Shown: positions 1 to 64,000 of the stretch, piece by piece | How the letters are laid out: every line of letters begins with the position of its first letter | Position numbering within the stretch: position 1 is the first letter of the stretch | DNA from: an uncultured Porphyromonadaceae bacterium | Lineage (GTDB): Bacteria; Bacteroidota; Bacteroidia; Bacteroidales; Muribaculaceae | DNA length: 64,000 bases | Direction: 5' to 3' | NCBI GenBank assembly: GCA_947573485.1 | Contig: CANPGB010000003.1 | Coordinates: 62,001 to 126,000, forward strand | Translations under genes and position numbers: made by a program | The notes under the pieces: model-generated | What the model was told of the DNA's origin: nothing | The model's database searches: none | The model's input: only the letters and a program-made list of their open reading frames with translations

Positions 1-120
1 CTCACTGTATTTGAAAGGTTCACAGACGATATCCCCAACGGTCAAGGTGAGCATTGCCTCATCCTTACCATTCTCGTCTCCGCACCATTCAAATTTCAGG
101 ATATTAGATAATTTATCCAT
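1..120 (-). CDS. Partial hypothetical protein, N-terminal 40 residues
   Basis: The reverse strand reads open from an ATG at 118-120 to the window edge, giving 40 residues that begin MDKLSNILKFEWCGDENG. The peptide is acidic and has no signal peptide or membrane segment. I do not recognise the family, and the rest of the gene lies outside the window. A possible promoter -7 box (TTACTTTG on the minus strand, 406-413) would give a leader of about 280 nt. The start codon is the only in-frame ATG seen and no Shine-Dalgarno sequence is visible, as is usual in Bacteroidota. Confidence 0.5.
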   Translation of the reverse strand, partial: MDKLSNILKFEWCGDENGKDEAMLTLTVGDIVCEPFKYSE

Positions 121-682
121 AAATGATTACTTCCAATCTCATTCCCTCAATTGGCATTAGGTTAATAAAAAAGCGTGGAACGATGTTCTTGTCTATCCCT
201 AAGGAGGCATCGCCAAACGCCTAACACGAAATAAACAGTCCACTCCCACGCCTTATCGGATATCGATATCCCCTTGCCGGGGAGTGGATATGCGACAAGC
301 ATGAGCGTTTTATGACTGCTCTTTCCATCGTGTTTTGAAATTGGCGATTTCCTTAGGTGGATAAAGCAAAAAACGCTTCTATGTAAAATGGCCTAAGCCA
401 CGTTGCAAAGTAACGAAATTACTTTCATATAACCAAATATTGGTGCCTAATAAAATTACTTCAAGCAAGGTTGATTTAGCTCTTTATGCTCTGCGATTGT
501 GTTTCCTTTTTGAGCTTACAAAGCCTTTACCGCTCCGGACCCTCTACTCCATTCAACTTCCAGAGCGACGATGTCAAAAATCAACACAGCCTTAAAATAA
601 GACTCCGCAAGTCAGGCTCCTCAATAATTCTCATCAGTGCTAAATTAAGCTCGCAGACTTCACTCAATTGCCGCCGTGTAAG
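121..682. other. Intergenic region with a structured palindromic element, no gene seen
   Basis: No convincing gene is present. At about 241-290 an 8-bp inverted repeat (CCACTCCC and GGGAGTGG) encloses a shorter palindrome, GGATATCGATATCC, so the transcript of either strand could form a stable hairpin. A small frame at 486-731 (81 codons) has no recognisable features and runs into the repeats, so I do not call it. The stretch is less GC-rich than the neighbouring genes. Confidence 0.5.
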
Positions 683-882
683 GGCTGAAAGCCCGAGCCG
701 CCGAACCACACAATTTATTCATGCAACGTAGCTTCAGCCACCGCATTAGCCCTCTCCGCTTTGGAGTTGTGCGAGGGCGGAAAGCCCGAGCCCCGCGCAA
801 CAAAATTTGTTCAGGCAAGGTGGCTTCAGCCACCGCATTAGCCCTCTCCGCTTTGGAGTCGTGCGAGGGCGGAAAGCCCGAG
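683..882. repeat. Tandem repeat, period about 92 bp, roughly 2.3 copies
   Basis: Two nearly identical 60-bp blocks start at 731 and 823. Both contain GCTTCAGCCACCGCATTAGC, then CTCTCCGCTTTGGAGT, then GAGGGCGGAAAGCCCGAG. The spacers between them (ending in AATTTATTCATGCAACG or AATTTGTTCAGGCAAGG) are also related. A degenerate partial copy begins near 683 (AAGGGCTGAAAGCCCGAG). Each unit holds short palindromes such as GGTGGCTTCAGCCACC. The function is unknown. Confidence 0.8.
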
Positions 883-919
883 TTCGGGTTTCTCACACAT
901 AACCACAATCGCCGCATGC

Positions 920-927
920 TATCTTTG
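920..927 (+). promoter_or_regulatory. Candidate promoter -7 box upstream of the TTG-initiated gene
   Basis: TATCTTTG matches the Bacteroidota -7 consensus TAnnTTTG exactly. No good -33 TTTG is seen at the usual 19-21 bp upstream. Transcription would begin around 934, only about 10 nt before the proposed TTG start at 945. Confidence 0.4.
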
Positions 928-944
928 CCGCAAATTTTATCCGT

Positions 945-1670
945 TTGCTAAAATCCCCGCTCCCACACAGACTCCGCCGCAAGCGACCCTGCCCAGACAT
1001 CACCGCCGAATTTCAGCGGTGGTACGGTCGCGCACTCCGTTGGTGGGAGCGCAAGGCAATCTACACCCTCGAGCGCCAGCGCCGCGCAAGCCTCACCATT
1101 AGAGCCCAAATCATCGACTGGCCCGGCACCGACACCACCCCCGTCCTCACAGCCTACATAAACTGGCTCCTCACCCGCGCCGACTGGGCAGAAGTGGTCA
1201 TAGCTGCCAAAACCACAAAAGAGGCAAAAGAGATAGCCAAAAACATCAACCGCAAGCAAGTATTCACAGCCTCCCACCGTAACGCCGATTGGCTCCGAGG
1301 CTGCAACTTCCACATCTGCCTCATCCACAATCTCTCAAATAAAGACTGGCGAACAGTCAACTCAGCCCTTGCCCCCGTCATACCCGACTACGGCATGGGC
1401 TGCGCCATTATCTACCACACCGGCAGCGGCACACGCACGCCCGAGCTCCCTCCCGCCTTCATACCACAACCCACAATACGCGAATATAAGCAGCTCCACC
1501 CCCACATCCCCTTCGACCGCCCAGAGTCAATAGAAGCAGACCCCGACCCGCCCCCGAATAACCCCTGCCTCACAACTCCTAACCCCTACCTCCTAACCCC
1601 TAACCAACCCATAGTCTTCTACGAGTTCGCGGGAGCTGCCCCGCCCCAATCGCAGCGAAGAGAAACTTGA
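945..1670 (+). CDS. Hypothetical protein, probable TTG start
   Basis: A 241-codon frame with strongly coding-like composition (C-rich third positions). The frame is closed upstream by a stop at 900-902 and contains no ATG until about codon 150, so the best start is TTG at 945, just after a perfect -7 box. The N-terminus is basic (LPHRLRRKRPCP) and rich in Trp and Arg (WYGRALRWWERKA). The middle (residues 70-150) looks like a compact alpha/beta domain, and the proline-rich tail (about 185-241) looks disordered. No signal peptide or membrane helix is present. I do not recognise the family. It could also be a 5'-truncated or frameshifted gene remnant. Confidence 0.5.
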   Translation: MLKSPLPHRLRRKRPCPDITAEFQRWYGRALRWWERKAIYTLERQRRASLTIRAQIIDWPGTDTTPVLTAYINWLLTRADWAEVVIAAKTTKEAKEIAKNINRKQVFTASHRNADWLRGCNFHICLIHNLSNKDWRTVNSALAPVIPDYGMGCAIIYHTGSGTRTPELPPAFIPQPTIREYKQLHPHIPFDRPESIEADPDPPPNNPCLTTPNPYLLTPNQPIVFYEFAGAAPPQSQRRET

Positions 1671-1691
1671 CATATTGTTTGGAACCCAACC

Positions 1692-1752
1692 CTGGGAGCT
1701 CAAGCCTCCGGCTTGAAAGAGGCATTAGGAATCCAAGCCTCCGGCTTGAAAT
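1692..1752. repeat. Two copies of a short palindrome, CAAGCCTCCGGCTTGAAA
   Basis: CAAGCCTCCGGCTTG occurs twice about 40 bp apart in the space between the orphan gene and rpsA. Each copy is a near-perfect inverted repeat and is followed by AAA, so each would fold into a small hairpin. They resemble other short intergenic palindromes in this window (24.7 kb, 35.1 kb). Confidence 0.6.
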
Positions 1753-1771
1753 TTGAATCAGTATCGGCATC

Positions 1772-1806
1772 AAAAAAGGCCGCGCCATGAAAATCACGGC
1801 GCGGCC
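1772..1806 (-). terminator. Rho-independent terminator of rpsA
   Basis: GGCCGCGCC (1778-1786) pairs with GGCGCGGCC (1798-1806) around an 11-nt loop. On the minus strand the stem is followed directly by six T residues (A run 1772-1777). It sits 33 bp past the rpsA stop codon. Confidence 0.85.
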
Positions 1807-1838
1807 TGCTGATATATTCAGATTAGATTTTATCTATC

Positions 1839-3623
1839 TTACTTCGAGAGCTTCTCTTTGAGAGCTGCAAGAGCCTCGAGGTCACCGAGGGTGGTCTTTT
1901 CGAGGGGAGTGGTGGTAGCTGCGGGAGCTTCTTCCTTCTTGGGAGCAGCGGCACGCTTGGGCTTGCGCTCGTTAGCGGGCTTCTCGGCACGGGTATCTTC
2001 TTCGAAGGTGCGGCTGTGCGAGAGGATGATGCGCTTGCTGTCTTTGTTGAACTCGATAACCTTGAAGTTGAGCTTTTCGTCAACTTTGGCCTGAGTGCCG
2101 TCTTCCTTAACGAGGTGTTTGGGAGTGGCGAAGCCTTCTACGCCGTAGGGGAGGGCAACGACTGCGCCCTTCTCGAGCATCTCGATGATGGTGCCTTCGT
2201 GTACAGAGCCAACGGTGAAGATAGTCTCAAATACGTCCCAGGGATTCTCTTCGAGCTGTTTGTGGCCGAGGCTGAGGCGGCGGTTGTCTTTGTCGATTTG
2301 GAGTACTTCGACTTCGATGTCGGCACCGACCTGTGTGAACTCGCTGGGGTGTTTGATTTTCTTGGTCCAGCTGAGGTCGCTGATGTGGATGAGGCCGTCG
2401 ACGCCTTCTTCGATTTCAACGAATACGCCGAAGTTGGTGAAGTTGCGTACTTTGGCGGTGTGGCGGCTGCCGATGGGATATTTGATTTCGATGTCTTCCC
2501 AGGGATCTTTCTTGAGCTGCTTGATACCGAGGCTCATCTTACGCTCGTTGCGGTCGAGGGTGAGGATAACAGCTTCGATTTCGTCGCCGATCTTGAGGAA
2601 CTCCTGAGCAGAACGGAGGTGCTGGCTCCACGACATTTCGCTTACGTGGATGAGACCCTCTACGCCGGGAGCGACTTCGAGGAATGCACCGTAGTCGGCC
2701 ATGACAACAACTTTGCCTTTGACCTTGTCGCCCACCTTGAGCTCTGCGTCGAGAGCGTCCCAGGGATGGGGGTGGAGCTGCTTCAGACCGAGGGCGATGC
2801 GCTTCTTCTCGTTGTCGAAGTCAAGGATAACAACGTTGAGCTTCTGGTCGAGAGCGACAACTTCGCTGGGGTGGCTTACGCGGCCCCACGAGAGGTCGGT
2901 GATGTGGATAAGACCGTCTACGCCGCCGAGGTCGATGAATACGCCGTAAGAAGTGATGTTCTTGACGGTGCCTTCGAGTACCTGACCTTTTTCGAGCTTG
3001 CTGATGATTTCGCGCTTCTGCTGCTCGAGCTCGGCTTCGATGAGGGCTTTGTGTGATACAACCACGTTGCGGAACTCTTCGTTGATTTTAACAACCTTGA
3101 ATTCCATGGTCTTGCCTACGAATACGTCGTAGTCGCGGATGGGCTTAACGTCGATCTGCGAACCGGGGAGGAATGCCTCGATGCCGAACACATCGACAAT
3201 CATGCCACCTTTGGTGCGGCATTTGATGTAGCCCTTGATGATCTCGTTGTTTTCGAGAGCTGCGTTGATGCGCTCCCAAGAGCGGCTGGCGCGAGCTTTC
3301 TTGTGCGAGAGAATGAGCTGGCCTTTGCGGTCTTCCTGGTTTTCGATGAATACCTCTACCTTGTCGCCAACTTTGATGTCGGGATTGTAGCGGAATTCGC
3401 TCATAGGAATGATACCGTCGGATTTGTAGTCGATGTTAACCACTGCCTCACGCTTGTTGAGGGCGATAATGGTACCTTCGATTACTTCTTTGTCTTTTAC
3501 CGAGTTGAGTGATTCCTCGTAAGCAGCGGTAAGCTCCTGGCGGGATTTTGCACCGACAGTTTCGCCATTCTCATAGGCGCTCCAGTCGAAGTCTTCAATC
3601 GGCGAATTGTTTAATTCGTTCAT
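1839..3623 (-). CDS. rpsA: 30S ribosomal protein S1
   Basis: The 594-residue product is the usual length for Bacteroidota S1. Six OB-fold S1 repeats run from about residue 45 to 540; repeats 3-6 have the clearest signature (e.g. YGVFIDLGGVDGLIHITDLS near 230, FGVFVEIEEGVDGLIHISDL near 400). The C-terminal tail (about 545-594) is charged and Ala/Lys-rich. S1 binds the 30S subunit and helps mRNA capture, which matters in a phylum that rarely uses Shine-Dalgarno pairing. The gene is monocistronic, with its own consensus promoter, a short leader able to form a GC hairpin, and a strong terminator. In other bacteria S1 represses its own translation; that is only a possibility here. Confidence 0.98.
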   Translation of the reverse strand: MNELNNSPIEDFDWSAYENGETVGAKSRQELTAAYEESLNSVKDKEVIEGTIIALNKREAVVNIDYKSDGIIPMSEFRYNPDIKVGDKVEVFIENQEDRKGQLILSHKKARASRSWERINAALENNEIIKGYIKCRTKGGMIVDVFGIEAFLPGSQIDVKPIRDYDVFVGKTMEFKVVKINEEFRNVVVSHKALIEAELEQQKREIISKLEKGQVLEGTVKNITSYGVFIDLGGVDGLIHITDLSWGRVSHPSEVVALDQKLNVVILDFDNEKKRIALGLKQLHPHPWDALDAELKVGDKVKGKVVVMADYGAFLEVAPGVEGLIHVSEMSWSQHLRSAQEFLKIGDEIEAVILTLDRNERKMSLGIKQLKKDPWEDIEIKYPIGSRHTAKVRNFTNFGVFVEIEEGVDGLIHISDLSWTKKIKHPSEFTQVGADIEVEVLQIDKDNRRLSLGHKQLEENPWDVFETIFTVGSVHEGTIIEMLEKGAVVALPYGVEGFATPKHLVKEDGTQAKVDEKLNFKVIEFNKDSKRIILSHSRTFEEDTRAEKPANERKPKRAAAPKKEEAPAATTTPLEKTTLGDLEALAALKEKLSK

Positions 3624-3662
3624 TTAAAATAGTTAATAGAATAAGTTGATTAAAAAAGATAT

Positions 3663-3693
3663 GCCGCGGCGGGGCTTCCCGCTTTAGCGCGGC
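3663..3693 (-). promoter_or_regulatory. GC-rich nested inverted repeat at the rpsA transcription start
   Basis: An outer arm pair, GCCGCG (3663-3668) and CGCGGC (3688-3693), encloses an inner pair, GCGGG (3669-3673) and CCCGC (3678-3682). The outer arm overlaps the last base of the -7 box. The inner hairpin would be the first structure in the rpsA leader. A role in mRNA stability or S1 autoregulation is a guess. Confidence 0.5.
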
Positions 3694-3723
3694 AAAGGTA
3701 CGAATTTATTTGATATTATGCAA
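3693..3723 (-). promoter_or_regulatory. rpsA promoter
   Basis: On the minus strand, TACCTTTG (3693-3700) matches TAnnTTTG, and TTG at 3721-3723 lies 20 bp upstream. This is the housekeeping sigma factor arrangement of Bacteroidota. Predicted leader about 60-65 nt. Confidence 0.8.
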
Positions 3724-3813
3724 GTTCCGCCTCTTTTTTAAGCAAATTTTTTGCATACCGCCCGAGGCTTATATGTTTTACAGCATTTTCGGTATAAAAA
3801 AAGGGCGGAATAA

Positions 3814-3843
3814 TTGGCGTGTGAAAACTTTTTGTTACTTTTG
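3814..3843 (+). promoter_or_regulatory. Promoter of the 2-oxoacid:ferredoxin oxidoreductase operon
   Basis: TTG (3814-3816), a 19-bp spacer, and TACTTTTG (3836-3843), a perfect -7 match. Transcription would start near 3850, about 23 nt before the ferredoxin ATG at 3873. Confidence 0.8.
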
Positions 3844-3872
3844 CGCTTACCAACCCTCAAACAATTCTGAAT

Positions 3873-4100
3873 ATGGCAAAAGTATATGGCGCTGTCACCG
3901 TTGACAGCAAGCGTTGCAAGGGATGCGACCTCTGCGTTGTCGCCTGCCCTTGCGACGTTCTGAAGCTACAGCCCAAAGATGTCAACGACCGCGGTTATCA
4001 CTACGCGTTCCCCGAGAACCCCGATGCCTGCATAGGCTGCGCGGCCTGCGCCACCGTATGCCCCGACGCCTGCATCGAGGTTTACCGCGTCCGCGAATAA
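3873..4100 (+). CDS. korD: 2-oxoacid:ferredoxin oxidoreductase, delta (2[4Fe-4S] ferredoxin) subunit
   Basis: A 75-residue bacterial-type ferredoxin. Cluster 1 ligands are C15, C18 and C21 with C25 (CKGCDLCVVACP). Cluster 2 ligands are C53, C56, C59 and C63 (CIGCAACATVCP). It passes electrons between the thiamine-diphosphate subunit and free ferredoxin. It is the first gene of a four-gene cytoplasmic complex operon, with 36 bp to the alpha subunit. The family is certain. The substrate (2-oxoglutarate or branched-chain 2-oxoacids) is not, because kor and vor clusters look alike. Confidence 0.9.
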   Translation: MAKVYGAVTVDSKRCKGCDLCVVACPCDVLKLQPKDVNDRGYHYAFPENPDACIGCAACATVCPDACIEVYRVRE

Positions 4101-4136
4101 TACTCTCACCTTTAACAGCTTCTAAAACTGATCAAT

Positions 4137-5225
4137 ATGGAAGAAGAAATAAGATTGATGAAGGGCAACGAGGCCATAGCGCACGCTGCGATACGCTACG
4201 GCGCCGACGGCTACTTCGGATACCCCATAACACCCCAGTCGGAAGTCCTCGAGACTCTCGCCGAACTCAAACCCTGGGAGACAACCGGCATGGTAGTGCT
4301 CCAGGCCGAGAGCGAGGTGGCCGCTATCAACATGGTTTACGGCGGAGCCGCTACGGGCAAAGCCGTGATGACCTCCTCATCGTCGCCCGGCGTCAGTCTC
4401 AAGCAGGAAGGCATAAGCTACCTTGCAGCCTCCGAGCTCCCCGCCCTCATTGTCAACGTAATGCGCGGCGGCCCCGGCCTCGGCACCATACAGCCCTCGC
4501 AGGCCGACTATTTCCAGGCCACCAAAGGCGGCGGCCACGGTGACTACCACCTCATAGTACTCTCACCCGCCACAGTGCAGGAGATGACCGACTTTGTGGC
4601 GCTCGGCTTTGACCTCTCGTTCAAATACCGCACCCCGGCCATGATTCTTGCCGACGGCATCGTGGGCCAGATGATGGAGAAAGTGGTGCTCCCGCCCCAG
4701 CGTCCGCGCCGCACCGAGGCCGAAATCCGCGAGCAATGCCCCTGGGCTGTCACCGGCAGAGGCTCGCGCGCCCACGGCAACGTGGTTACCTCGCTTGAGC
4801 TCGACTCCGCAAAAATGGAGGAGAACAACCTCCGCTTCCAGCAAACCTACCGCACTATCGAGGAAAACGAAGTGCGCTTCCAGGAGTATTTCACCGACGA
4901 CGCCGAGTACCTCATCGTGGCCTTCGGTTCAGTGGCCCGCATATGCCTCAAGGCTATCGAGGAAGCCCGCGCCAAGGGCGTCAAGATAGGCCTCCTGCGC
5001 CCCATCACCCTGTGGCCCTTCCCCAAAGCGGAAGTACGTCGCCTTGCCGAGCAGGTGAAAGGCATACTCACCGTAGAGCTCAACGCCGGCCAGATGATAG
5101 AGGACGTGCGTCTTGCCGCAGGCGAGGCCGCTCCCGTTGCCCACTTCGGCCGCATGGGTGGCATAGTGCCCAACCCCGGCGAAGTGCTTGAGGCTCTCAA
5201 AGAAAACTTCTCAGTAAATATCTAA
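4137..5225 (+). CDS. korA: 2-oxoacid:ferredoxin oxidoreductase, alpha subunit
   Basis: The 362-residue product carries the pyrimidine-binding domain of the thiamine-diphosphate enzyme (YPITPQSE, 29-36), the conserved stretch GGPGLGTIQPSQAD (111-124), and the C-terminal transketolase-like domain II (about 265-355). With the beta subunit it forms the catalytic core that oxidatively decarboxylates a 2-oxoacid to acyl-CoA and reduces ferredoxin. This is a common TCA-branch or amino-acid fermentation step in anaerobes. Homologues are often labelled VorB (3-methyl-2-oxobutanoate dehydrogenase) or KorA, and I cannot separate these by eye. The next gene begins 15 bp downstream. Confidence 0.9.
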   Translation: MEEEIRLMKGNEAIAHAAIRYGADGYFGYPITPQSEVLETLAELKPWETTGMVVLQAESEVAAINMVYGGAATGKAVMTSSSSPGVSLKQEGISYLAASELPALIVNVMRGGPGLGTIQPSQADYFQATKGGGHGDYHLIVLSPATVQEMTDFVALGFDLSFKYRTPAMILADGIVGQMMEKVVLPPQRPRRTEAEIREQCPWAVTGRGSRAHGNVVTSLELDSAKMEENNLRFQQTYRTIEENEVRFQEYFTDDAEYLIVAFGSVARICLKAIEEARAKGVKIGLLRPITLWPFPKAEVRRLAEQVKGILTVELNAGQMIEDVRLAAGEAAPVAHFGRMGGIVPNPGEVLEALKENFSVNI

Positions 5226-5240
5226 CAGCACCACCGACGC

Positions 5241-6014
5241 ATGAAACCCGAAGATATTATCAAGCCTGAAAATAAGGTATACAGCCGTCCGCGTCTGCTC
5301 AACGACGTAAACACGCATTATTGCCCGGGGTGCAGCCACGGTGTCGTGCACAAACTCGTGGCAGAGCTCCTCGAAGAAATGGGAGTTGAAGACAAGGCTA
5401 TCGGCATCGCTCCCGTAGGATGCGCCGTCTTCGCATACAACTATATCGACATCGACTGGATTGAAGCCGCCCACGGCCGCGCTCCCGCCCTCGCCACCGC
5501 CGCCTCGCGCCTCAACCCCGAGTGCCTGGTGTTCACCTACCAGGGCGACGGCGACCTCGCCGCAATAGGCACCGCCGAGACCATCCACGCCGCCAACCGA
5601 GGTGAGAACATCACCATAATCTTCATCAACAACGGCATCTACGGCATGACAGGCGGCCAAATGGCCCCCACCACCCTCCTCGGCATGAAAACCGCCACCA
5701 CGCCCTATGGCCGCAACTCCGAGCTCAACGGCTATCCCCTGGCCATCACCGACCTCCTCGCACGCCTCGACGGCACCTGCTACGTAACCCGCCAGGCAGT
5801 GCACACCCCCGCCGCCGTGCGCAAGACCAAGGCCGCTATCAAAAAAGCCTTCACCAACTCGCTCGAGAAGCGTGGTACGTCGATTGTTGAAATCGTATCT
5901 ACCTGCAACTCCGGCTGGAAACTCACTCCCGCACAATCCAACCAGTGGATGGTTGAGCATATGTTCGAGAAATATCCTCTCGGCGACCTCAAGAACGTTG
6001 AACACAAAGCGTAG
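5241..6014 (+). CDS. korB: 2-oxoacid:ferredoxin oxidoreductase, beta (thiamine diphosphate) subunit
   Basis: 257 residues. HYCPGCSHG (26-34) is typical of the beta subunit. The thiamine-diphosphate/Mg2+ motif is GDGDLAAIG (102-110), closing with INNGIYGMTGGQ (129-140). There is no fused ferredoxin domain, which fits the separate korD gene. It binds the cofactor and carries out the decarboxylation with the alpha subunit. The gene is followed 6 bp later by the gamma subunit. Confidence 0.92.
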   Translation: MKPEDIIKPENKVYSRPRLLNDVNTHYCPGCSHGVVHKLVAELLEEMGVEDKAIGIAPVGCAVFAYNYIDIDWIEAAHGRAPALATAASRLNPECLVFTYQGDGDLAAIGTAETIHAANRGENITIIFINNGIYGMTGGQMAPTTLLGMKTATTPYGRNSELNGYPLAITDLLARLDGTCYVTRQAVHTPAAVRKTKAAIKKAFTNSLEKRGTSIVEIVSTCNSGWKLTPAQSNQWMVEHMFEKYPLGDLKNVEHKA

Positions 6015-6020
6015 ACCACA

Positions 6021-6554
6021 ATGAAAGAAGAAATAGTAATAGCCGGATTCGGCGGTCAGGGTGTGCTCTCTATGGGCAAAATCCTTGCCTACGCAGGCCT
6101 CATGGATAATCTCGAAGTAACGTGGATGCCCTCTTACGGCCCCGAGCAGCGTGGCGGCACAGCAAACGTCACCGTCATCCTCTCCGACAGCCCTATCAGC
6201 TCGCCCGTGCTCGACAGCTTCGACACTGCCGTAGTGCTCAACCAGCAGAGTCTCGATAAATTCGAGAGCAAGGTGAAACCCGGCGGCACACTCATCTACG
6301 ACCCCTCGGGCATACACCACCTGCCCACACGCACCGACATCACCGTGGTGCCCGTCGATGCCACCGAGGCAGCTATCGAGCTCAAAAACTCCAAGACCTA
6401 CAACATGATTCTCCTCGGCGCGCTCCTCAAATGCCGCCCCGTGGTAGAAATCGACGCCGTGCTCCGCGGCCTCAAGAAAACACTGCCCGAACGTCACCAC
6501 CACCTCCTCCCCCTCAACGAGCAGGCGCTCCGCAAGGGCATGGAAATGGTGTAA
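6021..6554 (+). CDS. korC: 2-oxoacid:ferredoxin oxidoreductase, gamma subunit
   Basis: 177 residues with the pyruvate ferredoxin/flavodoxin oxidoreductase gamma domain: GFGGQGVL near the N-terminus (9-16) and the conserved YGPEQRGG (39-46). It completes the four-subunit delta-alpha-beta-gamma complex. It is the last gene of the operon and is followed by a strong terminator. Confidence 0.92.
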   Translation: MKEEIVIAGFGGQGVLSMGKILAYAGLMDNLEVTWMPSYGPEQRGGTANVTVILSDSPISSPVLDSFDTAVVLNQQSLDKFESKVKPGGTLIYDPSGIHHLPTRTDITVVPVDATEAAIELKNSKTYNMILLGALLKCRPVVEIDAVLRGLKKTLPERHHHLLPLNEQALRKGMEMV

Positions 6555-6576
6555 GACAGCTCTGAATAAAATAATT

Positions 6577-6617
6577 CCGGGCACCCCGTAGCGTTGGCTG
6601 AGGGGTGCCCGGTTTTT
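6577..6617 (+). terminator. Terminator shared by the kor operon and the converging PUL operon
   Basis: CCGGGCACCCC (6577-6587) pairs with GGGGTGCCCGG (6602-6612), followed by TTTTT on the plus strand. On the minus strand the stem is followed by AATTATTTTATT, so it probably also ends the GH27 transcript. Confidence 0.88.
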
Positions 6618-6635
6618 ATGAATCAAGCAATGCGC

Positions 6636-8189
6636 TCAACGCACGGGAGCGAGGCGCCACACCTTGCAGGCGTGGGGCGCGAGGCTTAGCTTGCGCGGGC
6701 CGTCGAGGCGCCCGTCATCGCTGCGCTCCATGAGGTTGCGGAGGGTGTAGGCGGTGCCCGCTTCGAGGGCTTCGATGTCGGCGGGGTCGAGGGTGTAGTC
6801 GGCCGCGGTGTCGTTCATATTCACCACCGCAACGGCCACACCGCCGTCGGCGAGGTCTTTGACCCAGAGCTGGAAGCCGTCGCGCTCATGCACGAAGTCG
6901 GCGCTCTGGCCCATTGGGTCCTGGTTGATTGCTATCAGTTCGGGATTGGTGATAACGGCGAGGTCGCCGGGCGAGATATAGTCGCGCACGTCAAGCGAGA
7001 GTATCAGCGGAGAGCTCCACATGCACCACATGGCAAACTCCGTGCGGGCCTCCTCGGTATCCATGCCGGTGTAGCGCTGGCCGTCTTTCTCGAACACACC
7101 CTCGGGGCGGTTGTAGGTGACATCGAGCAGCAGGAGATTCGACGCCTTGCCGCGGCCGCGGATACCTATGCAGAGCATGTCGGCGTCGTTGAAGTGGTTT
7201 ACGCCGGTATACTGCGAGAAATGCCGCCAATGGTTCATGATGTCGAAAACGCCCTGGCCGCCGAGGTGAGTGTTATCGGGGTCGGTGTTGAGGCGTCGGC
7301 CATACCAGCCGTCGCGGTGGTCGTGCGTGGCGCGCCACATGGGAGCCCCGGCCTTGTGAGCCCACTCCCAGGGGCGTGTGGTGCCCCACTCGCACATATA
7401 CAGCACTATGGGGCGCCCGGTCTTGTCGAGGGCGCGGCGCATGCGGCTGTAGAGGTCGAGCGCCACTTCCTGCGTGGTGTAGTCGCCGATATTCAGCTCG
7501 GGCACCCAGCAGTAGTCATATTTGAGGAAGTCGACACCCCAGTCGGCATAAGCCCGCGCGTCGATATCCTCGAAGAGGTAGCTGCCGAACTTGTTGTCGC
7601 AGGTGCGCAGAGCCGCCGTAGAGTATATTCCGAATTTAAGGTCGCGCTCGTGAAGATAATCGCCCACGGCTTTCATGCCATGGGGGAAACGCACGGGGTC
7701 CGGCGCGGGGATGCTGTCGGCGGGACGCTCGGCACCACAGTGCCAGTCATCGTCGATACCGAGCCAGCGGTAACCGGCGTCATAGAGGCCTTTGTCGTGC
7801 ATGGCGTCGGCAGTCTCACGCAGGAGCGATTCAGAGACGTTGGAGAGCACCACGTTCCAGCTTAGCCAGCCCATCATAGGCGTAGGCATGGGCAGCGATG
7901 AGCTCACGGTGAGATGCACGGGCACGGTGTCGGCCCCGGCGATTACGTTGTAGACGTAGTCGCCTTCGGCAGCCACCGTACCCTCCACGAGCTTGCGGCG
8001 GTCGTTCCACCTCAGCCCCTCGGGGAGCTTCTCCACACGAGGGGTGAGAGTGGTGTCGGAGAGGCGTATCTTGTGCATATAGCGCACACCCGGCAACGAG
8101 AACGTACGGTCGGAGCTGTCGAGAACGCGCGCCGAGGCCGAGGCGCCCACCGCGAGGGCGGCCATAAGGGTAAGCAAGTTTTTTCTCAT
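6636..8189 (-). CDS. Secreted alpha-galactosidase, glycoside hydrolase family 27
   Basis: 517 residues with a signal peptide (1-20) and a small beta-rich N-terminal domain (about 21-95), then a clan-D TIM barrel. The barrel starts at GWLSWNVV (107-114) and shows the GIDDDWH motif (144-150). The nucleophile is D225 in FLKYDYCW, and the acid/base is D290 in WRATHDHRDGW, with R286 the usual substrate ligand. A C-terminal beta domain follows. It would remove terminal alpha-D-galactose; some GH27 enzymes act on alpha-GalNAc or beta-L-arabinopyranose. It is the last gene of the PUL operon, 1 bp after the GH36 gene. Confidence 0.93.
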   Translation of the reverse strand: MRKNLLTLMAALAVGASASARVLDSSDRTFSLPGVRYMHKIRLSDTTLTPRVEKLPEGLRWNDRRKLVEGTVAAEGDYVYNVIAGADTVPVHLTVSSSLPMPTPMMGWLSWNVVLSNVSESLLRETADAMHDKGLYDAGYRWLGIDDDWHCGAERPADSIPAPDPVRFPHGMKAVGDYLHERDLKFGIYSTAALRTCDNKFGSYLFEDIDARAYADWGVDFLKYDYCWVPELNIGDYTTQEVALDLYSRMRRALDKTGRPIVLYMCEWGTTRPWEWAHKAGAPMWRATHDHRDGWYGRRLNTDPDNTHLGGQGVFDIMNHWRHFSQYTGVNHFNDADMLCIGIRGRGKASNLLLLDVTYNRPEGVFEKDGQRYTGMDTEEARTEFAMWCMWSSPLILSLDVRDYISPGDLAVITNPELIAINQDPMGQSADFVHERDGFQLWVKDLADGGVAVAVVNMNDTAADYTLDPADIEALEAGTAYTLRNLMERSDDGRLDGPRKLSLAPHACKVWRLAPVR

Positions 8190-8190
8190 A

Positions 8191-10386
8191 TCAATCTACA
8201 GCGTCGAGGCGGAGAACACGGCTTGAATAATCCGACATCAGAGCCACATCGGCCGGGAGGTGGCGGTAAGGCATCTCAAGGCCGTTCTCCATGAGGTAGC
8301 GGCCCGTGAACACCTTGCCCTCGCAGGCGAGAGGCTTGGCATCGATAGCGTTGAGCTCTGTCACACGGTATTTGCGGTCGGGGTCGAGGCCGTCCATTGT
8401 CACGCGGGGATAGTGGTGGTTATGGAAGTCTTCGGTCTTGTACCAGAAGAACACGGCATGGTCGCGGGGCTCGTCGACGTACATCAGGGCGGCAACGCCG
8501 TCGCCGTCATATGGCGAGTGCAGGCGGTACTGGTCTCCGAGCTGCACGGTGGGGCGTATTTCCTTGTAGGCGGCTATGGCCTTGCGGCAGAAGTCGCGCT
8601 CGTAGTCGGTCATCTGCGAGGGCTGCAGCTCTATGCCGAGGCGTCCGCTCATGGCCACGTCAACGCGGTATTTGATAGGCGTGGCGCGGTGCGAGGCGTG
8701 GCAGGGAGAGGCCGAGATGTGCTGCGCCATGGTCATGGCCGGGAAGAAATACGAGGCACCCCACTGCATGTAGATGCGGTGCAGAGGGTCGGTGTTGTCG
8801 CTCACCCAAAATTCATCGAAGTACGGGAGCACGCCCCAGTTGGCGCGACCGCCGCCGCTGGCGCAGGCCTGCACGGTGACGTCGGGGTACTTCTCGCGCA
8901 GCTTCTTGAGCACGCTCTCGAAGCCGCGGTGCCAGTTGATGTAGAGGTGGCTCTGCTCATCGGCGGGGAGGTACTGCGAGCCGTGGTTCTTGATAGGCAT
9001 GTTGGAGTCCCACTTGATATAGGAAATCTGCGGGTATTCCGACATGAGGCGGTCGAAAACATTGTACACATGTTTCTGCACCTCGGGGTTTCCGAGGTCG
9101 AGCACGAGCTGCGTGCCGCCGCGGCCAAAGACGGGGTCGCGGCGCGGAGCCTTTACAATCCAATCGGGGTGTGCCTCGTAGAGCTCGCTGAGCGTGTTGG
9201 TCATCTCGGGCTCAATCCATATGCCGAAGCGCAGACCTTTTGACTTGGCGGAGTCGAGAAGGCCGCCTATGCCGTTAGGCAGCTTGCGGGTGTCTATTTT
9301 CCAGTCGCCGAGGCCCTGGTGGTCGTTGTCGCGTGGATATTTACCGCCGAACCAGCCGTCGTCGAGCACGAAAAGCTCGCCGCCCATGTCGGCAATATCC
9401 TGCATCATGCGGTCGAGAACGGGCTCGTTGACGTCGAAGTATATGCCCTCCCAGCTGTTGAGCAGCACGGGGCGCGGCTCATCGGGGTGCTGTAGGCGGT
9501 GACGCCTGCCCCAGCGGTGGAAGTTGCGGCTCACTCCCGAGGTACCTTTGTCGCTGTAGGAAATGGCTGCCGCAGGGGTGGTGAATACTTCGCCGGGCTT
9601 AAGGGTATATGCCGAGTTTGCGGGGTCTATGCCCATTATGAGCTTGTGGCGGTCGGTGAGGTCGGTGTTTACCGTGAGGTCGAAGTTGCCGCTGTAGCAG
9701 AGTGCGGCGCCGAGAGTGCGGCCGCTGCGCTCGTCGGGTTTGCCATCGAGGCTCAGCATGAGTTCGGCCTGGGCGGCCTGGGAGTTGCGCACGCCGTCGC
9801 GGTTGCGTATGCTCTTCACGCCGGGGCGGAGCTCCTCGGTGTTGAGCTGAGTCTCATTGCCCCAGGCGCCATTGAGGTGCGAGAGCCACACGTTGCCACG
9901 GCGTACGGGCAGGAAGAGCGAGGCGTACTCGGTGAGGCGCACGGGCTTTTTCTCCGAGTGCGAGACTTCGGTCCATGTCTCTATCACGTCGCAATCGTCG
10001 CGGGTGAGGTAAACGACGTCGATATAGAAGGGGTACACGGTGTCTTTGAGGCGCACGCGCGTTGTTGTCGAGCCGTCGGCGCCCGTGGTCTGCGTGGCGC
10101 TCTCAACCCGCACGTCGGTGCTCATGTTGCCGTCGGCGTGGGTAGCGGCGAGGGCGTAGGGATTGGAGGTATCCATGCCATATACGGGGAAGGCCTCGAC
10201 GTGGTTCTCGGCGCCCATAACGGCAGGGATGTCGGCTTCGGCGAGCTTGGGGCCGAAGTAGACGTACTCGAATTTCTCACCCGGCTGTGCATCGAGCAGG
10301 AGCGACAGCGCCGGAGTGGAAACATGGAGCTGCGCCCCGGCGCCGAGGGTGGCACCGAGGGCGAAGAGGGCAAGCGTCAGTCTCAT
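8191..10386 (-). CDS. Secreted alpha-galactosidase, glycoside hydrolase family 36
   Basis: 731 residues, the usual length for bacterial GH36: signal peptide (1-19), N-terminal beta-supersandwich (to about 310), TIM barrel, then a C-terminal beta domain. Diagnostic motifs are LDDGWFGG (341-348), the nucleophile D460 in YIKWDSN, ACASGGGR (507-514), and the acid/base D530 in SDNTD. It would cleave alpha-galactosides such as alpha-1,6-linked galactose. The ATG overlaps the upstream stop codon (ATGA), so it is translationally coupled to the GDPD-EEP gene. Having both GH27 and GH36 suggests two different alpha-galactosyl linkages or positions in the same substrate. Confidence 0.95.
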   Translation of the reverse strand: MRLTLALFALGATLGAGAQLHVSTPALSLLLDAQPGEKFEYVYFGPKLAEADIPAVMGAENHVEAFPVYGMDTSNPYALAATHADGNMSTDVRVESATQTTGADGSTTTRVRLKDTVYPFYIDVVYLTRDDCDVIETWTEVSHSEKKPVRLTEYASLFLPVRRGNVWLSHLNGAWGNETQLNTEELRPGVKSIRNRDGVRNSQAAQAELMLSLDGKPDERSGRTLGAALCYSGNFDLTVNTDLTDRHKLIMGIDPANSAYTLKPGEVFTTPAAAISYSDKGTSGVSRNFHRWGRRHRLQHPDEPRPVLLNSWEGIYFDVNEPVLDRMMQDIADMGGELFVLDDGWFGGKYPRDNDHQGLGDWKIDTRKLPNGIGGLLDSAKSKGLRFGIWIEPEMTNTLSELYEAHPDWIVKAPRRDPVFGRGGTQLVLDLGNPEVQKHVYNVFDRLMSEYPQISYIKWDSNMPIKNHGSQYLPADEQSHLYINWHRGFESVLKKLREKYPDVTVQACASGGGRANWGVLPYFDEFWVSDNTDPLHRIYMQWGASYFFPAMTMAQHISASPCHASHRATPIKYRVDVAMSGRLGIELQPSQMTDYERDFCRKAIAAYKEIRPTVQLGDQYRLHSPYDGDGVAALMYVDEPRDHAVFFWYKTEDFHNHHYPRVTMDGLDPDRKYRVTELNAIDAKPLACEGKVFTGRYLMENGLEMPYRHLPADVALMSDYSSRVLRLDAVD

Positions 10387-11870
10387 TTAGTGTAGTCTAC
10401 TACGATAGTGGAAAATACGGGTATGTGGTCAGAGGCGGCATGCTTCGAGGCGGTGCCTTCGCCGGTGCTCTCCACGGTAAAATCGGCGGTGGGGAAGCCG
10501 AAGAGATAATCGAGGCGCTTGACAGGTGCGTGCGAGGGGAAGGTGGGCTCCAGGCCGGTGAGCATGAGGCCGCCTTCGAGCATGGCCTGGATAGCGGCCA
10601 TTTCGGGAGTGCAATTGAAGTCGCCGCCCACTACTGCGGGTATACCGTCGGCAGTGAGGCGCGGTATGATGTAGCGTGCCTGCTTCTCGGCGGTCTCTTT
10701 ATTAGAGAAATCGAGGTGTGTGGAGGCGAAAATGAAGGGCATATGGCCATCGAGCAGGAAGGTGCCTTTGAGGAGGGCGCGAGGCTCCACCGCCTTGGGG
10801 TTTGGCAGTGCTATTGTCTCCATTTTCTCGGCGGGGTGCTTCGAGAGGATAGCTATGCCGTAGTAGCCGGGGTTGTCGCTCTTGCCGAGGTTGAGAGTGC
10901 GGCCATAGTAGCCGAACATGCCGGTGAGGTATGCAAGCTCGTTCACAAAGTTCTTGCCGTTGTTATGGGGTGCGATATTGCGGCGCGAGTTTACATCTAC
11001 CTCCTGAAGAGCCACGAAGTCGGGGTCCTGGGCCTTGATTTCCTCGGCCAGGCGCTGCATTGAGGCGAGTTCGCCGAAGCGGAGGTTGTAACTCATGATT
11101 TTGAGTTTGCGGGGCGCGTAGGCTTTGGCAATGAGCTGCTGGGTGAGCTCGGGTTCGTTGGTGGTGATGAGGTCGGCGCCATGGTCGATGCACCACTGTA
11201 TGTCGGCCTCGGAGTCAACTGTCCAAATATTCACCGGCATGCCCTGCTCGTGAATCTCGCTTATCCACTCGGGGCTTGCGCGATAAATGTTGATGTGGTA
11301 GTCGGAGCCCGAGCCGCCTATTTCTTTGAGCACCTTGGGGCTTACACCGTTGAGGTAGAGCACGGGGCGTCCGCTCTGAGCCACGAGGAGATCGAAGGCG
11401 TGGCGCGAGAAAGTGATGTAGCTTGTGCGCTCGGTGAGGCCTTTGTCGGCTATCATCTTGATAATCATGGGCACAGCAACATCTTCACGCTTGTTGTCTT
11501 TATGAGGTTTGACTTCGAGCACGAGGTCGATGCCGAGGGTGGCAGCGGTGTCGAGGAAGGCGTCGAGGCGCGGCAGGAACTCGCCGTTGGAGAGTTTTTC
11601 TTTATCGAGAACGTCTTGTGTCGAGGTCTCGATTATAACGTCGTTTATTTCGGGGTTGTGGTTCACATAAAGCACGTCGTCGGCAGAAATCCATACGTCG
11701 AACTCGCAGGCGTCGGCCTTAATGGAGTCGGCCTTAACGAGGGCGCGGATAGAGTTCTGAGCCGAACCGGGGGCGCGGTGATAACCGCGGTGTGCCACTA
11801 CTTTGGGTACTCCGGCAAGGGCGCCGAAAGCTATGCACAGAAACAGGAAGAATGAAAGGAAACGTGACAT
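10383..11870 (-). CDS. Fusion of glycerophosphodiester phosphodiesterase and endonuclease/exonuclease/phosphatase (EEP) domain
   Basis: I start the gene at MSRFLSFFLFL (ATG 11868-11870), which gives a clean signal peptide and 495 residues; an ATG 27 bp upstream would add nine polar residues. Domain 1 (about 23-245) is GDPD: AHRGYH (26-31; H27, R28), CEFDVW (55-60; E56, D58) and VNHNP (69-73; H71). Domain 2 (about 256-490) is an EEP-fold hydrolase: MSYNLRFG, LQEVD (E290), GGDFNCTP and SDH (480-482). The first half should cleave glycerophosphodiesters. The second belongs to a superfamily with nucleases, sphingomyelinases and inositol phosphatases, so its substrate is open. Being exported inside a PUL argues for a decorated glycan or glycolipid. 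Confidence 0.88.
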   Translation of the reverse strand: MSRFLSFFLFLCIAFGALAGVPKVVAHRGYHRAPGSAQNSIRALVKADSIKADACEFDVWISADDVLYVNHNPEINDVIIETSTQDVLDKEKLSNGEFLPRLDAFLDTAATLGIDLVLEVKPHKDNKREDVAVPMIIKMIADKGLTERTSYITFSRHAFDLLVAQSGRPVLYLNGVSPKVLKEIGGSGSDYHINIYRASPEWISEIHEQGMPVNIWTVDSEADIQWCIDHGADLITTNEPELTQQLIAKAYAPRKLKIMSYNLRFGELASMQRLAEEIKAQDPDFVALQEVDVNSRRNIAPHNNGKNFVNELAYLTGMFGYYGRTLNLGKSDNPGYYGIAILSKHPAEKMETIALPNPKAVEPRALLKGTFLLDGHMPFIFASTHLDFSNKETAEKQARYIIPRLTADGIPAVVGGDFNCTPEMAAIQAMLEGGLMLTGLEPTFPSHAPVKRLDYLFGFPTADFTVESTGEGTASKHAASDHIPVFSTIVVDYTK

Positions 11871-11931
11871 GGTATTTTTTTTTAAGTCAAAAGTCAAGAG
11901 TCAGAAGTAAAAAGTTTTAAGTCGAAAGTAA
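11871..11931. repeat. Imperfect AGTCAAAAGTC-type short repeats in a PUL intergenic gap
   Basis: The 61-bp gap between the orphan secreted-protein gene and the GDPD-EEP gene is made of imperfect units of about 10 bp (AAGTCAAAAGTC, AAGAGTCAGAAGT, TTTTAAGTCGAAAGT). A related C/T-rich version (TTTTGACTCCTGCC, TTTTGCCTCCTGAC) occurs near 29977-30006, and a CCTAACCCC-type run lies inside the orphan gene near 1560-1612. Confidence 0.5.
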
Positions 11932-12882
11932 TTAATCGGCCTTGGGCAGACTTATCACCGTGGGCGTGGCACCGATATAGGCGCGATAGGCAAAGGTGTC
12001 GGAATCGTCGGTAAGAGGCTGCGCGAACCATGAGTATACGCCGTGCCAACGGGTGGTCTGCCCGCGGCGCACCGCGCGGTCGCCCACGGTCTTGTGGTAG
12101 GCCTTGGAGTAGGAGTTGCCGATGAACACCCAGTCGTCGGGCGACACCATGCTGCGGTCGCCGAGGGTGCCAGCGGCGGGGTCGAGCCAGCAGGCCTGAT
12201 AGGCGTCGGGCGAGTGCTCTACAAAGGTGCAGAAGCGTGGCGAGGAGGCGCGGTTGAAGCGGTCGACCTGCGATATGGGCGTCCACTCCGAGTAGAGGCC
12301 GCCGGGGGTGAGCACCTCGGTTTCGCCTATGAACATCGACTGCATGCCATAGTAGCGGTTGACTGTGACGGGCGCCGCGTTGAGAAACACGTGGAGAGCG
12401 TTGACCTCCACACTGTTGCCGGCCACGGTGTAGCGCATGCACTCGTCGGCGAAGGCGGCAGTATCGGCGGGCATCAGCAGGCGGTTGTTAACGTAAATAT
12501 CGAGCGATGTGCAGGTGAGAGTGTCGGCCTTTGTGAGGCTGAGGGGGCGGTTACCGGGCTGCGCGTATACGGCCACCGACTCAGTGCGTGCCGAGCGCAT
12601 GTCGCCGTTGAGGTGGTTGCCGCCGCTCCACCCTCCTCCGGCGAGGCCGAAGGGGCCGATGTTGTCGCTCGATGTGGCGTTGACGAGCTTGCCGTTGAGG
12701 CTCACACGGCTGAAGGTGAAGAGCTCGTTGGCCATGCAGGGGGCAAACTCTATGCGCACCTCACCGGCGCCGGGCACGGTGTCGGTGTAGCTCAGAGAGC
12801 CACCTCCCGTAACAACCACGGCTGCCGACGCCCACAGGGGCGCCGACAGCATCAAGGTGTTTATGCGTGCTCGGAGGCTCAT
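11932..12882 (-). CDS. Secreted protein of unknown function in the PUL operon
   Basis: 316 residues, N-terminal signal sequence (about 1-20), no lipobox and no membrane helix. The composition is typical of an all-beta extracellular protein: YTDTVPGAGEVRIEF, then LFTFSRVSLNGKLV, many Gly, Asp and Ser, and long runs of alternating hydrophobic residues. I recognise no glycosidase motif. The ATG overlaps the stop of the DUF4855 double-domain gene (4-bp ATGA overlap), so it is made together with it. It could be a glycan-binding protein, a lectin-like beta-sandwich, or an uncharacterised enzyme. Confidence 0.75.
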   Translation of the reverse strand: MSLRARINTLMLSAPLWASAAVVVTGGGSLSYTDTVPGAGEVRIEFAPCMANELFTFSRVSLNGKLVNATSSDNIGPFGLAGGGWSGGNHLNGDMRSARTESVAVYAQPGNRPLSLTKADTLTCTSLDIYVNNRLLMPADTAAFADECMRYTVAGNSVEVNALHVFLNAAPVTVNRYYGMQSMFIGETEVLTPGGLYSEWTPISQVDRFNRASSPRFCTFVEHSPDAYQACWLDPAAGTLGDRSMVSPDDWVFIGNSYSKAYHKTVGDRAVRRGQTTRWHGVYSWFAQPLTDDSDTFAYRAYIGATPTVISLPKAD

Positions 12883-14963
12883 TTCACGATTTCGGGTTTT
12901 GCGCGGCGGCCTACTATGATGCGAGCCACCTGATCGAGCATGGCCTGATTCTCGGGCGAGGGATTATTTACCATGTCGATAAAAGCCTTGCTGCCGGTGT
13001 ACCAAGCCACGGGGCTCTTATCCCATACGCCATGGCGAGCGAAAGCGTCGATATAGCTCTGCATGCGGCTCATCTTGCTGTTCTCTTTCTGCGAGAGAGC
13101 GTCGCTGTCGCACTCAAATTCCATGGCCATGCCGTTGAGGAGCGAGATGTCGATAGCTTCGTCGAGGCGTTTGTCGGGCTTTGTCCACTCAAAGAAGTGG
13201 CCGGGCTGCTGATATACGATGTCGAAGCCCATTTCACGCCAACGCTCGTAGCCGCGGCCTTTGAAATAGGGAATCCACGAGAACTCGAGGCCCTTGCTGT
13301 GGATATAGGGAGCGATGAGCTTGGGAAAGTCTTTGGTGTGGATGAGGTCTTCATCGAGCCAGTAGATGCCTTGGAGGTCGAGGTTGGCGTATCCGGCCTT
13401 GTTGAAGCGGTCGAGCATCTGATCGAGGTACCACTTGGCGGCCGTGACGCGGTCGTCGTCGTTGTCGAAGTCGAGAGCCTTGCCGTCGACCTCGCCCCAG
13501 TGCTTGTTGCCGCAGACGGGCACGAGCAGGGTGAGCACAATTTTGTGGCGGAAACCGGGGTCGCCGATTTCTTTTTTGAGCTTGCCTATGCACTTGTCGA
13601 GAGCATCAAGGCTCTTGCCCTCTTCAAAGAGGCGGTCGAGGTACCACTGCCAGTCGGCCTTGGTAGCACCCTCGAAACCGGCCCAGGGAATAAATTTGAT
13701 GTCGCCGTTGCGCTGGGCGTCGAGGAAGAGGTAGCCGTCGAAGAGCCAGTCGTGGCTGCCGTCGGCATAGGTGTGCGCCACATAGGGGCGGAACTGCTCT
13801 TCGGTCCAGTCGATGCGGTAGTCGGCGCCCTGCCATATGAGGCCGAGGTCGCGGATGCTGTTCTTGGGGAACTGCATGGTAGCGGCCTTGGCAGCCTGGC
13901 GGCGTGCCACGATGTCGGCCATGCGGTCGGCAATCTCGTGGTTCTTGGCGTCGGCGCTGCGGTCGAGGTCAAGAAAACCTTTGGTGCCGGAGTACCATGC
14001 CACGGCCGATTGGTCGTAGACGCCCTTCTCCTCGAATACCTTTATATAATCTTCGAGGCGGGTGAAGTAGCTGTCGGGGTCGTCGTGCTGCAGACGGCTT
14101 GTGCCCTGGGTCTCAAACTCCATTTCGAGGCCCATGCCGTAGCGGTGAGCTTCGTCGCAGGCGTCGTAGAGGCGCTGCATGGGAATCTCGCGCTCGAAGA
14201 AGTAGTTGGGCTGCAGATAGGTGATGTCGAACTTGTATTTGTCGTGCCAATTGAGTTTGAACTGGTCGTTCTTGGCAAAATAGGGAATCCAATACGAGCG
14301 GAGGCAGTTGCGGTAAATCCAGTCGTTTACGCGGGGCACAATCTCACCGTTGGTGTAGAGGCCTTCCTCCACCCAGTAGAGGCCGGTGAGGTCCACGTTC
14401 TTGAGGTTTGCGGCGTTGAAGCGCTTCACGGCCTCGGTAACATACCACTTCGAGGCCTCGAAGCGGTCGTCATCTTTAGCGAAGTCGAGGGTGCGGCCAT
14501 TTACCTGACCCCATGCGGTGCCCTGGGCCTTGATAGGCGCGGGCATGCCGAGCACGGCCTTGTGGCGCAGGCGCGGCTCGCCGAGCTCTTTCTTACCGAT
14601 TTCTATAGCTTGGTCGATGCTGCGGAGGGCGTCGATGTGCTTGTCGAGGAGCCACTCCCAGTCGGCTTTGTCGGCGTAGTTCTTGCCCACACCGTTCTGG
14701 AAGCCCTTGTCGGTGGAGCCGGAGGTGAACTCGAGGATCAGGAATCCGTCAAAGAACCAATCTTTGTGGCCGTCGGCGTAGGTGTGCACCACATAGGGCA
14801 TAACCTCGTCGACAGTCCACTGCGGGCGGCGGTCGGCACCGGCATAGATGAGGGCGAGGTCAGAGATAACGTCGGTGGCGTAGCGGTTGAACTCTGTCTG
14901 AGCCGTGGCGGCAAGCGACACTATGGCCATGAGTGCCGCTACCAAACAGTTGCGTAATTTCAT
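12879..14963 (-). CDS. Secreted protein with two tandem DUF4855-like domains
   Basis: 694 residues with a signal peptide (1-21). Two homologous halves cover about 22-345 and 355-690. Each begins with an [D]LxLIxxGAD motif and has a YVxHTYADGxxDWxFDG motif, a long central region ending in DLxGxYWxxE, then WIPYF and an acidic MEFE box. The pattern of repeated Trp, Asp and Glu residues at strand ends suggests a TIM-barrel-like hydrolase fold, and I assign the family as DUF4855 from memory of such sequences. No activity is established. Position in the operon points to glycan breakdown or binding. Confidence 0.78.
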   Translation of the reverse strand: MKLRNCLVAALMAIVSLAATAQTEFNRYATDVISDLALIYAGADRRPQWTVDEVMPYVVHTYADGHKDWFFDGFLILEFTSGSTDKGFQNGVGKNYADKADWEWLLDKHIDALRSIDQAIEIGKKELGEPRLRHKAVLGMPAPIKAQGTAWGQVNGRTLDFAKDDDRFEASKWYVTEAVKRFNAANLKNVDLTGLYWVEEGLYTNGEIVPRVNDWIYRNCLRSYWIPYFAKNDQFKLNWHDKYKFDITYLQPNYFFEREIPMQRLYDACDEAHRYGMGLEMEFETQGTSRLQHDDPDSYFTRLEDYIKVFEEKGVYDQSAVAWYSGTKGFLDLDRSADAKNHEIADRMADIVARRQAAKAATMQFPKNSIRDLGLIWQGADYRIDWTEEQFRPYVAHTYADGSHDWLFDGYLFLDAQRNGDIKFIPWAGFEGATKADWQWYLDRLFEEGKSLDALDKCIGKLKKEIGDPGFRHKIVLTLLVPVCGNKHWGEVDGKALDFDNDDDRVTAAKWYLDQMLDRFNKAGYANLDLQGIYWLDEDLIHTKDFPKLIAPYIHSKGLEFSWIPYFKGRGYERWREMGFDIVYQQPGHFFEWTKPDKRLDEAIDISLLNGMAMEFECDSDALSQKENSKMSRMQSYIDAFARHGVWDKSPVAWYTGSKAFIDMVNNPSPENQAMLDQVARIIVGRRAKPEIVK

Positions 14964-14985
14964 AGATATGTGCGTGTGTTAGTTG

Positions 14986-16326
14986 TTAGCGGACAGCCAC
15001 CTTTACCGAGCGGCCGCGGCCGTCGGTGGCGATATATATGCCCGGGGCGCACTCAAAAGTGCCCTCGCCGTGGAACACGGCCATGCCCGAAAGGGTGTAG
15101 ACGGCAGCCTCGGGGGCGCCGGAGATAACAATCTTGCCCTCACCGGCGAAAGCGAAGGGAACCTGCGGCAGCTCGGGGCTGTCGGCAATGCCGGCGAAAC
15201 GTTTCTGGCGCTCACGTACGAGGTTGGCGAGGCGGTCCATTGTTGCCTGGTTCACGGGGTCGGGGCTGGAGGCCATGTCGATGTAGCCTTTGGAGCCGCC
15301 GTAATGGGCGACGCCCGATTCAGCCCATACGCCGTACTGCTCGAAGTAGTCGATATAGTCCACGAGGCGCTGGTGATACGCGGGCGAAGTCTCGTTGAGG
15401 GCGTTGCTGGGGTTCGAAGTCTCGAACTCGAGCTCGAGGCCGCAGCCGTACTGCTTGCTTATCTCGATGCACTCGCGCAGCTGGCGCTTGGTGGGCAGAG
15501 GGGTGGCGTAGAAGAAATAGTTGGGCTGGCGGTAGCAGATATCGAAGCCGTATTTCTCCCACTCGAGAGCATACTGGTCGTTATTGGCCCAGTAGGGAAC
15601 CCAGTAGGTGTGGAGGTTTTTGGAGTGTGCGTAGTCGTTGATGTCGCGCACAAAATCGCCTACGGTATACATGGTTTCCTCGGGGCAGTATATGCCTGCG
15701 AGGTCGAAGTTCTTGAAGTTCCCGGCCTCGAAGCGGCGGAGCACCTCGTCGACGGCATATTTACCGGCGATAATGCGGTGCTCGATGTTGGCGAAGTTCA
15801 TATCCACGCCATCGATAGTTCCGAAATTGAATTTCTTCCACTCACATTGCTTGGGAGTGTCGCGACCGTCCTTGCAGGCGAAGGGTATGCCTATGATAAC
15901 CTTGTGGCGGAGACGCGGCTCGCCGAGGGTTTCTTTCCAGGTGCTTATCTGCTTGTCGAGGGCAGGGAGGTCTTTGTTGAACACCTGGTCGAAGTAAGCG
16001 TCCCAGTCTGCCTTGACGGCGGGCTTCTGGCCGCCGCCGGCGTTCACGAGCACACGGGTCTCACCTGCGGCATTGTCGGTCCACTCGGTTTCGTTGTAGA
16101 TAAATGCGTCGTAGAACCAATCGCGGCTTCCGTCGGCATAGCCATGTGTAAGATAGGGACGGATATTGCGTGCCTGGGTCCAGTCGGCACGCTTGGCGAG
16201 GCCGCCGGTGTAGATGAGCACTGGGTCGCAGACCTCAGTGTCTGTGCCATACTTGTTTACCAGAGTGGCGGCGTCGGCACAGAGGGCGCCCGCCATGAGG
16301 GTTAAAAGAAACAGTTGCTTTTTCAT
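14986..16326 (-). CDS. Secreted DUF4855-like protein with C-terminal sorting-type tail
   Basis: 446 residues: signal peptide (1-19), one DUF4855-like domain (about 22-370), then a tail of about 45 residues (VYTLSGMAVFHGEG...PGIYIATDG) that looks like a divergent type IX secretion or cell-surface signal. It shares YLTHGYADGSRDWFYDAF, LAGIYCPEE, TYWVPYW and LELEFET with both halves of the next gene, making three copies of this domain in a row. It is the first gene of the six-gene operon running to GH27, with its own consensus -7 box 27 bp upstream of the ATG and a 22-bp gap to the next gene. Confidence 0.78.
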   Translation of the reverse strand: MKKQLFLLTLMAGALCADAATLVNKYGTDTEVCDPVLIYTGGLAKRADWTQARNIRPYLTHGYADGSRDWFYDAFIYNETEWTDNAAGETRVLVNAGGGQKPAVKADWDAYFDQVFNKDLPALDKQISTWKETLGEPRLRHKVIIGIPFACKDGRDTPKQCEWKKFNFGTIDGVDMNFANIEHRIIAGKYAVDEVLRRFEAGNFKNFDLAGIYCPEETMYTVGDFVRDINDYAHSKNLHTYWVPYWANNDQYALEWEKYGFDICYRQPNYFFYATPLPTKRQLRECIEISKQYGCGLELEFETSNPSNALNETSPAYHQRLVDYIDYFEQYGVWAESGVAHYGGSKGYIDMASSPDPVNQATMDRLANLVRERQKRFAGIADSPELPQVPFAFAGEGKIVISGAPEAAVYTLSGMAVFHGEGTFECAPGIYIATDGRGRSVKVAVR

Positions 16327-16352
16327 TATAGTGTAATCGGGTATTCTTATTG

Positions 16353-16360
16353 CAAAGATA
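16353..16360 (-). promoter_or_regulatory. Candidate internal PUL promoter ahead of the DUF4855 operon
   Basis: On the minus strand, TATCTTTG exactly matches TAnnTTTG and lies 27 bp upstream of the 446-residue gene's ATG, in the short gap after the GH3-SGNH gene. The -33 region is poor. It would make the DUF4855 to GH27 block (16326 to 6636) a separate transcription unit. Confidence 0.65.
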
Positions 16361-16374
16361 CGAATTTTTTCGGC

Positions 16375-19300
16375 TTATTGAGCCAAAATGCGGCGCAGAA
16401 TGGGCAGGAGGGCATCGCAATAACGGCGATAGGCCATATCGGTGTAGTGGATAGAGTCGGAGGACCAGTCGCCGTCGGGCGTCACTATCTGATCGGTGGT
16501 GATGTAATAGGTGTTGGTCATGCCCTCGGCCACCATTTTGTCATACATTGCCTTTATGGCGGCGTTCTTGGCGTCGATAGTGGCTTTGATTACAGTGTCG
16601 AGCTGCGAGTATGTGAAGTAGGGGTCTTCGATGAAGATGAGGGGCGTGTCGGGGTGACGGTTGCGGATAATCTTCACGAATTTCTCGGTTTTGTCGTTGA
16701 TTTCCCACACCAGGGAGTTGGGCACGAAGTCGAGCACATAGGCGGCGGCATCGACGTCGGCCAGCATCTCTGCCACCTCATAGTCGAGGTGTGCGTTGGC
16801 GCTGAAGCCGAGGTTTATGACATCGGTGCCGAGCTCGCGGCGCAGTATATTGCTCGGCGCCATGCCCGGGCGCGATGCGGTGGCACCGTGCTGTATCGAG
16901 GAGCCGTAGATAACGAGGGGCTTGGCATCGGCCTTGGGGAAATCGACCTGCGGCGCCTCTATGAGGGCGTCGGGAGCGACGCCTATCTCAAGGCTCTTCA
17001 GGCCGTCGTAGAGAGGCAGGTGAAGCATATACTCGTGCATCTCGGGCTTCATGTTCATTATTATCATTGTGGTGGTGGGGTCACCGTAAGGGATAGCGGG
17101 AGCGAGGTAGCGCCATGTGCTGTCGGGGGCGAGGAAGTAGAGGTCGGCGCCGCGCGAGGCCAGCGATGCCATGTGCTTCATGTCATTGCGGGTGAGGCTC
17201 TCCCAGCGCAGGGCTATCTTGGGCGAGTTGCTCCGGAAGCGTATGGCCATGCCGGGGGTGTGCTGGCCGAGCTCGTAGAGGGCCTCACGCATGCGGGGTT
17301 TGAGGAAGGCCGGCACACGGCTGTAGAGGGGCAACGAGTCGGGGTACACGCGGCCTATGAGTTTGAAATCGGTACCCTTGTGCCAGCTCATATCCTGCAG
17401 AGGGTCGGGCGTGGGGTTGAGGGTCTTGACGGGCACCACGGGGGCGAGGATATCGGCCACCTTGCGCACGCGCTCTTTCTTTACGGTGAAGGGCACCGAG
17501 GCTATGTAAGAACCTATATGACGGCCGAGGCGCGCCTGATACTCACCCTTGGCGGTGACCCATGCCGAGCGGCTCTCGTCGAAGGATGCGAGGTCGGCGT
17601 CGGGCACCGTTATGCTCACGGTCTCGCTCTCGCCGGGGGCGAGGAGGCCGGTCTTGGCAAAGCCTTTGAGCTCGGCGGGAGCCTTGCGCAGGGTGCTGTC
17701 GGCAGGGGCGCTGATGTAGAGCTGCACAACCTCGCGACCGGGCACCTTGCCGGTGTTGGTAACTGTAACGGTGACGGTGGTGCTGTCGGCTTTGCGGCTC
17801 ACCACGGGCTTGCCGTAGCTGAAATCGGTGTAGCTGAGACCATAGCCGAAGGGGTAAGCCACGGGGCGGCCGGTGGCGTCGAAGTAGCGGTAGCCAACCC
17901 ATATATCTTCGGCATACTCGGTGTAGTCGTGGTTGCGGCCTTCGGTCTGGCCGAGGCGGGGGTAGTTGGCTGCCGAGGGGAGGTCGGCGTAATGCAGAGG
18001 CATGGTGAAGGGGAGGCGTCCCGAGGGGTTGACGGCGCCCGAGAGGACGTCGGCAACGGCATGACCGCACTCCTGGCCGGGATACCAGGCCATGACAATG
18101 GCGTCGGGGAGCTCGCGCCACGAGGCTGTCTCCATGTTGCCGCACACGTTGAGCACAACCACCACGGGCTTGTTCTTGGCATGGAAAGCCTTGCAGACGG
18201 TCTTGACGAGGGTCTGCTCGGCCTCGCTGAGGTTGAAGTCGCCGGCTATCACGCGGTCGGCGGTCTCGCCGCTTTTGCGCGAGAGCACCACCACGGCGGC
18301 ATCGTCGCGCGCGGCCTGACGCTCTACAAAGTTGGCGGCCTTGGCAAGGTTCATCTCATCGATCACGGGGCGGTGATACGATATTTTCTGCCACTCGGGG
18401 CAACCGGGGTGGCTGTCGGTGAGGGCGGCCTGGTTGGCGTTATAGGCGCGGTAAAGCTCGCGCACATCGTTGTTGACAATATACCCGGCGTCTTCAAGGC
18501 CGCGGTCTATGTCGACAATATATTTTTTATTGACATTGGAGGAGCCGGTGCCGCCTGCGAGCGACATGTAAGCGCCGGTGCCGAAGACTGCCACATGCGA
18601 GCCCTTGGCGAGCGGCAGCGTGGCATCGTTGTTCTTGAGTAGCACCATGGCCTCGGCACCCATTTGGCGCGAGAGTGCGGCTCCGGCGGCGAGGTCGGGG
18701 GTGGTGCGCTGCCAACCCTTTGCCGAGAGCGAGCGGGCGACTAAGCGGAGCACATCGGCCACGCAGGCGTCGAGCTGTGCCTCGGTAACGCGGCCGTCGG
18801 CCACGGCTTCGATTACCTCCTGCACGAGTTTCTCGCTGCCGGGCATTATAAGACCTGTGCGGGCCATGATGAGGCTGTCGGTGGGGCGGTACACCGTCCA
18901 GTCGGTGACAACGAGGCCGTCGTAGCCCCATTCGTCGCGGAGGAGGGTCTGCAGGAGTTCCTGATTGGTCTGGGTGTATTCTCCCGCTATTTTGTTGTAC
19001 GACGTCATGAGCGTCCAGGGCTTGGCCTCGCGCACCACTTTCTCGAAAGCGCGGAGGTAGATTTCGCGGAGGGCGCGCTGCGAGATGCGGGCGTCGTTAT
19101 ATTTTTTACCGGTCTGCTGGTTATTGGCAACGAAATGTTTGAGGCTCGTGCCCACGCCTTTGCTCTGCACTCCCTTTACGAGCTCGGTGGCAAGGGCGCC
19201 GGTGAGCACGGGGTCTTCGCTGAAATACTCGAAGTTGCGGCCGCAGAGAGGGTTACGCATAATGTTGGTGCCGGGGCTGAGGAGGACGTCGATGCCATAG

Positions 19301-19764
19301 GCAGCGCACTCGGCGCCCATGGTCTCGCCCTGTGCACGTGCCGCGCCGGTATCGAAAGTGGCTGCGAGAGCCGTTGTAGAGGGGAAAGCCGTACACCACT
19401 GCGAGAGCGTGGTATCGGCACCCTCGGCGCCCGTTACTACATCGGTGGGCAGACCGTTGTCGTCGTACACCGTGCGCGTCACTATCCAGGGCATGGGGTT
19501 GATGCGCGGGCCCACAGGACCGTCGGCAAGGTTTAGCCCGGGCACGCCATACTCGGCTATGGAGTAGGTCCAGCCCGCAGCGCCGGGGGTGGAGTGGCTC
19601 GGCGCGCTCTCGCTCGCTGTTGTGCCCACAATCAAGCGCGCTTTCTGCTCAAGGCTCAATTTGCTGAGCACGCGCTCAACGTCTTTCTCGCTGATAGCGC
19701 CCGCAGCTTGGCTCATGGCCGCCGCGGCTATAAATAGGGTAAGTGCAATTCGGTGTAAGGACAT
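16375..19764 (-). CDS. Fusion of GH3 glycosidase and SGNH/GDSL-type esterase
   Basis: 1129 residues, signal peptide 1-23. The GH3 part includes LKHFVANNQQ (208-217) and the nucleophile D288 in VVTDW, then the alpha/beta sandwich and a fibronectin-like domain (to about 725). The last third begins with a jelly-roll domain carrying RGADLYFLAP, as in GxDLY proteins that precede GDSL hydrolases. It then has the SGNH block YGSSIQHG (953-960, Ser about 956), GFSANAHL, and the Asp/His pair D1103 and H1106 in DSIHYTD. So the protein can probably remove a beta-linked sugar and an ester (such as acetyl) from one substrate. Linkage specificity (beta-glucoside, xyloside or other) cannot be read from the sequence. 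Confidence 0.9.
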   Translation of the reverse strand: MSLHRIALTLFIAAAAMSQAAGAISEKDVERVLSKLSLEQKARLIVGTTASESAPSHSTPGAAGWTYSIAEYGVPGLNLADGPVGPRINPMPWIVTRTVYDDNGLPTDVVTGAEGADTTLSQWCTAFPSTTALAATFDTGAARAQGETMGAECAAYGIDVLLSPGTNIMRNPLCGRNFEYFSEDPVLTGALATELVKGVQSKGVGTSLKHFVANNQQTGKKYNDARISQRALREIYLRAFEKVVREAKPWTLMTSYNKIAGEYTQTNQELLQTLLRDEWGYDGLVVTDWTVYRPTDSLIMARTGLIMPGSEKLVQEVIEAVADGRVTEAQLDACVADVLRLVARSLSAKGWQRTTPDLAAGAALSRQMGAEAMVLLKNNDATLPLAKGSHVAVFGTGAYMSLAGGTGSSNVNKKYIVDIDRGLEDAGYIVNNDVRELYRAYNANQAALTDSHPGCPEWQKISYHRPVIDEMNLAKAANFVERQAARDDAAVVVLSRKSGETADRVIAGDFNLSEAEQTLVKTVCKAFHAKNKPVVVVLNVCGNMETASWRELPDAIVMAWYPGQECGHAVADVLSGAVNPSGRLPFTMPLHYADLPSAANYPRLGQTEGRNHDYTEYAEDIWVGYRYFDATGRPVAYPFGYGLSYTDFSYGKPVVSRKADSTTVTVTVTNTGKVPGREVVQLYISAPADSTLRKAPAELKGFAKTGLLAPGESETVSITVPDADLASFDESRSAWVTAKGEYQARLGRHIGSYIASVPFTVKKERVRKVADILAPVVPVKTLNPTPDPLQDMSWHKGTDFKLIGRVYPDSLPLYSRVPAFLKPRMREALYELGQHTPGMAIRFRSNSPKIALRWESLTRNDMKHMASLASRGADLYFLAPDSTWRYLAPAIPYGDPTTTMIIMNMKPEMHEYMLHLPLYDGLKSLEIGVAPDALIEAPQVDFPKADAKPLVIYGSSIQHGATASRPGMAPSNILRRELGTDVINLGFSANAHLDYEVAEMLADVDAAAYVLDFVPNSLVWEINDKTEKFVKIIRNRHPDTPLIFIEDPYFTYSQLDTVIKATIDAKNAAIKAMYDKMVAEGMTNTYYITTDQIVTPDGDWSSDSIHYTDMAYRRYCDALLPILRRILAQ

Positions 19765-19834
19765 TGTTTAAAAGAAGATTTTGTAACCGGGTCAGGCACG
19801 CCTGACCGCGCCCGACCCGGTGTATTTTAGAGAA
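19765..19834. other. PUL intergenic hairpin between GH3-SGNH and the repeat proteins
   Basis: ACCGGGTC and GACCCGGT, about 20 bp apart, enclose TCAGG and CCTGA, so the transcript can form a branched GC-rich hairpin at about 19786-19821. No T run follows, so it looks more like an mRNA-processing or stability element than a terminator. Confidence 0.5.
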
Positions 19835-21181
19835 TTAGAGTATCACTTTAGTTGTCACGGCACCCTGGCGGCGGATATATACACCGCTTTCGGGGTTTGC
19901 CACGCGCACGCCCTGGAGGTTGAAATATTCAACGGGAGCGTCGGTCTCGGCCTCTATGCCTTCGACTCCGGTGGGAATGTCGTCCACGAGGTCGGTGAAT
20001 TTCCATTTGTTGGCGGGAGCGCCGATAGCGTAAGAATATATATATACCGAGTTATCTTCATCGGGCACATACTCAATGTGATAAGAGGGCGTGCAAAATG
20101 TGCTTGAAGTATATCGGGGAGCGGAGCCGTTGGTAGCGGCATATGCACGAGCCACGAGAGAGCCTGTCACTGCCCTTTCTTCGGGGGCGGTCATGTCGGT
20201 GAGGGGGCTGTCGGTAAAAGTAACCTCCGCGATAGCGAAAGCATCACCGGCAAGCGCACTGCCGCCTGCGGGATAAATTATATACTGCTTGCCGTCGAGG
20301 TTGAAAATATTGAAGCCGGTAAGGCCGGAGTGCTGGGGTGTGTAGAAGTAGTCGCCCGAAGCGATCCAGTTACCGGTGTATTTCTGAATTGCGTTGCCGT
20401 ATTTGCCTTCGCCTGAATATGTATCGGTGTACACGATATTGCCGTAGAAAGCCATGCACTTGGCTCCGTTATCGTTATACTGCATGGCATAGCCGGTAGA
20501 TGTGCACTTCTGCAGCGACTCGGGGAAGTCGGTGAACGATACATTGAAGTATGCCGTTTTCCAATAGGTGGCATCGGTGGCTACGTTGGGCTCATTATAG
20601 GAGAATTGGAAAGCCTTGGCCTCACCGGTTATAGGCTCGAGTATTCGGGTGTTGGGATAAGAGAGGATGTCTTCGTCAATGGGAGCCATGGAATCGAAGC
20701 GGCGCTTGTCGGCGGCCAAGCTTCCGTCGGTTGCCTTAACGCCCGAGTAGCTCATAGGCACAAAATCGTTGATTACTTCATTGGTTTCGGTGTCAATTAC
20801 CATGAAGCCGTGGCCCGAGGCGCTGGTATAGCCATCAAATTTATGGTCGTCGAGCTGCACGAGATAGTGTCCTGCTGCATCGAGGTTTGAGCTTACCCAC
20901 ATGTAATGGCCTGCGGGTGCGGCGATATTGCCCGTAGAGACGAGGGCGCCGTCTTTTACTTCATAAGTTTTTACTATTCCGGCGGCGTGGTCAACAACAT
21001 ACCACTTGTCGTTGATGCCGACGCCCGAGCGGTTGGCGCTTGTTGATGCCGCAGCGGTAAGGCCGTCGATTGAATAGACGTTGGTCAGGGTATAACCTGC
21101 CTGGCACTGGGTAGTGCCGGCCTCCGCAGCCGCAGTGAGGCCGCAGGCGCAGGCGAGACCAAAGAGTAAAAATTTCTTCAT
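19835..21181 (-). CDS. Secreted repeat protein, member of a three-gene paralogous family (copy 1)
   Basis: 448 residues: signal peptide (1-20), a body with recurring strand motifs (SGVGINDKWYVVDHAAG, MWVSSNLDAAGHYLVQLD, GHGFMVIDTETNEVINDF, GKYGNAIQKY, GKQYIIYPAGGS), and a 30-residue tail YFNLQGVRVANPESGVYI that matches the other family members. The repeated four-strand pattern resembles a beta-propeller. It is homologous along its length to the 439-residue gene and to both halves of the 1094-residue gene. I infer a surface glycan-binding or structural role; no catalytic motif is visible. It follows a strong terminator, so it may be expressed less than its upstream neighbours. Confidence 0.75.
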   Translation of the reverse strand: MKKFLLFGLACACGLTAAAEAGTTQCQAGYTLTNVYSIDGLTAAASTSANRSGVGINDKWYVVDHAAGIVKTYEVKDGALVSTGNIAAPAGHYMWVSSNLDAAGHYLVQLDDHKFDGYTSASGHGFMVIDTETNEVINDFVPMSYSGVKATDGSLAADKRRFDSMAPIDEDILSYPNTRILEPITGEAKAFQFSYNEPNVATDATYWKTAYFNVSFTDFPESLQKCTSTGYAMQYNDNGAKCMAFYGNIVYTDTYSGEGKYGNAIQKYTGNWIASGDYFYTPQHSGLTGFNIFNLDGKQYIIYPAGGSALAGDAFAIAEVTFTDSPLTDMTAPEERAVTGSLVARAYAATNGSAPRYTSSTFCTPSYHIEYVPDEDNSVYIYSYAIGAPANKWKFTDLVDDIPTGVEGIEAETDAPVEYFNLQGVRVANPESGVYIRRQGAVTTKVIL

Positions 21182-21231
21182 TGTGTTTTGATTAGATAAT
21201 TGTAAGTGTATCAGGATTACCGGTATGTCTT

Positions 21232-21262
21232 AAAAAATCCCCCGGGCTTTAAACCCGGGGGG
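21232..21262 (-). terminator. Rho-independent terminator inside the PUL
   Basis: CCCCCGGG (21239-21246) pairs with CCCGGGGG (21254-21261) around a 7-nt loop. On the minus strand it is followed by A and then six T residues. It lies between the 1094-residue gene and copy 1, so it should end or thin out transcription from upstream. Confidence 0.85.
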
Positions 21263-21297
21263 TTATGTGAGAGTGTGGGGTTCGTTTTTACAAATGC

Positions 21298-24200
21298 TTA
21301 GAGCACAACCTTGGTGGCCTTGTTGCCCTGACGACGGATGAAGATACCGCCCTGAGGATTGGCTACGCGGATACCCTGGAGGTTGTAGTACTCTACGGGA
21401 GCGTTCTCATCGGCCTCGATGTTGGCTACACCCGACTGAGTGGGGTCAAAGGAGAATTTCCACTTCGACATGTTTGCACCGCCGGTGTAAACATAGATGT
21501 AAACCGAGTTTGCATCACCCTCAACTGCCTCAACGTTGTAATTGATGTAGTTGTGTACAATGGGGTTCACGAGAGTGGCAGCTTCGCCCTGAGTAGCGGC
21601 GTACTGGCGTGCAACGAGAGCTTCGGTGTCGGTTTCAGCAGTCTTGGGAGTATCGGTGAATGTTACTTCCGAGATAGCGAAAGCGTCGCCGGTGCGGGTA
21701 GCGCCTGCAGGATAGAGGATAAAGTCTTTGCCCTGGAGGCTGAATACCATGAAGCCACCGATAGCGGCGTGCTGGGGAGTGGTGAAGTACTTGCCCGAAG
21801 CAGTCCACTTGCCTTCGGTGAGCTCGTAGAGCTGGATACCGTTGCCAAGGCCGAGGTCAGAAGAAGTCTCGCTGTATACGGGGTTAGAGTAGAGAGCGAG
21901 AGCGTTGTCGGTATACTGCTGAGCAGAGCCGAGGGTCTGGTTGTTCTTGGCAGCGCCTGCGAAAGCTTCGTCGATAGCAACCTCGAACCAGTTGTGCTCG
22001 GTGCATGCGCCGTTGGCGAATACAAATTCTTCGCAACGCTTGCCGAAGCGGGTCGAGGGAGCATAGAGGTAAGCAGCCTCACCGAGGACGTCGCCGTAAA
22101 CATGGCCCATGGCGTCGAAACGTACGTCGTCGCGGTCGCCGGTGCTGTGGTCGATGTGGATTTCAGCGAAGGGGATGAAGTCTTTGGCAAGTTCGAGAGT
22201 CTCCGAGTTGATAACGGCTACACCCGATTTGCCATTGTAGAAGTTGGGATATGTAGTAGAGAAAGCCTGGTCGTCGCAACGGATAATCACGTTACCGGCG
22301 TTGTCGGTAGTGTTGCTCACCCATGCATATTTGCCGGGGATAGTAACTTCTTTCACGAGCTTGGTCTCGCTGTAGATTTTAACCTTGCCGGTGGTATAGT
22401 CGTTGATGAAGAAGTGGTCGTTAGCGCCGACACCCATGCGGACGTTGGCCGAAGTAGCGTCGGAGGGACGGATTGCCCACTCGTTGCTCAGAGTATAACC
22501 GCTCTTGAAAGTCTCGGTGCCACCTACGGTGGTGGGGAGGAACTCGGGCTGAACGGGCTCGGGTTCGGGCTCCTGAACCTTCTCGTTGATGAGAATCTGC
22601 GAGAAGTGAACCTGACCGGCCTTGGTAGGCTCGGTACCGAAGTCAGCTTTGGCGCCTACGGTGAAAGTAACCTCGGTGGCGTCGCCTGTCCATGTTATGA
22701 ACTCGTCGCCTGCAGCCTGCTCCGAAACAGTACCGGTAGAAGCGGTAAGGGGAGCGTAACGCTTGGCTACAGAATTGCTGTTGAGGGTAAACTTGATAGA
22801 GGTGAGCTTGCCACCGGCAATGGTGATAGTGTTGTTGGCGTAGAGGCGTACGTCGGCGCCGTTGATAGCGGGAGTAGAAGCACCTTCGCCCTGCTCAACA
22901 TTGAAGCCATAGCCGCACTGGTCTTCGCCAATGAACTTGGTAACACCGGGAACGGTGAGCGATGCAGCTTCGATAACGGCCTCTTCGGTGCCGGTGCAGT
23001 CGCTGAAGTCAACACCGGGAGTGGGTGCGGGCTCGGGGCGCTCGGTCTCGCCGTTGATGCTGATGAGGTAGTTGTTCTGTGCCATCTCGTTGAGTACAGA
23101 CTCATCTTTGTTTACGTAAACAATGAGTTTGCCGAGAACCACAACCTTGTCGCCTTCCTTGAGGTCGTCCTCCGAGGTGAATTTCTTGTTGCCAAGGTCC
23201 TTGCCACGGAAGATAAGGAACTCGTTGTCAGAACCTTCGTCGGTGATGTAGTAGGTGGCGTTGCCAAACTGAGTGCTGAGCTCGGTGATGCTCTTCACAG
23301 TACCTTCAACATAAACCTCAGCTTCGGCGTCGGTCTTGCCGGCCTCGTAGAGGGCGAGAACGCGCGCTACGTTGTAGGGGCTTTCGAGAGTACCCTCACC
23401 CTGGCCTGCGAGTTCGCCGGGCTGCTCGGCAGCGGGAACGGAGAATTTCCACTTGTTGCCGGGAGCGCCGGAAGCGAACGCATAGATATAAACCGAGTTG
23501 GGTTCACCTTCTACAGGTTCGATATTATAGGTTATAGGGGTGTAGTTCAGCGTGGGATATGCAACAGCACCATTGTCGCCGACTGCAGCAAAAGCACGTG
23601 CTACCATAGGGCCTGCGGGCTTGCCGTCGACAAGAGCCTCACCTTCCATAGTCATGTCGGTAAGGGGCGAGTCTACCATGGTAAGCTCGGTGATAGCGAA
23701 AGCATCACCTACGAGTGTGGCACCGCCAACGGGGTAGATGATATACTGCTTGCCCTGAAGCTCAAAGAAGTTGAAGCCCTGCATGCCCGAGTGACCGGGA
23801 GTATAGAAATATTTTCCGCTGGCTTCGAATTTCGTGTTGTACTTCTGAATAGCGTTGCCATACTTACCTTCGGCTGAGTAGGTTACGGTTGCTACCTGAT
23901 TGGGATAGAGAGCGACAGCGGTCTCTTCGCCGAGAGTATAGTACATGCCCATGCCCGACGAAGATGCTGCGGTTGCACCTGTCATCTGGTCGAGCCCTGC
24001 ACTGGTGTTAACGGCTACAGTTTCACCGGCCTCACCATTGGCGTAGGGGAAACGGTAAGAGGTAGGTTTGCCGCTGAGTACTGCGATTATACTTGCATCT
24101 GCGCCGAGGATGTCGGTATTGACCGGCGGTTGAACGTCGAAACGGCAATCGTAGCTGAAAGTCATAGGTAAGAATTCCTTGACAATCTCATCGGTCTTCG

Positions 24201-24582
24201 AGTCGATAACCATGAATCCGTGACCGCCTTTGACAGAGTTAGCGCCGTCGAAAGCTTTTTTGTCGAGCTGAACAATTACGTTACCGGCAGCATCGACATT
24301 GAGAGAGGTCCAGAGGAAATAGCCTTCCGGAGCCTTGATTGTCTTGATGAGTGCACCGGTGTTATCGTAAACCTTGACGCCGGTGGCATGTTCGTTCACG
24401 TACCACTTGTCGTTAACGCCGACACCCGAGCGGTGACTGGCCTTAGTTGCCTGAGGGGCGATATTCTCCAGCGAGTAAACGTTCTGGAGTGAATAGCCCT
24501 CTTGTGCAACACCACTGCCCACGGTAGCTGAAGCAGAAAGAGCTACCGATGCGGCAAATGCCATGCTTAAGAGTTTTTTCAT
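21298..24582 (-). CDS. Large secreted repeat protein with two propeller-like modules around an OB-fold insert (copy 2)
   Basis: 1094 residues. Signal peptide 1-19. Module A (about 25-385) and module B (about 690-1060) are homologous to the whole body of the 448- and 439-residue proteins. Between them are an OB-fold-like domain (about 395-515; YVEGTVKSITELSTQFGNAT, then EGDKVVVLGKL), as often seen in Bacteroidota extracellular proteins, and a beta-sandwich (about 525-680). The tail has YYNLQGIRVANPQGGIFIRR. This looks like gene fusion or internal duplication. A surface-exposed glycan-binding role is inferred from context only. Confidence 0.78.
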   Translation of the reverse strand: MKKLLSMAFAASVALSASATVGSGVAQEGYSLQNVYSLENIAPQATKASHRSGVGVNDKWYVNEHATGVKVYDNTGALIKTIKAPEGYFLWTSLNVDAAGNVIVQLDKKAFDGANSVKGGHGFMVIDSKTDEIVKEFLPMTFSYDCRFDVQPPVNTDILGADASIIAVLSGKPTSYRFPYANGEAGETVAVNTSAGLDQMTGATAASSSGMGMYYTLGEETAVALYPNQVATVTYSAEGKYGNAIQKYNTKFEASGKYFYTPGHSGMQGFNFFELQGKQYIIYPVGGATLVGDAFAITELTMVDSPLTDMTMEGEALVDGKPAGPMVARAFAAVGDNGAVAYPTLNYTPITYNIEPVEGEPNSVYIYAFASGAPGNKWKFSVPAAEQPGELAGQGEGTLESPYNVARVLALYEAGKTDAEAEVYVEGTVKSITELSTQFGNATYYITDEGSDNEFLIFRGKDLGNKKFTSEDDLKEGDKVVVLGKLIVYVNKDESVLNEMAQNNYLISINGETERPEPAPTPGVDFSDCTGTEEAVIEAASLTVPGVTKFIGEDQCGYGFNVEQGEGASTPAINGADVRLYANNTITIAGGKLTSIKFTLNSNSVAKRYAPLTASTGTVSEQAAGDEFITWTGDATEVTFTVGAKADFGTEPTKAGQVHFSQILINEKVQEPEPEPVQPEFLPTTVGGTETFKSGYTLSNEWAIRPSDATSANVRMGVGANDHFFINDYTTGKVKIYSETKLVKEVTIPGKYAWVSNTTDNAGNVIIRCDDQAFSTTYPNFYNGKSGVAVINSETLELAKDFIPFAEIHIDHSTGDRDDVRFDAMGHVYGDVLGEAAYLYAPSTRFGKRCEEFVFANGACTEHNWFEVAIDEAFAGAAKNNQTLGSAQQYTDNALALYSNPVYSETSSDLGLGNGIQLYELTEGKWTASGKYFTTPQHAAIGGFMVFSLQGKDFILYPAGATRTGDAFAISEVTFTDTPKTAETDTEALVARQYAATQGEAATLVNPIVHNYINYNVEAVEGDANSVYIYVYTGGANMSKWKFSFDPTQSGVANIEADENAPVEYYNLQGIRVANPQGGIFIRRQGNKATKVVL

Positions 24583-24788
24583 GTATAAAACAGGTTAAAT
24601 GATAATAATTGAGTTTCTGCGGTGATTATAGCCCGACGGCACTGTGAGTCGCGGGCCAATCGTTTTAATCGGCGTCCTGTAGGACGCCATGTGTTTCCTT
24701 GTGAAATCCGGGCACGCCTTTGCCCTTCGGGCGCGGGCGTACCCGGTTACTGGATTAATCAGCGTCCTGACGGACGCCACAGAGCTTT
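24583..24788. repeat. Intergenic region with paired GCGTCC/GGACGC palindromes
   Basis: Two short palindromes, GGCGTCCTGTAGGACGCC (about 24671-24688) and GCGTCCTGACGGACGC (about 24762-24778), flank a larger hairpin whose arms start CCGGGCACGCC and end GGCGTACCCGG. They are structured elements between two members of the same paralogous family and may mark the boundaries of the duplication. Confidence 0.55.
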
Positions 24789-26108
24789 TTAGCGGATGAT
24801 TTTGGTGGCTTTGTTGCCCTGACGCATGATGTAAACACCGTGCTCGGGGTTGGCCACGCGGATACCCTGGAGGTTGAAGAATTCAGCTTCGCCCTCTTCT
24901 TCTACGGTCACGCCTTCAACACCTGCACCGTCGGGGGCGGTGAATTTGAGCTTGATCATGGGAGCACCCTGAGTGTAGCAGTAGATGTATACCGAGTTGG
25001 GGTCGTCTGCTACGCGCTCAACGTTGAGTGAGGTAAAGTACGAGGTGGTCTTGTAAGAGAAGCCACCGGCATCGGTAGTGGCAGGGAAGAGACGGTAAAC
25101 AAGAGCCGACTTATCCATTTCGTCGTCGCTGATAGGGGTGTCGGTGTAGCGGAGCTCGGAGATAGCGAGAGCATCGGGAGCCATTGTGCCGCCGTTTTCA
25201 CCGGAGGTGTACACGATGTAGCGTTTGCCGCCGATCTCGAATATAACATAGCCGTTGTTTGAAGCATGCTGGGGGGTGACGATATATTCGCCGGTGAAGT
25301 GCCACATGCTGGTCTCTGCTTCTTCGTCGTAGCTGTAAACGAAGTTCATAATACCGTTACCGAAACCTTTGGTGGAGCTTGAAATGCCGAGCGCGGGGTT
25401 AGGATAGACTGCCATAAGCATTTCACCGTCCGCGTTCTCTCCATATATCTGGGCGGTACCTGTGGTAGAGATTTTACCGGCACCTGAACCTGCGAAAGGA
25501 GGTTGCACCTTTATGGGGAACTGCTCGAAGATAGTATTGGGGTCGAGAGCGTTACATACCCAGTCCATACCCTGACCGTTACCGTCTGCTACGAGTACGA
25601 GTTCCCAGTTATCCTCGGCAACGTTGCCGTAGATGTGGCCGAGAACGTCACCACGCGAAGCGATACCGTCTTTCATATCCACGTGGCCAATGATTTCGTC
25701 AGTTTTGCTGTCGATGACATACATCTTGTGGCCGTCGTCGGTCTTGTATGCGCCGGGGTAGGCTGTGTTACTGCCGGTCCAGGCAACTTCGGAAGTACGG
25801 ATGAGAACGTGACCGGCATCATCAGCTGTGCTCGATACCCAGCAGTAGTTGGGCATTGTGATGGTTTTCTCGAAACCTTTGGGACCATAGACGTGAACGT
25901 TGTTTGTGCCGGTTTCATTGAGGAAGAATTTGTTATTTGCGCCCATACCTACACGATATGCAGAGCCTACGCAGTCGAGGCTTGCCCACTCGATAGTGAG
26001 GTTATAGCCTTCTTTGAAGCGCTGTGTGCCACCGCTCTTATATTCGTCGGCGGAAGCCATGGATGCTGCGCCTGCAACGGCGAGCGAGAGAAGTAAAAGT
26101 TTTTTCAT
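24789..26108 (-). CDS. Secreted repeat protein of the same paralogous family (copy 3)
   Basis: 439 residues: signal peptide (1-20), propeller-like body with YRVGMGANNKFFLNETGTNN, CWVSSTADDAGHVLIR, KMYVIDSKTDEIIGHVDM, KRYIVYTSGENGG and ALAISELRYTDTPISD, then the tail FFNLQGIRVANPEHGVYIMR. It is the simplest member of the family and shares module order with module B of the 1094-residue protein. No enzyme motif is seen. I infer a cell-surface binding protein. Confidence 0.75.
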   Translation of the reverse strand: MKKLLLLSLAVAGAASMASADEYKSGGTQRFKEGYNLTIEWASLDCVGSAYRVGMGANNKFFLNETGTNNVHVYGPKGFEKTITMPNYCWVSSTADDAGHVLIRTSEVAWTGSNTAYPGAYKTDDGHKMYVIDSKTDEIIGHVDMKDGIASRGDVLGHIYGNVAEDNWELVLVADGNGQGMDWVCNALDPNTIFEQFPIKVQPPFAGSGAGKISTTGTAQIYGENADGEMLMAVYPNPALGISSSTKGFGNGIMNFVYSYDEEAETSMWHFTGEYIVTPQHASNNGYVIFEIGGKRYIVYTSGENGGTMAPDALAISELRYTDTPISDDEMDKSALVYRLFPATTDAGGFSYKTTSYFTSLNVERVADDPNSVYIYCYTQGAPMIKLKFTAPDGAGVEGVTVEEEGEAEFFNLQGIRVANPEHGVYIMRQGNKATKIIR

Positions 26109-26161
26109 CTCTTTGGGTTTTAGGTTGATATAATTGGATAGATTTGTTGATATTCAATTTT

Positions 26162-27811
26162 TCAGATTATGACTTTACGCACGTCGGAACCCTGGCGGCG
26201 GATATATACACCCGTCTCGGGATTCTCCACGCGCATGCCCTGCAGATTGTAGTACTCCACGGGGGCATCGGCAGGTGCGATTTCGGGGGCGTCGGCGCCA
26301 CTGTTTACTTTATAGTCACCGGCGCGCACGGCGATGTAGCATTTCATGCCGCCAACCTTAGCTTCGAGACGGTAAGTGCCGTCGCCTGTCACGGTGAGTG
26401 TCTTGCCGTCGGCGCTGACGGTGCCGAGGCCTTCGGGAGCGATGAGGGTGAAGTTGGCAACGTTTTTGTTAACGATGAGTCCGGCATTATTGTAACCGTA
26501 AATCACGGGGCTGAACTTATCGCCTATTTCAAGAGTCTGATTGGGGTGGGCAAACTCTATCGCCACCATTTCGGAGTTGTTGGGCACTGCAGTTGCCACA
26601 AACCAACCGGTTGTCACGGCGCGGCCAGCCGTGGCGCCACCGCTGGGCTTGTTAATCATGCCGAAAGCGTGGGTGTACATTATCGATGAGCCACCACCGT
26701 CGAAGTTGATGGCGTTGGTGCAGCCGGTAACTTTCATAAGGTCGGCAAACTCTTTGGCAGTGCAGCCGGCCGATACGCCCTTGTTAGTGTTGTCGCCGTC
26801 GACAACCACCATGCGCATGAGTGTGCGCGAGTCGTCACAGCCAAGGCCTGTGCGCGGGCGGCGCGAGTCGTGGTTGGGCATATACTGCTGCGAGGAGGCG
26901 AGCTCGGTGCCGTTCTCATAGAGCACGGGGTTGCCACCGTTCATTACCTTAAGCTCGCGGAAACTGTGGCTCACACCAAAGGCGTTACCGGCCATATTCC
27001 ACGTAGAGGGGGTAATGGTGTAAGTATCGCCTGCCTTGAGGAGGCCGAGGTCGTTGATATGCTTGGTGATATTGCTCGAAAGCACGATGCAGCCTTCGGG
27101 AATTGCCATGCTGCCGCCGTTCTTGACGGGAGCGCTGACAACGGTGCACACCGTGGGCTTATCTGAGTAAAACACACCGTCGGCGGGGCGGAGAGCCACT
27201 TCAATCTGAGCTTCTCCTTTAGTGGTGCTTGTCGTTGTACCCCAACGGCGTGTGTAGATAATGCACTCGCCCTCGGCGCGGGGAACGTTGACAAGCGAGG
27301 GGGCGTATTCTGTAACGCCGTTGAGCTTGGCACCAAAGTTAACAGAGGGGTTACCGAAATAAAGCTCTTTTGTAGCCGGGTCCTGAGCCACGGCACGCCA
27401 GGCGGTTGAAACCTTGGCGGTCTTATAAACTTCACCGTTTACCACAGTGGTGCCGATAGGGCCTGTTACCGAAAAGAGGTCGGAGTTGACGCCTGCCACA
27501 TAGGTATAGCCGTCGGAGGCGTGATTGGTCACCATTTGCGGCACGGTGACGGTAGACTTCAGATTGTCTTTGCCGTTGATTGTGCGTAGTTCCACGCCGT
27601 CGGCGGTGAGGTCGGTGGCGCTGATAAATACTTTCTGCTTACGCGCGCTGCTTGTAAGCTCTACAACGGTAACATATGTACCGGGTCCTGCCTTATAATG
27701 CTGCAGGGTGTCGACGGCATATGCCGTGGTTCCGAGCGTCCACGTCTCGGCCTTGGCTGCCGGAGTTGCGATTGCCGCTGCGGCGGCGAGGATTATAAAC
27801 AGTTGTTTCAT
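26162..27811 (-). CDS. Secreted phosphodiester glycosidase (NAGPA domain)
   Basis: 549 residues, signal peptide 1-21. The NAGPA-type domain (about 100-415) shows VAGVNSDLF (105-113), RPRTGLGCDD (318-327), MRMVVVDGD (332-340) and the hallmark NFDGGGSS (369-376). A bacterial Ig-like domain follows (about 425-505), then the tail YYNLQGMRVENPETGVYI. NAGPA is the family of the lysosomal uncovering enzyme, which hydrolyses GlcNAc-1-phosphodiesters to mannose-6-phosphate. The bacterial version should cut a sugar-1-phosphodiester. The gene overlaps its upstream neighbour by ATGA. Together with the GDPD gene it implies a phosphodiester in the glycan. Confidence 0.9.
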   Translation of the reverse strand: MKQLFIILAAAAAIATPAAKAETWTLGTTAYAVDTLQHYKAGPGTYVTVVELTSSARKQKVFISATDLTADGVELRTINGKDNLKSTVTVPQMVTNHASDGYTYVAGVNSDLFSVTGPIGTTVVNGEVYKTAKVSTAWRAVAQDPATKELYFGNPSVNFGAKLNGVTEYAPSLVNVPRAEGECIIYTRRWGTTTSTTKGEAQIEVALRPADGVFYSDKPTVCTVVSAPVKNGGSMAIPEGCIVLSSNITKHINDLGLLKAGDTYTITPSTWNMAGNAFGVSHSFRELKVMNGGNPVLYENGTELASSQQYMPNHDSRRPRTGLGCDDSRTLMRMVVVDGDNTNKGVSAGCTAKEFADLMKVTGCTNAINFDGGGSSIMYTHAFGMINKPSGGATAGRAVTTGWFVATAVPNNSEMVAIEFAHPNQTLEIGDKFSPVIYGYNNAGLIVNKNVANFTLIAPEGLGTVSADGKTLTVTGDGTYRLEAKVGGMKCYIAVRAGDYKVNSGADAPEIAPADAPVEYYNLQGMRVENPETGVYIRRQGSDVRKVII

Positions 27812-29832
27812 AGATTAATTCGTATTGCAGAAATGGGCTTCATTTTAAGTTCCTTGCCGTCGGGGAGGGTCACGGTGTGGGGCTTGGAGTCGCTGTTTAC
27901 CACATAGAGCACCTCTTTGCCGTCGGCCGAGAGCCAGCGGGCGCCTTTCACCATATAGTCGTAGCCGAAAGAGTTGACGTTGACGTAGGGGTTGTCGCCG
28001 CCGGGGATTATTTCCTCGAGGTATTGGCCGCCCACGAACACGTCGTGCTGGTCACGGCGGAAGTCGGCGAGGTTCTTGAGGTATTTGGCCTCGTAGGCGG
28101 TGCGGTCGTCTTTCCAGAGGAGGCGGGGGTCGACCCAGCCGAGCTGAGCGCCGTAGAGCAGCGCCTGCATGTTCTGGTAGCGGAAGTCGCCGAGGGTAAC
28201 GTCGAAGTAGGGGCTGTAGGTGAAGGCCGTGGTGAGCACGCGGTCACTGTAGATGAGGGGGTAGAGAGGCACAATCTTGCACGAGGGGTTGTGCGGGGTG
28301 TTCACGGTGAGGAGGATGTCGAACACGGGTATGTAGCACTCGGCGTTCTCCTCCGAGAAGATTATGTTGCCTTCGGGGAGGTGGTCGGAGCGCATGTCGT
28401 CGATAATGCCTTTATAGCTGTGGTACCAGAACTCGCCGCCGCCTTTGGCGTGGGGGTGGTTGGCAGCGTAGCAGGGGTAAGGTGCCGCAGCTGCAATCTG
28501 GTCGATATAGATGCCGTCGGTGCCTACGCCGAGCTGTATGGAGTCGGCAAGCTCAATGAGCATGTCGTGCCAGATGGGCGATGCGGGGCAGGTGACGGTG
28601 TTGGGTACGATAGAAGTGGGGTAAATCTCGGTGTAGAGGGCACCGTCGGGGCGGCGGCACGAAGCCTCGTAGCCTTTGCGTGCCTTGTAGCTGTCGGCTC
28701 CGGGGTCCCAGAGGCGGCCGTTGATGTAGGGCATAACCTTTGCGCCGCGTTTGCGCACCTGCTGCACTATGCCGCTGAACTCGGGTTTTGCGGGCAGATA
28801 GTCGGGGTAATGGCTGTCGTAGGCGTGGTTATGCCAGAAGTACCAGTGTATTGCCACGTCGTTGCCGTAGTAGTCGAGGGCTTTGTTGACGGCGTTTACG
28901 GTGGTGTCGCCGGTGTACTTTGCGCGCAGCCACAGGTCTTTGTCTTTGAGCCACTGGGGTATGGGGCGGTCGTTGAGCTTGAGCTTGCCCCACGATGTGG
29001 AGTGTGCGAAGGGTCGGTACCAAGCCTTGGCAGCCTCGGCCCAGCCCTGCGGGTGGAAAGAGGTAACGGTTGTCCAGGGGAGGGTGAAACGGCCGTCTTT
29101 GTTCCAGGCCTCCGAGACAACGGTCTTGGTGGAAAATTCACTCTGACCGAGGCGCTCGCCTATGGTCATGAGTTTGCCGCAGGCGGCGTAGTCGCGCGGC
29201 GAGTAGAAGTATGAGCCTTCGGGGTCGTCGAGCATCATCATCTGCATGGATGCCGACCACGAGGGGTAATTAGCCTCGTAGACTGTGTCGGGGCGGAGCT
29301 TGTACTCGTTGCCCCAGCCTGCCGGGGTGATAACTTTAGCCGGAGCCTCGGGCGAGGTCACGGCTATAGTGGGGAACTTAAGCTCGCTCACCGTCCAGCC
29401 TTCGGGGAGGGCGGCGGAGATGTTCCACTGAAGAAGGGGTGAATTGTCGGGGAGCGACACTGTCATCTCCACCGGGTAATTATTTCCGTCGTATTGCAGA
29501 CGGGTAAACCATTGGAAACGAAGAACGGCAGCCGAATCGTTGCGCTCCGAGGTATAGCCCTGATATACGGTGCAAGCGGGGTTGACTTCGGGGGTCTCGC
29601 CCTGCGCGCCGAGGTAGGTAATGGTCCAGGGAGCGAGGTTGCTGCCGGGGGTGACGAGCTCTCGCGAGCCGTTGTGCTTCATCGACACGATGTCGAAACG
29701 CTTGCCACTGTCGAAAGTCACCGACGTAAGGTCGTTGGCAAGGGTTACAGTGCCCTCCCCCTTTTCAATACGGGAGTTGGCGAAGGCGCCGAGAGCGGCG
29801 GTTATGGCAAGAGCGGTAAGCGTGAATCGCAT
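27808..29832 (-). CDS. Secreted DUF6259-type putative glycoside hydrolase
   Basis: 674 residues with signal peptide 1-18. An N-terminal beta-supersandwich (about 25-275) precedes a TIM-barrel-like region (about 285-570) and a short beta C-terminus. Barrel motifs include HWYFWHNHAYDSHYPDY, KVMPYINGRLWD, GVGTDGIYIDQIA (435-447; D444) and IIFSEENAE (490-498; E494/E495). D444 and E494/E495 are candidate nucleophile and acid/base by analogy with GH-A/D-type barrels such as GH101; this is inference. The architecture matches DUF6259 proteins. It is coupled by a 4-bp overlap to the phosphodiester glycosidase and is the first gene after susD. Confidence 0.78.
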   Translation of the reverse strand: MRFTLTALAITAALGAFANSRIEKGEGTVTLANDLTSVTFDSGKRFDIVSMKHNGSRELVTPGSNLAPWTITYLGAQGETPEVNPACTVYQGYTSERNDSAAVLRFQWFTRLQYDGNNYPVEMTVSLPDNSPLLQWNISAALPEGWTVSELKFPTIAVTSPEAPAKVITPAGWGNEYKLRPDTVYEANYPSWSASMQMMMLDDPEGSYFYSPRDYAACGKLMTIGERLGQSEFSTKTVVSEAWNKDGRFTLPWTTVTSFHPQGWAEAAKAWYRPFAHSTSWGKLKLNDRPIPQWLKDKDLWLRAKYTGDTTVNAVNKALDYYGNDVAIHWYFWHNHAYDSHYPDYLPAKPEFSGIVQQVRKRGAKVMPYINGRLWDPGADSYKARKGYEASCRRPDGALYTEIYPTSIVPNTVTCPASPIWHDMLIELADSIQLGVGTDGIYIDQIAAAAPYPCYAANHPHAKGGGEFWYHSYKGIIDDMRSDHLPEGNIIFSEENAECYIPVFDILLTVNTPHNPSCKIVPLYPLIYSDRVLTTAFTYSPYFDVTLGDFRYQNMQALLYGAQLGWVDPRLLWKDDRTAYEAKYLKNLADFRRDQHDVFVGGQYLEEIIPGGDNPYVNVNSFGYDYMVKGARWLSADGKEVLYVVNSDSKPHTVTLPDGKELKMKPISAIRINL

Positions 29833-29868
29833 CTAAGTGTTTGTTGTGTTGGTGTGGTTTTTTATATA

Positions 29869-29900
29869 TTTCCGGACCGCCGCTGAGGGCGGCCCGGAAA
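29869..29900. promoter_or_regulatory. Stem-loop between susD and the enzyme genes
   Basis: TTTCCGG-A-CCGCC pairs with GGCGG-C-CCGGAAA (one mismatch, 6-nt loop). No strong T run follows on the minus strand, so it could pause transcription or protect the susCD mRNA, a common arrangement in PULs. Just beyond is a smaller palindrome, ACATGGCTTTGCCATGT (29935-29951). Confidence 0.55.
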
Positions 29901-30016
29901 TTCTATTGCTTAGTTAGGAGTTGAATCTGTAGGGACATGGCTTTGCCATGTTTACTACTGCCTTGAGGCACCCTACTTTTGACTCCTGCCTTTTGCCTCC
30001 TGACTTTAACGTCCAG

Positions 30017-31819
30017 TTAATATCCCTCAGGGTTGGTGAGGTTGGGGTTGCGGTCGAGGTCAGTGCGGGGAATAGGCCACCAGAGGAATCGTTCTGCCCA
30101 GAAGCGTTTCACGTCGCGCGCGGTGTACTTTTCGGTAACGCCGGCAGCGGTGTAGCTGGGCACGTCGTTGAGGTTGTGACGGTCGGTTTTCTTGAAGGTG
30201 GGCATATCGGCCTTGGTAAGACCTTTGAACTTGATGTCGGCGATAGGCTGGCCATAGACGGGTTCCTCGTTGAGGATGTCGCCGATTTTCCAGCGGCGGA
30301 AGTCGGTGAGGAGGATGCCTTCCATAGCAAGCTCAACCTTACGCTCGCGGCGTACAATCTGGCGCATGAGGTCCTGGTTGCCAACGCGTGCGGGCACGGC
30401 CTTGTCGAAGTCAATCTGACCTGCGCGGCGACGCACGGTGTTGATAGCGTCGTACACGGTCTGGTCGAGTTCGCCGAGCTCAATCTTGGCCTCTGCGTAG
30501 GTGAGGTAAGCCTCAGCGGCACGCATGATGATGAGGTCGAGGGTAGAGTCGGAGAAGCCTTCGGTCTCGTCCTGGTTGTATTTGTTCCAGAGCATGCCTA
30601 CGCCGTCGCGGGCTTCAGAGTAGGCGGTACCTGTAACGGCGAGGTTGTTGTACTTATACCATTTGCCTTTCTGACGGGGGTTGGGGTACTGGCTCGAAGT
30701 CTTGCCGTAGCAGTCGATTTCGATAGCTTTCTCGTGGTTGCTGAACCACATGGTGTCGCCGTGCATGAGGATGGTGTGACGGAAACGGGGGTCGCGGTTC
30801 ATGAAAGGCTTGGTGGGGTCGTAGAGGGGCGATTCGTCGATGCGGAGACCGTCGGCGCACTCATATACTACGGCGAGCATGTTCGAGGGGAAGCGAACCG
30901 ACGAGCCACCTGCCGTACGCGAGGTGTGGCCGTAGCGCATCTTGTGGGTGTGGTTCACGGCGCCGAGGCAGTAGGTGTACTCCCAGAGGATTTCGCTGCG
31001 GGTGGTAGAGAGAGCCTGACCGGCGTGGGTGAAGAGGTCGTTGAAATTGGTGGCGAGCTTGTGGTGATCCATTACCTTCTTGGCAGCGTTGGCTGCTATG
31101 CGGTAGTAGTCCTGGCCCTTGCCGCCAACGTTGTGGCTGCCGCCGAGGAGACCGAAACGGGCAATAAGGTTGTAGATCATACCGTTGCCTACACGGCCTG
31201 TCTGCTCGGGAGTCCAGGGGAGGATTTCGGCCTCGCCGATAGCGGTGAGCTCGTTGATGATATAGTCGATAATCTCTTCTTTATCGTGGCGGGGCTCGGT
31301 GTACTGCTCGGGGGTGACAGCCTTGGGGAAGAAGGGAATGTCGCCGAAAGCCTGCACGAGGTTGTAGTAGGCATAGTCGCGCACGGCGATAGCCTCGCAG
31401 TAGCGGCGCTTATAGGTGTCGCTCACACCGGCGTTGGGGTCGAAGAGGGTGGTGTTGTCGATAGCGCAGTCGGTAACCACGTTATTGGCACGTGCCACGA
31501 TAGCCCAGTGACCGCTCCAGTACGAGTTCACGTAGGTTTGGTCGGGGGTAAGACCGCCACCGGCGCTGATAGTGTTGTTTTCGTCGGCCATGAGACCGTA
31601 GGGGCAGTAAACGTCCTGCATCACTGCCACGGGCACGGCCCAGTTCTGGTCGTAGGGCACGAGACGGTATATTGCGGTGACGCCGTCGTTCATGCCGGCC
31701 TCCGACTTGTAGAAACCGTCGGAGTCATAGGCCGTGCTTTCCTTGTCGAGGAAGTCGGAGCAGGAGCCCAGGGAGAGAGCCGCTACGGCCATGAAAGCTG
31801 TATATAGAGTCTTTTTCAT
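30017..31819 (-). CDS. SusD/RagB-family glycan-binding lipoprotein
   Basis: 600 residues. The lipobox LSLGSC puts the lipidated cysteine at C20. The sequence has SusD features: the N-terminal DFLDKES, the helical (TPR-like) region with EAIAVRDYAYYNLVQAFGD (about 190-208), then RGLR-type loops and a C-terminal WPIPRTDLDRNPNLTNP that is highly typical of the family. It is a surface lipoprotein that binds the glycan and caps the SusC transporter. It lies 13 bp downstream of susC, and the pair defines the PUL. Its sequence does not reveal the ligand. Confidence 0.95.
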   Translation of the reverse strand: MKKTLYTAFMAVAALSLGSCSDFLDKESTAYDSDGFYKSEAGMNDGVTAIYRLVPYDQNWAVPVAVMQDVYCPYGLMADENNTISAGGGLTPDQTYVNSYWSGHWAIVARANNVVTDCAIDNTTLFDPNAGVSDTYKRRYCEAIAVRDYAYYNLVQAFGDIPFFPKAVTPEQYTEPRHDKEEIIDYIINELTAIGEAEILPWTPEQTGRVGNGMIYNLIARFGLLGGSHNVGGKGQDYYRIAANAAKKVMDHHKLATNFNDLFTHAGQALSTTRSEILWEYTYCLGAVNHTHKMRYGHTSRTAGGSSVRFPSNMLAVVYECADGLRIDESPLYDPTKPFMNRDPRFRHTILMHGDTMWFSNHEKAIEIDCYGKTSSQYPNPRQKGKWYKYNNLAVTGTAYSEARDGVGMLWNKYNQDETEGFSDSTLDLIIMRAAEAYLTYAEAKIELGELDQTVYDAINTVRRRAGQIDFDKAVPARVGNQDLMRQIVRRERKVELAMEGILLTDFRRWKIGDILNEEPVYGQPIADIKFKGLTKADMPTFKKTDRHNLNDVPSYTAAGVTEKYTARDVKRFWAERFLWWPIPRTDLDRNPNLTNPEGY

Positions 31820-31832
31820 TGTGTATCCTTAA

Positions 31833-34800
31833 TTAGAAGTCGAGTTGGAGTCCTACGAGATAAGAACGGTTGAGGGGGTAGCACTTGGCGCCCTTCGAGC
31901 TTTCAGGGTCGAAGCCCTTGTAGAAGTCGTCGGCACGGATAGTGAAAAGGTTCTGGCCGGAGAAGTAGATGCGGCAGCGCTCGATGTAAGCCTTGCGTGT
32001 CCACTTGGCGGGCAGGGTGTAGCCCACGGTGAGGTTCTTGAGGCGGCAGAAAGCACCGCTCTTGAGCCAGAACGACGAGAAGAGGTTGTTGGGCGAGTTA
32101 CCGCCAACGTCGTTGATGAGGAGGGGGTAGCGTGCATCGGTGTTGTCTTCCGACCATGCGTCGAGCTGGTGCTCGTAGATAGTGGAGTTGCCGAGGAGTG
32201 CACGTGCGCCACCGCCGGTGTAGGCTACGTCGCGCTTGCCCACGCCCTGGAAGAAGATGCTCAGGTCGATGCCCTTCCAGTTACCGCCGAGGGTGATACC
32301 GTACTCGAAGTGGGGGAGGTTGTCGCCGATTACCTGGCGGTCGTCGCCGGTGATTTCGCCGTCGCCGTTGATATCCTTATATTTGATGAAACCGGGTTTC
32401 ACGTTCTGGCGTGCACCGTAAACGGCGTTGATGTACTCGCCGTTCTCGTCCATGGCGTTGATTTCGTCGTAGCTCTGGAAGAGGCCGTCGGCCACGTAGC
32501 CGTAGAACTGGCTGTAGGGGAGGCCTTCGGTGGTAAGGCGTGTGTCGCTCTTGTATTCGTTGCCGTAGAGGTCGAGCACCTTGTTGCGAACGTCAGAGAT
32601 GTTGAACTTGGCGTAGTAGTTGAAGTCGCCCACGCGGTCGTTCCACTCGAGGGCAAGTTCCCAACCGGTGTTGCGCATCTTGCCGGCGTTCTGCCAGGGA
32701 GCGGAGAGCGATACGAACTCGGGCACGGGGAATTTCTGAATCATGTCGTCGACGTGACGGTAGTACCAGTCGAAGGTACCCGAGAGACGGTTGTTGAAGA
32801 AGGCGAAGTCGAGGCCGACGTCATACTGTGTGGAGCGTTCCCAGCCGATGTTCGAGTTGGCGAGCTGTGTCTGGGCGGCACCGGGGGTGAAGGCACCGTC
32901 GAACCAGTAGCCGTAGCCTTCGGCACCCGAGATAGCGGCCACGTAGGGGAAGAACGAGCCGTCGAGGTCCTGGTTACCGAGCTGACCGTAAGAAGCACGG
33001 AGCTTGAGGTTGCTGAGCACTGTCTGATTCTTCATGAAAGCCTCTTCAGAGATACGCCAACCTGCCGATACCGAGGGGAAGAAGCCCCAGCGTTTGTGAG
33101 CCTTGAAGCGCGAGGTGCCGTCGTAGCGGCCGTTCACTTCGAGGAGGTAGCGGTCGGCAAAAGCATAGTTGACACGGAAGAGGTACGAGAGCATGGCGTA
33201 GCTGTAGCGGTAGCTGGTGTTGGTGGCCGTTGAGGCGTCGCCGTGCACGAGATCGTGGTAGCCGTCGTAGTTGAAGGTGTTGCGGTAGCCTTCGAGGCTG
33301 TTGTAATTGGTATCTTCGCTCTGGAAGCCTACCATAGCCTTGATGTAGTTCTTGGCGAAGGTGTTCTCGTAGGTTGCGAAAGCGTTGTACTGGATAAAGT
33401 CGCGGGTAAACCAGGTGTCACGCACAGCATTTACTGTGGGGCGGGTTTCCTTGAACACACCGGCTTCGTATTCGTCGTACTGGTCAGCCCAGGTGTAGGT
33501 GCGGCCCTGGCCACGTTTCCACACGTAGTTGCCGATCACGGTAAGGCCCTTCACCGGAGTAAGGGTGAGGCTTGCCTTGGCGTAGTACTCGGGCGACTTG
33601 CTGTTCTGGTAGCCGCCGGCATAGATAGTTGCGGCGGGGTTGTTGCCCTGGAGGCCATAGCCCCAGTTTGTCTCGCCTGTCTCGGGGTTGATGTCGTAAG
33701 CGGCGTAAATGGGGGCGAAAGTCATGGCGTAGCCTACGAGATCGGTAACACCACCGATGGGCGAGTGAGCCTCAGCCTGACGTACGCTCATGTCGGCGCC
33801 GAGTTTGATCCAGTTGTTGATCTTCATATCGGCGTTGAGGCGCATGTTGTAGCGCTTGAAGTAGTTGTTGGGCACGAGACCATCCTGGTGGTAGTAGCCT
33901 GCATTGGCATAAACGCTCAGGAAGTCGCTGCCGCCCGAAACGCCTACGGAGTAGTTCTGCACCATAGCGCTTTTCTTCATGATGACGTCGCGCCAGTTGG
34001 TGTCGTAGCGGCCGAAGTTGTTGGCGCCCTCGGTGCGGTAAGCTTCGATGAGCTCGGTGTACTGGGGTGCTACGTCGTTGTTGATGTTGGCCTGGTCAAC
34101 GGCGGAGAGGTAACCGATAGCGTCGACGGGCTTGGGCATCTCGGTAGGAGTGTTCCAGCCCACATAGCCGTTGAAGGTAACTTTGGGTTTGCCCTGGGCT
34201 CCGCGCTTGGTGGTGACGAGGATAACGCCGTTAGATGCGCGCGAACCGTAGATAGAAGCCGAGGCAGCATCTTTAAGCACCGAAATCGACTCGATAGAGT
34301 TCACGTCGATGCGGTTCATGTCGCCTTCGACACCGTCGATGAGCACCAGAGGCGAGGTGGTGGAGTTGAGCGAGCCCACACCGCGGATTTTGATCGACAC
34401 GGCGTCGGCACCCGGCTGACCGCTCTCCTGAACGGCGCTGAGGCCCGGCACAATACCCTGGAGAACGTTGGCACCGTTCGACGAAGCTGCGCGCACAATC
34501 TGGTCGGAGTTGATGCTCTGCACGGCACCGGTGAGGTTGACCTTGCGCTGTGTGCCGTAACCTACGACCACAACGTCGTCGAGAGCATTGCTGCTCGTTT
34601 TAAGTTTTATGTCGTACTTGCCGGCGGCAGTGACGTCGATAGTCTGGTCCTGCATGCCTACATACGAGAATGTAAGTTTCTGAGGCGACGGGAGGATTAC
34701 TGTGTAATTGCCGTCGATGTCGGTGGTGACACCGATGTTATTGCCCTTTACTGATACGCCGATGAGCGGCTCGCCCGTCTCATCGGTCACCGTTCCGGTG

Positions 34801-34895
34801 ACTGTAAGCGCGGCAGATGCGCCAAAAAGTGCACTGTGGAGCACAAATACGGCCATCAACAGCAATAATCGTAGATGATGTACTGATTTTACCAT
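31833..34895 (-). CDS. SusC/RagA-family TonB-dependent outer-membrane transporter
   Basis: 1020 residues: signal peptide (about 1-28), a carboxypeptidase-regulatory-like domain (about 30-105; VTGTVTDETGEPLIGVSVKG), the linker DDVVVVGYGTQRKVNLTGAV (106-125), a plug domain (about 115-225; IRGVGS, LVLIDGVEGDMNRID, SIYGSRASNGVILVTTKRG), and a 22-stranded barrel to the C-terminal aromatic Phe. It imports the oligosaccharide into the periplasm using TonB energy. No regulator gene is found next to it. A 27-bp palindrome and a candidate promoter lie upstream. Confidence 0.97.
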   Translation of the reverse strand: MVKSVHHLRLLLLMAVFVLHSALFGASAALTVTGTVTDETGEPLIGVSVKGNNIGVTTDIDGNYTVILPSPQKLTFSYVGMQDQTIDVTAAGKYDIKLKTSSNALDDVVVVGYGTQRKVNLTGAVQSINSDQIVRAASSNGANVLQGIVPGLSAVQESGQPGADAVSIKIRGVGSLNSTTSPLVLIDGVEGDMNRIDVNSIESISVLKDAASASIYGSRASNGVILVTTKRGAQGKPKVTFNGYVGWNTPTEMPKPVDAIGYLSAVDQANINNDVAPQYTELIEAYRTEGANNFGRYDTNWRDVIMKKSAMVQNYSVGVSGGSDFLSVYANAGYYHQDGLVPNNYFKRYNMRLNADMKINNWIKLGADMSVRQAEAHSPIGGVTDLVGYAMTFAPIYAAYDINPETGETNWGYGLQGNNPAATIYAGGYQNSKSPEYYAKASLTLTPVKGLTVIGNYVWKRGQGRTYTWADQYDEYEAGVFKETRPTVNAVRDTWFTRDFIQYNAFATYENTFAKNYIKAMVGFQSEDTNYNSLEGYRNTFNYDGYHDLVHGDASTATNTSYRYSYAMLSYLFRVNYAFADRYLLEVNGRYDGTSRFKAHKRWGFFPSVSAGWRISEEAFMKNQTVLSNLKLRASYGQLGNQDLDGSFFPYVAAISGAEGYGYWFDGAFTPGAAQTQLANSNIGWERSTQYDVGLDFAFFNNRLSGTFDWYYRHVDDMIQKFPVPEFVSLSAPWQNAGKMRNTGWELALEWNDRVGDFNYYAKFNISDVRNKVLDLYGNEYKSDTRLTTEGLPYSQFYGYVADGLFQSYDEINAMDENGEYINAVYGARQNVKPGFIKYKDINGDGEITGDDRQVIGDNLPHFEYGITLGGNWKGIDLSIFFQGVGKRDVAYTGGGARALLGNSTIYEHQLDAWSEDNTDARYPLLINDVGGNSPNNLFSSFWLKSGAFCRLKNLTVGYTLPAKWTRKAYIERCRIYFSGQNLFTIRADDFYKGFDPESSKGAKCYPLNRSYLVGLQLDF

Positions 34896-35045
34896 TACAA
34901 GGTAGTTTAAAGATGACTGACTGGTAGATTTATTAGTTGTTTATAGTGTGTTTCACGGGCATGCCCGGACCGGGGGAGAGAGTGGCCGGAGCGAGGCGGC
35001 CTGCAGGGTGGGAGCGTTGTTCTGATCGGTGTGTCAAACGGGTTT

Positions 35046-35053
35046 TAAAGGTA
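35046..35053 (-). promoter_or_regulatory. Candidate susC -7 box
   Basis: On the minus strand TACCTTTA differs from TAnnTTTG at the last base. It would give a leader of about 140 nt to the susC ATG at 34895. No -33 TTTG is seen upstream, as expected for a promoter needing an activator. The palindrome at 35078-35104 lies just upstream. Confidence 0.4.
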
Positions 35054-35077
35054 AGGTTAAAGGTGTTTTACAGACTG

Positions 35078-35104
35078 CTAATGTGCTGTAATACAGCACA
35101 TTAG
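35078..35104. promoter_or_regulatory. Perfect 27-bp palindrome, candidate operator of the PUL
   Basis: Two 13-bp arms, CTAATGTGCTGTA and its exact reverse complement, sit around a single central A. It lies 24 bp upstream of the candidate -7 box, so centred near -45 relative to transcription start, the usual place for an activator site. A dimeric regulator binding here is inference. Confidence 0.55.
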
Positions 35105-35372
35105 ACGGCCATGGCCGTCTTGCGGGCGCGCACTTGCGCGCTTTTCACGGCTCTAAGTTAATACCATTTTTTGAATCGACTACCGCTTTTCACATTTTTT
35201 AACTACAAATTTTGAAAATAAATAATTTTAAAAACTAAAAACCGAGTTTTCCTTTTCACCCGGAGGGCGGCCCGGGCGCACATGTTCCACGGTCACAGCC
35301 GTGCCTGTCACTGCTTTAAAAGCGCCAACAGCCCGACAAACGCCCCTCCGACGCCTAAAATCGGCACAAAGG

Positions 35373-35411
35373 GCGGCGGCAGGCGCTTTTTAAAGCATTT
35401 CCTGCCGCCGC
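35373..35411. terminator. Long GC-rich hairpin downstream of the GH20 gene
   Basis: GCGGCGGCAGG (35373-35383) pairs with CCTGCCGCCGC (35401-35411), and the loop itself contains GCTTT/AAAGC. It begins 35 bp after the GH20 stop. The T run is weak on both strands, so it may protect the mRNA end rather than act as a classical terminator. Confidence 0.5.
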
Positions 35412-35445
35412 TGCGATATTTTTAAAGTTTTTAAATAAGTTGACC

Positions 35446-37770
35446 TTACTTAACTCCTATCTCATCTATAAACATGAAAGCCTGGTGCCCCTTGCCTGCA
35501 TGCCAGTCGGGCATGGAGTTCTCGAGGCCGAAAGTGATGCGCACATAGCGGCCAATGCCGCGGCTCACGCCCACTTTATGCTCCTTTATATATGTGGAAT
35601 TGGTTTCGAGTTGCGGATACGCCTCCTCGGCCACGGTAACGAAGTCGACGTTGTCGTCGGAGAGTTCAACCTTCACCGAGCGGGGGTCGAAAATCCAGGA
35701 GTCGGTGTTCACGTTTGTGCGGAACGATACCTCGCTTACTGTGTCGGCCTTGCCGAGATCAACGGTGACAGCCACCTCGGGCACATTGAAACCGAGCCAG
35801 AGGCCGTCGGTATAGCCGGGTGTTCCGAGCACGCCGTCGGTAAGCTGGGCGCCGCCGCCAAAGGCGTAGCGGGGATGAGGCTGCGCCGAGAGTTCCACAT
35901 TGCCGAAGGTGGCCTTGCTGAACTGAGTGCCTGCATGGTAGAGCTTGCCCATGCCCTTGCCGCGCTCGGCGGCTGCCGTGACGGCGGCAGGCGAGTCGAG
36001 AACAATGGGGCCGGTGTACACGGGGCTCGACGCATCGGGCTCGCTGCCGTCGAGGGTGTAGTGTATGGGGGCGTCGTCAAATGTGGAAAGCTCCACTGTG
36101 AGGGTGCGCGCCTCGGGGTCGGTGACGACCTTGCCCTTGACGTCGAAAACATGGTTGGCACGGCGCCAGCCATAGCTGTCGTAAATGCCAAGCAGGCGCC
36201 CGAGGCGGTGCACGAAGTCTTTGAAATCTTTCTTCGAGGGGTCGCTCCACACAACTTCCGAGAGGGCAGCCATGCGGGGCAGCTCCATATACTGCACGAG
36301 GTCGAAGGTGGGTATATATTCAGTCCAGAGATTAGCCTGGGCACCGAGTATATGGCGCGCCTGAACGCTGTCGAGCACATCGGGCACAGGTTCGTAGGCA
36401 TACACATCCTCAACCGGTACGTAGCTGCCTAACGCGAGAGGCTCGGCGGCTTGGTCGGTGCTCTGGTAGAAATTGAAGTAGAGCGGCAGCGAGGGCGTCA
36501 TCACCACATCGTGGCCGCGGCGGGCGCCTTCGATACCGCCATCGACGCCGCGCCACGACATCACGAGGGCGCCGTCGGCAAAGTCGCTGTCGAGAACTTC
36601 GTCCCAGCCGATAACTTTCTTGCCGCGGGCCTCAAGGAAGTCGGCCACGTGCTTCATCAGATAGTTCTGAAGCTTGGCCTCACGGGAGCCGTGGCTGTCG
36701 GAGCGGTAGCCAAGACTGTCGGCCAGAGCCTGGCAGCGGGCGCACTTCTCCCACTCGGTCTTGGCACACTCGTCGCCTCCTATATGAAATAATGTATAGG
36801 GGAATATCTCGCACAGCTCGCCGAACACGTCGTCGAGGAAAGCATAGACTTCGGGGTTGCCCGCGCAAAGCGCCTCGGTGGCCACGCCCCACTTGCACAT
36901 CACCTCATAGGGGCCACCCGAGCAACCAAGCTCAGGGGAGGCCGTGAGGGCGGCGCGGCTGTGGCCGGGAATATCAATCTCGGGCATGACCTCTATGCCA
37001 CGCTCGGTGGCATAGCGAACCACGTCCTGCATCTGCTCGCGGGTGTAGAAACCCTCCACGGGCTTGCCGTCGTAGGTATCCTCGGTCTTACCCACGATAG
37101 TGCGGGGGCGCTTCGAGCCCACCTCGGTGAGCAGAGGGCGGCTCTTGATTTCGGCACGCCAGCCCTGGTCGTCGGTAAGGTGCCAGTGGAAGCGGTTGAG
37201 CTTGTGCAGAGCCATCATATCTATAAAAGCCTTCACAGAGTCGACGGGGAAGAAGTGGCGCGAGACGTCGAGGTGCGCGCCACGGTAGCCGAAGCGCGGC
37301 TCATCGGCAATCTCGGCAGCCGGAATCTCAACGCCCGACACCCCGGGAGCATTGCCGACGGCGGCACGGAGAGTCTGCACGCCGTAAAAGACACCGGCAG
37401 GCGTGGGGCCTTCAATAAGGATACCGTCGGCAGCCGAGCGCAGGGTGTAGGCCTCGGGGTTCTCCGACACAGGAGCTATCGCAAGCGACACGGCACCCGA
37501 GGCATCGCCGCCGGGTGCGGGTTTGAGCCGCAGACCGGTCTGCAGGTCGATATACTCGCACAGGAGCGATGCCGTGCGGGCAAGGGCGCTGTCGCCCTCA
37601 GGAAAAACAACAGGGGTACCGTCGCGAAGCACAAACGGTTTCTCAGCCTCATTCAGAGTTACCTCCGCAGGCTTGGGTATAATTTCGAAAGATGCCCCGG
37701 CATTGCGCGAGCCGCAGGCAGTGACAGCGATAGCCGCCGCCAAGACAATTGTGCGGGAAAGCAGTTTCAT
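35446..37770 (-). CDS. Beta-N-acetylhexosaminidase lipoprotein, glycoside hydrolase family 20
   Basis: I start at ATG 37768-37770 (774 residues) because it begins a proper lipoprotein signal (MKLLSRTIVLAAAIAVTACG, lipid Cys C19). An upstream ATG at 37914 would place the promoter inside the gene. Domains: GH20b (about 25-155), catalytic barrel (about 160-500) with GYRGAHLDVSRHF (161-173), FHWHLTDDQGWR (194-205) and the catalytic pair D333-E334 in HIGGDECAKTEW, then a C-terminal beta domain and an F5/8-type discoidin-like domain (about 620-774). It removes terminal beta-GlcNAc or GalNAc. It has its own promoter and is separate from the main PUL unit, so co-regulation is uncertain. Confidence 0.93.
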   Translation of the reverse strand: MKLLSRTIVLAAAIAVTACGSRNAGASFEIIPKPAEVTLNEAEKPFVLRDGTPVVFPEGDSALARTASLLCEYIDLQTGLRLKPAPGGDASGAVSLAIAPVSENPEAYTLRSAADGILIEGPTPAGVFYGVQTLRAAVGNAPGVSGVEIPAAEIADEPRFGYRGAHLDVSRHFFPVDSVKAFIDMMALHKLNRFHWHLTDDQGWRAEIKSRPLLTEVGSKRPRTIVGKTEDTYDGKPVEGFYTREQMQDVVRYATERGIEVMPEIDIPGHSRAALTASPELGCSGGPYEVMCKWGVATEALCAGNPEVYAFLDDVFGELCEIFPYTLFHIGGDECAKTEWEKCARCQALADSLGYRSDSHGSREAKLQNYLMKHVADFLEARGKKVIGWDEVLDSDFADGALVMSWRGVDGGIEGARRGHDVVMTPSLPLYFNFYQSTDQAAEPLALGSYVPVEDVYAYEPVPDVLDSVQARHILGAQANLWTEYIPTFDLVQYMELPRMAALSEVVWSDPSKKDFKDFVHRLGRLLGIYDSYGWRRANHVFDVKGKVVTDPEARTLTVELSTFDDAPIHYTLDGSEPDASSPVYTGPIVLDSPAAVTAAAERGKGMGKLYHAGTQFSKATFGNVELSAQPHPRYAFGGGAQLTDGVLGTPGYTDGLWLGFNVPEVAVTVDLGKADTVSEVSFRTNVNTDSWIFDPRSVKVELSDDNVDFVTVAEEAYPQLETNSTYIKEHKVGVSRGIGRYVRITFGLENSMPDWHAGKGHQAFMFIDEIGVK

Positions 37771-37795
37771 AAAATAATGTGTATGTATGGTTTTG

Positions 37796-37827
37796 CAAAG
37801 ATACGAATAAGTGAGAGCAATGCCAAA
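37796..37827 (-). promoter_or_regulatory. Promoter of the GH20 gene
   Basis: On the minus strand, TTTG (37824-37827), a 20-bp spacer and TATCTTTG (37796-37803) match the Bacteroidota consensus perfectly. It decides the start of the GH20 gene at 37770. Confidence 0.85.
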
Positions 37828-37877
37828 TAAGCGACATATTTTTATAGGGCACATGTGAAAATATGATAAATTTTGCG

Positions 37878-37885
37878 TACTTTTG
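37878..37885 (+). promoter_or_regulatory. Promoter of the YidE-type transporter
   Basis: TACTTTTG is a perfect -7 box; the -33 element is weak (TGTG, 20 bp upstream). It is divergent from the GH20 promoter, the two -7 boxes being about 75 bp apart. Confidence 0.7.
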
Positions 37886-37946
37886 CACAAAATTTCCGGA
37901 GCGCCACAGGGCATTCCGTAGGGAGCAATTTTATTATTAAGGTTTT

Positions 37947-39608
37947 ATGGATTCTTTTTTAAACTTATTTCTTCCCGGTGAAGTGGGTATAGCCTCCACT
38001 CTGCTGCTCTACTCCTTTGTGATAGCGGCGGGCATCTACATCGGCAAGATTAAGATTTTCGGCGTATCGCTCGGCGTGACGTTCGTGCTGTTCGTGGGCA
38101 TCCTCTTGGGCCACTTCGGCTACACGATTGACCCCAACATCCTCAAGTTCGTGCGCGAGTTCGGCCTGATTCTCTTTATCTTCTCGATAGGTCTGCAGGT
38201 AGGCCCCGGCTTCTTCTCTTCTTTCAAGAAAGGCGGCATGCGACTCAATGCACTGGCCGTCATGGTTATTCTGCTTAACGTGGCTATTGTGCTGGCAATC
38301 TATTACTTCGGCAACATCCACGACATCTCGGCCCTCGTGGGCGTGATGAGCGGCGCCGTCACCAACACCCCCGGCCTCGCTGCAGCCCAGCAGACCATCA
38401 CACAGATGACCTCCACACCCGAGCAGGCCAACCTCATGGCAAGCGGCTATGCCGCAGCTTATCCCCTTGGCGTTGTGGGCATCATCCTCTCGATGTTCGT
38501 CATCAAATGGATTTTCCGCGTTAACATCGACAACGAGGTCAAGGCCATAGAGCAGGAGCAGGAAGACTCGCAGCTCAAGCCCTTTATCCTCACCGTGAAA
38601 GTAAGCAACGAGCTCGTCAACGGCAAGACAATGCTCGAGCTCCACGACATTGTTCAAGCCAACTTCGTGGTATCGCGCCTCATGGGCGCCGACGGGGCTA
38701 TCACAATACCCAAATCCACAACACAGATTCACACCGGCGACCTCCTCAAGATTGTATGCTCGGCACACGACGCCGACCGCTTCAAGGCCGTTATCGGCCC
38801 CGAAGCCGAAATGGACTGGGAATCGGCACCCACGCCCGTATTCTCGCGCCGCATTGTGGTTACCAAGAGCGAATATAACGGCGTGCCCCTGGGCACCCTC
38901 CGCCTCCACAAAGGCTACCAGCTCAACGCCACCCGTGTCAACCGCGCCGGCGTCGACCTCCTGGCCTCACCCAGCCTCCGCCTCCAGATGGGCGACCGCA
39001 TTACCGTCGTCGGCGACCTCGAGGATATCGACCGCCTCGCATCGCGCCTTGGCAACTCAATGAAGCGCCTCAACCAGCCCAACCTCATCACTATCTTCGT
39101 GGGTATAATACTCGGTATTATCCTCGGCAGCATCAACGTTGGCTTCGGCATGAAGCTCGGCCTCGCAGGCGGCCCCCTTGTGGTGGCTATCCTCCTGAGC
39201 CGCTTCGGCTACAAAGCCAAACTCGTAACCTACACCTCCACCTCGGCATCGATGATGCTCCGCGAGCTCGGTATAGCCCTCTTCCTTGCCTCCGTAGGCA
39301 TAGGCGCAGGCAAAGACTTCGCCGCCTCGGTGTTCAACGAAACCGGCATGTGGTGGGTAATATGGGGCTTTGTAATCACCGTCGTTCCCCTGATTATAGT
39401 GGGCAGCATAGCCCGCGGCCGCGACAAGCTCAACCTCCTCACAATCATGGGTATGATGTCGGGCGGCTGCACCGACCCCCCTGCCCTGGCATATGCCAAC
39501 AACTCCACCGGCAACGACGCCCCCGCCGTAGCCTACTCAACGGTATACCCGCTTACAATGTTCCTCCGCGTGGTGGCCGCACAGGCACTCATCCTCTGCC
39601 TGGCCTAA
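37947..39608 (+). CDS. AspT/YidE-family putative transporter with two RCK_C domains
   Basis: 553 residues. Two blocks of about five or six transmembrane helices (about 10-185 and 380-553) share the family motif: in block 1 LVGVMSGAVTNTPGLAAA (130-147) and in block 2 TIMGMMSGGCTDPPALAYA (506-524). Between them are two TrkA-C-like regulatory domains (about 205-285 and 295-370), e.g. GDLLKIVCSAHDADRFKAV and GDRITVVGDLEDIDRL. The family includes aspartate:alanine exchangers and uncharacterised YbjL/YidE proteins. Substrate not predictable; likely a small anion or amino acid exchanger. Confidence 0.88.
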   Translation: MDSFLNLFLPGEVGIASTLLLYSFVIAAGIYIGKIKIFGVSLGVTFVLFVGILLGHFGYTIDPNILKFVREFGLILFIFSIGLQVGPGFFSSFKKGGMRLNALAVMVILLNVAIVLAIYYFGNIHDISALVGVMSGAVTNTPGLAAAQQTITQMTSTPEQANLMASGYAAAYPLGVVGIILSMFVIKWIFRVNIDNEVKAIEQEQEDSQLKPFILTVKVSNELVNGKTMLELHDIVQANFVVSRLMGADGAITIPKSTTQIHTGDLLKIVCSAHDADRFKAVIGPEAEMDWESAPTPVFSRRIVVTKSEYNGVPLGTLRLHKGYQLNATRVNRAGVDLLASPSLRLQMGDRITVVGDLEDIDRLASRLGNSMKRLNQPNLITIFVGIILGIILGSINVGFGMKLGLAGGPLVVAILLSRFGYKAKLVTYTSTSASMMLRELGIALFLASVGIGAGKDFAASVFNETGMWWVIWGFVITVVPLIIVGSIARGRDKLNLLTIMGMMSGGCTDPPALAYANNSTGNDAPAVAYSTVYPLTMFLRVVAAQALILCLA

Positions 39609-39630
39609 GGCCGCCGCAACACCCGCATAA

Positions 39631-39671
39631 AAAGCCTGCCATGGCGCTCCAAGAGCACTGTGGCAGGCTTT
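39631..39671 (+). terminator. Terminator of the transporter gene
   Basis: AAAGCCTGCCA (39631-39641) pairs with TGGCAGGCTTT (39661-39671), ending in a short T stretch on the plus strand, 22 bp after the stop codon. Confidence 0.75.
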
Positions 39672-39695
39672 CAGCATAAAAAAATAGCCTAATTC

Positions 39696-39726
39696 TTTGT
39701 AGTTTGGTAAAAAAGGGGTAACTTTG
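39696..39726 (+). promoter_or_regulatory. Promoter of the DUF177-rpmF operon
   Basis: TTTG (39696-39699), a 19-bp spacer and TAACTTTG (39719-39726). The ATG of the DUF177 gene follows at 39752. Confidence 0.85.
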
Positions 39727-39751
39727 CAGAGTTTTTCATTATACACCTCCC

Positions 39752-40345
39752 ATGGGAAAGTTCAGCGCATACAAATTGCCGCTCAAAGGCCTCGGCACTG
39801 GCACTCACACTTTTGAGTATCATCTGGACAAGCAGTTCTTCGTGAATATGGAGAGCACCGATGTCCACGACGCCGACCTCAATGTGACTGTCACAGTGCA
39901 GTATAACGGCGATTTCTACGACCTCGATTTCAAAATCGCGGGCGAAGTCACGCTCATATGCGACCGCTGCCTCGACGACCTCCACTACCCTATCGAAGCC
40001 ACATATCACATCGTGGTGAAATACGGCGACGACTACAACGACGACAGCGACGAGGTGCTCGAGATTCCCGAGAGCGACGCTACGCTCAATGTGGCGTATA
40101 TGATTTACGACACCGTGGTACTGGCTATCCCGATGAAGCATGTCCACCCCCTTGGCAAGTGCAACCGCCAGATGAGCGCAATGCTCAAAAAGCACCGTGC
40201 ACAGGCCGGCGATGAAGATGCCGAACTCGAGAACGACCTTATCGACGAAATTGACAACATCGACGCCGCTCCCGCTGCAGACTCCGCTTCCGACCCCCGT
40301 TGGGACGCACTCCGCAAGCTCTCCGGCGACAATAATATTGAATAA
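39752..40345 (+). CDS. yceD: DUF177 (YceD-family) protein
   Basis: 197 residues with the DUF177 signature ICDRCLDDLHYPI, whose CxxC (C70, C73) is conserved in the family. An acidic tail (about 160-190) follows. The gene precedes rpmF by 21 bp, the standard arrangement across bacteria. YceD family proteins have been linked to 23S rRNA accumulation; for this protein that role is only by homology. Confidence 0.9.
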   Translation: MGKFSAYKLPLKGLGTGTHTFEYHLDKQFFVNMESTDVHDADLNVTVTVQYNGDFYDLDFKIAGEVTLICDRCLDDLHYPIEATYHIVVKYGDDYNDDSDEVLEIPESDATLNVAYMIYDTVVLAIPMKHVHPLGKCNRQMSAMLKKHRAQAGDEDAELENDLIDEIDNIDAAPAADSASDPRWDALRKLSGDNNIE

Positions 40346-40366
40346 CAACAGAAACAATAAAAAGCA

Positions 40367-40552
40367 ATGGCACATCCTAAACGCAAACAATCGAAGACCC
40401 GCACCGCCAAGCGTCGCACTCACGACAAGGCAGTTGCCCCCACTCTCGCTCTTTGCCCCAACTGCGGTGCATGGCACATCTACCACACCGTGTGTGGCGA
40501 ATGCGGCTACTACCGTGGCAAGCAGGCTATCGTAAAAGACGCTGCCGTCTAA
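40367..40552 (+). CDS. rpmF: 50S ribosomal protein L32
   Basis: 61 residues beginning MAHPKRKQSKTRTAKRRTHD, as in L32 generally, with a zinc-ribbon of four cysteines C30, C33, C43 and C46 (CPNCGAWHIYHTVCGECG). Usual length. It is cotranscribed with the DUF177 gene. Confidence 0.97.
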   Translation: MAHPKRKQSKTRTAKRRTHDKAVAPTLALCPNCGAWHIYHTVCGECGYYRGKQAIVKDAAV

Positions 40553-40728
40553 GCCTTAGCGCAACCGAAGGCACGAAAGACTTCTCTTTAGCCACTGAAG
40601 CAACGATGCAACCTTGCGCCGACCGAAGCCTCTGCTCAAGCGGGGCTGCGGCGGCATGAGGTATTGTTGCGTATTGCCCCTAAGCCTACTTTTTTCTTAC
40701 TCACAAGACTCTAAAAAATTCTCCCGAT
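40553..40728. other. 176-bp gap between rpmF and fabH, no gene seen
   Basis: Contains short GC-rich stretches (AAGCCTCTGCTCAAGCGGGGCT near 40624) but no clear hairpin with a T run. No copy of plsX is present, although plsX often separates rpmF and fabH in other phyla. Confidence 0.5.
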
Positions 40729-41715
40729 ATGCTCAATGCCCGTATCTCCGGCTTGGCCTCGTACCTGCCCGATGACATTCTCGACAATGAGATGCTCTCG
40801 AAAATGGTAGACACTAACGACGAATGGATTACTACACGCGTCGGAATCAAAGAACGCCACATACTCCACATGCCCGGCAAAGGCTCTTCATACCTCGGCA
40901 TAAAGGCGGTAGAGAAACTTTTCAAGGAATACAACGTCAACCCCGACGACATTGAGCTGCTCATCTGCGCCACATCGAACCCCGACTACCGTTTCCCCTC
41001 CACAGGCTCTATAATCTGCGAGGGTGCCGGACTCAAAAACGCCTACTCCTACGACATGGAAGCTGCCTGCGCAGGCTTCATCGTCGCTCTCCAGGAAGCC
41101 CGCGCCTACATCTGCTCGGGCATCTACAAGAAAGTGGTGATAGTATGCGCCGAGAAAATGTCGTCGATGGTAAACTATCAGGACCGCTCCACCTGCCCCC
41201 TCTTCGGCGACGGCGCCGCTGCCGTGCTCGTTGAGCCCACCGAAGAACAGGGCGTAGGCATTATCGACGGCGTATTCCACGTCGACGGCATCGGCCGCGA
41301 ACACCTCCTCATGAAGGCCGGCGGCTCGGCTTACCCCGCATGCCAGGAAACCCTCGACGCCGGAGAGCACCTCCTCTTCCAGGACGGACGCGCCGTGTAC
41401 AAGCACGCCGTGACAAACATGCTCACATCGTCGCTCGACATCATGAAGCGCAACAACCTCACCGCCGACGACGTTGCATACCTCATACCTCACCAGGCTA
41501 ATCTCCGCATTATCGAGGCCGTTGCCGACCGCGCGAAATTCCCCATGGAAAAAGTGCTCGTCAACATCGAGCACACCGGCAACACCTCGGCAGCCTCAAT
41601 TCCCATTTGCCTCGACGAATACAAGAGCAAGCTCAAAAAAGGCGACAAGCTCGTGCTCACCGCCTTCGGCGCAGGCTTCACATGGGGCGCCATGTACTTG
41701 GTTTGGGACCTCTGA
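40729..41715 (+). CDS. fabH: Beta-ketoacyl-ACP synthase III
   Basis: 328 residues, typical length. The Cys-His-Asn triad is intact: C114 in MEAACAGF, H255 in LIPHQANLR and N285 in IEHTGNTSAAS. It starts fatty-acid synthesis by condensing acetyl-CoA (or branched acyl-CoA) with malonyl-ACP. It sits downstream of DUF177-rpmF, as in many bacteria. A hairpin beginning at 41758 and the era promoter follow. Confidence 0.96.
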   Translation: MLNARISGLASYLPDDILDNEMLSKMVDTNDEWITTRVGIKERHILHMPGKGSSYLGIKAVEKLFKEYNVNPDDIELLICATSNPDYRFPSTGSIICEGAGLKNAYSYDMEAACAGFIVALQEARAYICSGIYKKVVIVCAEKMSSMVNYQDRSTCPLFGDGAAAVLVEPTEEQGVGIIDGVFHVDGIGREHLLMKAGGSAYPACQETLDAGEHLLFQDGRAVYKHAVTNMLTSSLDIMKRNNLTADDVAYLIPHQANLRIIEAVADRAKFPMEKVLVNIEHTGNTSAASIPICLDEYKSKLKKGDKLVLTAFGAGFTWGAMYLVWDL

Positions 41716-41757
41716 TTCCACTCCCGGGCTGCCGCATGCCACATAATTTTTAACGGA

Positions 41758-41780
41758 GATAGCACTTTATAGGTGCTATC
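41758..41780 (+). terminator. Hairpin overlapping the era promoter
   Basis: GATAGCAC (41758-41765) pairs with GTGCTATC (41773-41780), followed by TTTGTTT. It can end the fabH transcript; its right arm also forms part of the era -7 box (TATCTTTG), so the same dyad may act as an operator. Confidence 0.5.
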
Positions 41781-41784
41781 TTTG
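41777..41784 (+). promoter_or_regulatory. Promoter of era
   Basis: TATCTTTG is a perfect -7 match. Transcription would begin near 41791, so an in-frame ATG at 41773 cannot be used and the start is the ATG at 41809. Confidence 0.65.
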
Positions 41785-41808
41785 TTTATATATGAAAACA
41801 TTACTGAC

Positions 41809-42756
41809 ATGACACAAGAAATAAACACCAACGGCAGCCTTACCCCCGCCGACGAAAAGAACCTCCCCGAAATCGCACACAAATCCGGTTTCGTCAACAT
41901 AGTAGGCAACCCCAACGTAGGCAAGTCAACACTGATGAACGACCTCGTGGGCGAGCGCATAAGCATCATAACCCAAAAGGCGCAGACCACACGCCACCGC
42001 ATAATGGGCATAGTCAACACTCCTGAGTATCAGATAGTTTTCTCCGACACCCCGGGTGTGCTCAAGCCCAAATACAAAATGCAGGAAGGCATGCTCGCCT
42101 TCAGTGAGGGAGCGCTCACCGACGCCGACGTACTCCTATATGTGACCGACGTTGTGGAAGACCCCACCAAGAACGCCGACTTCCTTGAGAAGGTAGCCAA
42201 AGAGACTATCCCCGTGCTCCTGGTTATCAACAAGATAGACCTCCTCAAAGACAACGCCGAACTCGAGGCCATAGTCGACCGCTGGCGCGCACTCCTGCCC
42301 AAAGCCGAGATATTCCCCACATCGGCCAAAGAGCACTTCAATGTGCAGGCATTGATGCAGCGTATAGTCGAGCTCCTGCCCGCAGGCGAGCCTTACTTCG
42401 GCAAAGACGCCCTCACCGACAAACCCGCCCGATTCTTCGTCACCGAGATAATCCGCGAGAAAATCCTCCTCAACTACGACAAAGAAGTGCCCTACTCCAC
42501 CGAGGTAATCGTAGAGAAATTCGAGGAAAAAGAAAACTCGATTCACATAATGGCCGTGATCTATGTGGAGCGCGACAGCCAGAAAGGTATCCTCATCGGA
42601 CGCCAGGGCGCAATGCTCAAGAAAGTGGGCACCGAGGCTCGAAAGGACATCGAGAAATTCTTCGGCAAGAGCGTGTTCCTCGAGCTCTTCGTCAAGGTAG
42701 AGCCCAACTGGCGCAACCGCGAGAACAAACTCCGCCAGTTCGGTTACATAGAATAA
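41809..42756 (+). CDS. era: GTPase Era
   Basis: I start at ATG 41809 (315 residues) because the promoter -7 box (41777-41784) rules out the upstream ATG. G1 is GNPNVGKS (33-40), followed by TTRH, the DTPG box and NKIDLL, and a C-terminal KH domain (about 210-315; EKENSIHIMAVIYVERDSQK, LIGRQGAMLKKVG). Era checks 16S rRNA maturation in the 30S subunit. The gene is followed by der 63 bp downstream. Confidence 0.96.
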   Translation: MTQEINTNGSLTPADEKNLPEIAHKSGFVNIVGNPNVGKSTLMNDLVGERISIITQKAQTTRHRIMGIVNTPEYQIVFSDTPGVLKPKYKMQEGMLAFSEGALTDADVLLYVTDVVEDPTKNADFLEKVAKETIPVLLVINKIDLLKDNAELEAIVDRWRALLPKAEIFPTSAKEHFNVQALMQRIVELLPAGEPYFGKDALTDKPARFFVTEIIREKILLNYDKEVPYSTEVIVEKFEEKENSIHIMAVIYVERDSQKGILIGRQGAMLKKVGTEARKDIEKFFGKSVFLELFVKVEPNWRNRENKLRQFGYIE

Positions 42757-42763
42757 ACGCCAC

Positions 42764-42794
42764 TTGGCAGTTTGCCGAATTTTACTTAATTTTG
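42764..42794 (+). promoter_or_regulatory. Promoter of der
   Basis: TTG (42764-42766), a 20-bp spacer and TAATTTTG (42787-42794). The ATG of der is at 42820. Confidence 0.75.
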
Positions 42795-42819
42795 CCCAAA
42801 ACATAACGATATAACTGAC

Positions 42820-44139
42820 ATGGGACAACTCGTAGCTATAGTCGGACGCCCTAACGTGGGCAAGTCGACGCTCTTCAACCGCCTGACGCAGACGCGCACT
42901 GCAATCACCGACCCCACCGCCGGCACAACGCGCGACCGCCAGTACGGCAAAGTCGACTGGAACGGCAAGGAATTCTCCATAGTCGACACCGGAGGCTGGG
43001 TTGTGAACTCCGAAGACGTCTTTGAATCCGAAATAAACAAGCAGGTCGAGCTCGCTATCGAGCAGGCCGATGAAATACTTTTTGTAGTCGACGCAATGAA
43101 CGGCGTGACTGACCTCGACGACCACGTGGCCGAAATCCTGCGCAAATCGCGCAAGCCCGTGATTCTCGTGGCAAACAAAGTCGACTCCAACGAGTGGGTA
43201 TACAACGTGCCCGAATTTTACTCGCTGGGCCTCGGCGACCCCTACCCCGTATCGGCAGTGAACGGCTACGGCACAGGCGACCTCCTCGACGAAGTCGTTG
43301 CCAAGCTCCCCGAGAAAGACGAAGAAGAAGCCGCACACCTCGAAGAAATACCCAAATTTGCTATCGTCGGACGCCCGAACGCAGGCAAATCGTCGCTCAT
43401 CAACGCCTTTATCGGCGTCGAGCGCCACATCGTAACCGACATCGCAGGCACAACCCGCGACTCCATTTACACCCGTTACGATAAGTTCGGCTTCGACTTC
43501 TACCTTGTCGACACCGCCGGTATCCGCAAGAAGAACAAGGTAAACGAAGACATTGAATACTACTCTGTTATCCGCTCGATACGCGCTATCGAAGCCTCCG
43601 ACGTCTGCATCCTCATGATCGACGCCACCCGTGGCATCGAGGCCCAGGACGTGAACATCTTCTCGCTCATCCAGCGCAACAAAAAAGGCCTCGTGGTAGT
43701 AGTCAACAAGTGGGACCTCGTGGAAGACAAGTCAACCGCAGCAATCAAGCGCTATGAAGCAGCTATCCGCGAGCGCTTCGCACCCTTCACCGACTTCCCC
43801 ATAATCTTCGCCTCGGCACTCACCAAGCAGCGCATATTCAAGGTACTCGAGACCGCCGTCGACGTTTACCAGAACCGCAAGCGCACCGTGCCCACCTCTC
43901 AGCTCAACACCGTGCTCAAAGAGGACATCGATGCCTACCCACCGCCAAGCAATAAGGGTAAATTCATCAAAATCAAATACATAACCATGCTCAAAGGCGC
44001 ACAGGTGCCCACCTTTATCTTCTTCTGCAACCTCCCGCAGTGGGTAAAGGAACCCTACCGCCGCTACCTCGAAAACAAAATCCGCGAGCACTGGAACTTT
44101 ACAGGTACGCCTATCAACGTGTTCATGCGCGAGAAATAA
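42820..44139 (+). CDS. der: GTPase Der (EngA)
   Basis: 439 residues with two consecutive G domains: P-loop 1 GRPNVGKS (9-16) and P-loop 2 GRPNAGKS (184-191), each with DT[G/A]G (DTGGW, DTAGI) and NK[VW]D boxes, and a C-terminal KH-like domain (about 350-439). Der is needed for 50S subunit assembly. It lies directly after era, so two ribosome-assembly GTPases are adjacent. A terminator follows. Confidence 0.97.
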
Positions 44140-44160
44140 GCGACCCGAAAACAACATTAG

Positions 44161-44193
44161 AGGGGGCTGCGCCGCACGGCGTGGCCCCCTTTA
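44161..44193 (+). terminator. Terminator of der
   Basis: AGGGGGC (44161-44167) pairs with GCCCCCT (44184-44190) through a GC-rich loop, followed by TTTAC. Located 22 bp past the der stop. Confidence 0.7.
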
Positions 44194-44236
44194 CATTATT
44201 GCTGCCGGGAGCTTTTTTGCTGTTAATGCAATTTTT

Positions 44237-44268
44237 TTTGGCGGGAAACGGAATTTTTTCTACTTTTG
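44237..44268 (+). promoter_or_regulatory. Promoter of the coiled-coil protein-zapA operon
   Basis: TTTG (44237-44240), exactly 20 bp, then TACTTTTG (44261-44268). A very good match. It lies just upstream of the ATG at 44286. Confidence 0.85.
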
Positions 44269-44285
44269 TGAAAATTTGGCATGGA

Positions 44286-44585
44286 ATGGCAAAGGATCTC
44301 GCCGAGCAACTGAGCCGCATAGGCCATAAGGCCGAACTGCTGGTGACGCGATTCTCCACCCTGAAGGAGCAGAACAAAGAGCTGCGAAGCCGTCTGGTGG
44401 AGCTCGAAGCCACGCTCCGCGCCCGCGACGCCCTCATTGAGCGCCAGCGCATAGAGCTTGAGCACCTGCGAATATCATCGGCCCTCGCGCCCGATGCTGC
44501 CACAGCCCGCGAAGCCAGAGCCACCCTTGTTGAATTAGTGCGGGAAATCGACGCCTGCGTCGCCGACTTGATGAAAGACGTGTAA
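44286..44585 (+). CDS. Small coiled-coil protein upstream of zapA
   Basis: 99 residues starting at ATG 44286; an open frame upstream runs into der but the promoter at 44237-44268 fixes the start here. It is strongly helical with heptad-like Leu and charged residues (STLKEQNKELRSRLVELEA, about 24-42) and has no membrane segment. The stop is 18 bp before zapA. Its size and coiled-coil nature suggest a division-related partner such as ZapB, but I can claim only the context. Confidence 0.7.
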   Translation: MAKDLAEQLSRIGHKAELLVTRFSTLKEQNKELRSRLVELEATLRARDALIERQRIELEHLRISSALAPDAATAREARATLVELVREIDACVADLMKDV

Positions 44586-44603
44586 CACCCGCTGCCCTGC
44601 GCA

Positions 44604-44900
44604 ATGAAACAGCAGTACGAACATAGGATAACAATAAAGATAGCCGACGCCGAACCATTCAGGCTTCCCGTCAAGGAGAGCGAAGAGTCGTTCTACCGCC
44701 ATGTGATAGACCAGATCAATAATAACGTGAACCGATTTACCCTCGGTGCAAACGCCGACAGCCCCGACGTTGCACTGGCGAAGGTTACACTCTATTATGC
44801 AACGATGCTCTATCGCCAGACTAACCTGATAAACAGCCAGAGCGAAATCCTCCAGACGTTTGAGGAGCGCCTCGACAGCCTTCTCGAAGGCTCTGACTAA
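44604..44900 (+). CDS. zapA: Cell division protein ZapA
   Basis: 98 residues. An N-terminal beta-alpha domain (HRITIKIADAEPFRLPVKES) and a long helix (about 60-95; KVTLYYATMLYRQTNL) fit ZapA, which bundles FtsZ filaments at midcell. Length is standard. It follows the coiled-coil gene and precedes a structured intergenic region and rny, the gene order commonly seen in Bacteroidota. Confidence 0.85.
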   Translation: MKQQYEHRITIKIADAEPFRLPVKESEESFYRHVIDQINNNVNRFTLGANADSPDVALAKVTLYYATMLYRQTNLINSQSEILQTFEERLDSLLEGSD

Positions 44901-44904
44901 GCCG

Positions 44905-45048
44905 ACTTTCGGCCAAGACACATCCAGGGCAGCCATCAAAGCCCCTCGCAGCGCCGCACTACCGTGCGCCGAGAGATTTTTTCCGCACTTTTCAGCCGAT
45001 GACGGATAGCCATATCCGCCCCTCGGGCTGCGAAGTGCATGTTTTTTA
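44905..45048 (+). ncRNA. ssrS: Structured zapA-rny intergenic region, candidate 6S RNA
   Basis: No gene lies in this 170-bp gap. Near the 3' end, GCACTT (44985-44990) pairs with AAGTGC (45033-45038) across CAGCC/GGCTG, and inside this CGGATA (45003-45008) pairs with TATCCG (45013-45018). The stem is followed by ATGTTTTTTATT, so it also reads as a terminator. A possible alternative pairing of AGGGCAGCC (about 44926) with GGGCTGC gives a long closing stem as in 6S RNA. From general recollection ssrS lies next to zapA in several phyla. Identity is uncertain; it could simply be a terminator. Confidence 0.35.
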
Positions 45049-45069
45049 TTATAACCACCAAGATATTAT

Positions 45070-46611
45070 ATGACATATCTGATTTACATCGCAGTAGCCG
45101 TAGTGGCAGCAGCTCTCGCAGCAGGGGTTACCCTGATGATGCAGCGCCGCATGGCCAACACCCGCGCCAAGACTATTCTTGCCGACGCGGCACGCGAAGC
45201 CGATGACCTTAAACGTACCCGTGAACTCGAAGGAAAGGAAGAAGCACTCAGAATAACATCGGAGGCCGAAAAGGCTGCCAACCAGCGCATGTCGAAACTC
45301 CAATCGACCGAGGCCAAGATGAAGCAGCGCGAACTGCAGCTCAACCAGCAGCAGAGCGAGAACCAACGCACTAAAAACGAACTCGAAAACACCCGTCAGA
45401 ACCTTGAGGCTCAGCAGAATGTGATCAACCAGCGCCAGAGCCAGCTCGACGACCTCCACCACCAGGCCCAGGACCTCCTGGAGCACATCTCGGGGCTTTC
45501 GTCGGCCGAGGCCAAAGAAAAACTCATTGAGAGCCTCAAAGACGAGGCCAAGACCGCCGCGGCTTCGTACATCAACGACATTATGGACGACGCCAAGCTC
45601 ACGGCCAACAAAGAAGCCAAACGCATTGTCGTTCAATCGATTCAGCGCGTGGCAACCGAAACTGCCATTGAGAACTCAGTGACAGTGTTCCACATTGATT
45701 CCGACGAAATCAAAGGCCGCATCATAGGCCGCGAAGGCCGCAATATCCGAGCCCTCGAAGCCGCCACCGGCATCGAAATCATAGTCGACGACACCCCCGA
45801 GGCTATCGTCCTCTCGGGCTTCGACCCCGTTCGCCGCGAGGTAGCACGCCTGGCTCTGCACCAGCTCGTTGCCGACGGCCGCATACACCCCGCTCGCATC
45901 GAGGAAGTCGTTGCCAAAGTGCGCAAGCAGCTCGAGCAGGAAATTATCGAGACCGGCCAGCGCACCGCAATCGACCTCGGCATACACGGCCTGCACCCCG
46001 AACTCATACGCCTTGTGGGCAAGATGAAATACCGCTCGAGCTACGGCCAGAACCTGCTCCAACACTCACGCGAGACTGCCAACCTCTGCGCCGTAATGGC
46101 CTCGGAGCTTGGCCTCAACCCCAAGAAAGCACGCCGCGCAGGCCTCCTGCACGACATCGGCAAGGTGCCCGACGAGGAACCCGAGCTGCCGCACGCACTC
46201 CTTGGCATGAAACTCGCCGAGAAATACAAGGAAAAGCCCGAGATATGCAACGCTATAGGCGCTCACCACGATGAAATTGAGCAGACATCGCTGCTTGCAC
46301 CTATCGTGCAGGTCTGCGACGCCATTTCGGGCGCGCGCCCCGGTGCACGCCGCGAAATCGTAGAAGCTTATATCAAGCGCCTCAACGACCTTGAGCAGCT
46401 TGCCATGAGCTACCCCGGCGTTGTCAAGACCTACGCTATCCAGGCCGGCCGCGAGCTCCGCGTAATTGTCGGCGCCGACAAGATCGACGACGCCGAGACC
46501 GAAAAACTGTCGTCGGAAATAGCTCGCCGCATCCAGGACGAGATGACCTATCCCGGCCAGGTGAAAATTACCGTTATCCGCGAGACCCGCTCGGTGAGCT
46601 TCGCAAAATAA
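45070..46611 (+). CDS. rny: Ribonuclease Y
   Basis: 513 residues: an N-terminal membrane anchor (about 3-23), a long coiled coil (about 30-165) rich in Glu, Lys and Gln, a KH domain (about 205-270; [20 protein letters not shown]), and an HD domain whose metal pair is H361-D362 in [12 protein letters not shown]. It is an endoribonuclease that begins mRNA decay. The following gene, 10 bp downstream, encodes a RicT-like protein, whose homologue modulates RNase Y in Bacillus. Confidence 0.97.
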
Positions 46612-46620
46612 TCACGGGCC

Positions 46621-48018
46621 ATGGCACGCAAAAACCGACAGGCTCCCCGCAAGGAGGAGCCCGGGCAGCAGCAGGCCCCCGAGAGCAAGGCGACAGAGAG
46701 CGCTGCGGCACCAGAAGCCGCGGAGACCGCCGCGGAGAGCCCCGCGCCCCAGGCAACACCCGCAGCCCCGGCACGAAAATGCAAGGGCAGCGACTGTGGC
46801 GACTGCCGCCGACGCAAAGTGGAGACCTACGACTGGCTCGGCGACATCCCCGGAGGCAAGGCTGCAAGCGAGTATGTCGAGGTTCAGTTCAAGAACACCC
46901 GAAAGGGCTATTACCGCAACTGCACCAACCTCCCCCTCGAAAGTGGCGACATGGTTGCCGTCGAAGCCTCTCCCGGCCACGACATTGGCACCATAACCCT
47001 CACCGGCGCCCTGGCCGAACTGCGCATGCGCCGCTCATTGGGCCGCAACGGCAATATTGCCGACATCAAGCGCGTGTTCCGCCTCGCCAAGCCCGCCGAC
47101 ATTGAGAAATACAACGAAGCCCGCGCCCGCGAGGACGACACCATGATTCGCGCCCGACGCATTGCCGAAGAGCTCAAGCTCAACATGAAGATAGGCGACG
47201 TCGAATACCAGGGCGACGGCAACAAGGCGATATTCTATTATATCGCCGACGAGCGTGTCGACTTCCGCCAGCTTATAAAGGTGCTCGCCGAGACTTTCAA
47301 GGTGCGCATCGAGATGAAGCAGATAGGCGCCCGCCAGGAAGCGGGGCGCATAGGCGGTATAGGTCCATGCGGCCGCCCCCTGTGCTGCTCGCTGTGGATG
47401 TCGAACTTCGTGTCGGTATCCACGAGCGCCGCACGCTACCAGGATATCTCGCTCAACCCGCAGAAACTCGCCGGGCAGTGCGCCAAACTCAAATGCTGCC
47501 TCAATTTCGAGGTCGACACCTACATGGAGGCTTCCAAAGGCATGCCCCCGCGCGACGTGCGTCTCGAAACCGCCGACAACACCTACTATTTCTTCAAGAG
47601 CGACCTCTTCAACCGCACCGTAACCTACTCTACCGACAAGAAGATTGCCGCCAACCTCGTTACCATAGGCGTTGACCGCGTGTTCGAGGTAATATCGCTC
47701 AACAAAGCCGGTGAGAAGCCGCTCACACTTATGCCCGAGGGCGAAGAGAAACCCAAGCCCAAGGCCGAGTTCGGAGATATTCTCGGTGCCGACGACGACC
47801 TCGCACGCTTCGACCGCAAGAAGAAGAAAAAGAAGAAACCGGCGCGGCAGCCGAACCAGCAGGGTCAAGCGCCCGCACAACCCAAGGCCGAAGGCAACGG
47901 CGCTCCGCAGGAAAAACAGGAGAAGAGCGGCCAAAGCAAGAACCGCAAGCCACGCCGCCGCCCCCAGCACGGTAAAGATGACAAAGGCCAGGCTCCCTCG
48001 ACACCGAAAAATGACTAA
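46621..48018 (+). CDS. ricT: PSP1-domain protein, RicT (YaaT) family
   Basis: 465 residues. The PSP1 core (about 65-380) contains YRNCTNLPLESGDMVAVE, ARQEAGRIGGIGPCGRPLCC (about 240-260) and a cysteine set CKGSDCGDC (about 59-67), CGRPLCC and AKLKCCLNF that fits [4Fe-4S] binding known for RicT. Long Ala/Pro/Lys-rich tails flank the core (1-58; 400-465). In Bacillus RicT acts with RicA and RicF to adjust RNase Y activity. The direct link to rny makes a similar role plausible, but I see no ricA or ricF here. Confidence 0.88.
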   Translation: MARKNRQAPRKEEPGQQQAPESKATESAAAPEAAETAAESPAPQATPAAPARKCKGSDCGDCRRRKVETYDWLGDIPGGKAASEYVEVQFKNTRKGYYRNCTNLPLESGDMVAVEASPGHDIGTITLTGALAELRMRRSLGRNGNIADIKRVFRLAKPADIEKYNEARAREDDTMIRARRIAEELKLNMKIGDVEYQGDGNKAIFYYIADERVDFRQLIKVLAETFKVRIEMKQIGARQEAGRIGGIGPCGRPLCCSLWMSNFVSVSTSAARYQDISLNPQKLAGQCAKLKCCLNFEVDTYMEASKGMPPRDVRLETADNTYYFFKSDLFNRTVTYSTDKKIAANLVTIGVDRVFEVISLNKAGEKPLTLMPEGEEKPKPKAEFGDILGADDDLARFDRKKKKKKKPARQPNQQGQAPAQPKAEGNGAPQEKQEKSGQSKNRKPRRRPQHGKDDKGQAPSTPKND

Positions 48019-48505
48019 GAAAGTCCACCGCATAGCTCTTGCCCTCGTTGCCGCCGTCCTTGCGGGCGCCTGCGGCATCACGGGCTCGCGCGGTAACGGC
48101 GACGACAATTATTTCAGCGCCTTCGCCACTTTCGACTCCCAACAATGGGAGTACGGGCGCCCGGCAGTGTTCCACGTCGACACCCTGCGCGACAGCATAG
48201 CCCGCGGCGGTACGCTCATACTATCGCTACGCCATACCGACGGCTATGCCTACAGCAACATATGGCTTGAACTCGCCTACCCCGACACCGACAGCACCCT
48301 GCGCGCCGACACCTTCTGCATAAATCTTGCCGACAACTACGGGCGCTGGCTCGGACACGGCACCGGCCCCTCGCGCCAGTTCACCGACACCCTGAGCCGC
48401 GACTTCACCCTCCGGCGGGGTGCCGACCTGCGTCTGCGCCACATAATGCGCACCGACACGCTGGCGAACATCGAGCAAGCCGGAATTGTTTATCTACCAA
48501 AATAA
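48011..48505 (+). CDS. gldH: GldH-type lipoprotein
   Basis: 164 residues starting at ATG 48011, overlapping the ricT stop by 8 bp. The signal MTKKVHRIALALVAAVLAGAC gives lipid Cys C21. The GldH pattern is visible: FATFDSQQWEYGRP, then YAYSNIWLELAYPDTDSTL and INLADNYGRWLGHGTGPS. GldH is needed for gliding in motile Bacteroidota but is conserved in non-gliding ones, where it is linked to type IX secretion or the envelope by homology only. Name is by family resemblance. Confidence 0.82.
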   Translation: MTKKVHRIALALVAAVLAGACGITGSRGNGDDNYFSAFATFDSQQWEYGRPAVFHVDTLRDSIARGGTLILSLRHTDGYAYSNIWLELAYPDTDSTLRADTFCINLADNYGRWLGHGTGPSRQFTDTLSRDFTLRRGADLRLRHIMRTDTLANIEQAGIVYLPK

Positions 48506-48508
48506 TCT

Positions 48509-49132
48509 ATGACTTTCGACAGCCTGCTCTTCGACATGGACGGCACCCTGTGGGATGCCGTCGACAGTTATTGCGCCATATGGAACAGCTCAATAGCCGA
48601 CTGCTGCCCCGGTGCCCCGGCTGTAGACTACGCCACTCTCGCCACCATGATGGGCAAGCCACTCGACGAGATTTTCGACCGCCTCATAGGCAGCCGCGCA
48701 CCGCGCGGGCTCTTCATGGAGCGCCTCACCGCCAATGAAGAAAAGCTCATGCCCGAGCTCGGCGGCAAGCTCTACCCCGGTGTACGCGAGACAATCGCCG
48801 CATTAGCAGAGCACCACAAGCTCTTCATGGTGAGCAACTGCACACGCCTCGGGCTGCCCAACTTCCTGAGCTTCACGGGTCTCAAACCCTATTTCACCGA
48901 CAGCATAAGCTTCGGCGACAACAATCTTGAGAAAGACCGCAACATAGCCCTTATGGTTGAGCGCCACGGCCTCAAAGCGCCCCTCTACATAGGCGATACC
49001 GCAGGCGACTGCCACAGCTCGCACGCCGCAGGAGTGCCCTTCGTATGGGCACGCTACGGCTTCGGCAAAGAGGTCGCAGGCTATGATTATGCCATAGACT
49101 CCATCACCGACTTAACAAGTATAGTAAAATGA
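48509..49132 (+). CDS. HAD-superfamily phosphatase (phosphoglycolate phosphatase-like)
   Basis: 207 residues. Motif I is DMDGT (nucleophile D9, acid/base D11), motif II SNCT (about 110-113) and motif IV GDTAGD (about 160-165). The cap is a small helical C1-type insert (about 15-85). Such proteins hydrolyse sugar phosphates, nucleotides or phosphoglycolate; the substrate cannot be read here. The M24 peptidase starts within its stop codon (ATGA). Confidence 0.85.
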   Translation: MTFDSLLFDMDGTLWDAVDSYCAIWNSSIADCCPGAPAVDYATLATMMGKPLDEIFDRLIGSRAPRGLFMERLTANEEKLMPELGGKLYPGVRETIAALAEHHKLFMVSNCTRLGLPNFLSFTGLKPYFTDSISFGDNNLEKDRNIALMVERHGLKAPLYIGDTAGDCHSSHAAGVPFVWARYGFGKEVAGYDYAIDSITDLTSIVK

Positions 49133-50343
49133 GAACTGTCAGCCACGATTACGAAATAAACCTCCTGGGCAACGACGAACAGCAGCGCCGCCTCAGCCGC
49201 ATCTACAGCGCCATGCGCTCGGCCGGTATCACCTCGGCTCTGCTGCGCGACAACGCCGACATATATTACCTCACCGGCCGTGTTTTCCGCGGCTTCGCCT
49301 ATGTGAGCCCCGCCCTTGAGACTCCCATCTACTTCGTGCGCAGGCCCAATCATCTTACATGCAGCACCCCCGGAGCGCTTCACCTCATAAAGCGCCCCGA
49401 AGAGATTGCAGATATCATAGAGAAACTTGGCATAGACCCGGGCGAAAGCTTCGGCCTCGAACTCGACGCCATACCCTACAGCGAGGCCGTGCGCCTTGCC
49501 GCTGTATTCGGCCGCGCCCCCGAGGCCAATATGTGGCCGGTGATGCGCAAGGCCCGTTCGGTAAAAACAGAGCGCGAGCTTGCCATGCTGCGCGAGTGTG
49601 GAGTAAAGCAATCGCTTGTCTATGAGCGAATACCACACCTCTACCGCGAGGGCATGACCGACATCGAGTTCCAGATAGAGATTGAGCGCGCCCTGCGCCT
49701 CGAAGGCTGCCTCGGGCAATTCCGCATGGCCGGTGCCGACATGGAGATCTTCATGGGCAACCTCCTCACCGGCGAGAACGGCGACACCCCCTCGACCTAC
49801 GACTTCGCCATGGGCGGAGCCGGTGCCGACCCCTCGCTCCCCGTGGGTGCCGACGGCACCGTAATACGCCCCGGAGCTCCCGTAATGGTTGACATGAACG
49901 GCAACTTCAACGGCTATATGACCGACATGACCCGCATGTATGTGGCCGGAGAGCCCTCTGCCGAGGCTATACACGCCTGCAAAGTGTCACAGAAAATATG
50001 CGCCGAGGCTGCCGCAATGATGATTCCCGGCGTAAAGGCTGCCGACATCTATAACCGCGCCCTCGAAATCGCCACTGCCGAAGGGCTCGAAAAATACTTT
50101 ATGGGGCACCGCTACCACGCCGGATTCGTAGGCCACGGCATAGGCATAGAGGTTAACGAGAGCCCCGTGCTCGCACCGCGCTCACGCGACATCCTCCAGG
50201 CCGGCAACGTAATTGCCGTAGAACCCAAATTCGTAATTCCCGGCATAGGCGCCGTAGGTATTGAAAACACCTATATAGTACGCGCCGAGTGGCCTGCCGA
50301 GCGGATAACCACGGCCCGCGAAGACTTCATGCGCCTGGATTGA
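49129..50343 (+). CDS. M24-family Xaa-Pro aminopeptidase-like metallopeptidase
   Basis: 404 residues with an N-terminal creatinase-like domain (about 20-150) and a C-terminal pita-bread domain. All five metal ligands are present: D255 (MVDMNG), D266 (MTDMTR), H336 (GHGIGIE), E365 (AVEPKF) and E379 (GIENTY). It should cleave N-terminal residues before proline, although some family members have other activities. It is coupled to the HAD gene by a 4-bp overlap. Its stop codon touches that of the converging HNH gene with no gap. Confidence 0.9.
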   Translation: MRTVSHDYEINLLGNDEQQRRLSRIYSAMRSAGITSALLRDNADIYYLTGRVFRGFAYVSPALETPIYFVRRPNHLTCSTPGALHLIKRPEEIADIIEKLGIDPGESFGLELDAIPYSEAVRLAAVFGRAPEANMWPVMRKARSVKTERELAMLRECGVKQSLVYERIPHLYREGMTDIEFQIEIERALRLEGCLGQFRMAGADMEIFMGNLLTGENGDTPSTYDFAMGGAGADPSLPVGADGTVIRPGAPVMVDMNGNFNGYMTDMTRMYVAGEPSAEAIHACKVSQKICAEAAAMMIPGVKAADIYNRALEIATAEGLEKYFMGHRYHAGFVGHGIGIEVNESPVLAPRSRDILQAGNVIAVEPKFVIPGIGAVGIENTYIVRAEWPAERITTAREDFMRLD

Positions 50344-51102
50344 TTACTTCTGTGCCTTGCGTATCTTCTTTCGGAGATACCAACTGAGAATGCCGGAGTA
50401 CTCCATATACATGCCATTGGGGCCGCGCGACTCTACTTTTTCAAGCCACTTTTCGAGGTCTGCCTTACGCCACGTAGCACCGAGAACCTTGGTCAGTGCT
50501 CTGCATAAACCTTCCAAGGCGGCCTTACGGTTGGCCCGCAGCAAACTGAGGTTAAGATTCAGCATATTGTCAAACTCATCCTGCACAGCTGAATCCGGGC
50601 TTAAAATCTTACCGTCCACCCCGTATCCGATAGACGAAATAAAAACTTCCGACCTTAAATCGAAATGGATGCAATGGTCACCCTTGCTTCTGTCGCAGTG
50701 GAAGTTGTCTGGATTCTGGGAGCCATATCTTGACCCTGCTATATTACCGTCGCAACACAGCACGAGATTTGTATATGTAAGTTCGTCCAGTTTGCCGTAG
50801 AACAGCTCTTTATCTTCAAACCACCAGCGGTCGCTGTCTTTTTCGGGCAGCCGGTCTTTGGGGTTACCACTGAGCACACTCTGGCTTACCATATGCTCCA
50901 TACGCGTGCTCTCCACCTCACCTGGCAAGGCGGTATTTATGCGCCGCTGGCAGTAAGCGCACAGAAAGCCCTGCTCTTTCAGAAGATGCGCACGCAAAGC
51001 ATCGCGGGCTTTCTTAGCGCCGTCGCCGTCAAAAGTCGCTCCCTGAGAGTTGCGGTGCTCACACCACTCCTTTGGTTCCTTGGTCTTAACTATCCGGCGC
51101 AT
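50344..51102 (-). CDS. ptuB: HNH endonuclease of a Septu-like defence module (PtuB-type)
   Basis: 252 residues. The zinc-binding HNH core begins at CAYC (C48, C51) with RMEHMVSQS (E69, H70) and an Asn in YTNLVLCCDG (112 region), as in the TIGR02646-type HNH family seen with retron or Septu ATPases. No transmembrane region. It is encoded 1 bp downstream of an ATPase gene and is predicted to cut nucleic acid when that ATPase senses phage. The local sequence is less GC-rich and codon use differs from the flanking core genes. Confidence 0.82.
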   Translation of the reverse strand: MRRIVKTKEPKEWCEHRNSQGATFDGDGAKKARDALRAHLLKEQGFLCAYCQRRINTALPGEVESTRMEHMVSQSVLSGNPKDRLPEKDSDRWWFEDKELFYGKLDELTYTNLVLCCDGNIAGSRYGSQNPDNFHCDRSKGDHCIHFDLRSEVFISSIGYGVDGKILSPDSAVQDEFDNMLNLNLSLLRANRKAALEGLCRALTKVLGATWRKADLEKWLEKVESRGPNGMYMEYSGILSWYLRKKIRKAQK

Positions 51103-51103
51103 A

Positions 51104-52396
51104 TCACTCCTCTATCAAGTCAAGTAAAGTCTGAGCGCTTGTAAGGTCGGGTATTCGGTAGCCGAATTCATTGCGCAATGCCACGAGCATTTCACGCGCT
51201 TCACCCAAACGGCTATCCTCTATAGCTCTGTTGAGCTTGGCGAGGCGCAGAGCCACATCGCCGTCTCTTTCATCAATTTTAAGAATTTCGCTGATTATCG
51301 TGCTTGCATCAAGGCCATACGTTTCGATTTCCTCTTTGCAGTTTTGGCCGGTAGCAGAGTCGAAATAAAGCCTTGTCACACCGTTCTCAGGGCACGAGCG
51401 TACACCACTCATCACTTTTGGAGAATGGGTGGAGGCGATAAACTGAAGCTCAGGGAAAGCATTGCGCAACCCTTTAAGTACGGCGCCCTGCAACGAGGGG
51501 TGGAGGTGGAGATCTATTTCATCGATGATCACAGTTCCTCTTGAATTTTTAGCAGCGTCGTTTTGCGGGCAGTTGCCATTTAGAATATAGGCACGAAATG
51601 CGATGTCTACCACGATATTCACAAGTCGTCGATAACCGTCGGAGAGCATTTCAGTAGCCACCTCCCTGCCGTCAGCGAGTTTGAAAAACACCTTTTTCTT
51701 AAAAGGCCGAACCGAAAGCCCTCTTATTATATCACAACCACCGGGGCCCAGAGCATCAAGAAGCGCGGTTTTGACAAAGTCGAGTTCCTCATCGAGCTCG
51801 GCCTCACGCAAGATGAACATACGGCCGAGCCAATATTTGAGCAGGCCGTCGGCATTGAGGCACTCATAGTAACCGAAGGAGTTGGCCGGAGTATAGTCCT
51901 TGAACCTCTCAGCCTTGATTTTACGCTTTACATGAATATCTTCGGTAGTAAAGACAGCGAACAAAGGCAGAGCCGCCTTACGTTTACCGTCGGCATACAG
52001 CGATTTGGCCAGTGCGCTTCCAATCTCCCGCAGGTCTTTGAATCCGCTCAGAAGCGGTCGGCTGTTCTTGGCGCTTTTCTTTACAAGGCCCTGCCGCTCA
52101 TACTCTTTAGCGCCCGATGCGAGATACTCGGGTATGTCGAATGTGATTTCTATCGGCTTCAAAGGCTCTGTATTGCCACTTGTAACAACAGCTCTGAAAT
52201 CATTTTTAACAGGAGCTGAGAAAGAAGTGTTCTCATCAGAGAAGCCGGCAAAGAAAGCCGAAAGGGCGTACTTGCAACCCTTGAGCAACGACGTTTTACC
52301 CGACGCATTGTCGCCGACTATAAGATTCGTGGCCTGGCGGAATTCCATTTCAAATTCACTGAAGCCCCTGAAATTCTTCAATTTGATGTATCTCAT
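51104..52396 (-). CDS. ptuA: AAA/ABC-type ATPase of a Septu-like defence module (PtuA-type)
   Basis: I start at ATG 52394-52396 (430 residues), because a longer frame would start inside the promoter -7 box. Walker A is GDNASGKTS (28-36), the signature-like LSDGYR is at 251-256, Walker B is VIIDEID (289-295) and the switch histidine is in STHSP (322-326). The order matches AAA_15/SMC-like PtuA proteins, which partner with HNH PtuB. Together they form a two-gene anti-phage system in known cases. No reverse transcriptase, toxin or other partner is in the window. Confidence 0.85.
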   Translation of the reverse strand: MRYIKLKNFRGFSEFEMEFRQATNLIVGDNASGKTSLLKGCKYALSAFFAGFSDENTSFSAPVKNDFRAVVTSGNTEPLKPIEITFDIPEYLASGAKEYERQGLVKKSAKNSRPLLSGFKDLREIGSALAKSLYADGKRKAALPLFAVFTTEDIHVKRKIKAERFKDYTPANSFGYYECLNADGLLKYWLGRMFILREAELDEELDFVKTALLDALGPGGCDIIRGLSVRPFKKKVFFKLADGREVATEMLSDGYRRLVNIVVDIAFRAYILNGNCPQNDAAKNSRGTVIIDEIDLHLHPSLQGAVLKGLRNAFPELQFIASTHSPKVMSGVRSCPENGVTRLYFDSATGQNCKEEIETYGLDASTIISEILKIDERDGDVALRLAKLNRAIEDSRLGEAREMLVALRNEFGYRIPDLTSAQTLLDLIEE

Positions 52397-52417
52397 AATA
52401 AACACTGCTTTAAAGGG

Positions 52418-52425
52418 CAAAGATA
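52418..52425 (-). promoter_or_regulatory. Promoter of the ptuAB module
   Basis: TATCTTTG on the minus strand, a perfect -7 match, 21 bp upstream of the chosen ptuA ATG. The -33 region is weak. It fixes the ptuA start at 52396. Confidence 0.65.
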
Positions 52426-52509
52426 GTTATATTTCTTCATAAAGCCACGCGCTATGTAGTAAAAAAAGGAAGATATCCCATAATTTACCGCTGTTTGCAA
52501 TTTTTTTCG

Positions 52510-52517
52510 TAACTTCG
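52510..52517 (+). promoter_or_regulatory. Candidate promoter of the cca operon
   Basis: TAACTTCG differs from TAnnTTTG at one base. A TTTG element occurs 12 bp upstream, too close to be the -33 box. It points rightward, about 57 bp before the cca ATG at 52574. An in-frame ATG at 52526 would be only about 9 bp past the box. Confidence 0.45.
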
Positions 52518-52573
52518 CAAAGATATTGGCATGCGAAGCGGCTTTATATGCCCTTCAATGCCAGGGAACCGCT

Positions 52574-54025
52574 ATGAATCTCAAAGAAAAAATCGACAGG
52601 AAGATATTCCACACCGTCGGCGAGGCCGCCGATGCCCTTGGCCGCGAAGCTTATGTGGTCGGGGGCTATGTGCGCGACCTTATCATAGGGCGCCACTCCA
52701 AGGATATCGATTTTGTGACCGTGGGCTCGGGCATAGAGCTTGCCGAAGCTGTGGCGCGCACCATGGGGCGCGGCGCTCATCTTGCGGTATACCGCAACTA
52801 CGGCACGGCGCAGCTCCGCCGTGGCGCCCTGGAGCTTGAGTTTGTGGGCGCCCGCAAGGAATCGTACCGCCGTGACTCGCGCAACCCTATAGTTGAAGAC
52901 GGCACTCTGGCCGATGACCTCGCCCGCCGCGACTTCACTATCAACGCATTGGCTATCAAAGTCAACGCCGACGGTTTCGGCAATGTGATAGACAACTACG
53001 GCGGAGTGGAAGATATTGAGCGTCGTGTGATACGCACCCCGCTCGACCCCGATGTCACTTTCAGCGACGACCCTCTGCGCATGATGCGTGCAATCCGTTT
53101 TGCCACACAGCTCAACTTCACCATACTGCCCGAGACTTTCGAGGCAATACGCCGCAACGCCTCGCGCATCGAAATCATAACAGCCGAGCGCATAAAAGAC
53201 GAGCTCTTCAAGATTATGGCCTCGCCCAAGCCCTCGATAGGCTGGAAACTGCTGCTCGACAGCGGTCTGTTGGCGACAATCCTGCCCGAGCTTGCCCGCA
53301 TGAAGGGCATCGACGTGGTCAACGGTCGCGCGCATAAAGATAATTTCTACCACACCATGGCCGTGCTCGACGGCGTGGCTGCCGCCTCAGATAACGTTCT
53401 GCTGCGCTGGGCCGCCCTCTTCCACGACATAGGCAAGCCGGTGACTAAGCATTTCGACCCGGTGCGCGGCTGGACTTTCCACAACCACAACTTTATAGGC
53501 GCAAAAATGGTGAAGACCATTTTCCGCCGCATGAAATTCCCCCTTGGCTCCGACCTTGCCTATGTGGCCAAGCTCGTGGAGCTTCACATGCGCCCCATAG
53601 CGCTCGTTGAAGATGAGGTTACCGACAGCGCCGTGCGCCGCCTTGCCAACTATGCCGAAGACGATCTCGCCGACCTCATGATACTTGCCCGCGCCGATAT
53701 AACAAGCCGCGACGAGGCCCGCAAGGCGCGCTACCTTGCAAACTTCGACCTCGTGGAGGAGAAGTTCCGCGCCACTCACGAGAAAGACGTGGAGCGAAAC
53801 CGCAAGAACCCCGTGGACGGCACCGAGATTATGGCGCTCTTCGGGCTGCCACAAAGCCCCGAGGTGGGATATTTCACCAAAAACCTCAAGCAGGCTATCA
53901 AAGACTGCGAGATCGAGGATACGCGCGAGGCGGCTTTCGCCTACCTCCTGCGTCTGGCCGAAGAGAAGGGCATAAAGCCCCTCTACGACCCTATTGAAAA
54001 AGAAAAAACAGAAAACCCCGACTAA
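52574..54025 (+). CDS. cca: CCA tRNA nucleotidyltransferase
   Basis: I start at ATG 52574 (MNLKEKIDRK; 483 residues); 16 further codons upstream look unlike a family N-terminus. Nucleotidyltransferase motifs GGYVRD (30-35) and DIDF (44-47), the RRDFTINALA box (about 117-126), and an HD domain (H284-D285 in LFHDIGKP) are present. It adds or repairs the CCA end of tRNAs. The stop overlaps the queD start by 1 bp (TAATG), the first of several overlaps in this operon. Confidence 0.96.
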   Translation: MNLKEKIDRKIFHTVGEAADALGREAYVVGGYVRDLIIGRHSKDIDFVTVGSGIELAEAVARTMGRGAHLAVYRNYGTAQLRRGALELEFVGARKESYRRDSRNPIVEDGTLADDLARRDFTINALAIKVNADGFGNVIDNYGGVEDIERRVIRTPLDPDVTFSDDPLRMMRAIRFATQLNFTILPETFEAIRRNASRIEIITAERIKDELFKIMASPKPSIGWKLLLDSGLLATILPELARMKGIDVVNGRAHKDNFYHTMAVLDGVAAASDNVLLRWAALFHDIGKPVTKHFDPVRGWTFHNHNFIGAKMVKTIFRRMKFPLGSDLAYVAKLVELHMRPIALVEDEVTDSAVRRLANYAEDDLADLMILARADITSRDEARKARYLANFDLVEEKFRATHEKDVERNRKNPVDGTEIMALFGLPQSPEVGYFTKNLKQAIKDCEIEDTREAAFAYLLRLAEEKGIKPLYDPIEKEKTENPD

Positions 54026-54357
54026 TGTACTACGTTACCAAACGACTCGAAATATCGGCGGCGCACCGCCTCGAACTTGACTACGAGAGCAAGTGTACCT
54101 CGCTCCACGGCCACAACTGGATTGTGACCGTACACTGCCGTGCCGCCGAGCTCAACAGCAACGGCATGGTCACCGACTTCACCGACATCAAGCGCATTGT
54201 GAGCGAGCGCCTCGACCACCGCTGCCTCAACGACACTCTCCCCTTCAATCCCACAGCCGAGAACATCGCACGCTGGATTTGCGACAACGTCGATAACTGC
54301 TACCGCGTGGATGTGCAGGAAAGCGAAGGCAACACCGCAAGCTATGAAAGAGACTGA
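54025..54357 (+). CDS. queD: 6-carboxytetrahydropterin synthase
   Basis: 110 residues with the QueD zinc ligands H14, H28 and H30 (SAAHRLE, SLHGHNW) and C24 as the catalytic cysteine. It makes 6-carboxy-5,6,7,8-tetrahydropterin in the queuosine (preQ0) pathway. Directly followed by queE, so the pair supports this assignment rather than a biopterin enzyme. Confidence 0.95.
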   Translation: MYYVTKRLEISAAHRLELDYESKCTSLHGHNWIVTVHCRAAELNSNGMVTDFTDIKRIVSERLDHRCLNDTLPFNPTAENIARWICDNVDNCYRVDVQESEGNTASYERD

Positions 54358-54904
54358 CAGCTACCGCGTAAACGAAATCTTCTACTCGCTGCAGGGCGAG
54401 GGGCACTACACGGGCACTCCGGCTGTGTTCCTCCGTTTTGCAGGCTGCAACCGCGCCTGCGCCTTCTGCGACACCGACCACCACGGCTTCACCGCCATGA
54501 CCGCCGCCGAAATTGCCGACGCCTGCGCGGCATTCCCCTCGCGACACCTCGTGGTAACAGGCGGCGAACCCCTCATGCAGCTCGACAGCGCCCTGCTGCG
54601 CCTGCTCAAAGCCCGCGGTTTCTATGTGCAGATTGAGACCAACGGCTCTCTACCCGCACCTCCGGAGGTCGATTGGGTGACCTGCTCGCCCAAAGACGCC
54701 CCCTGGCGCATCGACCGCGTGGACGAGCTCAAGATAGTTTACCAAGGTCAGGACGTGGAGGAGACAGCCTCGCATTTCGACTGCCCCCTGCGCTACCTGC
54801 AGCCCTGCTCAGGCCTCAACACCGCCGAGACTATCGACTACATCTTACAACACCCGCGCTGGCGCCTCTCGCTCCAGACCCACAAGCTTATCGACATCCG
54901 TTAA
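54344..54904 (+). CDS. queE: 7-carboxy-7-deazaguanine synthase
   Basis: 186 residues from ATG 54344; an upstream in-frame ATG at 54311 lies deeper inside queD. FYSLQGEG (13-20) and the radical-SAM cluster C35-X3-C39-X2-C42 (CNRACAFC) are clear, then VTGGEPL and the NGS loop. It converts 6-carboxytetrahydropterin to 7-carboxy-7-deazaguanine. It overlaps queD by 14 bp. QueC and QueF are not in the window. Confidence 0.95.
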   Translation: MKETDSYRVNEIFYSLQGEGHYTGTPAVFLRFAGCNRACAFCDTDHHGFTAMTAAEIADACAAFPSRHLVVTGGEPLMQLDSALLRLLKARGFYVQIETNGSLPAPPEVDWVTCSPKDAPWRIDRVDELKIVYQGQDVEETASHFDCPLRYLQPCSGLNTAETIDYILQHPRWRLSLQTHKLIDIR

Positions 54905-54908
54905 AGCC

Positions 54909-56114
54909 ATGCTCCTGCGTCTGTTATCACTGATAGTCATTGCGCTCGCCTTCCCGGCGACGCAGCTTTGCGGCGCAGAGAGGGCCGATACAGCGGTGTA
55001 TTTTGTCAACGTATATCCAGGCTCCGAGATTTACGAGCTTGAGGGTCACTCGGCAATACTCGTCGACATCGCCGGGCAGCGGCCCGTGGCCTACAACTTC
55101 GGCGTCTTCGACTTCGCCGCTCCCAACTTCGTGTACCGCTTCGTAAAAGGCGAGACCGACTATATGGCCGTGGCATGGCCGTGGGAGGCCTTTGTAGCGC
55201 CATACGTGAGAGACGGGCGCCGCGTGGTGGCTCACGAACTGAATTTCACCCCGGCTCAGACGCGCCGCCTCGTGGAACTCCTGCAGGAAAATGTGCGACC
55301 CGAGAACGCCGTCTACCGCTACAACTACGTGAAAGACAACTGCGCCACGCGTCCGCTGCGTGCCGTGGAACTGGCCTCCGGCGACAGTCTCAAGCTCGCC
55401 CCCGCACCCATAGAAGCGAACTCCTCGCTGCCTATCACCTTCCGCAATATAATGCGCCGCTACCATGCCAATTACCCATGGTATCAGTTCGGCATCGACC
55501 TTGCCCTCGGAAGCGGGATAGACTATCCGCTCGACTCCCGCGAACCCTCCTTTGCCCCCGCCGAGCTCGACGGCATGCTCCATGGCGCCACCACCGGCGG
55601 CAGCCCTTTGGTGCGCGACACTCTGGTGATAGCCGATTTCGCCCCCGATAATGCCGTGCTCGGGCCAACGCCTTGGTACCTGCGCCCCGACACCGTGTTC
55701 TGGATATTTTTCGCCGTGACACTGGCTCTTACTATCCGCGATATACGCCGCCGCAAGGTATGCCGCTGGTTCGACACCGTTTTTTTCAGCGCGCTCGGCC
55801 TCGTAGGCCTCCTCCTCACCTTCCTAATCTTTATTTCGGTGCATGAGGCCACCTCGCCCAACTGGCTTTACCTCTGGCTCAACCCGCTTTGCCTGCTGGT
55901 GCCCGCTTTAATTTGGATAAAACGAACCAAAATAGTGCTCGTTTGTTATCAAATAGCTAACTTTGCAGTGCTGTTGGCGCTGTTGCTCCTGTGGCCCTTG
56001 GTGCCGCAGTCGGCCAACCCCGCATTTTTGCCCATAGTTTTGGCTGAGATGCTGAGGGCGGCAAGCTATGTTTACATCACCCGAACCACCCCGCTATCGC
56101 ATAATTTAAAGTGA
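54909..56114 (+). CDS. DUF4105 membrane protein
   Basis: 401 residues: signal peptide (1-22), a periplasmic or extracellular domain (about 25-255) with the DUF4105 hallmarks ELEGHSAILV (43-52) and YNYVKDNCATRP (about 138-149), and four or five hydrophobic helices in the last 150 residues (e.g. FWIFFAVTLALTI and LVGLLLTFLIF). The Cys-containing NCATRP box resembles a papain-like catalytic site, which is an idea only. Next gene overlaps by GTGA. Confidence 0.85.
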   Translation: MLLRLLSLIVIALAFPATQLCGAERADTAVYFVNVYPGSEIYELEGHSAILVDIAGQRPVAYNFGVFDFAAPNFVYRFVKGETDYMAVAWPWEAFVAPYVRDGRRVVAHELNFTPAQTRRLVELLQENVRPENAVYRYNYVKDNCATRPLRAVELASGDSLKLAPAPIEANSSLPITFRNIMRRYHANYPWYQFGIDLALGSGIDYPLDSREPSFAPAELDGMLHGATTGGSPLVRDTLVIADFAPDNAVLGPTPWYLRPDTVFWIFFAVTLALTIRDIRRRKVCRWFDTVFFSALGLVGLLLTFLIFISVHEATSPNWLYLWLNPLCLLVPALIWIKRTKIVLVCYQIANFAVLLALLLLWPLVPQSANPAFLPIVLAEMLRAASYVYITRTTPLSHNLK

Positions 56115-57742
56115 AAATCAAACGCCGTTTCATCAACACACCCGCCGTGCCCCGCCTTGTGGTGGCACTCGTGGCCTCGTTCGCTGCCATAGGTATGGCC
56201 GCTGCCGACGCCGCGCAGGCGCGTCTGTTAGTGAACATAGTGGTCGACGGCCTCGATGCCGATTACCTCGACCTGCTCCGCGAGCGCTTCGGCGAGGGAG
56301 GTTTCCGGAGGCTCGAGCGCGACGGTGCTTTCGTTACCGCCGCCGACTACGGTCCCGGCCTCGACGCCGCCGCTGCCACAGCCACACTCATGACCGGAGC
56401 CGCACCCTCGCTCAACGGTGTGGGAGGCGCGGTGCGATACGACCGCGAGCGCATGCGCCCCGTCGAAGTTTTTGCCGACCCCGACGTTTTAGGCAACTTC
56501 TCATCTCTCCCCTACTCCCCCAAAGCGCTGCGCGTAAGCACAATAAGCGATGAGGCACGCATTGCCTCGGGCGGCACCTCGGTGGCATATGCCGTGGCAC
56601 CCTCTGCAGCCCAAGCCCTGAGCCTCGGCGGCCACGCCGCAAACGCATCTCTGTGGCTCGACAGCAAGACAGGCAACTGGGCCTCCTCAACCTACTTCAA
56701 GGAGATGCCCGTGGCAGTGGCCACCCGCAACCGCACAACGCCCCTTGCAAGCAGGCTCGACACCATGAGCTGGACGCCCTCGCTCAGCCCGGGCCAATAC
56801 CCGGCGGTGCCCGACCACCTCAGCCGTTACCCCTTCCGATACGTATTCCCCCGCTCCAACCCGCAGCGGCTCGACATGTTTACGAGCTCGCCGCTGGTCA
56901 ACCGCGAGGTAAACACCGTGGCCGGCGATCTGCTTACCACACTCAAAGTTGGTCAGCACGAGGGCGTTACCGACGTGCTAAGCTTAGCCTACACCCTCGC
57001 GCCCTACAACTACGGCAAGAACCCCGACAACCGTGTCGAGCTCATGGACGCATACGTCAAGCTCGACGCCAACATAGAGCAGCTGCTCAGCGACATAGAC
57101 CGCCGCATAGGCCTCGACAAAACCGTGATAGTGCTCGCAGGCACCCCGCCGCGAACCCGCTCGCGCCGCGACTCCGACCAGTGGGGAGTACCCTTCGGCG
57201 AGTTTTCGACACGCAAGGCCATATCGCTGCTCAACATCTACCTCATGGCCGTCTACGGCAACGGCGACTATGTGTCGGCCTACCACGACGGGCAGTTCTA
57301 CCTGAATCATAAACTGATGAAGGAGCGGTCGCTCGACGAGAGCGAAGTGCGCACCAAAGCCGCCTCTTTTATGGCGCGCATGACAGGCGTAGACCGCGTT
57401 TTCACCCTCGACGAAATTATCGCCGGCCACGCCGGTGAGCGTGCCGAGGCCCTGCGGCGCAACACAGTAAGTTCTGCCGCGGGCGACCTCACAGTCAACG
57501 TAGCACCGGGCTACGAGATAGTCGACGATTACAACAGCACCCCCTCGGCCGAGCGCATACCCATGGCCGAGCGCGCCGCCGCTACCACAGCGCCGGTGTT
57601 CATCCTCGCACCCGGCATAGCGGCCCAGACCATAGGCACTCCCGTCGACGCACGCACAATAGCTCCGGCGGTTTGCCGCATACTGCGCATACGCTCGCCC
57701 AACGGCGCGGCGCAAGCCCCGCTGCACCTTATTAAAAAATAA
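56111..57742 (+). CDS. Degenerate alkaline-phosphatase-family protein, GTG start
   Basis: 543 residues from GTG 56111, which overlaps the previous stop (GTGA). It has a signal-like N-terminus (about 15-38) and the overall layout of PafA-type phosphatases: VNIVVDGLDADYL (D46 equals a metal ligand), AAAATATLMTGAAPS (86-100), SLAYTLAPYNYGKN (291-304), the DAYVKLDANI helix and VIVLAGTPP (339-347). The nucleophile Thr and metal-binding His and Asp expected at these positions are replaced: A86 for Thr, no Asp/His pair near 297-304, GT in place of DH near 344-345, and ATTAP where DTHxP is expected. So it is probably a non-catalytic pseudoenzyme. Confidence 0.75.
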   Translation: MKIKRRFINTPAVPRLVVALVASFAAIGMAAADAAQARLLVNIVVDGLDADYLDLLRERFGEGGFRRLERDGAFVTAADYGPGLDAAAATATLMTGAAPSLNGVGGAVRYDRERMRPVEVFADPDVLGNFSSLPYSPKALRVSTISDEARIASGGTSVAYAVAPSAAQALSLGGHAANASLWLDSKTGNWASSTYFKEMPVAVATRNRTTPLASRLDTMSWTPSLSPGQYPAVPDHLSRYPFRYVFPRSNPQRLDMFTSSPLVNREVNTVAGDLLTTLKVGQHEGVTDVLSLAYTLAPYNYGKNPDNRVELMDAYVKLDANIEQLLSDIDRRIGLDKTVIVLAGTPPRTRSRRDSDQWGVPFGEFSTRKAISLLNIYLMAVYGNGDYVSAYHDGQFYLNHKLMKERSLDESEVRTKAASFMARMTGVDRVFTLDEIIAGHAGERAEALRRNTVSSAAGDLTVNVAPGYEIVDDYNSTPSAERIPMAERAAATTAPVFILAPGIAAQTIGTPVDARTIAPAVCRILRIRSPNGAAQAPLHLIKK

Positions 57743-57774
57743 GCGCCGCGGGCCCGAAATTCCCTGAAATTTCG

Positions 57775-57782
57775 TAACTTTG
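57775..57782 (+). promoter_or_regulatory. Promoter of secA
   Basis: TAACTTTG, a perfect -7 box; the -33 element is not evident. About 77 bp upstream of the secA ATG. Confidence 0.6.
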
Positions 57783-57858
57783 CAGCTGACGCCGTAATAC
57801 ACCCGGCGCCGGTCATCACCTTATTTCACATCCCCAAGTAAAAAATATCACCCAACAT

Positions 57859-60800
57859 ATGTCATTCACTTCATTACTGAAAAAAGTCTTCGGCGACAAA
57901 TCGACGCGCGACCTGAAGGCAATCAACCCCATTCTCCTCCAGATAAAAGAGAAGATGCCCGAGATGCAGAAGCTCTCTAACGACGAGCTCCGCGGGCGCA
58001 TCACCGACGTTCGACGCGATATAGCCGAGGCCACCAAAGCCGACAACGACGCTATCGCCGAGCTCCGCGAGCAGGTTGAGACCCTCGCCTTTGAAAAGCG
58101 ACAGCCGCTGTGGGACCAGATTGACGCTCACGAGAAAAAGATTCTCGACATCATAGAAGACAAGCTCAACGAGCACCTCCCCACCGTATTCGCTGCCGTG
58201 CGCGAGACAGCAGCCCGCTTTGCCGCCAGCGACACCGTGGAGGTTACCGCCACCGACTTCGACCGCGACCTCGCAGGCCAGGGCCGTGAGTTCGTGACTA
58301 TCGAAGGCGACAAGGCCATATGGAAAAACCACTGGATTGCCGGTGGCAACGAGATAAAGTGGGATATGACCCACTACGACGTGCAGCTCATTGGCGGCAT
58401 CGTGCTTCACCAGGGCAAAATCGCCGAAATGGCAACCGGTGAAGGCAAGACTCTCGTGGCAACCCTCCCTGTATTCCTCCGCTCACTCTCGGGCCGCGGC
58501 GTACACGTGGTAACCGTCAACGACTACCTCTCAAAGCGTGACTCCGAGTGGATGGGCCCGCTGTATATGTTCCACGGAGCTTCGGTCGACTGCATCGACA
58601 AGCACCAGCCCAACACTCCCCAGCGCCGCCGTGCCTACGAGTGCGACATCACCTACGGTACAAACAACGAATTCGGCTTCGACTACCTCCGCGACAACAT
58701 GGCAATGTCGCCCGCCGACCTCGTGCAGCGCAAACACTACTACGCAATTGTCGACGAGGTTGACTCTGTGCTCATCGACGACGCCCGTACGCCTCTCATC
58801 ATCTCGGGTCCCGTGCCCAAGGGCGACGACCAGCTCTTCAACGAGTACAAAGGCAACGTGGAAAAAGTGGTCAAGGCACAGCAGCGCCTCGTTACCTCTA
58901 TCCTCGCCGAAGCCAAGACCAAGCTCGCTTCCGACAACAAAGACGAGCAGAAAGAAGGCGCTCTCCTCCTCTTCCGCGCCTACAAAGGCCTGCCCAAGAA
59001 CAGCGCCCTCATACGCTTCCTCAGCCAGGAAGGCATGAAGAACACCCTCCTCCAGACCGAGGCCCACTACCTGCAGGACAACTCCCGCGAGATGCCCGTT
59101 GTCACCGACCCGCTCTACTTCGTGATCGACGAAAAGAACCGCTCGGTAGAGCTCACCGACAAGGGTATCGACGAGCTCACCGGCCATGCTCAGGACCCCC
59201 AGTTCTTCGTTCTCCCCGACATCGCCTCGCAGCTCTCCGAGCTCGAGCACATCGCCGACCCTGCCGAACGCCAGGAGCGCAAAGACGAGCTCATGGCAAA
59301 CTACGCCATAAAGAGCGAGCGCGTACACACCGTGACCCAGCTCCTCAAAGCCTACACACTCTTCGAGAAAGACATCGAATATGTGGTTGACGAGAACAAG
59401 GTGAAAATCGTCGACGAGCAGACAGGCCGTATCATGGAAGGCCGCCGCTACTCCGACGGTCTCCACCAGGCTATCGAGGCCAAGGAAGGCGTAAAGGTAG
59501 AGGCTGCCACACAGACCTTCGCCACAATCACCCTGCAGAACTACTTCCGCATGTACCACAAGCTCGCCGGTATGACTGGTACCGCCGAGACAGAGGCAGG
59601 CGAGCTCTGGGACATCTACAAGCTCGACGTGGTGACTATCCCCACCAACCGCCCCATAGCGCGCGTCGACATGAACGACCGCGTATACCGCACCAAGAAA
59701 GAGAAATACGCCGCCGTCATCGAAGAAATCGTACGACTCCGCGACGCAGGCCGCCCCGTGCTCGTGGGTACTACATCGGTAGAAATCTCCGAGCTCCTCA
59801 AACGCATGCTCGACATGCGCAAAATCGAGGCTCAGGTGCTCAACGCCAAGCTTCACCAGCGTGAGGCCGAGGTTGTGGCTCTCGCAGGCCGCAAGGGCGT
59901 GGTGACAATCGCCACCAACATGGCAGGCCGCGGTACCGACATCAAGCTCACACCCGAAGTAAAAGAGGCCGGCGGTCTCGCTATCATAGGCACCGAGCGC
60001 CACGAGTCACGCCGCGTCGACCGTCAGCTCCGTGGCCGTTCGGGACGCCAGGGCGACCCGGGTTCGTCGGTATTCTTCGTGTCGTTCGAAGACCAGCTCA
60101 TGCGCCTCTTCGCCACCGACTCCGTGGTCAAGATGCTCGACCGCCTCGGCTATAAAGAAGGCGAGATGATAGAGCACAAAATGGTGAACAACGCCATTGA
60201 GAAAGCCCAGAAGCGCGTAGAAGAGAACAACTTCGGCATACGTAAGCGCCTCCTCGAGTTCGACGACGTGATGAACAAGCAGCGTACCTACATCTACGAG
60301 CGCCGCCGCCACGCCGTGCTCGGCGAACGCATAGGCGTAGACATCGCCAACATGCTCTACGACACCGTCGAGAACATCGTCAACACCAACGAAAGCCCCG
60401 CACAGTACCCCGACCTCTGCAACGAGATATTCCGCGTGCTTGCCATGGAGGCTCCCTTCACCGAAGAAGAGTACGCCAACCTTACCAAGGAAGACAAGAT
60501 TGACCGCCTCCACGAGGCAGCAGTCGCCGCACTCGACCGCAAGAGCGACCGCATACGCGAGGTTGCCCTCCCCGTGGTTACCCAAATGGCCGCGAACACC
60601 GACTACGACGGCCTCATACTCGTGCCCATTACCGACGGCAAGCGCGTGTTCAACATCCGCACCGACCTCCGCAAAGCCGTGGCCTCGGAGTGCCGCACAG
60701 TGGTAAGGGAGTGGCATAAGGCTCTCATGCTCGTCACTATCGACGAACTCTGGAAAGAGCACCTCCGCGAGCTCGACCAGCTGCGCCAGAGCGTGCAGAA

Positions 60801-61245
60801 CGCCGCCTACGAGCAGAAAGACCCGCTGGTAATCTACAAAGTTGAGTCGTTCCACCTCTTCGAGAACATGCTCAGCAACCTCAACGCCAAGGCCGTGGCA
60901 GCACTCATGCGTGGCCAGATATTTATCCGTCAGCAGGCGCCCATGCCTCAGCAGAACGCCGCTCCCGAAGGCGAGGGCGAAGGCAACGAAGCCCCCGCTC
61001 AGCCTCAGGCTCCCCGTCAGCCCGAAGTGAAGGAAACCCGCGAGGAACTGCCCACCCGCCGCGAATACCGCGAGAGCAAGGCCAGCCTGCCCGGCGAGGA
61101 AGAGCAGCGCCGCGCAGCCTCGGCTCCCCAGGGGCAGCGCGAGAAGGTAATGCCCGCCAAGGCTTCCCCCCGTGTTGGCCGCAACGACCTCTGCCCCTGC
61201 GGCTCAGGCAAGAAATACAAGAACTGCCACGGCAGAAACCAATAA
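57859..61245 (+). CDS. secA: Preprotein translocase ATPase SecA
   Basis: 1128 residues, long as in Bacteroidota. The N-terminus is [18 protein letters not shown], with an extra segment (about 100-175) before the motor. Walker A is MATGEGKT, Walker B is [12 protein letters not shown], and [10 protein letters not shown] and [20 protein letters not shown] complete the helicase-like motor. The linker (about 1025-1105) is Gln/Ala/Pro-rich, and the C-terminal SEC-C zinc motif is C1112, C1114, C1123 and H1124 ([13 protein letters not shown]). It drives Sec export, which feeds the many secreted PUL proteins. Confidence 0.98.
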
Positions 61246-61253
61246 AAACAACT

Positions 61254-61284
61254 GCACCGGCTTCCTCCTGCGGGGAGCCGGTGC
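61254..61284 (+). terminator. Hairpin downstream of secA
   Basis: GCACCGGCT (61254-61262) pairs with AGCCGGTGC (61276-61284). No T run follows, so termination is uncertain. Confidence 0.45.
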
Positions 61285-61317
61285 CTCACACCTCCTCCAA
61301 TCTACCACATCTACACC

Positions 61318-62520
61318 ATGCACAGCTACAATTTCGACTGCGTAATTGACCGCAGCGGCACCTCCGCCGTAAAAATCGACGGCCTCGACCGCGTTTTCGG
61401 GCGCCACGACCTCACTCCCCTGTGGATTGCCGACCTCGACTTCGCGGTATGTCCGCAAATCACCGAGGCTCTATTCAAGCGCCTGCAGCACCCCGTGTTA
61501 GGTTACTCCGAGCCCGGAGCAAGCTACTGGCAGTCTATCATCGACTGGAACCTGCGCCGCCACGGCTTCGGCATCGCACGCGAGGAGCTGTGCTTCATCC
61601 CCGGTGTGGTGAAAGGCATAGCCCTGGCAGTGAACTTCTTCACCCGCGAAGGCGACGCCGTGCTCATCCAGCCCCCGGTCTACACTCCCTTCCGAACGGT
61701 GGTCGAAGGCAATGGCCGACGCATAGTAGAGAACCCCCTCATATTCGAGGACGGCAACTACCGCATGGATCTCGATGGTCTCCGCAAGGTCGTGACAGAG
61801 CACAAGCCCAAGATGATGGTTCTCTGCAACCCTCACAACCCCATTGGTATTCAGTGGGATAAAGAAACCTTGGCCGAAGTGGCCGCCATTTGCCGTCAAG
61901 CCGGTGTTGTGGTTGTGAGCGATGAAATCCACGGCGACCTCATGCTCCATGGGCGCTCGCACATACCCTTCCTCTCCGCAGGCGAAGATGCCCGCGCAAT
62001 AGGTGTGATGCTCGGCGCCCCCTCCAAGACCTTCAACATCCCCGGCCTCGTGAGCTCGTGGATGGTGGTCAAAAATCCCGAGCTCCGCGAACGTTTCTAC
62101 AAATGGCTTGAAGTCAACGAGTTCAGTGCGCCCGTCCTCATCAGCACCATCGGCGCCGAAGCCGCCTACAACAACGGCGAGGCCTGGCTCGACCAGATGC
62201 TGCGCTACGTTGAGGCCAACATCGACTTCGTTGAAGACTACTGCCGCCGCAATATTCCCGAAATCAGCGTGGTACGCCCGCAGGCGTCCTTCCTGCTGTG
62301 GCTCGACTTCCGCCGCCTCAATCTCTGCCAGCGCGAAATAATGGAAATGCTCCTCGACAAGGCGCACCTCGCCCTCAACGACGGCACCATGTTTGGCTCG
62401 CAGGGCGCAGGTTTCGCCCGCCTGAACATTGGCACACCGCGATGTGTGCTCGCTTCGGCTCTCGAGAGCCTTGCAGCCGCAGTACACTCATCGGCGCGTT
62501 GCTGCTGCAATAACAACTAA
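61318..62520 (+). CDS. MalY/PatB-family PLP aminotransferase (cystathionine beta-lyase-like)
   Basis: 400 residues. Fold-type I motifs include PLWIADLDF (34-42), FIPGVVKG, the NPHNPIG box, and the PLP lysine K237 in SKTFNIPG. Close relatives act as cystathionine beta-lyase (PatB) or repress the maltose regulon (MalY), so the exact job is open. The last residues CCCNNN are unusual, with three Cys in a row. The next gene starts 2 bp after its stop. Confidence 0.88.
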   Translation: MHSYNFDCVIDRSGTSAVKIDGLDRVFGRHDLTPLWIADLDFAVCPQITEALFKRLQHPVLGYSEPGASYWQSIIDWNLRRHGFGIAREELCFIPGVVKGIALAVNFFTREGDAVLIQPPVYTPFRTVVEGNGRRIVENPLIFEDGNYRMDLDGLRKVVTEHKPKMMVLCNPHNPIGIQWDKETLAEVAAICRQAGVVVVSDEIHGDLMLHGRSHIPFLSAGEDARAIGVMLGAPSKTFNIPGLVSSWMVVKNPELRERFYKWLEVNEFSAPVLISTIGAEAAYNNGEAWLDQMLRYVEANIDFVEDYCRRNIPEISVVRPQASFLLWLDFRRLNLCQREIMEMLLDKAHLALNDGTMFGSQGAGFARLNIGTPRCVLASALESLAAAVHSSARCCCNNN

Positions 62521-62521
62521 G

Positions 62522-63781
62522 ATGAACAGCTACCGAATATTCCCTCCCGAAGAAATTCTCGAGACAACAGTGAGCCTTCCGCCGAGCAAAAGCCTGGGCG
62601 CGAGGGCTCTCATACTCAACTATATCGCCGGAGAAGCTCCTGCCGGGGGCCATTGCTCCGACACCCGCACACTTTCGGCTATCCTCGCCGACGGCCTCCC
62701 TACCGACGGCCGCGAGCTCGACATTGCCGACGCCGGCACTGCCATGCGCTTTCTCACAGCGCTATGCGCCGCCTCTGAGGGCACACACTGCCGTCTGAAA
62801 GGCACTGCGCGCATGCACAAGCGCCCGATAGGGCCTCTCGTGCACGTGCTCCGCATGCTCGGCGCCGATATCGAATACCTCGGCGAAGAGGGATTTCCGC
62901 CCCTCGAAATCAAGGGACGCAGACTCTCCGGTGGCACCGTCGACATTGACGCCACCGACAGCTCGCAGTACGTATCGGCTCTCATGCTCGTCACTCCCCT
63001 GTTGGAAGCGCCGCTCACCATACGCCTGCTTGGCGAGGCTCACTCCACGCCCTACATACGCATGACAGCCGATATGCTGCGTAAATGCGGTGCCGAAGTC
63101 GACTTCGAGCGCGACATGGTGGCAGTATCATGCCCTGCACCCCTGCGCCCGATCAGCGAGAGCGAGCCCGACTGGAGTGCCGCAGCTTTCTGGTACGAAA
63201 TTGCCGCCCTCACAGCCGGGTGGGTTACACTCAGCGGCCTGCGTGCCGACTCACTGCAGGGCGACCGAGGAGTGGCAGAACTCTTCGAACGCCTCGGAGT
63301 GCTCACCGAGTTTACCGACGAAGGGGCCGAACTCTCGGCAACACCCGACCTGTGGAGCAATCTCGACGCCGACCTCGCCGACATGCCCGATGCCGTACCC
63401 GCACTCGTAGCCACCTGCTGTCTCGCGGGTATCCCCTTCCGCCTAAGCGGCGTAGGCGCGCTCCACCACAAGGAGTGCGACCGCATAGAGGCGCTGACAG
63501 CCGAAATGGCGAAGTTAGGCTGCCTGCTCGAGACGGAGGTCTATGGCACTGTTCTCACATGGGACGGGCGCCGCATACCCGTGCGCGAGCTCCCCGTGTT
63601 CGATACATACAACGACCACCGCATGGCCATGGCCCTCGCTCCCGCCTCAGTATTCGTGCCCGGCATTGTTATCAACGGCACAGAGTGCGTCGAAAAATCA
63701 TACCCCGGTTTCTGGCAGCACCTCAGCGAAGCCGGTTTCCGCCTCGCCGACCCCTCGGAACCCCTTCCTGAAGCCGAATGA
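62522..63781 (+). CDS. aroA: 3-phosphoshikimate 1-carboxyvinyltransferase (EPSP synthase)
   Basis: I start at ATG 62522 (MNSYRIFPPEE; 419 residues); an upstream in-frame ATG lies inside the aminotransferase gene. Family motifs PPSKSLGARAL (about 20-30), DAGTAMRFLTAL (about 69-80), DATDSSQYVSAL (about 142-153) and the C-terminal TYNDHRMAMALAP are present. It joins PEP to shikimate-3-phosphate for aromatic amino acid synthesis. Usual N-terminal Gly-rich loops are slightly divergent, e.g. LGARALIL where LSNRALIL is typical. Confidence 0.94.
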   Translation: MNSYRIFPPEEILETTVSLPPSKSLGARALILNYIAGEAPAGGHCSDTRTLSAILADGLPTDGRELDIADAGTAMRFLTALCAASEGTHCRLKGTARMHKRPIGPLVHVLRMLGADIEYLGEEGFPPLEIKGRRLSGGTVDIDATDSSQYVSALMLVTPLLEAPLTIRLLGEAHSTPYIRMTADMLRKCGAEVDFERDMVAVSCPAPLRPISESEPDWSAAAFWYEIAALTAGWVTLSGLRADSLQGDRGVAELFERLGVLTEFTDEGAELSATPDLWSNLDADLADMPDAVPALVATCCLAGIPFRLSGVGALHHKECDRIEALTAEMAKLGCLLETEVYGTVLTWDGRRIPVRELPVFDTYNDHRMAMALAPASVFVPGIVINGTECVEKSYPGFWQHLSEAGFRLADPSEPLPEAE

Positions 63782-64000
63782 CAGTAATTCTCATACTTTT
63801 GGCAGCGATTGTCGGCGTGGGCGCACTGCTCTACGCCGAACACCGCCTGCACCTCTTCCGCAACAAAGGCAAGGAGGCGAGCGAAGGGCAAACCCCGGTC
63901 GCCCCGACGCCCGACACCGAAGGCGAGGAGTGCTGCGGCATGCACATAACATGCGAGAAAGACTCCCTGTTGGCAGCCGTATCCGAAAAAATAGAGTATT
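63778..64000 (+). CDS. Partial small membrane protein with CCGxHxxC motif
   Basis: Starts at ATG 63778, overlapping the aroA stop by 4 bp, and is cut by the window edge. The first 74 residues show one transmembrane helix (about 2-19), a basic patch (HRLHLFRNKGKE), an acidic Pro-rich linker and ECCGMHITCEKDSL (about 51-64). The Cys-Cys-Gly-x-His-x-x-Cys box suggests metal binding or a redox role. I do not know its function. Confidence 0.65.
   Translation, partial: MTVILILLAAIVGVGALLYAEHRLHLFRNKGKEASEGQTPVAPTPDTEGEECCGMHITCEKDSLLAAVSEKIEY

Follow-up and report, generated by a model that had tools for sequence, protein, structure and literature searches.

A SusCD locus that combines NAGPA, GDPD and EEP families with DUF6259, DUF4855 and a predicted mutarotase-like protein, and its relatives in gut Bacteroidales

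SusCD PULs in general place a SusC/SusD pair and glycosidases in one operon, and the locus described here shares that plan. The window, meaning the whole 64,000-nucleotide stretch of DNA that was analysed (G000:C3:62001-126000), comes from a Muribaculaceae genome of 2.88 Mb and carries at 6636-34895 a single leftward operon of 14 genes, all on the minus strand and spaced by 0 to about 210 bp or slightly overlapping. It is a PUL by its adjacent SusC (31833-34895) and SusD (30017-31819) homologues, both Pfam matches, and by the glycan-active families within the same operon. An earlier note on this DNA had described a leftward gene set with one susCD pair, which is what we find, and had named GH27, GH36, GH3-SGNH, DUF6259, NAGPA and GDPD-EEP, each of which has a Pfam match above its gathering score. 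Absent from that note were DUF4855 (three domains in two genes), a protein that we call u316, and three secreted proteins at 19835-26108.

Gene content of the operon

After SusD comes DUF6259 (27808-29832, 1.6e-95), with a predicted alpha-glycosidase fold like that of GH129, GH36 and GH101, and then a 549-aa member of the NAGPA phosphodiester glycosidase family (26162-27811, 1.3e-24). Three proteins judged by eye from their N-termini to be secreted follow: one of 439 aa (u439, 24789-26108) with homologues in many related loci, one of 1094 aa (21298-24582) with no clear Pfam family and, by eye, two u439-like repeats, and one of 448 aa (19835-21181) with a weak DUF5074 match (E 6.3e-4, under the gathering score). 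A C-terminal tail, Y/F-NLQG.RV.NP..G, is common to these three and the NAGPA protein (19835-27811) and is perhaps a sorting signal. The operon continues with a 1129-aa GH3, GxDLY and SGNH esterase fusion (16375-19764; GH3 C-terminal domain 2.4e-46, GxDLY/SGNH 3.6e-54), a 446-aa protein with one DUF4855 domain (14986-16326, 1.3e-63), a 694-aa protein with two (12879-14963, 6.3e-170), and u316 (316 aa, 11932-12882), which has no Pfam match and a predicted all-beta, galactose-mutarotase-like (supersandwich) fold. It ends with a GDPD-EEP fusion (10383-11897; GDPD 1.6e-13, EEP 1e-23), 504 aa when counted from a TTG, for which an in-frame ATG nine codons inside the ORF is the likelier start, and with a 731-aa GH36 alpha-galactosidase-like protein (8191-10386, 2.6e-111) and a 517-aa GH27 (6636-8189, Melibiase_2 5.7e-46). 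The GH27 and GH36 proteins fit their family profiles, and their closest solved relatives are alpha-galactosidases, an assignment that is putative for GH27.

A gene of the GH20 beta-hexosaminidase family lies on the same strand 550 bp upstream of SusC (35446-37914). Its membership in the operon is uncertain, because G032 lacks GH20 at the corresponding place; in G045, GH20 comes after EEP. A scan with a Bacteroidales-type promoter motif gave three matches, none before SusC and one (37796-37827, minus strand) within the GH20 ORF.

The predicted model of DUF6259 (pLDDT 95) has GH129 alpha-N-acetylgalactosaminidase as its best match and agrees with the whole-enzyme GH129 fold. It shares this fold with NagBb of B. 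bifidum (PDB 5WZN/5WZR) at 13-14% identity, and it also matches a Flavonifractor A-antigen galactosaminidase. By sequence Pfam gives DUF6259, and a PDB-sequence profile search returned no GH129 match. Across 54 sequences its residues D444 and E494 do not vary. DUF6259 is a putative alpha-glycosidase, and the model match hints at a galacto-configured substrate. We consider DUF4855 a putative glycosidase as well; in the 446-aa protein E79, E217, E298 and E300 are invariant in 40 sequences. In u316, H90, H164, H263, E147 and E222 are invariant in 14 sequences. It is an uncommon protein, present in 23 of 397 genomes of the same bacterial family and in 4 of 393 drawn from the order, and a lax Pfam scan of seven members gave only weak matches or domains fused to single members. 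One locus map labels the same gene both u316 and DUF4855, which we read as a shared C-terminal tail. Against the sequences of solved structures, none of DUF6259, DUF4855 and u316 has a credible match.

Related loci and the distribution of NAGPA, GDPD and EEP

DUF6259 scores over its cut-off in 15 matches from 14 of 149 family genomes, and for 13 of the 15 a NAGPA gene lies within a few kb; the exceptions are G003:C19, which has no NAGPA, and G108:C200, on which none was seen. NAGPA itself is common, occurring in 82 of the 149 genomes. A scan of named genomes kept the best 80 of 362 DUF6259 relatives. We count 18 loci of a kind that we call type 1, the window's included; to belong, a locus has SusCD, DUF6259 and at least one of u316, u439 and the first NAGPA type. 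Their order is SusC-SusD-DUF6259-(NAGPA)-u439 family-GH3(-SGNH)-DUF4855 (1-3)-u316-(GDPD/EEP), and their hosts include Bacteroides nordii, B. salyersiae and a Massilibacteroides MAG. The set is thus more than a chance assembly: much of it, in similar order, is found again in other genera and families, and related sets also occur in other gut Bacteroidales. SusCD, DUF6259, GH3, DUF4855 and u316 make up the usual core, with GH3 not seen in L133 and L117 and a different gene order in L117. The G027 and L111 loci are cut off ahead of the expected u316 position, and those of G028 and G045 were pieced together by inference from two and three contigs. Left uncounted were L106, L110, L130 and L146, which have DUF6259 with SusC, SusD or DUF4855 nearby and lack u316, u439 and the first NAGPA type, and L095, a 3.6-kb contig. 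In L100 (B. nordii), NAGPA and the adjoining u439-type gene each look split into shorter ORFs, which may be a draft-assembly error or decay. SusCD loci of Sphingobacterium and Parapedobacter (L147, L148, L150) have two DUF6259 genes and relatives of DUF5017 and DUF4627, with no NAGPA seen.

The earlier note had taken the two alpha-galactosidases as a marker of the substrate, and this part of its reading finds no support as it stands. GH36 and GH27 both adjoin the type 1 set in just two cases, the window and G032, and a third genome of that genus, G691, has GH36 in its cut locus; neither is present at any of the 11 visible 3' ends of other type 1 loci (G003, G004, G028, G046, G519, B. nordii, B. 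salyersiae, L102, L109, L117, L133), so that we reject them as a defining feature. They are accessory genes of the window's genus, outside a core that runs without them elsewhere.

The part of that reading concerned with phosphodiesters fares better. Thirteen of the 18 type 1 loci carry NAGPA. Of the 12 of these that enter the count, 10 have GDPD, EEP or both within the PUL or immediately next to it (the window, G032, G045, G028, G046, G004, G027, B. nordii, B. salyersiae and G519, as against L109 and L133), and none of the five loci without NAGPA does (G003:C19, L096, L114, L102, L117). L111 is excluded because its contig stops after NAGPA, and so are the partial loci of G691, G724 and G727, where the position of NAGPA cannot be seen; the GDPD and EEP genes of named genomes were found via clustering, with flanks of up to 10 kb. 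A Fisher test gives p = 0.0034, which becomes 0.022 when the NAGPA-negative side is limited to its three fully visible loci (L096 and L114 end close to a contig boundary), values to be read as post hoc, since the test was chosen once the maps had been seen, and as ignoring the kinship of mutually related loci. The NAGPA profile (PF09992) scores 87.8 bits against a cut-off of 25, and the motifs RT and NFDGGGS are invariant in nine sequences spanning both locus types. The GDPD (PF03009) and EEP (PF03372) profiles are likewise above cut-off and their catalytic-type residues, the individual roles of which we assume, are conserved.

The placement of GDPD and EEP varies. In the window and G032 the two form one fusion protein. 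The EEP genes of G046, B. nordii and B. salyersiae run divergently, upstream of SusC. In G519, one 914-aa protein (L218:11087-13831, minus strand) joins GDPD, GxDLY/SGNH and DUF4855, and G028 (L092) and G691 (L224) each encode a u316-EEP fusion; these fusions tie the phosphodiesterases to glycan enzymes of the pathway. Another B. salyersiae SusCD locus has two EEP-like genes immediately after SusD (L211:9142-11054). Three relatives also have GDPD-EEP genes outside PULs (L175:10047-11516, L176:1334-2803, L210:11602-13079; 51-57% identity), each adjoining the same P-loop gene, which is split in L210. In trees that exclude tblastn pieces shorter than 170 aa or containing stops, these copies form one clade with the PUL GDPDs of the window, G032, B. 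nordii and B. salyersiae (100/97), and one with the EEPs of the window, G032, G045 and G028 (98/97). The window's clades do not take in the G004 GDPD, nor the EEPs found in G046, G027, B. nordii and B. salyersiae, so the PUL GDPD and EEP genes are not all one inherited part. Their acquisition seems to have been repeated, which is consistent with a need of the pathway and also with a general, mobile protein.

A second locus type has the order BACON protein-SIS-ROK-GH2-GH20-unknown 747-aa protein-DUF6259-NAGPA-like-DUF4855; amidohydrolase, MFS and Gfo/Idh genes often accompany it. DUF6259, NAGPA and DUF4855 with GH20, often GH2, SIS and ROK kinase and in some cases an amidohydrolase are seen in L116, L118, L122, L126, L127, L128, L137 and others, a gene content that indicates amino-sugar use. 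Among the best 80 of 362 DUF6259 relatives, GDPD or EEP accompanies the second type of NAGPA in 1 of 17 loci (L152).

Candidate substrates

The explanation that we consider best, and to which we give about an even chance, is that the PUL serves an O-acylated heteroglycan with alpha-Gal/GalNAc-type residues that is bridged or decorated by phosphodiesters. From the observed families, gene order, conservation and fusions in relatives, and from the predicted folds of DUF6259 and u316, we infer the activities, their order and localisation, and the substrate. SusCD would import oligomers and the SGNH domain would remove acyl groups. GDPD would strip glycerophosphate-type groups, NAGPA would cut sugar-1-phosphodiester bonds to leave phosphomonoesters, and EEP would remove these. 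DUF6259 as an alpha-glycosidase, DUF4855 as a putative glycosidase, and GH3 would trim the backbone, and in the window's genus GH36 and GH27 would take off alpha-galactose. Within this phosphoglycan explanation, the candidate that we favour is a Gram-positive polysaccharide, either teichoic-acid-like or phosphodiester-linked. The GDPD-EEP protein may instead serve a general role, because its copies outside PULs share the clade of the window's copy, and the second locus type counts against the explanation too, as it carries NAGPA nearly always without GDPD or EEP. The commonness of NAGPA in family genomes and the separate tree positions of several PUL GDPD and EEP genes weigh on the same side.

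The main rival, which we hold to be unlikely and still a serious contender, is a non-phosphorylated alpha-Gal/GalNAc glycan of mucin or plant type, with NAGPA and GDPD-EEP as hitch-hikers in general or phosphate-scavenging roles. The GDPD-EEP genes outside PULs speak for it, as do the five type 1 loci that lack NAGPA, GDPD and EEP altogether, so that the type 1 core can do without all three. The DUF6259 model matches host-glycan enzymes, and ECF sigma/FecR pairs, a layout common in host-glycan PULs, lie upstream of SusC in L101, L108, L109 and L133. The fact that GDPD and EEP accompany NAGPA among type 1 loci, and their fusion to pathway enzymes in other genomes, argue for a phosphodiester-containing substrate instead.

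A glycosyl-phospholipid or GPI-like anchor, with EEP and GDPD acting on the head group, is improbable: the u316-fused EEP domains do match the GPI-linked family PGAP2IP weakly (1.7e-6 and 0.0022, the second below cut-off), but the plain EEP match is much stronger (7.9e-20), and no mannosidase family is found among the 15 genes at 6636-37914. A fungal substrate with mannosyl-phosphate links, either phosphomannan or galactomannan, is very improbable, for although yeast mannan contains sugar-1-phosphodiester and a mannan PUL encodes a phosphatase, GH76, GH92 and GH125, the defining enzymes of fungal alpha-mannan PULs, match none of those 15 genes.

If the phosphodiester-containing heteroglycan is the true substrate, the locus offers a genetic entry point to the digestion of phosphate-bridged glycans by gut Bacteroidales. 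DUF6259, DUF4855 and u316 are then three families, with no studied member found, that are candidates as enzymes, and the related loci in the named human-gut species Bacteroides salyersiae and B. nordii give direct experimental access. A bolder proposal, which we put forward tentatively and as rather doubtful, is a kind of PUL for Gram-positive phosphoglycans (teichoic acids or phosphodiester-linked capsules) with which gut Bacteroidales eat the wall polymers of Gram-positive neighbours, built from an exchangeable kit of NAGPA, GDPD and EEP on a core of the putative glycosidases DUF6259 and DUF4855 with u316. That u316 is a new mutarotase-fold family is a part of this whole proposal, to be held just as tentatively.

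Comparison with described systems

The literature we searched, in which subscription journals were thinly covered and to which PUL databases did not belong, contained no description of a gene set with NAGPA, GDPD, EEP, DUF6259, DUF4855 and u316, in line with what the earlier note had said of its own set. DUF6259 is not named in that literature, and DUF4855 is named once in it, for BT0442 in an iron-response table (PMC10434189). The window thus differs from SusCD PULs in general in combining NAGPA, GDPD and EEP with DUF6259, DUF4855 and u316. Its NAGPA protein belongs with the NAGPA/DUF2233 family of the human uncovering enzyme (6PKU) and bacterial 3OHG, with the latter of which its RT and DGGGS motifs align, but it differs from these in its extra N- and C-terminal regions and in its SusCD operon setting. 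In the same way, the GDPD half of the fusion protein aligns at 2e-46 to 3NO3, one of several GDPD family structures, and keeps the catalytic-type residues, whereas the protein as a whole differs from that family in being fused to EEP and sited in a PUL.
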